Source: Bacteroidales bacterium
GTDB taxonomy: Bacteria > Bacteroidota > Bacteroidia > Bacteroidales > GWF2-38-335
Direction: 5' to 3'
DNA: 34,161 nucleotides
NCBI GenBank assembly: GCA_016936815.1
Contig: JAFGXD010000136.1
Coordinates: 1 to 34,161, forward strand
A program made the position numbers and the translations under genes. This document shows, piece by piece, positions 1 through 34,161 of this stretch (its first letter is position 1; the number at the start of each line of letters is the position of its first letter). A model generated the notes under the pieces. That model did not search any database, was not told where the DNA came from, and saw nothing but the letters and a program-made list of their open reading frames with translations.

Positions 1-1017
1 ACTATTGTTGTAATTATTTTGTTAGCGGTGGCAATTGGCGGTTATATAGGTTATGGGTATTATAATAAAATATATGGAAAAAACATTAAAATCGAACAAG
101 AAACAATACTTTATATTCCCACAGGAACAGACTACAACGGGTTGCTTTTCATTTTAACAGAACAAGGAATTATAGAAAATATTGAAGATTTTAAATGGGT
201 TGCCCAACAAAAAGATTTCAATAAGGTAAGGCCGGGAAAATATAAACTTTCTTCCGATATTGCCTCAAACAACGATTTGGTTAACTTTCTAAGGTCGGCA
301 CCACAAGAGCCGGTTATGGTAACAATTAACAATATTAGAAAACTGGAACAAGTTCCCGGTAAAATTGCTCCCTATTTTGAAATGGATTCAATTGCATTTG
401 CTCAGGTTATTTTAAATGAGGATGTTCATAGTAAATATGGCTTTACAAGCGAGCGATTTTTAACAATGTTTATTACCAATACTTATCAGTTTTACTGGAA
501 CACAACCCCGGAAGAATTTTTAGTTAGAATGGCCGATGAGTATAAAAAATTCTGGAACGACGATAGAAAAGCAAAGGCAGCAAAGTTAAATTTATCGCAG
601 TCGGATGTCTCGGTACTTGCTTCAATTGTTCAGGAAGAGCAAAATAAATTTGCAGACGAAAGACCAATGATAGCAGGAGTTTACGTTAACCGCATAAAGA
701 GAGGAATGGCTCTTGAAGCCGATCCTACATTAAAATTTGCATGGAATGATTTTTCTATAAAGAGAGTACTTAACAAGCATAAGGAAATTTTGTCGCCTTA
801 TAATACATATAAGGTAAACGGACTTCCTCCCGGGCCAATTTGCCTTCCCGAAATTTCATCCATAGATGCCGTATTAAACTACGAAAACCACGACTATATT
901 TTTATGTGTGCAAAAGACGATTTAAGCGGATATCATAGTTTTGCAAAAACCAATGCACAACACGAGCAAAACGCCAGAAGATATCAGCAGAAACTAAATG
1001 AATTAGGTATTAAATAG
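1..1017 (+). CDS. mltG: Endolytic murein transglycosylase MltG (YceG family), 5' end outside window
   Basis: MltG cleaves nascent peptidoglycan strands and is anchored in the inner membrane with its catalytic domain in the periplasm. The frame is open from base 1, so the true start lies upstream; the TTG at 19 is probably internal. The first codons encode a hydrophobic stretch (IVVIILLAVAIGGYIGYGYY), the expected N-terminal membrane anchor. The family core is clear: ASIVQEEQ near 616-642 (the conserved Glu of the ASI-x-x-x-E motif is kept), GVYVNRI and ADPTLKFAW near 679-741, and SPYNTYKVNGLPPGPI near 793-840, ending with the H-x-F and H-E-Q-N elements near the C-terminus. The stop is 6 bases before the phosphohexomutase start, so the two are probably cotranscribed. 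The call is firm; only the N-terminus is missing. Confidence 0.93.
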   Translation, partial: TIVVIILLAVAIGGYIGYGYYNKIYGKNIKIEQETILYIPTGTDYNGLLFILTEQGIIENIEDFKWVAQQKDFNKVRPGKYKLSSDIASNNDLVNFLRSAPQEPVMVTINNIRKLEQVPGKIAPYFEMDSIAFAQVILNEDVHSKYGFTSERFLTMFITNTYQFYWNTTPEEFLVRMADEYKKFWNDDRKAKAAKLNLSQSDVSVLASIVQEEQNKFADERPMIAGVYVNRIKRGMALEADPTLKFAWNDFSIKRVLNKHKEILSPYNTYKVNGLPPGPICLPEISSIDAVLNYENHDYIFMCAKDDLSGYHSFAKTNAQHEQNARRYQQKLNELGIK

Positions 1018-1023
1018 AAAGAA

Positions 1024-2433
1024 ATGACAAAAATTAAATTTGGAACCGATGGCTGGAGAGCTGTAATAGCTCACGAATTTACAGTTGAAAATGTTGCAAG
1101 AGTAAGCATTGCAGTAAGCAAATGGCTTCTTAGCAAAAACGACAAGCCCGTTGTTGTAATAGGTCACGATTGCCGCTTTGGAGGAAGCCTGTTTTTGGAA
1201 ACTGTAGCCAAAGTTTTTGCTTCTATGAAAATTAAGGTGAAAATGGCTGAAGGATTTGTTTCAACACCAATGGTTTCTTATGGAATTACAAAATACAAAG
1301 CAGATTTAGGAGTAGTTATTACTGCAAGTCATAATCCCCCCGAATACAACGGATATAAGCTAAAAGGCAGTTATGGAGGACCTTTAATGGAAAGCGACAC
1401 AAAGGATATTGAAAATATTATTCCGGCCGAAAACGATTTCTACCTTGATGCAATGAATATTGCTGATTTTACAAAAAAGGGATTTATTGAAAAAGTTGAT
1501 TTGGAAACCTTATATATAAACCATTTGCTTGAGAATTTCGATATTGAAAAACTTAGAAAATCAGGCTTCAAATTTGCTTACGATGCCATGTACGGTTCAG
1601 GGCAAAATGTTTTTAAAAGAATTATGCCAGAGGTAGATATGTTACATTGTGAAGAAAACGTGCTTTTTAATCATATTCCGCCAGAGCCTCTTCTAAAAAA
1701 TCTTCAGGAATTCAGTAATCACATAAAAAACTCGAAAACAATAGATTGCGGACTTGCGGTGGATGGCGATGCCGACAGAATAGCACTTTTCGATAATGAA
1801 GGGAATTACATAGACTCTCATCATATTATCTTGCTGCTTACATATTATTTAAAAAAGCATAAAAAGCAATCAGGAAAAGTTGTTACCGGGTTTTCTTCAA
1901 CAGTAAAAGTGGAAAAACTTTGTGAGCATTTAGGTATTGAAGTGCAAAGAGTAAGAATAGGCTTTAAAGACATTTGTAAAATAATGCTAAAAGAAGATGT
2001 TCTTGTGGGGGGTGAAGAATCGGGCGGAATAGCAATTAAGGGACATATACCTGAGCGAGACGGAGTTTGGATGGGTTTAACAATATGGACTTTAATGGCC
2101 GAAACAGGAAAATCGTTAAGGGAAATAATTGAAGAAATTTACAATATTACCGGAAAATTTGCTTTCGAAAGATCCGATTTGAGACTTGAACCCGGGTTAA
2201 AGAAAAGGATTGTAGAGAACTGTAAATCTAATGTTTACGAAACTTTTGGCAAATACAAAGTAACAAAAACCGACGATCTCGACGGTTTTAAATATTATTT
2301 TTCCGAAAACAGTTGGTTAATGATACGACCTTCCGGAACCGAGCCTGTGCTAAGAACTTATGCAGAAGCCGAAACCAAAGAAATAGCTTTAGATATATTG
2401 GAAAGTTGTTATAAAACAATAATAAAATCTTAA
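1024..2433 (+). CDS. Phosphoglucomutase/phosphomannomutase family protein (alpha-D-phosphohexomutase)
   Basis: The enzyme moves phosphate between C1 and C6 of a hexose in the cytoplasm, supplying sugar-1-phosphates for polysaccharide or wall precursors. All four family signatures are intact over 469 residues, the usual length. The phosphoserine loop is TASHNP (Ser102). The metal-binding loop is DGDADR (Asp247, 249, 251). The sugar-binding loop is GGEESGG (329-335). The phosphate-binding loop is RPSGTEP (435-441). I cannot tell from sequence alone whether glucose, mannose or another hexose phosphate is the main substrate. GlmM is less likely because the sugar loop reads GGEESGG followed by GHIPERDG, as in the PGM/PMM groups. 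It follows mltG by 6 bases and is followed by the ECF sigma promoter. Confidence 0.92.
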   Translation: MTKIKFGTDGWRAVIAHEFTVENVARVSIAVSKWLLSKNDKPVVVIGHDCRFGGSLFLETVAKVFASMKIKVKMAEGFVSTPMVSYGITKYKADLGVVITASHNPPEYNGYKLKGSYGGPLMESDTKDIENIIPAENDFYLDAMNIADFTKKGFIEKVDLETLYINHLLENFDIEKLRKSGFKFAYDAMYGSGQNVFKRIMPEVDMLHCEENVLFNHIPPEPLLKNLQEFSNHIKNSKTIDCGLAVDGDADRIALFDNEGNYIDSHHIILLLTYYLKKHKKQSGKVVTGFSSTVKVEKLCEHLGIEVQRVRIGFKDICKIMLKEDVLVGGEESGGIAIKGHIPERDGVWMGLTIWTLMAETGKSLREIIEEIYNITGKFAFERSDLRLEPGLKKRIVENCKSNVYETFGKYKVTKTDDLDGFKYYFSENSWLMIRPSGTEPVLRTYAEAETKEIALDILESCYKTIIKS

Positions 2434-2440
2434 AGTTATA

Positions 2441-2466
2441 AGCAACTAATTTTTTCAAACATCGTC
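2441..2466 (+). promoter_or_regulatory. Candidate ECF-sigma promoter of the sigma gene (autoregulation)
   Basis: A -35-like AGCAAC at 2441-2446 and a -10-like CGTC at 2463-2466 are separated by a 16-nt AT-rich spacer. The ATG of the sigma gene follows 20 nt downstream. The same bipartite motif precedes four other genes in this window. GC-rich -35 AAC and -10 CGTC elements at this spacing are typical of ECF sigma promoters in general; assignment to this particular sigma factor is inferred. Confidence 0.65.
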
Positions 2467-2486
2467 ATTGAGTCAAGACTGATTTT

Positions 2487-3077
2487 ATGGAATTTTCCTT
2501 ACCGGACGAACAAAAACAAATAATTGATGGATGCATAAAAGGCGACAGAAAATGTCAGCAACAGCTCCATAAATTGTTCTATGGTAAGATGTTGGCTGTT
2601 TGTTGTAGGTATGCTACCGATAGAGATGAGGCAAAAGATATTTTGCAAGACGGATTCATAAAAGTTTTTCAAAGAATAAAATCTTACGAAAGCAAAGGAG
2701 CATTGGAAGGTTGGGTTAGAAGAATAATAGTAAACAATGCAATAGATCACATTAGAAAGAAAAGAGATTTTGTTTTGTCGAATGAAGAAGACAGTCGATT
2801 AGAAAACCTTTCAGAAGAAAGCAGCGATATTCTCGAAGAAGAAAACTACACACAACTGAAAGCTGAAATAATAATGAATTTAATACAAAAGTTATCTCCT
2901 GCATACAAAGCTGTTTTTAATATGTATGTTTTGGAAAATCTATCTCATAAGGAAATAGCTGATATGTTGGGAATTAACGTAGGAACTTCTAAATCTAATT
3001 TGGCTAAAGCAAAAGCCAGATTAAAAGAAATGTTCGATGAATATGTAAATAATTGTAATAATCTAGGCAACTCTTAA
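2487..3077 (+). CDS. ECF-family RNA polymerase sigma factor
   Basis: A 196-residue sigma-70 family protein of the extracytoplasmic-function type, with only regions 2 and 4. Region 2 spans about residues 25-93, including DEAKDILQDGFIKVFQRI (region 2.2, core RNA polymerase binding) and GWVRRIIVNNAIDHIRKKR (2.3/2.4, -10 recognition). An acidic linker (about 96-122, SNEEDSRLENLSEESS) follows. Region 4 spans about 126-182, with the HTH in LSHKEIADMLGINVGTSKS (-35 recognition). The start at 2487 is chosen because the sequence begins directly at the family N-terminus and the candidate promoter lies just upstream. The next gene encodes a membrane protein of anti-sigma-like layout. I infer that this factor reads the ARGCAAC-N16/17-CGTC promoters found before its own gene, its partner and three adhesin operons. 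Confidence 0.93.
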   Translation: MEFSLPDEQKQIIDGCIKGDRKCQQQLHKLFYGKMLAVCCRYATDRDEAKDILQDGFIKVFQRIKSYESKGALEGWVRRIIVNNAIDHIRKKRDFVLSNEEDSRLENLSEESSDILEEENYTQLKAEIIMNLIQKLSPAYKAVFNMYVLENLSHKEIADMLGINVGTSKSNLAKAKARLKEMFDEYVNNCNNLGNS

Positions 3078-3091
3078 ACAAAACCTTCGTC
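3066..3091 (+). promoter_or_regulatory. Candidate ECF-sigma promoter of the anti-sigma-like gene, overlapping the sigma stop codon
   Basis: GGCAAC at 3066-3071 is also the Gly-Asn codon pair near the end of the sigma gene. A 16-nt spacer contains the sigma stop codon (3075-3077), and CGTC is at 3088-3091. The predicted transcription start would fall just before the TTG start at 3118. This gives the membrane partner its own copy of the motif besides any read-through from the sigma promoter. Confidence 0.58.
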
Positions 3092-3117
3092 TATTAGATG
3101 AAAAATGATAAAAAAAA

Positions 3118-4374
3118 TTGAAAGGCAATAAATTAAATATAGAACAATTCGTTAAGAACCAGCTCGATAACCACGAGTATTCTTATGATGCCGGAGAATG
3201 GGGAAAGTTAGAAAAAAAGCTTTCCGGTTCTAAATCGTCTTTTTTTAATAATCCCTTATCATATATTTCGGCAGCAATTATTGTCTTAGGTGTTATATTA
3301 ACTCTTAATTACACAAATAGCTTTGAAACTGAAAAACCGGTAAAATCGCAAAAAGTAATAGAACAAAACTTGTTGGAGAATATTACACTGCCTAAAAAGG
3401 AAGTTGCTGAAATTCTAATTGAGAAACCGACTGAAAAAATTGGTGAATCTCCTATAAATGAAAATCATACTAATAATAACGATTCTTCAGAGGATAGAAA
3501 TTTTATTCAAGAGGAAAAGAAAGAGACCGTAGAAAAATTTAAACTATTTGCAGAGGATCAAAAGGAATGTATTAAAGATATTGACAATAAAACAAATGAA
3601 GCAAAAGAACCTTGTGCATTGTTTGAAATTAATGTTCTTGAAGGCTGTGTTCCTTTGGAAATTGTTTTAACACCTTACGAAAAGTCAGATTCTATGGTCT
3701 ACTTGTGGGATTTTGGAAATGGATCAGTTTCTAATAAAATTTCCGGAAGATATAAGTATAATGAAGCCGGAAACTATAATGTTAGTCTAACAGTAAAGTA
3801 TTTTAAATCGGAAAAAGTTGTTACATATCGCTATAATCAGCCTGTTGTAGTAAATGCCGGTCCAAAAATTGATTTCGATTATGAAATAAACAATACAACT
3901 GCAAAATTTACTGTTTTGTCGGAACTGAATCTCGATTATTTATGGAAATTTGGCGATGGCAGTACATCTGATCAATTAAATCCCGAACATATTTATTCAA
4001 GAAGTGGTAATTTTAAAGTTGAACTTGAGGCAAAAGCTCAAAATTCATGTAAATCTGAATTTTCGAAAACAGTAAAAATTGAAAAGGAGAAAGATTACAT
4101 TATGCCGGAAGCCTTTAAGCCGGATGGAGATGGATTTAACGACTTCTTTGGACCTGTTTTCAGAACAACAGATTTAGTTTATTACGAGATGCAAATTTTT
4201 AACCAACACGGTCTTTTGGTTTTCACTACTAAAGATATTGATAAACCTTGGGACGGAAGGATTTTGGGAAGAAACGACATTTGCGATCAGGGAGTGTATG
4301 TTTTCGTAATAAAAACCACAGATAAATACGGAAATTCTCTAACCGAAAAAGGCCATTTTTCACTCCTAAAATAA
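3118..4374 (+). CDS. Anti-sigma-like single-pass membrane protein with PKD domains and a T9SS type-B-like C-terminal domain
   Basis: A 418-residue protein directly after the ECF sigma gene. Residues 1-45 are predicted cytoplasmic; the stretch FVKNQLDNHEYSYDAGEWGKL resembles the short N-termini, with a conserved Trp, of Bacteroidota anti-sigma-type membrane proteins. Residues about 47-66 (PLSYISAAIIVLGVILTLNY) form one transmembrane helix, and no signal peptide is seen. A Lys/Glu-rich linker runs to about 155. Two PKD-like domains follow: about 158-245 (YLWDFGNGSVS) and 248-325 (YLWKFGDGSTS). Residues about 328-418 match the gliding-motility/T9SS type-B C-terminal domain: EAFKPDGDGFNDFF, MQIFNQHGLLVF, WDGR, GVYVFVI, GHFSLLK. 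The start is TTG; in-frame TGA (3106) and TAA (3109) lie just upstream and no ATG fits. An anti-sigma role is inferred from position, topology and N-terminus. No classical ASD or FecR domain is recognisable. Confidence 0.75.
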   Translation: MKGNKLNIEQFVKNQLDNHEYSYDAGEWGKLEKKLSGSKSSFFNNPLSYISAAIIVLGVILTLNYTNSFETEKPVKSQKVIEQNLLENITLPKKEVAEILIEKPTEKIGESPINENHTNNNDSSEDRNFIQEEKKETVEKFKLFAEDQKECIKDIDNKTNEAKEPCALFEINVLEGCVPLEIVLTPYEKSDSMVYLWDFGNGSVSNKISGRYKYNEAGNYNVSLTVKYFKSEKVVTYRYNQPVVVNAGPKIDFDYEINNTTAKFTVLSELNLDYLWKFGDGSTSDQLNPEHIYSRSGNFKVELEAKAQNSCKSEFSKTVKIEKEKDYIMPEAFKPDGDGFNDFFGPVFRTTDLVYYEMQIFNQHGLLVFTTKDIDKPWDGRILGRNDICDQGVYVFVIKTTDKYGNSLTEKGHFSLLK

Positions 4375-4391
4375 AATCCGTATTACTACCT

Positions 4392-4407
4392 AAGTGATTT
4401 TCTTATC
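4392..4407 (+). terminator. Weak inverted repeat after the anti-sigma-like gene
   Basis: GTGAT and ATCAC form a 5-bp stem around a 6-nt loop, 17 bases after the stop at 4374. No strong T-run follows, so this is at best a weak terminator. Its left arm is part of a 13-base string (ACCTAAGTGATTT) that recurs at 18978-18990. Confidence 0.2.
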
Positions 4408-4523
4408 ACAAATTTCAATTCATTCATCATAAAAAATTAGGGGTTTTGTCAACAATTATTAAAATCTTCAATAGTCATTACCCTTTTGCCTAAATTAGCT
4501 TCATAAAATCTATGTATTTTCAA

Positions 4524-4549
4524 GGCAACCAATAGTAATTACTACCGTC
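4524..4549 (+). promoter_or_regulatory. Candidate ECF-sigma promoter of adhesin module A
   Basis: GGCAAC at 4524-4529, a 16-nt spacer and CGTC at 4546-4549 lie 40 nt before the ATG at 4590. The rest of the 4375-4589 gap is AT-rich and holds a short inverted repeat (4392-4407) but no gene. Confidence 0.6.
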
Positions 4550-4589
4550 TTGAGAATACGTAGTAGTAAGTACAATAAAACTAAATAAA

Positions 4590-5162
4590 ATGAAAAAATT
4601 ATTTCTTTCAATCGTTCTGGTAGCATTAGCAGTTTCCTTTACCTTTTCACAAGAAAAGAGAATTGACTTTAATTCTAATCCAATAAAATCGAAGGCCGAG
4701 GTTGAGAAACCGGGGTTTAGAGCAGTTTCTTTTGTTTTGCTTGGAATATCGAACGAAAGCAAGAAAATAGAGGTTCAGGAATTGCTTAATAACAGTGGAA
4801 TGGTTTCCGATTGTAAAGTTCAACTATCGGGAAAGTGTTTTATGTTTTTGAAAGAAGAAATTACAGCCGATGAACTTAGAGCCAATTATCTCTTACCAAA
4901 TTTGGTAGATTATGATTTTACTTCAGTTAAAATAATTGACAAGAGCTTATTGGGCAAAACACCGGCAAAACTTCCTGCTGATTATCCAAAGTTTATTAAT
5001 ACCGGAAACCCCGAAGCCGACAAGGCAGATTACGATGCAAGAAAAAAAGAATGGATTGAAAATAATCCTGAAGAATACAAGAAAATTTCGGAAGGAAATC
5101 CAAGCGAAGAGGAAAAAAGAAGAGAAGAAATTATTAAAATAGAAAAATCCAAATCTAACTAG
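4590..5162 (+). CDS. Small secreted protein with predicted ferredoxin/HMA-like core, partner of adhesin 1
   Basis: A 190-residue protein of no family I can name. Residues 1-20 (MKKLFLSIVLVALAVSFTFS, then Q) form a signal peptide. Residues about 43-120 read as a beta-alpha-beta-beta-alpha-beta pattern: VSFVLLGI, a helix with KKIEVQELLNN, CKVQL, KCFMFL, a helix with ADELRANYLL, and SVKIID. This would be a ferredoxin/HMA-like fold. No CxxC metal site is present, so a metal-chaperone role is unlikely. The C-terminal part has a PK-x3-TGN-x3-D-x3-Y-x6-W motif (PKFINTGNPEAD...Y...W) shared with the protein at 19006, then a charged Glu/Lys tail. It begins an operon with the giant adhesin 25 bases downstream and has its own candidate ECF promoter. 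Fold and partnership are inferences from sequence pattern and from recurrence of the arrangement three times. Confidence 0.8.
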   Translation: MKKLFLSIVLVALAVSFTFSQEKRIDFNSNPIKSKAEVEKPGFRAVSFVLLGISNESKKIEVQELLNNSGMVSDCKVQLSGKCFMFLKEEITADELRANYLLPNLVDYDFTSVKIIDKSLLGKTPAKLPADYPKFINTGNPEADKADYDARKKEWIENNPEEYKKISEGNPSEEEKRREEIIKIEKSKSN

Positions 5163-5187
5163 ACCCTACCTACCAAAACTAAATATC

Positions 5188-8100
5188 ATGAAGAAACGCA
5201 TTTTTTTGTTACTGACATTTGCCATTTTTTTCTTTCAAATTGCAAATTCGCAATGTTACAATTGTGACAGTAATTATCCTTCAGGAACAGCCTCAACAAC
5301 ATCTAGCACACTAACTACTGTTTCTACAATTATCTACGGTGGCGATTACTCGTATTACAATGTTACAATGGGGGAAACATATACATGGACAACTTGTGGA
5401 GATTCGGATTTCGATACGCAATTAACCCTTTTTAATACTACTTGTGGAGGAACAGTTTTAGATTATAGTGACGATGATTGCGGAACACAATCTACAATAA
5501 CATGGACGGCTACTTATACAGGAACTGTAGCCTTACTTGTTAGTCAGTACCCATGTACAACTAATACAACAAGTATGACGGTGCAATGGGCTTGTACATC
5601 TTGTGGAACAACTTCAGATATTTTAATTACAGGTTGCACCGGAAATTTCTACGATTTAGGTGGTGCAGCAGGTTCATACAGCAATAATGAATCTCAAACA
5701 TGGACTTTCTGTCCAGACAATCCCGGTTCTTTAATATCTGTTAATTTTACTACTTGGGATGTTGAGTCAGGTGGAAACTGGGATCAATTGCTTGTTTATA
5801 ACGGCAATAGTACTGCTGCGCCATACATGATTACCGGTGATGGATTAAACACTTTACTAGGAGTAGTGCAGGCAACTCCGGCAAACGTATCGGGTTGTTT
5901 AACATTTGAATGGTCTTCTGATGGGTCGGGAACTGCTCCCGGTTGGGCTGCAACTATTTCTTGCACAAATCCTTGTCAAGATATTATTGCCGTTTGGAAT
6001 GGAAGCAATCCTCCTGCAATTTACGATGCTGTTGACGGTTCATATTATATCGACATTTGCGCAGGAGAAACAGTTACTTTTAACGCTTATGGAAATTATC
6101 CGGAAAATGGAACAAGTTATACCCAATCTGATGCAACTTCAACTTTCTCATGGAATTTTGATGATGGAGCTACAGGAACTGGAACAACAGTAAATCACAC
6201 ATATAATACAGAAGGAGGATTCGATGTAGATCTTACTATTACTGATATTACGGGTTGTATTAATGCAAATGATATTGGTGTAAGGGTAAGAGTGTCTACA
6301 ACACCAATTTTTGCTGGAACAATGTCGAATGATTATAGTATTTGTGTTGGGGAATGTGCAAACTTAACAGGAGTTGTTACCCCTCAGCTTTGGCAATATC
6401 CTAGTAGTCAAACTTGGGCAGGAACTACTTTCCTTCCAGACGGTAGCGGTGTTTCCTATACTACAGGTTTAACTTTCGATGAGTTTAATCCGGGACAAAC
6501 TGTAACATCAATAAATGATATTGACGAGATTTGTCTTAATATGGAACATTCTTATGTGGGCGACCTTGATGTTTATATTGAATGTCCTAATGGTCAAACA
6601 ACCCAACTTTTCGATACTTATAACGGAGTAGGGAGTTCAGAATATTTGGGTGAGGCCACAGACTATTCTTCAAATCCCGGTGTTGGATACGATTATTGTT
6701 TCTCGCCAACATCAACAAATGGAACATTTATTGATTTGATTAATGGAGGTGCACCAACTTATAGCTATGTTGATGCTGATGGAAATACTGTAACTTCTCA
6801 TGCTTATATTCCGGCAGGAACCTATGAAGCAGAAGGAAACTGGGCTAATCTTATTGGCTGCCCATTAAATGGAACTTGGACAATTCACGTAACCGACCAT
6901 TTAAGTGCTGATGATGGTTATATATTCTCATGGGGCATTGGTTTCGATCCTTCTCTTTATCCAACAATGTGGGATTTTACTCCAACGGTTGTTTCTCAAT
7001 CATGGTCGGGTAACGGTGTTGGAGCAGGAAACCCAACAACAGCATGTCCTACTTCCACAGGTAATATGTCTTATGTTTATTCAATAACTGATAATTTTGG
7101 TTGTACTTATGACACCACAATAACTATAACCGTTTCATCACTTACAATAACTACCAGTCAGGTTAATGTTTCCTGCTTTGGTGGTTCTAATGGTTCTGCC
7201 ACTGTAACTTCTGCATCAGGTGGCACAGCACCCTATTCTTATACATGGTCTCCTAATGTTTCTTCCGGCAATTCTGCAACAGGATTAGCCGCAGGAACAT
7301 ATTCGGTTACCGTTAACGATGCAACAGGCTGTGGAGCAATTAACTCGTTTACAATTACCCAACCTGCCGCAATGTCTTATTCAACAAGTACTACAGCCGA
7401 CAACTGCGGAGCATGCGATGGTACTGCAACCGTTGGTGCTGTTAGTGGTGGCACAGCTCCATATACTTATTTATGGCAGGGTGGACAAACTACTAGTCCT
7501 GCAACAAACTTATGTGCAGGAACTTATAGTGTTGTTGTAACAGACGCTGCCGGTTGTACAATTGGTAATTCTGCAACTGTTACCGGAACAGGTAGTGTTA
7601 CAGCAGGCTTTACTTACAATGGAAACCAGTGTCTGAACGGTGGTGCTAATAGTTATTGTTTTACCAACACCGGCACATCTGGTGTTTCATACTCATGGAA
7701 CTTTGGCGATGGAGTTGGAACATCAACTGCTCCAAACCCTTGCTATTCTTATACAAGCACCGGAACTTATACCGTAACTCAAACTGTTATAGATGGTGCT
7801 TGCACAGATGTGGCTACTATGAATGTTACTGTTTATGCTCATCCTACACTTACAATTACTGTAACAGATGCCACTTGTAACGGCTCCTGTAACGGAACTG
7901 CAACTGCAACACCTTCAGGCGGTTCAGGAACATATAACTATCAATGGGCTGCCGGTGCGGGAAGTCAAACTACCCAAACTGCAACTGCTTTGTGCGCAGG
8001 AACATACGGAATAACTGTTAACGACACCTATGGTTGTTCCGTAACCGGTTCTGCAACTATATCTGAACCAGTGGGAATAACTCTAACAGCATCAAGTAGT

Positions 8101-11100
8101 AACGTAGTTTGTAATGGAGCTTGTGATGGAACTGCTCAGGTTATTGCTGCCGGTGGTACAGGTGCTTATGTATATTCCTGGAGCAATAGTGGATCAACGG
8201 CCAATATTACAGGTCTTTGTCCCGGAACCTACACTGTTTCTGTTTACGATGCAGCCGATTTAACTTGTTTTGAAACTGAGACGGTTGTTATTACAGAACC
8301 CGCTGCTATGGTTCTTTCAGGATCTTCAGTTGATGCAACTTGCGGAATGTCAAATGGTTCAGCAACAGTTTCTGTTACATCAGGAGGAACTGCTCCTTTT
8401 GGTTACTTATGGAATGCAGCTGCCGGTGGACAAACTACTGCAACAGCTACTAATTTGGCCGCAGGTTCTTATCAGGTTGTTGTTAACGATGCAGTTGGAT
8501 GTACTGCTACAACAACTGTTAACGTAAACGATGCCGGCTCCCCAACTGCAAGTATTTCATCAACAACAAACGTTAGTTGTAATGGTTTATGCGATGGCTC
8601 TGCAACGGTGACATTAGGAGGAACTCTTAACCCCGATTTCGACTATTTATGGTCTACCGGAGCATCAACAAATAATTCAGTATTAACAACAAATACAATA
8701 AACGGACTTTGCGCCGGTTCAATAACAGTAACAGTTACTGATGTAAATGGATGTGTGGCAACTGCAACTACAACTATTACAGAAGCACCTGCATTAACTG
8801 CTACAACAACAGTTACTAACGCTAATTGCGGTCAACCCGACGGTAGTGCAACTGCTAGTGCTTCAGGTGGAACAGGAGGCTATTCTTACCAATGGGATGC
8901 TGCTGCTGCAAATCAAATAACAGCAACTGCCTCTAATCTTAGTGCCGGATTATATTGGGTTGTGGTAACAGATGCTGCAGGTTGTACATTTACTGTTTCA
9001 GCAAACGTGGGAGATATTGGCGGAATGACTTCAATTACAGGAACATCGGCTAATGTTTTATGTAACGGTGGTTCTACCGGAACAGCTACAGCTACACCTG
9101 TAGGAGGAACTCCTCCATACGATTATTTATGGGACTCAAATGCCGCAAATCAGATAACTCAAACAGCAAGCGGATTGGCTGCAAATACTTATTCTGTAAC
9201 TGTTACCGATGATAATGGTTGCATTTTGGTGGGTTCTGTTACCGTTAACCAACCCTCTGCTGTTGTTGCTTCAATTTCAGCCCAAACACCTGCTCTTTGT
9301 AACGGTCAGGCTAGTGGAACGGCTACTGCTGCAGGGGCAGGAGGAATTGCTCCTTACACATACCAGTGGTCGGGAGGAACTGCTCCTACATCACAAACAA
9401 ATACAGGTCTTGCAGCAGGAACATATTCGGTAACTGTTTATGATTCAAATTTATGCCCTTCAATAACTTCAGTTACAATTACTGAACCAACAGCTATAAA
9501 CATTACAACTACAGCAACAGATGAGAATTGTTTTCAATGCAATGGTGCTGTTGCAACATCGGTAACCGGTGGAACAAACCCATATTCTTATGCCTGGAGT
9601 GGTTTAGCTGCAGGTCAGACTACTCCAACTGCTTCTAATTTGTGTTCAGCTTCATATACTGTAACTGTTACAGATGGAAATGGATGTTCCGCTCAGGCAA
9701 CCGATGTGGTTACAAATATTCCTGCAGGAACTGCAACAATTTCTTCATTTCACAATGTGTCATGTAACGGACTTTGCGATGGAGATGCAACGGTAAGTAT
9801 TGGAGGAGGAACTGCTCCTTATTCATATATTTGGTCTGCTTCAGCAGGAAGTCAAACCGGAACTAATGCAATTAATTTATGTGCCGGAGTTCATTCTGTA
9901 TCTGTAACCGATAATGTTGGCTGCCTTGTAACAGTCTCTGTAACAATAACCGAACCTCTTGTTCTAACAACTACTTCAACAGTTACAGACTTAAATTGCT
10001 TTAATGTTTGTGAGGGAAGCATAGTTGCAAATCCTTCAGGTGGAACAATTCCCTATTCCTACCAATGGGATGGAATGTTAATTACAACACCCTCTGCCAC
10101 AAATTTATGTGCGGGTAGTTATACTTTTACAGTAACCGATAATAACGGTTGCTCCGTTTCCTTAACACAAACTGTTAATAATGCAGATTCTATCGAGATT
10201 ACAGGAATAGTTACAAATGCCAATTGTGGTCAGGCCGACGGTGAAATTGATATTACCGTAACCGGAGGAACCGGTCCGTATACATATTGGTGGATAACGA
10301 CTTCAACACCAAATCTTGAAGACCAAACAGGACTTGCAGCAAACACCTACACTGTAGTTGTAACAGATTCAAAATCGTGTACAAATCAACTAACTTTTAC
10401 AGTTGGAGATATAGATGGACCTTCTGCTTCAATTGGGTCATTTACAAATGTATCTTGTAACGGTGATTGCGATGGAACGGCAACTGTTTCGCCTTTAGGG
10501 GGAAGCGGAATGTATGGTTTTCAGTGGTCTGCATCAGCGGGTTCTCAAAATACAATTACTGCAACGAACCTATGTGCAGGAATTCACAATATTACAGTAA
10601 CAGATATGTCGAATGGATGTATTGCAACATCAACTGTTACTATTACCGAACCTGCTGCTTTAGCCTACACAATTACTGATACAGACCCAAGCTGTAACGC
10701 AATTTATGGCGCTTGCAACGGAGAGGCCTCAGTTAATGTTATTGGAGGAACTACACCATATTCTTACTTATGGACAGGTCCGGGATTAGGTGCCGGTAAT
10801 ACCAATTCTAGTGTAAGTTCTTTATGTGCAGGCAATTATTCTCTATTGGTTAGTGATGCCAATGGTTGTAATCTAATGCAGAATTTCACCTTAGTTGAAC
10901 CACCTTTTATTAATCTTACATTTAGCACAATAGACGAACAATGTTCGGGAGCATGCGATGGCGAGGCTCTTGTAATTCCTTCGGGAGGAACAGGACCCGG
11001 CTACACATATCAGTGGGATGCAAATGCTGAAAATCAAACATCTGCAAATGCTGTTGGACTTTGTGCCGGAAACTATCAGGTAACAGTTTACGATGAAAAT

Positions 11101-14100
11101 AACTGTGGACAAACCGGAAACGTGAATGTTATGACACCAAACCCAATGTCTTTTGTAAGTGTTGTTGTAACTGATGTAAACTGTTTTGGAAACTGTAATG
11201 GCTCAATTGCTGTAAATGTTACAGGAGGAACACCTCCATATACTTATGTTTGGAGCAATGGTTCCGGTTCTCAGAATCCATCAGGATTGTGTCAGGGTGT
11301 ATATAATCTAACTGTTTACGACGATAATGGTTGTTTTATTACAACAACTGCAATTGTAAACCAACCGCCACAATTGGCAATGACTTTATCTGTTACAGAC
11401 GAAACATGTTATGGCTACAATGATGGAAGTATAACAAATGACATTATTGGTGGCCAACCTCCCTATAATATTATTTGGATGCCGGGTGGATTGACTACTC
11501 CTTCTATTATTAACCTAGCTGATGGAACATATTGTGTAACAGTTACCGATTTTAACGGTTGTTCATTAACAGCTTGTGAAACGGTAGATGGTCCAGATCC
11601 TTTGGAAATTGTGAATATTATTACACAGGATGCCCATTGCGAAAATAACGATGGGTCTATTCAAATTTCAATTGCAGGAGGTATTCCATCTTACAATATT
11701 GAATGGGAAACAGGATGGAATTCAACATTATTAAATAATATTTATTCAGGATGTTACGATGTTACTATTACCGATGCAAACTCTTGCGAGGTAGACACAA
11801 CAATTTGTATTAACAATATTGACGGGCCTGTAATAAATAGTTTGACATCTTCAAATATTACTTGTTTTGGTTATGCAAACGGTTCTGCTACAGTTACATA
11901 TACTGCAATAGCTCCTGAAACCATTCTTTGGAATTCAGTACCTCCGCAAAATGCAGCAACGGCTTCTAATTTGAGCCCCGGAACATACACGGTTGAAATT
12001 ATTGATGGTAATGGTTGTAATGTAAGTCAAACTGTTAACATTACCCAGCCTAATCAGCTTAATGCAAGTATTGGCTCATATACAAATGCTCTTTGTAATG
12101 GAGATTGTAATGGAACGGCCACTGTAACTGTGGGTGGAGGAACAGCACCATATTCTTATGATTGGCCGGTCTCTTCTGAAACAACTCAAACAGCTAATGC
12201 ATTGTGTTTTGGCAATCATGCGGTAATTGTTACCGATGCAAATGGATGTACTGCTACAGATGACCAGTTTATTAACCAGCCTAATTTGTTTACAGTCACT
12301 CCAACAATTACAAATGTTACATGTAATGGCAGCAACAATGGTATTATCACTATAATTTCTTCAGGTTCAAATCCAACTCATACTTACAATTGGTTAAATA
12401 CAGCAACAAGCACATCAACCGATGCAAATCTTGTTCCCGGTACTCATACAGTTTGCATAACAGACAATTTGGGCTGCGATACTTGTTTAACTTATACAAT
12501 AACACAACCCAATCCAATTACGGCTACTTTGGCTTCAACAGATGCAACCTGTGAAGAACCAAACGGCTCTATATTTGTTTCTACTGTGTCAGGAGGAACT
12601 TCTCCTTATAATTATTCATGGTCTCCTGCTTTTACAGTAAACGCAGAAGGAGATGTAAACAGCAATGCGCCTGATGGTAATTATCTTGTAACAATTTATG
12701 ATGAAAATAACTGTTCTGAAGTTTTTAATGGAACAATAAGTGAAGTTGCACCTCCATATATTTCAAAAATTGATGTTTATGATGTAAGTTGTTATGGATT
12801 TAACGATGGTTGGGCAGATGCTGAAATTGCAGGCGGAACACCACCATACACATATTTATGGTTGCCTTACGGAGGAACAGAAGCAATTGCTAATAATTTA
12901 GAAGCAGGGTCTTATACTCTATTTGTAACCGATGCAACAGGGTGTGAAGTAAATCAAACAATTCTTGTTCAGCAACCCGGACCTGTAACATTAACTGCCA
13001 CCGGAGCCACAACAATATGTATTGGACAAACTGCCGTATTAAATGCTTTTGCCAATGGTGGTTCTACACCATATACTTATTATTGGGATGGAAATCCGGG
13101 AGGAAACAATATTGTTGTTAATCCGGACTCCTTAACTTGCTATTCGGTAAGTGTTTTAGATGCAAATGGTTGTCCCAATTCGCAACCTCAGCAAGTTTGC
13201 GTTGATGTATATCCGGCAATTACAGTTAATGTAACAACTAATCATCCTGTAATTTGCGAAGGAGAATCTGCTATTTTAGTTGCATCAGCAACAGGAGGTA
13301 ACGGAGGGCCTTATGATTTCTACTGGAATGTTTCATCTGAAAATACATCTTCAATTACCGTAAGTCCTTACGACTCTACAATGTATGTAGTGTACGCAAC
13401 CGATAATTGTGGATCGCCTTCAAGTACTGCAATGGTTCCGGTAAAGGTTGAATATCCTCCTTATGTAAACGTAATTCCTGATACATCAGGGTGTGCACCA
13501 ATTACTGTTACTTTTCACAATATGGTAGCAGATGATACTGGGGTAAGTTATCTTTGGACTTTTAATGATCCGGCATCGGGGCTTTCTAATGTTTCAACAT
13601 TGTCGGATCCAACGCATCTATTTTTGAATCCCGGAAATTATGATGTTACTCTGGTTGCAAGTTCACCAAATGGATGTTCAACAACCATAACATACGATAA
13701 TCTTGTTCAGGTTTATCCGGTGCCTGTAGCCGATTTTCATGCCGATCCTTATGTAACAAGTCTGTTTCATTCAAGAATTGAGTTTTACGAACAGGCAAGT
13801 GAAGAGGTAACTAGCTGGATATGGTCGTTTGGTGATGGATTTGTTTCAAATGTAACAAACCCTGAACATACTTATCAGGAGCCTGGTACCTACGACGTTC
13901 TACTGGTTGTTTCTACTAACCATAACTGTGTTGATTCAATAACAAAGGAAATAATTATTTTGGAGGAAGTGACTTTTTATGCACCTAATGCAATTACCCC
14001 CGGTAACGGAGGAAGAAACCAGTTTTTCTATGTGGTTGGTAATGGATTGGAGGAAGAAACATTCCACATGTTTATTTACGATCGTTGGGGAGAAGTAATT

Positions 14101-14253
14101 TTTGAGACAACAGATTTCTACGAAAAATGGAACGGAAGATATAATGGAACAGGAGATTATGTAGAACTTGGAACCTACACTTGGTTAGTTAATATAATGG
14201 ATGTTAATGGTGTTCAACATGAGTATGTTGGTGCGGTAACTGTTATTAGGTAA
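5188..14253 (+). CDS. Adhesin 1: giant SprB-repeat cell-surface protein with T9SS type-B C-terminal domain (3021 aa)
   Basis: Predicted to be exported by Sec, then across the outer membrane by the T9SS, and displayed as a filamentous adhesin like SprB of gliding bacteria. Domain order: signal peptide (1-21, ending IANSQ); a Cys-rich, Thr-rich N-terminal region (about 22-140); a CUB-like domain (about 145-258, with WTFCPDN and WDQLLVYNGN); PKD (about 262-372, FSWNFDDG); a proprotein-convertase P-like domain (about 405-591, with SYVGDLDVYIECPNG and GTWTIHVTDH). Then come about 24 SprB-type repeats of 70-85 residues (about 655-2597), each with the consensus C-N-G-x-C-D-G-T-A, GGT-x-P-Y-x-Y-x-W, AGTY-x-V-x-V-x-D-x-x-G-C and TEP. 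A PKD domain interrupts the array at about 802-890. Two Ig-like and two PKD domains follow, then the type-B C-terminal domain (2930-3021: FYAPNAITPG, FIYDRWGEVIFET, WNGRYNG, TYTWLV, VTVIR). It is the second gene of module A and converges on the minus-strand gene that ends 14 bases away. Confidence 0.93.
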   Translation: MKKRIFLLLTFAIFFFQIANSQCYNCDSNYPSGTASTTSSTLTTVSTIIYGGDYSYYNVTMGETYTWTTCGDSDFDTQLTLFNTTCGGTVLDYSDDDCGTQSTITWTATYTGTVALLVSQYPCTTNTTSMTVQWACTSCGTTSDILITGCTGNFYDLGGAAGSYSNNESQTWTFCPDNPGSLISVNFTTWDVESGGNWDQLLVYNGNSTAAPYMITGDGLNTLLGVVQATPANVSGCLTFEWSSDGSGTAPGWAATISCTNPCQDIIAVWNGSNPPAIYDAVDGSYYIDICAGETVTFNAYGNYPENGTSYTQSDATSTFSWNFDDGATGTGTTVNHTYNTEGGFDVDLTITDITGCINANDIGVRVRVSTTPIFAGTMSNDYSICVGECANLTGVVTPQLWQYPSSQTWAGTTFLPDGSGVSYTTGLTFDEFNPGQTVTSINDIDEICLNMEHSYVGDLDVYIECPNGQTTQLFDTYNGVGSSEYLGEATDYSSNPGVGYDYCFSPTSTNGTFIDLINGGAPTYSYVDADGNTVTSHAYIPAGTYEAEGNWANLIGCPLNGTWTIHVTDHLSADDGYIFSWGIGFDPSLYPTMWDFTPTVVSQSWSGNGVGAGNPTTACPTSTGNMSYVYSITDNFGCTYDTTITITVSSLTITTSQVNVSCFGGSNGSATVTSASGGTAPYSYTWSPNVSSGNSATGLAAGTYSVTVNDATGCGAINSFTITQPAAMSYSTSTTADNCGACDGTATVGAVSGGTAPYTYLWQGGQTTSPATNLCAGTYSVVVTDAAGCTIGNSATVTGTGSVTAGFTYNGNQCLNGGANSYCFTNTGTSGVSYSWNFGDGVGTSTAPNPCYSYTSTGTYTVTQTVIDGACTDVATMNVTVYAHPTLTITVTDATCNGSCNGTATATPSGGSGTYNYQWAAGAGSQTTQTATALCAGTYGITVNDTYGCSVTGSATISEPVGITLTASSSNVVCNGACDGTAQVIAAGGTGAYVYSWSNSGSTANITGLCPGTYTVSVYDAADLTCFETETVVITEPAAMVLSGSSVDATCGMSNGSATVSVTSGGTAPFGYLWNAAAGGQTTATATNLAAGSYQVVVNDAVGCTATTTVNVNDAGSPTASISSTTNVSCNGLCDGSATVTLGGTLNPDFDYLWSTGASTNNSVLTTNTINGLCAGSITVTVTDVNGCVATATTTITEAPALTATTTVTNANCGQPDGSATASASGGTGGYSYQWDAAAANQITATASNLSAGLYWVVVTDAAGCTFTVSANVGDIGGMTSITGTSANVLCNGGSTGTATATPVGGTPPYDYLWDSNAANQITQTASGLAANTYSVTVTDDNGCILVGSVTVNQPSAVVASISAQTPALCNGQASGTATAAGAGGIAPYTYQWSGGTAPTSQTNTGLAAGTYSVTVYDSNLCPSITSVTITEPTAINITTTATDENCFQCNGAVATSVTGGTNPYSYAWSGLAAGQTTPTASNLCSASYTVTVTDGNGCSAQATDVVTNIPAGTATISSFHNVSCNGLCDGDATVSIGGGTAPYSYIWSASAGSQTGTNAINLCAGVHSVSVTDNVGCLVTVSVTITEPLVLTTTSTVTDLNCFNVCEGSIVANPSGGTIPYSYQWDGMLITTPSATNLCAGSYTFTVTDNNGCSVSLTQTVNNADSIEITGIVTNANCGQADGEIDITVTGGTGPYTYWWITTSTPNLEDQTGLAANTYTVVVTDSKSCTNQLTFTVGDIDGPSASIGSFTNVSCNGDCDGTATVSPLGGSGMYGFQWSASAGSQNTITATNLCAGIHNITVTDMSNGCIATSTVTITEPAALAYTITDTDPSCNAIYGACNGEASVNVIGGTTPYSYLWTGPGLGAGNTNSSVSSLCAGNYSLLVSDANGCNLMQNFTLVEPPFINLTFSTIDEQCSGACDGEALVIPSGGTGPGYTYQWDANAENQTSANAVGLCAGNYQVTVYDENNCGQTGNVNVMTPNPMSFVSVVVTDVNCFGNCNGSIAVNVTGGTPPYTYVWSNGSGSQNPSGLCQGVYNLTVYDDNGCFITTTAIVNQPPQLAMTLSVTDETCYGYNDGSITNDIIGGQPPYNIIWMPGGLTTPSIINLADGTYCVTVTDFNGCSLTACETVDGPDPLEIVNIITQDAHCENNDGSIQISIAGGIPSYNIEWETGWNSTLLNNIYSGCYDVTITDANSCEVDTTICINNIDGPVINSLTSSNITCFGYANGSATVTYTAIAPETILWNSVPPQNAATASNLSPGTYTVEIIDGNGCNVSQTVNITQPNQLNASIGSYTNALCNGDCNGTATVTVGGGTAPYSYDWPVSSETTQTANALCFGNHAVIVTDANGCTATDDQFINQPNLFTVTPTITNVTCNGSNNGIITIISSGSNPTHTYNWLNTATSTSTDANLVPGTHTVCITDNLGCDTCLTYTITQPNPITATLASTDATCEEPNGSIFVSTVSGGTSPYNYSWSPAFTVNAEGDVNSNAPDGNYLVTIYDENNCSEVFNGTISEVAPPYISKIDVYDVSCYGFNDGWADAEIAGGTPPYTYLWLPYGGTEAIANNLEAGSYTLFVTDATGCEVNQTILVQQPGPVTLTATGATTICIGQTAVLNAFANGGSTPYTYYWDGNPGGNNIVVNPDSLTCYSVSVLDANGCPNSQPQQVCVDVYPAITVNVTTNHPVICEGESAILVASATGGNGGPYDFYWNVSSENTSSITVSPYDSTMYVVYATDNCGSPSSTAMVPVKVEYPPYVNVIPDTSGCAPITVTFHNMVADDTGVSYLWTFNDPASGLSNVSTLSDPTHLFLNPGNYDVTLVASSPNGCSTTITYDNLVQVYPVPVADFHADPYVTSLFHSRIEFYEQASEEVTSWIWSFGDGFVSNVTNPEHTYQEPGTYDVLLVVSTNHNCVDSITKEIIILEEVTFYAPNAITPGNGGRNQFFYVVGNGLEEETFHMFIYDRWGEVIFETTDFYEKWNGRYNGTGDYVELGTYTWLVNIMDVNGVQHEYVGAVTVIR
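7144..12978 (+). repeat. SprB-type repeat array, about 24 units, in adhesin 1
   Basis: Protein-level tandem repeats of about 210-255 bp run from residue 653 to 2597. Each unit has a paired-Cys start, a central GGT-x-P-Y-x-Y-x-W and a second conserved Cys in D-x-x-G-C. A PKD domain sits between units 2 and 3 (about 7591-7860). The later units (18-24) are more divergent, with GGQPPYN or GGIPSYN in place of GGTAPYS. DNA identity between units looks moderate, arguing against very recent expansion. Confidence 0.88.
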
Positions 14254-14267
14254 TAGAATGTTTGTTC

Positions 14268-15359
14268 TTAAATAATTAGCTTATGAACTAAGGATTTTTC
14301 TGGTGTTGATAACCAGTTAGTTACCTTATATTTTACAGATATTTTGTTTTCTTTCTTCATTTCCTTCTTAGAAGAGAAATTAAGTAATATGGTTGATAGA
14401 GGAGGGATTTCAAATTTATTAGGAAATTTTATTTCTTCATTTGTGTTTTCTTCTAACTGAAAAATCATTTTAACCGATGAAAAGTTAGTAAGGCTAATAG
14501 TTCCATTCCTGCCATTTTTTGAAAAATATACATTATCTTCTTTCAAAAAATTTGCTTCAAAGAAAGGTTCTAGCCAAGTTTCGAAACCAAAAACAGTATC
14601 TCTAAACCATACCAGAGTTTGTTGGTTTTCAATAGCTTTTCTTAAACCGTTTTGAGTTTTTTCTTGTGCAAAAACCAAAGTAACAGGTCTACCATTAGGA
14701 AATTCAAAATTAATTGGACTATGTGCGTCGGAATTTCCAAATAGGCAAAGATTTTTTTCTATAGCCCATTTAAAAACGATAGGATAATACTCTTTGTAGT
14801 TAACAATTTCTATGCCTTTTAAAATGCCCATTTCCAGCAATTTAGTATGTATTTCAAACCATTGGGTTGTGTCGGGTTGCTGAGCTTTCCAGCCTGGGTG
14901 ATTCCAAATAAGAAAACCATTTTGATTTTTCACTTCATTAACAACATCCATAAAATCAGGTTTTTCCAAACGATTTATATCGTCAATAAAATATGCGTTT
15001 AGATGTCCCGGAGGCATAGATCTTGTGATTTCAGCTCCTTTAATAAGCATTATTCCTCGTTTCTGAGCTTCCTCAAGAGCAATTTCGTAAGGTCTATTGT
15101 GGTTTGTAGAAACATCCTTTTTGTTTGGCTTGTATTCAATATGGTCTGTAATAGCTATAACATCAAGACCTTCAGTCCAAGCTTCAATAACCCTATCAGT
15201 AGGCCAAACTGTTCCGTCTGAAAAAGGTGTATGAAGATGAAAGTCGCCTTTAAGGGTAATATATCCTTTGATGTCGGCAAACTGCAATATTTTTCTTTCT
15301 TGAGAGTAAGATGCAATAACCAGAACGGAGAAGCAAATTCTTAGGAATTGATTTTTCAT
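14268..15359 (-). CDS. Secreted PHP-domain phosphoesterase (Sb-PDE-like)
   Basis: A 363-residue protein with a hydrophobic N-terminus ending SYSQ (about residue 20), so probably exported. The PHP metal-binding ligands are all visible: HLH (His41, His43) with Asp48 in PFSDG; ITDH (Asp72, His73); Glu110 in KGAEITR; His119; His154 in WNHPG; and Asp211/His213 in NSDAHSP. PHP enzymes use a two- or three-metal centre to hydrolyse phosphoesters. The closest group I recognise is the family annotated as Sb-PDE phosphodiesterases in Bacteroidota. The C-terminal 100 residues look like a small beta-domain. It lies 16 bases downstream of the propeller/PP2C gene on the same strand, so the two are probably one operon. 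The physiological substrate cannot be told from sequence. Confidence 0.86.
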   Translation of the reverse strand: MKNQFLRICFSVLVIASYSQERKILQFADIKGYITLKGDFHLHTPFSDGTVWPTDRVIEAWTEGLDVIAITDHIEYKPNKKDVSTNHNRPYEIALEEAQKRGIMLIKGAEITRSMPPGHLNAYFIDDINRLEKPDFMDVVNEVKNQNGFLIWNHPGWKAQQPDTTQWFEIHTKLLEMGILKGIEIVNYKEYYPIVFKWAIEKNLCLFGNSDAHSPINFEFPNGRPVTLVFAQEKTQNGLRKAIENQQTLVWFRDTVFGFETWLEPFFEANFLKEDNVYFSKNGRNGTISLTNFSSVKMIFQLEENTNEEIKFPNKFEIPPLSTILLNFSSKKEMKKENKISVKYKVTNWLSTPEKSLVHKLII

Positions 15360-15375
15360 AAGTTTGAAAATATTA

Positions 15376-18300
15376 TTAGGAAGTAATTTTTATACCAATA
15401 ACTAAAACATCGTCAACTTGTTCTAGTTCTCCTCTCCAATTTTCAATATTTTCGTCAAGAAAATCTCTTTGTTTTTTCATAGGCATACCATGAATTGTAA
15501 GCAAAAGATGTCGGAATCTTCTATACTTAAACTTCTTACCTAAAGGTCCGCCAAATTGGTCGGGGTATCCATCGGTAAAAATATAGAGAACATCATTTTC
15601 CTGATATGGCATAGAATGGCTTTCAAATATTCTGCTTTCGTCTTCGTCGGAAACCATTCCAACGGAAAATCTATTGCTACGAATTTCAATTATGTCGTTG
15701 TTTCTAACCAAAAATAGAGGGTTAAAAGCTCCCGAAAATTCAATCATTTTTTCATTTTTATCAATAACTAAAAGAGCTATATCCATTCCGTCTTTTACTG
15801 TATCATCTTCGGTATTTTTGCTAAATGTTTCAGAAACCCCAATGTTAAGTCTGTTTAATATTTCTGCCGGATCGTCTACTCCTTGATCTACAGTAATATT
15901 TCTAAGTAAATCGAAGCCAATAATACTCATAAAAGCTCCAGGTACCCCATGTCCTGTGCAATCTACAGCTGCAATGTATATTTTATTTCTCTTTTCAGTT
16001 ATCCAGTAAAAGTCTCCTGAAACAATATCTTTTGGTTTATAGAGAATAAAAAATTCAGGTAATAGTTTTCTAAACAGATATTTAGAAGGCATCATTGCTT
16101 GTTGAATCCGTTTTGCATAGTTTATGCTATCTGTAATGTTTTTGTTTTTAACCGTTAGCTCTTCCTTTTGTTTTGCAATTTCTAAGGCTGCAAGTTGTTT
16201 TTCTCTAAGAATGTGATTTGCTTTTTTAAGGCTTTTGGTTCTAAATTCAATGAATAGATAAAATAATAAACCAACAAAAACAACATATAGGATGTAAGCA
16301 ATATTTGTACGCCAAAAAGGTGGTTCAATTACTATTTTTAATTCAATGGGTTCTGTATTCCAAACCCCATCGTTATTGGAAGCAATAAGTTTAAAAGTGT
16401 ATTCTCCGGTAGGAATATTAGTAAAAGTAACTTTGTGTTGTGTTCCAATATCAATCCATTCATCTTCGAGGCCAACCATCATATATTTATATTGGTTTCT
16501 TTCCGGTTTAGTAAATTCTAAAGCAGAAAATTCTATTGTAAACATATTTTCTTTGTGGTTGAGAACAATTTTTTCGCCGTTGCTAATTGAGAATTCTTCG
16601 TTTCCCGTTGTTCTATTTTTAATGAATGAAGTAAAAATCATTTTTGGAATAAAGTTATTGTCAACAAGTGAATCGGGGTAGAAGGCATTAAGACCGTTTG
16701 TTCCTCCAAAAAATAATTCTCCATCGAAAGAAAAATGACTGGCTCCGTTGTTAAATTCATAATCCTGAAGCCCATCGTCGGGTTCGAAGGATCTTATTTT
16801 TCCTGTTTCCTTATTTAATACTGCAATCCCTCTTCTGGTACTTACCCAAATATTATCGTGAAAGTCTATTTGAATCTGATAAATTGTAGCATCGGGAAGA
16901 CCATCTTCTTTGGTATAGCGAGTAAAAACATCTTTATTTTTGTCGTATTTGTTTAGTCCCCCATCTGTACCTATCCATAAATAGCCTTCTCGGTCTTCAG
17001 CGAGGCAGAAAATAGTATTGTGGCTAATAGAATTTTCGGATTTAGGATTGTTTTTAAACTGTCGAAATTTATCGGTTCCTGAATTGTACATATTTAGTCC
17101 ACCTGTAAATGTCCCAACCCAGAGCACACCGTCTCTGTCAACACATAAAGAATAGATTTTATTTACGGAAAGTGTTGATGAATCGTTAATATTTGCATAC
17201 TTACTAACTATTTCCATTGAATCGAGATTGATTTTATGCAATCCACTATAAGAGGCTACCCAAATATTATTTTTGAAATCTTCTTTTATTGAATATATCC
17301 TATTAGAGTTGAAGTTTGGATAATATTTTCCGGTAAAATAATCTTTCAAATCATCAAAGCTGTTGTTTTTGGTATTATATAAATTAATGCCATTTCTTGT
17401 TCCTAACCAAATCCTGCTTTTGCTATCTTTATAAATAACATGAACGAAATTATTGGCAATTTTGGACTTGCCCGATAATTCTTCCCTATAATGAGTAACC
17501 TCATGGGTTTTTCTGTTAAAAACATCAAGGCCTTTTCCCCATGTTCCAATCCAAATTGTATCGGAATTAGGTTTGTAAATAGAGGCTATTATCTCATAAG
17601 ATAAATCTACTGCGTGTTTTCCTGAACTTGGTCGGTATGTTATGAACTTCTTTCTCTTCAGATTCGTTTTATCGATGCCTTTTGCATCTGTACCAATCCA
17701 TAAATTATTAGAATTATCTTCGAATAAAGCTCTAATGGTATTGTTGCTAATACTTTCTCTGTTGGCGCTATTATGAAAAAAACTATGAAAGCGCTCTGTT
17801 TTTTTATCGAATTTGTTTAAGCCGGAAGCTGTTCCAACCCAAATATTGCCATTATAATCCTGAATTATTTCAAAAATATCATTATCACTAAGGCTGTAAG
17901 AATCGAATGGGTTATGAAAATATTTTTTCTCAATTTGATTTGTTTTAATATTGAATTTGTTGAGTCCGTTTTTTGTTCCAATCCACAAAAATCCCTCATC
18001 ATCTTGCATCAAAGCGGTAACATTATTATCCGAAAGTGATTGGGGGTTATCTTCGTCGTTTCGCAATCTTAAAGTATATTCTTCGAAACTCTTGTGAAAT
18101 CTGTTTACACCTTCTGTAGAACCAATCCACAAATAGCCTTCATTATCTTGAATAATTGGAAATTTCCTGTCAGGGTCTTTGTTATTATTAAATCTGTCTA
18201 TTCTCTGTTCAAAAAAATTAAATTTCCCTGTTTTCTTATTAAGTTTATTTAGAGCGCTGAAAGTTTTTACCCATACAACGTTATCTGAATCAACGTAAAT

Positions 18301-18720
18301 ACCGTAAACAGAAACGTCGTTGAGGCTTGATAAATCATAAGGGTCGTGCTTATATTGTTTAACCTCTTTTCTATCTTTGGAAACCATATTTAATCCATTT
18401 TTGGTCCCCACCCATATATTACCTTCCTTATCTTCTGCCATACAAAGAACCCAATTATCGGTAAGCGATATTTTTCCCTTTGCATTATATTGAATGGAAG
18501 AAAAACTATAACCATCGAATTTGTTAATCCCGGCTTGAGTTCCAAACCACATGAATCCTTCAGAGTCTTGTAAAATACAATTTATTGTAGCCTGAGAAAG
18601 CCCATCCCTGTTGGAATAATTGTCGAAACTGTAAGAGTCGTCCTGAGCTACGGATGCCAAGGTAAGAAGCAGAGCCGGCAAATAGAATAATAGTTTTTTC
18701 AAGTCATTTTTTATTATCAA
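15376..18720 (-). CDS. Two-component-regulator propeller sensor with PP2C (SpoIIE-type) serine phosphatase output
   Basis: An 1114-residue membrane signalling protein. A signal peptide or N-terminal anchor (about 1-25, ending ASVAQ) is followed by 14 Reg_prop blades (about 30-690), each with a D-x-x-G-x-x-W-[IV]-G-T core such as DNEGYLWIGS. These would make two seven-bladed propellers in the periplasm. A Y_Y_Y-type beta-sandwich follows (about 715-795, FSALEFTKPERNQYKYMM), then one transmembrane helix (about 805-825, YILYVVFVGLLFYLFIEF) and a coiled coil. The cytoplasmic PP2C/SpoIIE domain is about 870-1114: VSGDFYW, DCTGHGVPGAFMS, DGMD, FTDGYPDQFGG and VDDVLVIG carry the metal-binding Asp residues. 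Most propeller sensors of this kind end in a histidine kinase; this one has a phosphatase and no kinase domain. The Ser/Thr-phosphorylated target is unknown. It is the first gene of a two-gene minus-strand unit. Confidence 0.93.
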   Translation of the reverse strand: MIIKNDLKKLLFYLPALLLTLASVAQDDSYSFDNYSNRDGLSQATINCILQDSEGFMWFGTQAGINKFDGYSFSSIQYNAKGKISLTDNWVLCMAEDKEGNIWVGTKNGLNMVSKDRKEVKQYKHDPYDLSSLNDVSVYGIYVDSDNVVWVKTFSALNKLNKKTGKFNFFEQRIDRFNNNKDPDRKFPIIQDNEGYLWIGSTEGVNRFHKSFEEYTLRLRNDEDNPQSLSDNNVTALMQDDEGFLWIGTKNGLNKFNIKTNQIEKKYFHNPFDSYSLSDNDIFEIIQDYNGNIWVGTASGLNKFDKKTERFHSFFHNSANRESISNNTIRALFEDNSNNLWIGTDAKGIDKTNLKRKKFITYRPSSGKHAVDLSYEIIASIYKPNSDTIWIGTWGKGLDVFNRKTHEVTHYREELSGKSKIANNFVHVIYKDSKSRIWLGTRNGINLYNTKNNSFDDLKDYFTGKYYPNFNSNRIYSIKEDFKNNIWVASYSGLHKINLDSMEIVSKYANINDSSTLSVNKIYSLCVDRDGVLWVGTFTGGLNMYNSGTDKFRQFKNNPKSENSISHNTIFCLAEDREGYLWIGTDGGLNKYDKNKDVFTRYTKEDGLPDATIYQIQIDFHDNIWVSTRRGIAVLNKETGKIRSFEPDDGLQDYEFNNGASHFSFDGELFFGGTNGLNAFYPDSLVDNNFIPKMIFTSFIKNRTTGNEEFSISNGEKIVLNHKENMFTIEFSALEFTKPERNQYKYMMVGLEDEWIDIGTQHKVTFTNIPTGEYTFKLIASNNDGVWNTEPIELKIVIEPPFWRTNIAYILYVVFVGLLFYLFIEFRTKSLKKANHILREKQLAALEIAKQKEELTVKNKNITDSINYAKRIQQAMMPSKYLFRKLLPEFFILYKPKDIVSGDFYWITEKRNKIYIAAVDCTGHGVPGAFMSIIGFDLLRNITVDQGVDDPAEILNRLNIGVSETFSKNTEDDTVKDGMDIALLVIDKNEKMIEFSGAFNPLFLVRNNDIIEIRSNRFSVGMVSDEDESRIFESHSMPYQENDVLYIFTDGYPDQFGGPLGKKFKYRRFRHLLLTIHGMPMKKQRDFLDENIENWRGELEQVDDVLVIGIKITS

Positions 18721-18889
18721 GCGAGTGCTAAAATACAGTTTTTAGATGAGCCGTCAAAAGGTTTTAATAAAAAACATTTCTTTTTGCTTCTTTTGCCTCT
18801 TTTAAAACTTCATTTTTCTGATTTTATTTAGAAATTTTGCTCAGTAGTAGTACTTAGTATTTGCCGGTATTATTTAAATACATGCAATT

Positions 18890-18908
18890 TTAACTTTTTC
18901 TTAACTTA
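18890..18908 (+). promoter_or_regulatory. Tandem TTAAC box upstream of adhesin module B
   Basis: TTAACTTTTTCTTAACTTA contains two TTAACTT half-sites 11 bp apart, the one-turn spacing typical of sites for OmpR/PhoB-type regulators. The same 19-mer with one mismatch is at 30350-30368 before the protease gene. In both places it lies about 100 bp before the start codon. Regulator binding is inferred. Confidence 0.35.
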
Positions 18909-18945
18909 AATAATACATATACAGCACAAAATATTTGCTCTTCAA

Positions 18946-18972
18946 GGCAACTTTATATATTTTTCATCCGTC
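18946..18972 (+). promoter_or_regulatory. Candidate ECF-sigma promoter of adhesin module B
   Basis: GGCAAC at 18946-18951, a 17-nt AT-rich spacer and CGTC at 18969-18972 lie 33 nt before the ATG at 19006. This copy has a spacer one base longer than the other four. The remainder of the 18721-19005 gap, between divergent genes, shows no ORF or RNA gene. Confidence 0.6.
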
Positions 18973-19005
18973 ATTTCACCTAAGTGATTTGATTGAACAA
19001 ATTAT

Positions 19006-19524
19006 ATGGACACACGTATTCTAATATTTGTATTTGTTGGTATGCTTACTTCGGTTTTTGCACAGAAAGTAAGTGATGAATTTGATGTGTTTGCAAAATC
19101 AAAGATAATAACATTAAATATTGAAGAAAAGCTTGATGAAGACAAGGCCAGAACAATTGATTTACTTTTATCCGCACGTATTAAAAATGTCTTCTTTTCA
19201 GTTACCAATATTCAAACAAACAAATGTGTTTTGATTGTTTCTGAAAAGTTCTCAGAAAAATTTTCTTGTATGGATTCAATAAATGCTTCGTTTGTTAAGC
19301 TAACAGGTTTTCATGCAAACTCATTTTCAAGTAAAGATTTTTCAGAAGATGAATATCTAAGTCTTTATAAAACGGTGAAATACTTTTACGAAAATCATAA
19401 GCCCCTTGCTGAAGATGCACCAAAATGCTACAGAACGGGCAATACAGATAAAGACCAATTAAACTATAATCTTGCATATACAATCTGGAAAAACAAACAA
19501 CCCGATAATAATACACAACCATGA
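19006..19524 (+). CDS. Small secreted protein with predicted ferredoxin/HMA-like core, first gene of module B
   Basis: A 172-residue protein. Signal peptide about 1-19 (MDTRILIFVFVGMLTSVFA, then QK). The following region again reads beta-alpha-beta-beta-alpha-beta: KIITLNIEE, helix with EDKARTIDLLLSA, NVFFSVTNI, KCVLIVSE, helix with MDSINASFVKL, then a strand. The Cys at the start of the third strand (NKCVLIV) matches GKCFMFL in the protein at 4590. The C-terminal PKCYRTGNTDKD...Y...W motif matches that protein too, so the two are divergent paralogues. Its stop overlaps the adhesin 2 start by the 4-base ATGA, indicating translational coupling. Function unknown; a partner role for the adhesin is inferred. 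Confidence 0.78.
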   Translation: MDTRILIFVFVGMLTSVFAQKVSDEFDVFAKSKIITLNIEEKLDEDKARTIDLLLSARIKNVFFSVTNIQTNKCVLIVSEKFSEKFSCMDSINASFVKLTGFHANSFSSKDFSEDEYLSLYKTVKYFYENHKPLAEDAPKCYRTGNTDKDQLNYNLAYTIWKNKQPDNNTQP

Positions 19525-22500
19525 GATACTTAACTATTTTTGCATTAATGTTATTTTTAGCAACCGAGCTTCGATCGCAGGTTGCCGACGATTACTGTGA
19601 AACTGCAACACCAATTTGCGATTTTAACGGTTATTATGGAAACACAAGTGCTACTTATACACCCTTAGTAAGCCCTTCTAACAGTTCCGACGAGGATGAT
19701 ACTCCCCTTGGTGGTGTTTTTTGTGGTTCAATTGAAAACAACTCATGGCTACAATTTATGGCTGCCGATAATACTGCTACATTGGATGTTCAGACCTATA
19801 ACTGCTCTTATGGAGATGGCATTCAAATGGAAATATACGAAACAACAGATTGTTATAATTTTTCATCTATCTCAAATTGCGAAAACTCGGGAGTTGAAAC
19901 CGATTTTGAAATTGTTGCCAGTCCACTTACTCCGGGAGAAATTTATTATCTTATGATTGACGGACAAGCCGGAGACGTTTGCGAATATACAATTACAGCT
20001 TTGGAAGGAGTTTTGGCGGCTGAGGCATATATTGGTTCTCCCGGAACCCTTTCGGGTAACATTTGCATGGGAGAATCTGTTCAACTTCATGCAGAGGGAG
20101 GTACAAATTATTCATGGACTCCTACAACCGGTTTAGATGATCCAAATGTTGCGGAACCTTTTGCTAATCCTACAACTACAACAACCTATACTGTTGAAGT
20201 TTCCGGTCTTAATCCATGGTGCCCTGCTGCTACTGCGGAGGTGGTAGTAATAGTTGATGATTGTGGTTGCATGACTAGTGCCGGGCCTGATGTTGAGTTA
20301 TGTGGCTTAGTATACAATCACATGAATGCATCAACAATTGCAGGAGATTACAATACAGGTTGGTCAACTGCAAGTGGAGGTGTAAGTTATTCAAATATTA
20401 ATAGCCCGACTACCGTTGTTACTGTTACAACTCCAGGAACCTATACCTTTACTTGGTCTGTAACAAACGCTGCCGGTTCAACTTGCACAGATGATGTTAT
20501 TGTGAAATTTAATGAAACTCCTACTTCAACATTTACGGTAACTCCTGTTTCTTGTTTTGGAGGTACAACCACTGTTAATTATACAGGAACAGGTCCATTT
20601 GATGCTACTTACGATTGGGATTTTGATGGAGGAACAATAGTTTCAGGTTCAGGACAAGGACCTTACCAAATTTCCTGGGCAACAAGCGGAAATCATACTA
20701 TTTCTCTAACAGTTACAGAATCAGGTTGTGTTTCAACAGTTTATACCCAAACACTTAACTACCCAAACGACCTTATTACCTCTGTAACCGTAAACGACGT
20801 TGATTGTGCTGCCGGCTCAAATGGTAGTGTAGATTTAACCATTTCGGGTGGAACAGGTGGAACAACAGTAAGTTGGTCTGATCCTGCAGGCCCCCCATTC
20901 CCCGCAGGAAATTATTCTGTGACTGTTACAGATGGAAATGGTTGTCAGGATGTTATTCCTTTTACCGTTACCGAACCTAACTCAATTACCGTTACTCCTT
21001 CTTATACAGATTTGCTTTGCTATGACGACAATAGTGGAACCGGTTCAGTAGATGTTGTGGGTGGTACACCGCCATACACTTATATATGGCCAAACGGAAG
21101 TACTACAAATTCTTCAAGCGGTCTTGCTGCAGGTTCTCATACAGTAACAGTTGTTGATAATAACAGTTGTACAGTTTATAATACAATTACATTAAATCAA
21201 CCAACTCAGGTAACTGCTAGCATAAGTAATGTTGTTAATGCCACATGCAACGGTTTCTGTGATGGCACAGCCACTGTTTCTCCCGGAGGTGGTACTGCTC
21301 CATACTCACAGCTTTGGTCTAATTCTCAAATTACTTCTACCGCCATAGATTTATGTCTTGGTACATATAATGTTACAGTGGCTGATAATAATGGTTGTAC
21401 TGCTTCTACCTCGGCAGTAATTTCAGAACCTTCGGCAATGGTTACAGATATTACTGGAACAGATATTTCGTGTTTTGGTGGAAATGATGGAACAATCTCA
21501 GTAACTGCCACAGGAGGAGAAAACCCATTTTTTTATCAATGGAATCCAGCCCTCTCAAACTCACCTAACCAAAGCGGTTTACAAGCAGGAACTTATCAGG
21601 TAACAATTAATGATGCAAATGGTTGTACTGCTTTGGAAAGTATTACTTTAACTGAACCGGCTACACCCTTAACATCTACTATTTCTGGCTCTGATATTTT
21701 ATGTAATGGCGACTTAACAGGCTCGGTCGATCTTTCTCCTTCAGGAGGAACACCCGGCTATACATTTTTATGGTCGAATTTTATGACATCGGAAGATCTT
21801 ACAAATGTTGGTGCTTCAAACTATTTTGTAACAATTACCGATGCCAATGGTTGTAAGGCCTATAATAATTTTGAGGTTTCTGAGCCAACAGCATTGTCAT
21901 TTACTACCTCAGCTAATACCTGGATTTGTATTGGACAATCAACCATAATATCAGCGTCGGCAAGTGGTGGAGTTGCACCTTATACTTATTATTGGGATGG
22001 AATGGCCGGAACAGCTTCACAAATGGTTAATCCGGGGACTACTCAAACCTATTCAGTATACGTTATGGATGCAAGTGGTTGTATTACCGGAACAAAATAT
22101 GTTACCATAAATGTTCATCCCCCACTTTGGGTTGATGCAATGCCTGAATCTCAATTAATTTGCCCGGGTGAAAATGCTTCAATTTCTGTTTCTTACGGCG
22201 GAGGCGATGGGGGTCCTTACATTTTGGGAATGGATGGTGAGCTATATCTTTCTCCACCTTTTATTGTTTCTCCTTTAAATAATACTCAGTATATTATTTC
22301 AGTTGACGATTTTTGTGGAACCGGAACGGCCTACGATACGGTTGAGGTTTTGGTTGCTGAAGTACCACCTTCCGGATTTTATTCCAACAATATTAGTGGT
22401 TGCGAACCTTATGAAGTAGGATTTTCTGTATTAAGTCCCGATGCCGATAATACTTACTTTTGGGATTATGGAGATGGTGATATAAGTTTTTCGGGAAATA

Positions 22501-23165
22501 ATACTAATCCAACACATGAGTATGACAATTATGGGGTTTTTACTGTTTCACTTACTGTTACATCACCAGATGGTTGTGTTTCAAATACCACATACGAAAA
22601 CATGGTAACAATTTACGAAACACCAACGGCCAGTTTTAGACCCGACCCAAGCTCCACAACAATTATTAAGCCTTTGGTTTTCTTCCATAATATGTCTTCT
22701 CACACGTATTTCAGCCTTTGGGATTTTGGCGATGGCGATTCATCAAGTATCACTTCTCCGGTTCATGTTTATGGAGATACAGGTACTTTTGAAGTTCAAC
22801 TCGTGGTAATAACTGAAAACGGATGTAAGGATACCATTGAAAGTCTGGTATTTATTGAAGATGAATTAACTTTTTATGCTCCTTCAGCCTTTACACCAAA
22901 TTTGGACAACAAAAATGATGTGTTCTTTGTTTGGGGACATGGAATAGATGATAATAATTTCCAAATGTTTATTTACGACAGATGGGGTGAAGTAATTTAT
23001 GAAACCAACCAGTATAGCTCTGAACATCCCGCAATGTTTGGGTGGAATGGTAAAGTAAAAGGTAAGCATCTGGCCGAATCCGGAACATATTCATGGCTAG
23101 TAATTTTCCGGGATATTAGGGGTGTACAACACGAAAAAGCAGGCCCTGTAACTGTAATTAGATAA
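19521..23165 (+). CDS. Adhesin 2: SprB-repeat surface protein with T9SS type-B C-terminal domain (1214 aa)
   Basis: Signal peptide about 1-20 (ending ELRSQ). An N-terminal Cys-rich beta-domain (about 21-155: DDYCETATPIC, NNSWLQFMA, GIQMEIYE, GEIYYLMIDG) is of the kind seen at the start of many type-B adhesins and may bind a ligand. Ig-like domains follow (about 160-335), then PKD (about 338-412, YDWDFDGG). Five SprB repeats (416-789) are followed by two Ig-like domains, two PKD domains (YFWDYGDGD, SLWDFGDGD) and the type-B C-terminal domain (1118-1214: FYAPSAFTPNLDNKND, MFIYDRWGEVIYET, GWNGKVKG, VTVIR). Its layout and many sequence blocks match adhesin 3, so the two are paralogues. Predicted to be exported by Sec and T9SS. 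It is coupled to the upstream small-protein gene by an ATGA overlap, with another small-protein gene 16 bases downstream. Confidence 0.92.
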   Translation: MRYLTIFALMLFLATELRSQVADDYCETATPICDFNGYYGNTSATYTPLVSPSNSSDEDDTPLGGVFCGSIENNSWLQFMAADNTATLDVQTYNCSYGDGIQMEIYETTDCYNFSSISNCENSGVETDFEIVASPLTPGEIYYLMIDGQAGDVCEYTITALEGVLAAEAYIGSPGTLSGNICMGESVQLHAEGGTNYSWTPTTGLDDPNVAEPFANPTTTTTYTVEVSGLNPWCPAATAEVVVIVDDCGCMTSAGPDVELCGLVYNHMNASTIAGDYNTGWSTASGGVSYSNINSPTTVVTVTTPGTYTFTWSVTNAAGSTCTDDVIVKFNETPTSTFTVTPVSCFGGTTTVNYTGTGPFDATYDWDFDGGTIVSGSGQGPYQISWATSGNHTISLTVTESGCVSTVYTQTLNYPNDLITSVTVNDVDCAAGSNGSVDLTISGGTGGTTVSWSDPAGPPFPAGNYSVTVTDGNGCQDVIPFTVTEPNSITVTPSYTDLLCYDDNSGTGSVDVVGGTPPYTYIWPNGSTTNSSSGLAAGSHTVTVVDNNSCTVYNTITLNQPTQVTASISNVVNATCNGFCDGTATVSPGGGTAPYSQLWSNSQITSTAIDLCLGTYNVTVADNNGCTASTSAVISEPSAMVTDITGTDISCFGGNDGTISVTATGGENPFFYQWNPALSNSPNQSGLQAGTYQVTINDANGCTALESITLTEPATPLTSTISGSDILCNGDLTGSVDLSPSGGTPGYTFLWSNFMTSEDLTNVGASNYFVTITDANGCKAYNNFEVSEPTALSFTTSANTWICIGQSTIISASASGGVAPYTYYWDGMAGTASQMVNPGTTQTYSVYVMDASGCITGTKYVTINVHPPLWVDAMPESQLICPGENASISVSYGGGDGGPYILGMDGELYLSPPFIVSPLNNTQYIISVDDFCGTGTAYDTVEVLVAEVPPSGFYSNNISGCEPYEVGFSVLSPDADNTYFWDYGDGDISFSGNNTNPTHEYDNYGVFTVSLTVTSPDGCVSNTTYENMVTIYETPTASFRPDPSSTTIIKPLVFFHNMSSHTYFSLWDFGDGDSSSITSPVHVYGDTGTFEVQLVVITENGCKDTIESLVFIEDELTFYAPSAFTPNLDNKNDVFFVWGHGIDDNNFQMFIYDRWGEVIYETNQYSSEHPAMFGWNGKVKGKHLAESGTYSWLVIFRDIRGVQHEKAGPVTVIR
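20766..21887 (+). repeat. SprB-type repeat array, 5 units, in adhesin 2
   Basis: Five protein-level units of about 75 residues (416-789). The first unit is atypical: SWSDPAGPPFPAG replaces the usual PY-x-Y-x-W core, and the same variant opens the array of adhesin 3. The remaining units carry GGT-x-P-Y, D-x-N-G-C and EP/QP boundaries. Confidence 0.85.
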
Positions 23166-23181
23166 TTTAATAAATAGAAAT

Positions 23182-23592
23182 ATGAGAACCTTATTAGTAG
23201 TTTTAGCAATTATGACCTTATCGACATTAGTTGCACAAAATCAAGATGTTACAATTCATATTACAAGTAAATCCGATAAAATTTTCGGCAAAGATATTGA
23301 TGGTAATAAAGCAATTTCATTTTACCTTGAAGGTTTAAATGATGAGTTGGCGGTTACCCGTTTTACCGAAAAGATTCTTAAAAACGATTTTGTAATTGAT
23401 TTCGATATTATCCCTGCCACATTCAATGGAAAAAGAAAAGCTACAGTTGTTTTTAAACCTACAGTTCGAACATTGTATTTTCAAAGCCTTTTGCAAAATT
23501 TGGGAGTTACAAAAATTGTAATCGACAACCAAGAAATTCCGGTAACAGGACTAGTTGATTGGGCAGAAAAGAAAAAAGAAGAGAAGAATTAG
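23182..23592 (+). CDS. Small secreted protein with predicted ferredoxin/HMA-like core, last gene of module B
   Basis: A 136-residue protein with a signal peptide (about 1-18, MRTLLVVLAIMTLSTLVA, then QN). The core again suggests beta-alpha-beta-beta-alpha-beta: ISFYLEGLN, helix with ELAVTRFTEKIL, FVIDFDII, KATVVFKP, helix with LYFQSLLQNLG, TKIVIDN. It lacks the third-strand Cys and the TGN...Y...W motif of two of its relatives and ends in a short Lys/Glu tail. It follows adhesin 2 by 16 bases with no promoter of its own visible, so it is probably the third gene of the operon. It converges with the minus-strand GT-C gene, whose stop is only 5 bases away. Function unknown. Confidence 0.75.
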   Translation: MRTLLVVLAIMTLSTLVAQNQDVTIHITSKSDKIFGKDIDGNKAISFYLEGLNDELAVTRFTEKILKNDFVIDFDIIPATFNGKRKATVVFKPTVRTLYFQSLLQNLGVTKIVIDNQEIPVTGLVDWAEKKKEEKN

Positions 23593-23597
23593 CAACC

Positions 23598-25574
23598 TTA
23601 TTTTCTGGTGGATTTCGCAGCAAGGCGTTTATAATGCCTTGCTTTTTCGTTTTTACCTTTCTTGTCGAAATAGTCCGATAATAGATTGCAAACCTTGTAA
23701 TTATCAGGGTTTTTCTTAATTGCTGTTTCTGCATACTTTATGGCCTGATCGATTTCTCCCTTCATATATAAGAAATTTGCAATATTAATGTATGGCAAAT
23801 CGCTTTCCGGTGCAATTTTCATTATTCTCTCATTCATTTCCTTTGCAAGATCAAAATTCCCTCTTTTATTTTCAATTTTTGAAAGTTGAGATATTGCTTC
23901 AATATGAGAACTGTCTATTATTATCACTTCTTGCCAATATTTATACGATTGGTCGAAATTGTTTTGTAATTCATAAACTTTTCCAATATTCATTAATGCT
24001 TTAGTATCTTTAGGACTAAATTTCAATACGTTTTTATAACAGATAATTGCAGAATCGTAATTGTGATAGAAATTTGAATACATGCTACCTAAATTAATCC
24101 AAGTTTTTTGGTTTTCGAAATATAAATCAAGAGATCTGTAATAACATCGTTTTGCTGTTTCAATTTTCTTAATTTTCGATTTCAAATCCTTGCCTGAATT
24201 AAAATCTTTATAAACATCATCCATAATTATGAAGGCCATTAACTCATTAGCTTTTACCGATTTTTCGAGTTTTGGCATATCAGCAGTGTATAGAGTTTCA
24301 TGATCTTTCCAATTAGTATTTCTAAAAACCGTTTTGCATCCGTAAAAAATAACTATTATCAGCAAAATTGCAATAATACTTGTCGTTTTATACGCAGAAA
24401 CAAGAATCTTTTTCCCGTTCTCATTAAAAATTCTATACAAAGCTAAAACTAAAAGAATACTAAAACTAAATGAACCAACAAAAACAAAACGTTCTCCCAC
24501 AATGCCCATAACAGGTTGCAGTACATTTAAGTATATTGAAACTGAAATTAAATAAAAAAGTATTGAGAAGGATAAAATAGATTTTCGTTTGAACCCCAAA
24601 ATAGCATAAACCAATAAAGCTAAATGTATTAAAATTGAAGCGATTACTGCAGGGTCTCCTAAGTCGGGCATGGGAACTTCATTGTATCCATAATAATATT
24701 TTAACGGGTGAGGAAAAAGAAGAAAGCCCAAATAATACCATCCCGACAAAAATCCTAAAGCAAATCGTTTAACTATTCCTCCATCATAAAACAAAGGATT
24801 TTCGTAATAATCGATAGGCCTGTTTCCTCCGGTGAGGAAAGTTCTGGGCAGATATTTTAATATTACTGAAACTACTAAAATTGCTAATAGAAAAATAAGA
24901 ATTTTACGCATTTTCATATCGGTAAAAAAGTAAAGACTTAGTGGTATTAATAAGAAAAAAACCACAATACCCTGTTTTGAAAAATACCCGGCAATAAAAA
25001 GCAATAATGCAAAGACAATAAATTTAATTTTCTTTAAATCAGCATATCTTAGTAAAAATAATAGAGAAGAAAAACCACATAAATCCGATAATAATTGATC
25101 TCTGTTTTTTAAACTGGCAACAACTTCTGTATGAATGGGATGGGCAGCAAAAATAATAGTTATAAGCAATGGAATAATTGGATGGTAGTCTCTTAATATT
25201 CTTTTCAGAATTAGCAAAATAACCACAAGAAGTAAAAAATAGAGTAAAACATTAATTGTGTGACTAACATGTGGATTTATGCCAAATATTCCGGTTTCTA
25301 TTGCAAAACTGAGTTTTACTAGAGGTCTGTAGCCAAAATTTTTTTCGCCAATATCCGAATAATGAGAAACTAGTATTTGAGGGATGCCTGCAAAACCTTT
25401 TTCTACAAGTGGGTGATTGTAAACAACGTACTCATCATCTAATGAATATTTGTTTGGAATTGTATTTCCATATAAAACAAAGCAAAGAACCAATAACAAT
25501 AAGTATTGATGTCGTGTTTTGTTTATTATTGAAGTCATTTGGTTGTTAGTTTTAGGTTGCGATAAAAATAACAT
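23598..25574 (-). CDS. TMTC-like GT-C membrane protein with C-terminal TPR repeats
   Basis: Up to 658 residues; an alternative start at Met13 (25538, MTSIINK) puts the first membrane helix nearer the N-terminus and is equally plausible. The first extracytoplasmic loop has the acidic DDEYVV motif (Asp46, Asp47) expected of GT-C glycosyltransferases, followed by FGYRPLVKLSF. HPIHTEVVASLKNRDQLL (about 145-162) matches the TMTC/DUF1736 group of predicted O-mannosyltransferases. About ten hydrophobic helices extend to about residue 405. The C-terminal 190 residues contain about five TPR units (such as WINLGSMYSNFYHNYDSAIICY). Such enzymes move sugar from a lipid-linked donor to proteins on the periplasmic side. 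Acceptors here are unknown; the Thr/Ser-rich adhesins on both sides are an obvious guess but unproven. It is divergent from module C across a 111-base gap. Confidence 0.82.
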   Translation of the reverse strand: MLFLSQPKTNNQMTSIINKTRHQYLLLLVLCFVLYGNTIPNKYSLDDEYVVYNHPLVEKGFAGIPQILVSHYSDIGEKNFGYRPLVKLSFAIETGIFGINPHVSHTINVLLYFLLLVVILLILKRILRDYHPIIPLLITIIFAAHPIHTEVVASLKNRDQLLSDLCGFSSLLFLLRYADLKKIKFIVFALLLFIAGYFSKQGIVVFFLLIPLSLYFFTDMKMRKILIFLLAILVVSVILKYLPRTFLTGGNRPIDYYENPLFYDGGIVKRFALGFLSGWYYLGFLLFPHPLKYYYGYNEVPMPDLGDPAVIASILIHLALLVYAILGFKRKSILSFSILFYLISVSIYLNVLQPVMGIVGERFVFVGSFSFSILLVLALYRIFNENGKKILVSAYKTTSIIAILLIIVIFYGCKTVFRNTNWKDHETLYTADMPKLEKSVKANELMAFIIMDDVYKDFNSGKDLKSKIKKIETAKRCYYRSLDLYFENQKTWINLGSMYSNFYHNYDSAIICYKNVLKFSPKDTKALMNIGKVYELQNNFDQSYKYWQEVIIIDSSHIEAISQLSKIENKRGNFDLAKEMNERIMKIAPESDLPYINIANFLYMKGEIDQAIKYAETAIKKNPDNYKVCNLLSDYFDKKGKNEKARHYKRLAAKSTRK

Positions 25575-25636
25575 TTTTTTTTGTTTCAGTAAAATAATTA
25601 TATATTAGCTTTTTATTTAAGGAAAATAAGCAATTA

Positions 25637-25662
25637 AGCAACCCAATTTGTTTTTTTTCGTC
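25637..25662 (+). promoter_or_regulatory. Candidate ECF-sigma promoter of adhesin module C
   Basis: AGCAAC at 25637-25642, a 16-nt spacer ending in eight Ts, and CGTC at 25659-25662 lie 23 nt before the ATG at 25686. This is the fifth copy of the motif. It lies in the 111-base region between divergent genes and points toward module C. Confidence 0.6.
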
Positions 25663-25685
25663 TAACCTATAAAAAAAGGAACATT

Positions 25686-26261
25686 ATGAACTTGAGAACG
25701 ACTTTACTAGCATTATTAATTGTATTTTCTGTACAATTGTTTTCACAAAATTATACTATTGAAATAATAAAGAACGACAATAAGTTTATTCAAAAGAATG
25801 AAAATGATCAAATTGTGAAATTCAAAATTTTTGGAGTTAGTGAAGAAAATTTATTAGCTCTAAAAAATCAAGCCAAGAATTTGGAAGGAGTAAAATCTTT
25901 GGAATATGGGGCGATTGAAGATCAGACTTGCCTTTTAGAAATAAAAGTGATGAATGATTTCAATGAAATAAAATTTCAGAAGTTGGTAATTTCATTAAAT
26001 ATTGCGAAAGTTAGGTTAGATGATGTTGAAATAGATGCAAAAAAAGTATCTATGGCTTTTAGAAACGATGAGGAATACAGGAAAGAACTAAAGAAAATTA
26101 ATCAAAGGATAAAAGATATTCAAACCAAGATAGATTGGGTAAACACCAATGAAGAAGAGAAAGCTCTGGCCGAGCAAAACGGATGGTTTGAAAAAGCAAA
26201 CGCATCTTTGGAAGAAGCAAGAAAAGAGAAAAAAGACCTTATGGAAAACAATAATAATTAG
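25686..26261 (+). CDS. Small secreted protein with predicted ferredoxin/HMA-like core and coiled-coil tail, first gene of module C
   Basis: A 191-residue protein. Signal peptide about 1-20 (MNLRTTLLALLIVFSVQLFS, then QN). The core about 40-118 reads beta-alpha-beta-beta-alpha-beta: IVKFKIFGVS, helix ENLLALKNQAKNL, KSLEYGAI, CLLEIKV, helix EIKFQKLVISL, KVRLDDVEID. The Cys at the start of the third strand (QTCLLEI) matches those in the proteins at 4590 and 19006. The C-terminal 70 residues are highly charged and likely helical or coiled coil (EYRKELKKINQRIKDIQTKI, EEARKEKKDLME), longer than in its relatives. Adhesin 3 starts 22 bases downstream. Function unknown; membership of the family is inferred from pattern, not from strong identity. 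Confidence 0.76.
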   Translation: MNLRTTLLALLIVFSVQLFSQNYTIEIIKNDNKFIQKNENDQIVKFKIFGVSEENLLALKNQAKNLEGVKSLEYGAIEDQTCLLEIKVMNDFNEIKFQKLVISLNIAKVRLDDVEIDAKKVSMAFRNDEEYRKELKKINQRIKDIQTKIDWVNTNEEEKALAEQNGWFEKANASLEEARKEKKDLMENNNN

Positions 26262-26283
26262 GAAAGCTAATAATACTTTGACC

Positions 26284-29200
26284 ATGAAAACATTAAGCAT
26301 AAAATTACTATTTTTCGTTTTATTGACCGTGCTGGTTGCAAAAACTTATGGCCAATCTGATGATTGTGCCACAGCAGAACCTTTTTGTACTGGTGTAACA
26401 TATAATTTTCCTCTTGCAACCGGTACCTCAGCCGAAACAGGGCCGTATTACGATTGTTTATTATCTCAGCCAAATCCCGTTTGGTATTATTTGCAAATTG
26501 AAGATTCAGGAAATCTGGATATTCACATGGCCTCGACACCAGGGGCTTATGACGTTGACTTTTGTTGTTGGGGACCATTTGCAACCTTAACAAATATTTG
26601 CAACAATCTTACATCCGGAAATGTTGTTGATTGCAGTTTTTCTACATCCGATCAGGAAGATTGTAATATTACAGGAGCAGTAACCGGTCAATATTATATG
26701 CTTTGCATTACTAACTATTCCAATCAAACTACAAATGTAGAGTTTTCGCAAACAGGGGGAACGGGCTCAACAGATTGCTCAATTGTAACCCCTTGTGATA
26801 TAAGCTCTTTTACTGCAACCCCCGGACCTTGTATTGCCGGTAGCGATACCTACAATCTTACAGGAACCGTTGTTTTTACAGACCCGCCCGGAACCGGCAC
26901 TATGGTTATTACCGATGACAATGGTGGAAGTCAGACTTTTACCGCACCTTTTACCAGTCCAACTAATTATACGATAAACGGACAGGATGCCGATGGACTA
27001 TCTCATACAGTAACCATAACATTTTCTGCCGATGGTTTTTGTGAAGAAACTGTTACATATACCGCTCCTTCGCCGTGTTCATCGTGCTTTGCTGAAGCCG
27101 GCCCTAACGACGAGATTTGCGGGTTGACTTATCCTGTTCTTGCTGCTAATAATGATCCTACAAATATTTCTACACTTTGGTCATGTGCCTCAGCAGGAGT
27201 AACTTTTACCGTGCCTACTGCTTTTAACTCATCGGTTACTGTACCTGCACCGGGTACTTATATTTTTACATGGACGGTAACTAGCTCTTCCGGCTTAACT
27301 TGTTCAGATGATGTATCTATTAAATTTAATTATGAACCAACCTCCACATTTACCATTTCTAATATACTGTGCTTTGGAGATAATGCAACAATAAACTATA
27401 CCGGTGATGGAAATGCAGGAGCTACATACGACTGGAATTTTGGAGGAGGAACAGTTGTCTCCGGTTCAGGTCAGGGTCCATATCAGGTAAATTGGGGAAC
27501 TAGCGGAACACAGACCGTAAGTTTACAAGTAACCGAGATTGGCTGTTCTGCAGGATTAACAAGCAATACAGTTTACAATCCTTTAGAGCTTGTTACATCT
27601 GTTTCAACCGACGATGTAGATTGTGCTTCCGGAACCAATGGAAACGTTAACGTAAATGTTTCCGGAGGAACAGGGGCAATAACTTATGCTTGGTCGGATC
27701 CTTCAGGACCTCCATTCCCGGCAGGTTCGTATTCAGTTTCAATAACGGATGCAAATGGATGTCAGAATGTTGAAAATTTTACAATTACCGAACCTAACTC
27801 AATTGTTGTAACGCCTTCTCATACAGATTGTTTGTGTAATGGCGATAATACAGGAACAGCTAGTGTGAGTGTTTCAGGTGGAGTGGATCCATACACATAT
27901 TTTTGGCCGGGAGGAGTTTCATCCTCTAATACAGCTTCTGGTTTAGCAGCAGGTTCATATACGGTAACAATTGTTGATAATAATGGCTGTTCTGTTACAA
28001 ATACAATTACCGTTAATCAACCAACCGCAGTAACAGTTTCAGTTACATCAACAACGGATGTAAGTTGTTTTGGTTACTGCGATGGTACAGCAACTGCTAG
28101 CCCAAGCGGCGGAACAGCAGGATATTCATTTCTTTGGTCAAGTACTAATCCAACTGCTATTGCAACCGACTTGTGTGCAGGAAATTATACTGTTACTACA
28201 TCGGATGCAAACGGCTGTACAGCAATGGCATCTACCACAATAAATGAACCTTCCGGTATGTTGGCTGTAATTACTAGTACTCAGGGTGTTCTTTGTAATG
28301 GAGATTGCAATGGGTCAGCAACAGTTAATGTTTCTAACGGAACGCTTCCTTATACTTACTCTTGGCCTGCCGGTGGGGGAAGTAATCCAACCGGTACCAA
28401 TTTATGCGTTGGTTCGCATATTGTTACAGTTACCGATAACAATGGTTGTACAACTACTGCTACTGCTGTAATAAATGAACCTAGTGTTCTTACCGCAAGT
28501 ATAACTTCATCATCAGATGCCAGTTGCTATGGTTATTGTGATGGAACAGCTCAAGTAACTGCCTCAGGGGGAACAATGCCATATTCATATTTCTGGTGGA
28601 CAGGTTCAAGCGGCTCGTCAGACTTTGTTAATATTCTTTGTGCCGGGCCTCATACTGTTACTGTTACCGACGTTAATGGTTGTACAGCAACAGCAACTGT
28701 GGTTACCGATCAGCCTGCCGGAATGACTACTACAGTAACCGGAACAGGTCCCTCTTGTCATGGTGTTTGCGATGGTGTTGCAACTGTAAACGTTTCTGAT
28801 GGTACAAGTCCTTACACATATTTGTGGGAAAACGGTATAACAACGGCTACTGCTAACGGCTTGTGCGGAACCGATTACTTCGTTACTATTACCGATGCCA
28901 ATGGTTGCGAAACTGTTAACAGCATAATTTTTACCGACCCCGAAGAAATTATTGTTACGGCATCAATTGACCAATGGGTTTGTAATAATGCCAGTACTAT
29001 TATCTCTGCAACAGCTACAGGTGGTCAGACGCCTTATTCTTACGTTTGGTCAAATGGCGGAACTACATCATCTCAATCTATATCAACCCCCGTAGATCAA
29101 ACATATAGCGTTTATGTTCAGGATGCTGCCGGTTGTTTGTCAAATACCGATTACGTAAATATTTATGTTTATCCGCCTTTATGGATAGATGCTGTTCCGG

Positions 29201-30222
29201 AAACAAATACTATTTGTCCGGGAGAATCTTCTTCAATTACATTTACTTGTGGAGGAGGAGATGGTGGGCCTTATATTATTGGAATGAATGGAGAGAGCTA
29301 TTTGACACCACCGATTGTTGTTTCTCCAACAACTAATACAACATATATTATTAGTGTAAACGATTTCTGTGGCACGCAGACAGCTTACGATACAGTTGAG
29401 GTAATTGTTGCTCCAAATCCTAATGCCGGTTTTTCATCTGATATTAATTCAGGTTGCGAACCTACAACTATTCAGTTTAACGTTTTTGATGAGGATGCTG
29501 ACAATACATACGATTGGAATTTTGGTGTTGGCGATGTTAATAATTTTTCCAACGAAATGAATCCTGAGCATGTTTTTCAAAATTCAGGACTGTTTACAGT
29601 TACTCTTACTGTTACTTCGGAAGAAGGTTGTGTAAGTATTAATGAGCAAATTGACATGATAACAATTTATCCAACCCCAAATGCAGGTTTTAAACCAGAT
29701 CCAACGGTTGTAACTATTTTAAAACCAAACATCTATTTCCAAAATTTATCAGATAATCAATACCTATCCATTTGGGATTTTGGTGATGAACAACAATCAA
29801 ATTTTACAAATCCTGTTCATCATTTTAATGATACAGGAACTTATGAAATACAACTTGTAATTATTACTGAAAATAACTGTAGAGACACTATTACCGGAGT
29901 GGTTTATGTTGAAGATGAATACACTTTTTATGCACCTGAAGCCTTTTCACCTAACAACGATAACAAAAACGATTATTTCCATGTAACAGGATTTGGAATA
30001 GATCCGGAATATTTTCAAATGATTATTTATGACAGATGGGGTGAGGAAATATATGTAACTAATTTGTATAGCGAAGAAGATGTTTCTATTTATGGTTGGA
30101 ACGGTAAAGTGCAAAACAAATCTAAACTTTGTGAAACCGGAGTTTACACATGGCTTGTTGTTTATCGCGACAAACGAGGAGTTGAACATCAAAAAGCAGG
30201 TTCTGTTACTCTTTTGCGATAA
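26284..30222 (+). CDS. Adhesin 3: SprB-repeat surface protein with T9SS type-B C-terminal domain (1312 aa)
   Basis: The start at 26284 is chosen because it gives a signal peptide (MKTLSIKLLFFVLLTVLVA, cleavage near TYGQ). The frame is open back to 26149, but that part would encode a basic stretch overlapping the upstream gene. Domain order: N-terminal Cys-rich domain (about 25-165: SDDCATAEPFC, NPVWYYLQI, YYMLCITNY); two beta-domains (about 170-350); PKD (about 353-430, YDWNFGGG); six SprB repeats (434-886); two Ig-like domains; two PKD domains (YDWNFGVGD, SIWDFGDE); and the type-B C-terminal domain (1215-1312: FYAPEAFSPNNDNKND, MIIYDRWGEEIYVT, GWNGKVQN, TWLVVYRD, VTLLR). It is a close architectural paralogue of adhesin 2, sharing AGPN/DxExCGL, SGSGQGPYQ and GGGDGGPYI blocks. 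Predicted T9SS-exported, cell-surface attached. Confidence 0.92.
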   Translation: MKTLSIKLLFFVLLTVLVAKTYGQSDDCATAEPFCTGVTYNFPLATGTSAETGPYYDCLLSQPNPVWYYLQIEDSGNLDIHMASTPGAYDVDFCCWGPFATLTNICNNLTSGNVVDCSFSTSDQEDCNITGAVTGQYYMLCITNYSNQTTNVEFSQTGGTGSTDCSIVTPCDISSFTATPGPCIAGSDTYNLTGTVVFTDPPGTGTMVITDDNGGSQTFTAPFTSPTNYTINGQDADGLSHTVTITFSADGFCEETVTYTAPSPCSSCFAEAGPNDEICGLTYPVLAANNDPTNISTLWSCASAGVTFTVPTAFNSSVTVPAPGTYIFTWTVTSSSGLTCSDDVSIKFNYEPTSTFTISNILCFGDNATINYTGDGNAGATYDWNFGGGTVVSGSGQGPYQVNWGTSGTQTVSLQVTEIGCSAGLTSNTVYNPLELVTSVSTDDVDCASGTNGNVNVNVSGGTGAITYAWSDPSGPPFPAGSYSVSITDANGCQNVENFTITEPNSIVVTPSHTDCLCNGDNTGTASVSVSGGVDPYTYFWPGGVSSSNTASGLAAGSYTVTIVDNNGCSVTNTITVNQPTAVTVSVTSTTDVSCFGYCDGTATASPSGGTAGYSFLWSSTNPTAIATDLCAGNYTVTTSDANGCTAMASTTINEPSGMLAVITSTQGVLCNGDCNGSATVNVSNGTLPYTYSWPAGGGSNPTGTNLCVGSHIVTVTDNNGCTTTATAVINEPSVLTASITSSSDASCYGYCDGTAQVTASGGTMPYSYFWWTGSSGSSDFVNILCAGPHTVTVTDVNGCTATATVVTDQPAGMTTTVTGTGPSCHGVCDGVATVNVSDGTSPYTYLWENGITTATANGLCGTDYFVTITDANGCETVNSIIFTDPEEIIVTASIDQWVCNNASTIISATATGGQTPYSYVWSNGGTTSSQSISTPVDQTYSVYVQDAAGCLSNTDYVNIYVYPPLWIDAVPETNTICPGESSSITFTCGGGDGGPYIIGMNGESYLTPPIVVSPTTNTTYIISVNDFCGTQTAYDTVEVIVAPNPNAGFSSDINSGCEPTTIQFNVFDEDADNTYDWNFGVGDVNNFSNEMNPEHVFQNSGLFTVTLTVTSEEGCVSINEQIDMITIYPTPNAGFKPDPTVVTILKPNIYFQNLSDNQYLSIWDFGDEQQSNFTNPVHHFNDTGTYEIQLVIITENNCRDTITGVVYVEDEYTFYAPEAFSPNNDNKNDYFHVTGFGIDPEYFQMIIYDRWGEEIYVTNLYSEEDVSIYGWNGKVQNKSKLCETGVYTWLVVYRDKRGVEHQKAGSVTLLR
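27583..28941 (+). repeat. SprB-type repeat array, 6 units, in adhesin 3
   Basis: Six protein-level units of about 75 residues (434-886). The first unit has the same variant core as in adhesin 2 (AWSDPSGPPFPAG), and unit 2 also pairs with unit 2 of adhesin 2 (LCNGDNTGTASV against LCYDDNSGTGSV). The one extra unit compared with adhesin 2 lies in the middle of the array. Confidence 0.85.
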
Positions 30223-30290
30223 TTAATAACGATTTTTTTCTATTACGATTTCTTCTTCTACTAATAACTTCCATTATTTTAGACTGTTAT

Positions 30291-30328
30291 AGTATTTCAT
30301 CATTAGAATACTTAAATGTATTTTTTTT
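30291..30328 (+). terminator. Possible terminator after adhesin 3
   Basis: AGTATT (30291-30296) and AATACT (30307-30312) form a 6-bp stem around a 10-nt loop, followed 8 bases later by a run of eight Ts. It lies about 70 bases after the adhesin 3 stop. The stem is AT-rich and the T-run is not immediate, so support is modest. Confidence 0.3.
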
Positions 30329-30349
30329 GATGAAATTATTGACATGATA

Positions 30350-30368
30350 TTAACTTTTCCTTAACTTA
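30350..30368 (+). promoter_or_regulatory. Tandem TTAAC box upstream of the protease gene
   Basis: TTAACTTTTCCTTAACTTA matches the box at 18890-18908 with one mismatch and the same 11-bp repeat spacing. It lies about 110 bases before the protease ATG. GGCAAC follows at 30371 but has no CGTC at the required distance. Confidence 0.35.
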
Positions 30369-30475
30369 GCGGCAACTTTGACCGAGTTAACTTTTGTTTA
30401 TTAGTAACCAAATTTCGAACGAATTCAACGCAGATTGATTTGAAATAAATTTTTATTCACTAAATTATATTACTT

Positions 30476-33400
30476 ATGAAGAGGTTCTACTTAATCTTTT
30501 TAATCCTTTTCTTTGCTACTTCTCAACTAATTTTTTCCCAAATTAACAAAGGTGGTACTCCACCCAGTTTCGATTTGGGATTAAGTATTGGGGAAGTCGA
30601 CAAGGTTATTGTTCCACAATTGGACATGAATCTTGTTTTGGCCGAAGACGGTGAGGATGAAAAAAACGGTGATTTTCTACGTTCAGGAAGATCTATCCCC
30701 GTTAGTTTTAACATGCAAAATGCCGGTACCTGGACAGAACTCAGGGATGGCTCAAAAGTCTGGAGACTTACGGTTAATTCCAAAGATGCTCAGGCTTTAT
30801 CATTGGTTTATCAGGATTTTTATCTTCCTGTTGGCTCTAAACTTTTTGTTTATAACAAACATCAAACACATGTTTTGGGAGCATTTACCAATGAAAATAA
30901 TATGCCGGGTTCTTTATGGTCACATGAACTTGTTCAGGGCGACGAGATTACTTTGGAGTATTATCAACCAAAACGAGTAGCCGGAATGGCTCGTATTAAT
31001 ATTACGGAAGTTGTTTATGTGTACCGTAATGCAGAAATTCTTAACCGATACGACCCTGCCAAAACTACAGGTTGGGGTGCTTCAGAAGTTTGTGAAGTAA
31101 ATATTAATTGTTCTCCTGTTGGAGACAATTGGCAAGACGAAAAGCGCGGAGTGGCTGAAATTTGGCTAAGAGTGGGTGCCGGTTGGGGATGGTGTTCAGG
31201 AACTTTGGTTAACAATACAAGTTACGATGGAACACCCTATTTTCTAACTGCCGACCATTGTGGTGGTACCGATGCTTCCGATGCAGACCTTTTGGTTTGG
31301 TCTTTCTATTTTAACTACGAAGCTGCCGATTGTACAACTCCTGGTACCGAACCAGCCTATCAAACACTTACGGGCGCTGTAAGAAGAGCAGTTGGCCCAA
31401 TTTCAGGCGGTTCAGACTTTTTCTTATTGGAACTTAACAATACTCCCGGTGCTGCTATTAATCCTTATTACAATGGATGGGATAGAACAACTGCCACACC
31501 TGCTTCAGGAACCGGTATTCATCATCCTGCCGGAGATATTAAGAAAATTTCTACCTCTACCTGGATGCAAACAGCAGGCCCGGTAAATATTGGTGGAGAT
31601 ATTATGGCCGCCAATTCAGTGTTTGAAATTGAATGGTCGGCAAATGCAAACGGATGGGGTGTAACTGAAGGCGGATCTTCAGGTTCTCCTTTGTTTAACT
31701 CTGCAGGATTGCAGGTTGGTACACTTTCAGGAGGAAGTTCTTTTTGTACTGCTCAAAGTTCTCACGATTACTATGGAAGATTTTGGTATCATTGGGATCA
31801 AAACCCCGGAGGAACTGCTACACAGTTAAGAACATGGTTGGATCCGGGAAATACCGGTGTAACAACACTTCCGGGTTACGATCCTTTTGCAACTGCACCT
31901 CCAACAGTAGATTTCTATGGAACACCAACAATCATCCTACAAGGAGAAACTGTTGATTTTACCGATGCTTCTTATGGAACACCATTTTCTGCCCATAACT
32001 GGACTTTCGAAAGTGGAACTCCGGGAACTGCCAACGTGGCAAATCCTACCGGTATTACTTACAATACCCCGGGAACTTTTGATGTTACCGAAAGTGTAAC
32101 AAATGCTTTTGGAACAACAAGTGAAACAAAAACCGGTTACATAAGAGTATTGAGTAATTCTGTTGAAACTTGCGACACAATCATGACTTTCTACGGAACT
32201 CCAACTATTTACACTTCTACTAACGGTTATGTTGGTGGAACTAATGAATATGGTTGCGAAGCAATTGCTGAAAAATTCTCTAATGTTCATCCTTTTAACG
32301 AAATATCAGGTGGACGTTTTTACTGGGCTTCTGCAAATAATGGTACTTCACCTAATGTTACATTTGTAATTTGGGGTGCTGATGCTTCCGGAAACCCGGG
32401 TGCTCAACTTGCAACAACTACAGTTCCATTGGCAACAATTGTAAATGATTATAATACAAATGGATATACCGATGTCGACTTTGGAACTTCAGTTTCTATT
32501 CCAACTAATGGTGCTTTCCTTGGATTTATGATTCCGGGAACTCCTGCTTCAGGAGATACTTTGGCTATTGTAACGAATAATGATGCCGATTCTAATGATG
32601 ATACAGGTTATAGCTACTATGGAGGATGGGAAACTTATGATGCATGGGGTATGTCTTTAATGAACCTTATTTTACCTTTTGCTTGCTACGACCCATTCTT
32701 GCCACCGGTTGCTGATTTTAGCGGTACTCCAAGATTGATAACCGCCGGAGGAACTGTTGATTATACAGATTTGTCTTATGGTGGCGCAGCTACTTCATGG
32801 GCATGGGTTTTTGATGGCGGAACACCCGGAACATCTACAGCCCAGAATCCAACAAATATTACATACAATACTCCCGGATTCTATCAAGTGAGTTTAACTG
32901 CAACCAATGCAAATGGCTCAGATATTGAGACAAAAACTTCTTATATAGAGGTTTTGGATCCAAATGCATGTAATTGCGGAGAACTAAGCAATGTTGTTGG
33001 TGGTCAGGTTGTTTATACTACAGCCGGAGGTTATCTTGCCGGAAGTAACGAATATGCGGACTTATCTAAAGCCGAATACTTCGATTCTTATGCTCCATAT
33101 ACTCTTATAGAAGGTGCATGGATAAGATTTGGCGCTGTTACTAACACAACAGGTGGCAATATTACCGTAAATCTATGGAACGCTAATGGTGGAGCTTCTG
33201 CCGGAGGCGATCATACATATTCACCCGGTACAATATTGGCAACTGCAACTGTTCCATTGTCACAAATAGAAACTGATGTAGCTAATGGTGATTCTACTTA
33301 TATTGATTTTCCATCTGTTACTATTCCAGGCAACTTCTTTATTGGTTTTATGATTCCAACTCCAGCGGCTGGAAGTGACTCGATAGCTGTTTTCACCGGT

Positions 33401-34161
33401 GTACAGGGTGCCGGAACCGATAATGGTTGGGAACAATGGTCGCCAAGTGGTTGGTATTCTTATACCGAAGCCGGTTGGGGAGGAAGCTTCAATAACGCTA
33501 TCTTCCCACATGTTTGTACTCAAGGTTCACCGGCAGGTGAATTTATGGCTGACAATACAACTATTGTTGAGGGCGGTTCTGTAAATTTCACAGACCTATC
33601 AATGTGTTCACCAACTTCTTGGTCTTGGACTTTTGAAGGTGGAACACCGGGTACATCTACAGCTCAAAACCCAACAAATATTGTTTATAACACACCGGGA
33701 ACTTACGATGTAACTTTAACTGTTACAAATGCCGATGGTTCAGGTACCGAGTACAAAGCTGATTATATTACTGTTACTGTAGCTCCAATTGATATTGTTA
33801 ATTGGAACTTCCCAGGAAATCCCGATGATGCCGTTTCTGATGGAGGAATACCTGTGAATAATGGAACAAGAACACTCTCTACTGTTGGCGGAACAGCTGC
33901 TCCGGTTTATAATATAGCAGGTGCTACTACTAGAGCTGCCTCAGCAACAGGATGGGACGCAGGAGCAAACACTAAATATTGGATGGTTAGTTTCGAAACA
34001 ACAGGTTATCAAATGTTGAAATTGTCATCTAAACAAACCGGTAATAATAATAGAAGTCCAAGAGATTTTAAAGTTCAATATAGTATTGATGGCTCTGCTT
34101 GGACTGATGTTCCGGGAGCAACAGTTACTTGTGCTACAAATAACTGGAATTCTACAGGTAA
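30476..34161 (+). CDS. Secreted lysyl-endopeptidase-like serine protease with PKD domains, 3' end outside window
   Basis: The frame is open from ATG 30476 to the window end (1228 residues, no stop). Signal peptide about 1-21 (MKRFYLIFLILFFATSQLIFS). A propeptide runs to about 200. The catalytic domain (about 200-465) resembles Achromobacter lysyl endopeptidase (trypsin fold): VCEVNINC, CSGTLVNN, then His261 in YFLTADHCGG, Asp314 in GGSDFFLLEL and Ser402 in GVTEGGSSGSPLF, a complete triad. Three PKD domains follow (about 475-560, 743-825, 1018-1100). They alternate with two related beta-sandwich modules (about 562-740 and 828-1015, each with a YVGGTNEY or YLAGSNEY start). A further beta-domain begins at about 1105 (NWNFPGNPDDAVSDGG). 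A T9SS sorting domain is expected beyond the window but cannot be seen. It does not share the ECF promoter. Cleavage specificity for Lys is the family norm, not shown here. Confidence 0.87.
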   Translation, partial: MKRFYLIFLILFFATSQLIFSQINKGGTPPSFDLGLSIGEVDKVIVPQLDMNLVLAEDGEDEKNGDFLRSGRSIPVSFNMQNAGTWTELRDGSKVWRLTVNSKDAQALSLVYQDFYLPVGSKLFVYNKHQTHVLGAFTNENNMPGSLWSHELVQGDEITLEYYQPKRVAGMARINITEVVYVYRNAEILNRYDPAKTTGWGASEVCEVNINCSPVGDNWQDEKRGVAEIWLRVGAGWGWCSGTLVNNTSYDGTPYFLTADHCGGTDASDADLLVWSFYFNYEAADCTTPGTEPAYQTLTGAVRRAVGPISGGSDFFLLELNNTPGAAINPYYNGWDRTTATPASGTGIHHPAGDIKKISTSTWMQTAGPVNIGGDIMAANSVFEIEWSANANGWGVTEGGSSGSPLFNSAGLQVGTLSGGSSFCTAQSSHDYYGRFWYHWDQNPGGTATQLRTWLDPGNTGVTTLPGYDPFATAPPTVDFYGTPTIILQGETVDFTDASYGTPFSAHNWTFESGTPGTANVANPTGITYNTPGTFDVTESVTNAFGTTSETKTGYIRVLSNSVETCDTIMTFYGTPTIYTSTNGYVGGTNEYGCEAIAEKFSNVHPFNEISGGRFYWASANNGTSPNVTFVIWGADASGNPGAQLATTTVPLATIVNDYNTNGYTDVDFGTSVSIPTNGAFLGFMIPGTPASGDTLAIVTNNDADSNDDTGYSYYGGWETYDAWGMSLMNLILPFACYDPFLPPVADFSGTPRLITAGGTVDYTDLSYGGAATSWAWVFDGGTPGTSTAQNPTNITYNTPGFYQVSLTATNANGSDIETKTSYIEVLDPNACNCGELSNVVGGQVVYTTAGGYLAGSNEYADLSKAEYFDSYAPYTLIEGAWIRFGAVTNTTGGNITVNLWNANGGASAGGDHTYSPGTILATATVPLSQIETDVANGDSTYIDFPSVTIPGNFFIGFMIPTPAAGSDSIAVFTGVQGAGTDNGWEQWSPSGWYSYTEAGWGGSFNNAIFPHVCTQGSPAGEFMADNTTIVEGGSVNFTDLSMCSPTSWSWTFEGGTPGTSTAQNPTNIVYNTPGTYDVTLTVTNADGSGTEYKADYITVTVAPIDIVNWNFPGNPDDAVSDGGIPVNNGTRTLSTVGGTAAPVYNIAGATTRAASATGWDAGANTKYWMVSFETTGYQMLKLSSKQTGNNNRSPRDFKVQYSIDGSAWTDVPGATVTCATNNWNSTG

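Follow-up and report, generated by a model that had tools for sequence, protein, structure and literature searches.

A stretch of 34,161 nt from a Bacteroidales bacterium (GCA_016936815.1, contig JAFGXD010000136.1), referred to here as the window, carries five copies of a motif with the features of an ECF-type promoter, and the same motif leads T9SS cargo genes across the genome. We consider it probable that these promoters are read by an autoregulated ECF sigma factor encoded in the window, and that the next gene encodes its anti-sigma factor, a cargo-like membrane protein that may couple cargo transcription to export or docking.

The pattern ARGCAAC-N16/17-CGTC occurs five times in the window, each time on the coding strand and 20–40 nt 5′ of a start codon (Table 1). 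These are the five sites described in the initial annotation; the sites are real, but the full ARGCAAC starts one base earlier than it had stated. Relaxing the pattern to GCAAC-N14-18-CGTC returned the same five matches and no others on both strands of the window, compared with a chance expectation of 0.04 and a maximum of one match in 300 dinucleotide shuffles, which agrees with the earlier estimate of fewer than one chance match. Letter-permuted boxes gave a mean of 0.04 and a maximum of 2 matches in the window. As the initial annotation had also observed, no exact copy is present at the minus-strand genes or at the protease gene 30476. Scanning the window for Rfam families and tRNAs gave no match. 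Judged by their sequence, the five motifs are ECF-type promoters, with GGCAAC as the −35 and CGTC as the −10 element.

Table 1. Motif copies and genes in the window; distances are from CGTC to the start codon.
Feature	Position	Strand	Remarks
Motif AAGCAAC-N16-CGTC	2440..2466	+	20 nt before sigma gene
Motif AGGCAAC-N16-CGTC	3065..3091	+	Overlaps sigma gene end; 26 nt before partner start
Motif AGGCAAC-N16-CGTC	4523..4549	+	40 nt before 4590
Motif AGGCAAC-N17-CGTC	18945..18972	+	33 nt before 19006
Motif AAGCAAC-N16-CGTC	25636..25662	+	23 nt before 25686
ECF sigma factor, 196 aa	2487..3077	+	Sigma70_r2 and r4_2
Membrane partner, 418 aa, candidate anti-sigma factor	3118..4374	+	TTG start; two PKD domains, CHU_C residues 329–412
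Small secreted protein, 190 aa	4590..5162	+	Without Pfam or NCBIfam match
Giant adhesin, 3021 aa	5188..14253	+	24 SprB repeats, PKD domains, CHU_C T9SS type B signal
Small secreted protein, 172 aa	19006..19524	+	
Adhesin, 1214 aa	19521..23165	+	SprB repeats, PKD, CHU_C
Small secreted protein, 136 aa	23182..23592	+	Likely third gene of operon 19006/19521
Small secreted protein, 191 aa	25686..26261	+	
Adhesin	26284..30222	+	SprB repeats, PKD, CHU_C

The three adhesin operons of the window are paralogous in layout. The ORF of the last adhesin was listed from 26149, and its signal peptide starts at ATG 26284. The protein encoded at 4590..5162 ends in an FPKY.NTGNP-type motif that is common to several such small secreted proteins; the predicted structure of the small protein is of low confidence (pLDDT 59.7) and indicates at most a possible β-α-β-β-α-β order.

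The sigma factor matches Sigma70_r2, r4_2, and TIGR02937, all over the cut-off, and with only sigma-70 regions 2 and 4 in about 200 aa it falls within the ECF class (group 4). A relaxed motif, GCA[AT]C-N15-17-CGT[CT], whose variants were admitted only after the sequences had been inspected, precedes the sigma gene in 79 of 83 close homologs, which span many Bacteroidota lineages, compared with none of 33 more distant ECF sigmas, 13 of which are other sigma loci of this genome. The exact motif precedes 55 of the 83 (letter-permuted boxes: mean 0.23, maximum 7; reverse orientation: 0). In the sigma tree, the motif-bearing sigmas fall in one main clade, with 3 changes compared to 24 when shuffled, and the motif at the sigma gene is kept across distant lineages while its flanks are not. 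The recurrent AAC-type −35 and CGT-type −10 elements upstream of the gene suggest that the sigma activates its own transcription, and we infer that it is the best-supported reader of the motif; its specificity and regulon appear well supported by these comparisons. This conservation in relatives, which the initial annotation had suggested looking for, bears out its proposal of an autoregulated ECF-type promoter and lends comparative support to the link that it drew from the sigma to the motif. The sigma may be related to the ECF21 group, as judged from related sigmas with barrel-type partners.

The genome was scanned by exact pattern searches together with fetched stretches, which gave 31 motif sites compared with 15 for the reversed pattern. 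Sixteen of the 31 are promoter-like, at the starts of transcription units, and all 15 of these besides the sigma unit precede genes with a T9SS C-terminal domain. At least 11 further motif-led units lie outside the window, all of them encoding T9SS cargo. The products are for the most part giant type B adhesins with SprB repeats, frequently preceded by a small secreted protein, together with a few type A enzymes; they include gingipain-like peptidases, esterase-like proteins, and others. Thus, the adhesin operons of the regulon first described stand, but the description of it as local does not, as most units are elsewhere and some are not adhesins. Nor is the motif common and unrelated to adhesin genes, the outcome that had been named as speaking against the original reading: beyond the excess over the reversed pattern, 11 of the 31 sites lie near CHU_C gene starts (0.18 expected). 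This association was seen again in three related genomes, namely a same-genus species (8 of 52 sites, 0.20 expected) and two distant Flavobacteriales (5 of 16 and 4 of 30, with 0.09 and 0.11 expected); for three of these four genomes, the count includes the site of the sigma gene itself. Genome-wide motif counts in the relatives showed no excess over the reversed control; these raw counts are no evidence because chance matches abound in high-GC genomes, and for the relatives the analysis relied solely on where sites lie with respect to CHU_C genes.

Among the genes for type B cargo, only about a third (11 of 36) carry the motif. The primary-sigma box TAnnTTTG was considered as a substitute in the motif-less operons and showed no difference (6 of 17 versus 4 of 16). 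The proposal that motif-led adhesin genes tend not to have a PorP-like gene beside them was likewise dropped; only C87:281 has both, and the numbers are too small. Among 77 homologous loci, only five large CHU_C genes near the sigma gene have the motif at their start, in about three lineages. With a loosely set search interval the motif and its reversed control gave 6 matches each, and with an interval from −150 to +120 they gave 5 and 0, respectively (permuted mean 0.19, maximum 2). Since such genes are few, local clustering of motif-led adhesins with the sigma is not general and holds only weakly. The genome of a cultivable relative, Cryomorpha ignava, contains the same sigma, the partner, and motif-led adhesin genes.

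The membrane partner noted in the initial annotation is present, but its T9SS type B sorting domain had been missed, as had an N-terminus shared with the barrel-tipped partners of related sigmas. The protein consists of cytoplasmic N-terminal helices, a transmembrane helix (residues 46–67), a disordered tether (residues 69–140, pLDDT <50), two PKD domains, and a type B C-terminal domain, which matches CHU_C (PF13585) with 44.7 bits (cut-off 27) and Bac_Flav_CTERM (TIGR04131) with 35.5 bits (cut-off 35). The hydrophobic helix is predicted to be a signal anchor rather than a cleavable signal peptide. CHU_C was recognised in 25 of 35 partner homologs scanned; in Cryomorpha-like and some other lineages, the C-terminal domain is too degenerate for Pfam. 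A 43-residue region of the N-terminus is homologous to the N-termini of the barrel-type partners that accompany related sigmas (hhalign probability 96.9). The C-termini of these partners are outer-membrane beta-barrels in Pfam, and we call them Dma-like by architecture and not via comparison with Dma1. From the homology of this region, we infer that the partner is the anti-sigma factor of the adjacent sigma. Foldseek returned PKD/Ig-like matches, including GhpA of Aureispira, which cover part of the model only and give no functional clue.

Most other ECF factors recognise related AAC and CGTC elements. Because such elements are common and another ECF gene of this genome (L042) is preceded by GTAAC-N16-CGTC, cross-reading by other ECFs is possible. 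The motif might accordingly be a consensus shared by several of the about 14 ECFs in the genome, with sigma 2487 one of its readers or not the main one, and the CGT-box motif SM6 of Flavobacterium psychrophilum is thought to be common to several ECFs (PMC9723704). We regard this as unlikely, since the GCAAC motif is absent upstream of every other sigma locus in the genome, in contrast to its presence before nearly all close homologs of sigma 2487. It is scarcely credible that the motif arose by chance or from a repeat and was copied along with the adhesin operons, as their shared layout might suggest: the five copies in the window differ in spacers and flanks, unrelated genes for peptidases and esterase-like proteins have sites as well, and at the sigma gene the motif outlasts its surroundings.

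The partner, too, could be read otherwise. It shares PKD domains and the type B sorting domain with the adhesins and has its own copy of the cargo promoter in the window, as a cargo gene would have; it might be an ordinary surface protein secreted by T9SS that happens to be encoded in the sigma operon, its helix being a signal peptide and its role non-regulatory. This is quite improbable given the approximately 45 cytoplasmic residues that precede the helix, which contain conserved positions Y23 and W28 and are homologous to the cytoplasmic part of the barrel-type partners. Furthermore, the partner remains the next gene after the sigma in many lineages, and a separate motif before it is found only in the window and in the same-genus species (L077), most homologs being without one. 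If the partner is regulatory, the sigma may still answer an external or envelope-stress signal through the PKD region, T9SS merely placing the tip at the surface. PKD domains are widespread as binding modules, in Bacteroides Dma2 has effects on vesiculation and on polysaccharide-utilisation loci (PMC13088901), and PorA, which has a T9SS C-terminal domain, has been proposed to pass a surface signal on to PorXY–SigP (PMC7712824). We find this possible if somewhat doubtful; the sorting domain of the anti-sigma matches those of nearly all regulon products, which is only suggestive of export coupling.

For the cargo-like anti-sigma that we favour, the short cytoplasmic N-terminal domain would hold the sigma and a single inner-membrane helix would anchor the protein, while the 72-residue tether, about 26 nm if extended, would be long enough to cross the periplasm. 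The PKD domains and the adhesin-like sorting domain would form the far tip, which may engage the T9SS translocon or a PorP/SprF-like outer-membrane barrel; docking of the tip, its displacement by real cargo, or pulling could then alter the grip of the anti-sigma on the sigma, so that cargo transcription would follow export or docking capacity. An anti-sigma that imitates cargo may therefore allow the cell to gauge its own secretion when setting cargo output. Both the signal sensed by the tip and the direction of the response are speculative, and that the tip measures the export or docking capacity of T9SS or a PorP-like barrel and sets cargo transcription by it is a plausible but tentative proposal. 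If true, the feedback logic would be analogous to the export-coupled control of flagellar late genes and would be expected across Flavobacteriales and related Bacteroidota.

How Bacteroidota match the costly production of giant adhesins to T9SS capacity is little understood. Prior work ties ECF sigmas to the T9SS machinery, and the present locus offers a sigma that appears dedicated to T9SS cargo. The associated promoter is conserved and can be used to search genomes, and the candidate sensor has a tip that copies the cargo sorting domain. Together, the sigma, partner, and motif allow a defined feedback hypothesis to be tested in a relative that can be cultured, such as C. ignava.

Finally, we compared this set with known systems. 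Dma proteins combine an anti-sigma domain, a transmembrane helix, a tether, and a barrel, are encoded beside ECF21 sigmas, and control their sigma in Bacteroides (PMC13088901). The partner resembles them in its adjacent ECF sigma, cytoplasmic N-terminal domain, single transmembrane helix, long disordered tether, and outer-membrane-directed C-terminal module; however, two PKD domains and CHU_C replace the beta-barrel, and therefore we did not file it as a Dma. The regulons also differ, T9SS cargo here compared to vesiculation or polysaccharide-utilisation genes for Dma. In Porphyromonas gingivalis, PorA, PorXY, and SigP likewise form a chain in which a T9SS C-terminal-domain protein feeds an ECF sigma governing T9SS genes (PMC7712824, PMC4800418). 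That chain runs via the two-component PorXY, whereas the partner has its own putative sigma-facing domain and a transmembrane helix; SigP controls mainly T9SS machinery, the targets here are cargo, and the proposed SigP motif is unlike GGCAAC/CGTC. The SM6 regulon of F. psychrophilum shares the CGT −10 box, an ECF/anti-sigma operon as a target, and a link to T9SS (PMC9723704), but its targets are T9SS machinery genes, gldN and porU among them, and the sprB operon there is served by sigma-54 and SM5 promoters. Type B domains bind PorP-like barrels (PMC9143113). Like the SprB/type B adhesins that work with SprF (PorP-like) barrels, the regulon products have SprB repeats and CHU_C; in contrast, most motif-controlled adhesin genes are without an adjoining PorP/SprF-like gene, and many are led by an uncharacterised small secreted protein.

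The genome, a 3.58 Mb draft in 192 contigs, has as its nearest named relative 'Bacteroidetes bacterium GWF2_38_335' (73% sigma identity); the window is its contig C78. It carries YceG-like and phosphomannomutase-like genes and then, on the plus strand, an ECF sigma gene, its membrane partner and three adhesin units, each headed by a small secreted protein followed by an adhesin with SprB repeats, PKD and CHU_C (type B sorting) domains. The five copies of ARGCAAC-N16/17-CGTC described in the initial annotation are present, although their start coordinates had been given one base off, and all lie on the coding strand 20-40 nt ahead of a start codon. Chance would supply few such sites, as had been estimated: dinucleotide shuffles of the window average 0.04 matches, and GCAAC-N14-18-CGTC occurs nowhere else on either strand. 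The motif is likewise absent, as claimed, from the gene at 30476 and the opposite-strand genes, which encode a PHP-domain protein, a Reg_prop/Y_Y_Y/SpoIIE regulator and a TPR membrane protein. The regulator gene sits between two adhesin operons with the PHP-domain gene downstream of it. Another small secreted protein gene directly follows the second adhesin, so the second operon seems to comprise three genes.

Features of the window and of related loci (C, contigs of this genome; L, ECF sigma loci; G036, another genome)
Feature	Location	Strand
Five motif sites	2440-25662	+
ECF sigma gene	2487-3077	+
Partner, putative anti-sigma factor	3118-4374	+
Small secreted protein family	4590-5162; 19006-19524; C87:6928-7107; C107:8740-8883; C9; same-genus genome	
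Reg_prop beta-propeller/Y_Y_Y/SpoIIE-phosphatase protein	15376-18720	-
Small secreted protein after second adhesin	23182-23592	
PKD protein	30476	+
Motif-led CHU_C adhesin units	C52; C87 (two); C100; C126; C180	
Motif-led gingipain-like peptidases, type A tails	C73; C185	
Motif-led type A-tail units	C81; C162	
Motif-led small protein and 1775-aa protein, tail type A-like by eye	C33	
L042, another ECF gene	C91:5317-5508	
L240, more distant ECF gene	G036:C110:23407-23931	

The earlier suggestion that this sigma factor drives the motif is backed by comparison. Among 83 close homologs (the window's, 80 from genome contigs and two from relatives), the exact motif lies within 250 nt upstream of the sigma gene in 55, compared with a mean of 0.23 and a maximum of 7 for permuted-letter motifs and none in reverse orientation. 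GCA[AT]C-N15-17-CGT[CT], whose A/T and C/T freedom was picked post hoc once subgroups with AGGCATCC and with CGTT were seen, precedes 79/83 close homologs versus 0/33 more distant ECF sigmas, 13 other loci of this genome among them; the exceptions are L149, L150 and L155, with partners lacking a recognised CHU_C, and L156 (CGTA). The upstream consensus is (A/T)GGCA(A/T)CC-N15-CGTC(T/A), and motif presence takes 3 changes on the sigma tree versus 24 when shuffled (quick tree method, moderate single-branch support). We infer that the motif is read by the sigma factor of the window. In a group of Flavobacteriales MAGs (L080, L082, L085, L100, L113 and similar), the -35 box is AGGCATCC, not AGGCAACC, and stands ~110-130 nt from the sigma start used here. 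L042 has GTAAC-N16-CGTC in front, possibly a different autoregulatory motif sharing the same -10.

Across the genome, GCAAC-N16/17-CGTC occurs 31 times, against 15 for the reversed pattern. Inspection of every site showed that 16 lead genes, 15 of them at 17-52 nt from the start and one (C33) at ~115 nt; the other 15, equal in number to the control, are inside coding sequence, antisense to it or without a gene behind. The motif-led units are the sigma gene, the partner, the three adhesin operons of the window and those tabulated on other contigs, where a small secreted protein precedes the adhesin in three of the six CHU_C units. All but the sigma's own encode a protein with a type IX secretion system (T9SS) C-terminal domain. 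Matches to such domains in this genome number at least 150 of type A and 36 of type B, alongside at least 13 PorP/SprF-like matches. Among matches scored, 11/36 type B genes are motif-led, counting the sigma's own site 651 nt before the partner start, versus 4/150 type A genes (Fisher P = 3e-6; P = 0.002 outside the window's contig). The proposed local regulon thus stands for sigma, partner and three adhesin operons but not in its limit to the local cluster; a conserved ECF sigma factor is predicted to govern a wider, genome-wide regulon of T9SS cargo.

Sites near CHU_C gene starts recur in a same-genus species (8/52; 0.20 expected), Cryomorpha ignava (4/30; 0.11) and a distant Flavobacteriales genome (5/16; 0.09), approximate counts that rest on the CHU_C matches listed, include only part of the Cryomorpha sites and, for three of the four genomes compared, also count the site ahead of the sigma gene itself. 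The same-genus species retains the sigma-partner-adhesin order with the motif ahead of each. Small secreted proteins leading adhesins include a family with a common C-terminal motif of the type [LI]P.[DS]FPKY.[DN]TGNP..D...Y...K..WI..NPE and zero Pfam or NCBIfam matches; AlphaFold predicts a ferredoxin-like strand/helix order ahead of this motif with low confidence.

The partner begins with ~45 residues that include two predicted helices, followed by a TM helix (46-67), a stretch with pLDDT <50 (69-140), two PKD domains and a confidently modelled CHU_C; of 35 aligned homologs, 28 have a Pfam PKD match and 25 a CHU_C match. Its N-terminus aligns (probability 96.9, 43 columns) with those of related sigmas' partners that terminate in OMP beta-barrels, and the partner probably holds the sigma factor back. 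Promoter sequence, regulon content, autoregulatory motif and partner architecture are established at the level of sequence; what follows is speculative. Because type B domains require SprA and attach to PorP-like barrels (PMC9143113), the tip of the partner could attach there too, and real cargo might displace it or drag it along, altering the partner's grip on sigma. The 72-residue tether would extend up to ~26 nm, taking 0.36 nm per residue, which suffices to reach the outer membrane. Docking could either release sigma or hold it.

A literature search, mostly of non-subscription papers, found neither an anti-sigma factor that carries a T9SS sorting domain nor an account of T9SS cargo genes forming an ECF regulon, and within the papers covered the replacement of the barrel by a secretion tag appears not to have been described. 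The exchange may have occurred repeatedly, since the ECF sigma of L240, 41% identical, lacks the GCAAC/CGTC motif but also has a partner with a CHU_C tail. The system is a variant of ECF/anti-sigma signalling with a putative anti-sigma factor that is both cargo-like and Dma-like: as in the Bacteroides Dma anti-sigma factors (PMC13088901), an N-terminal domain, TM helix and tether lead to an outer-membrane end, but that end is different.
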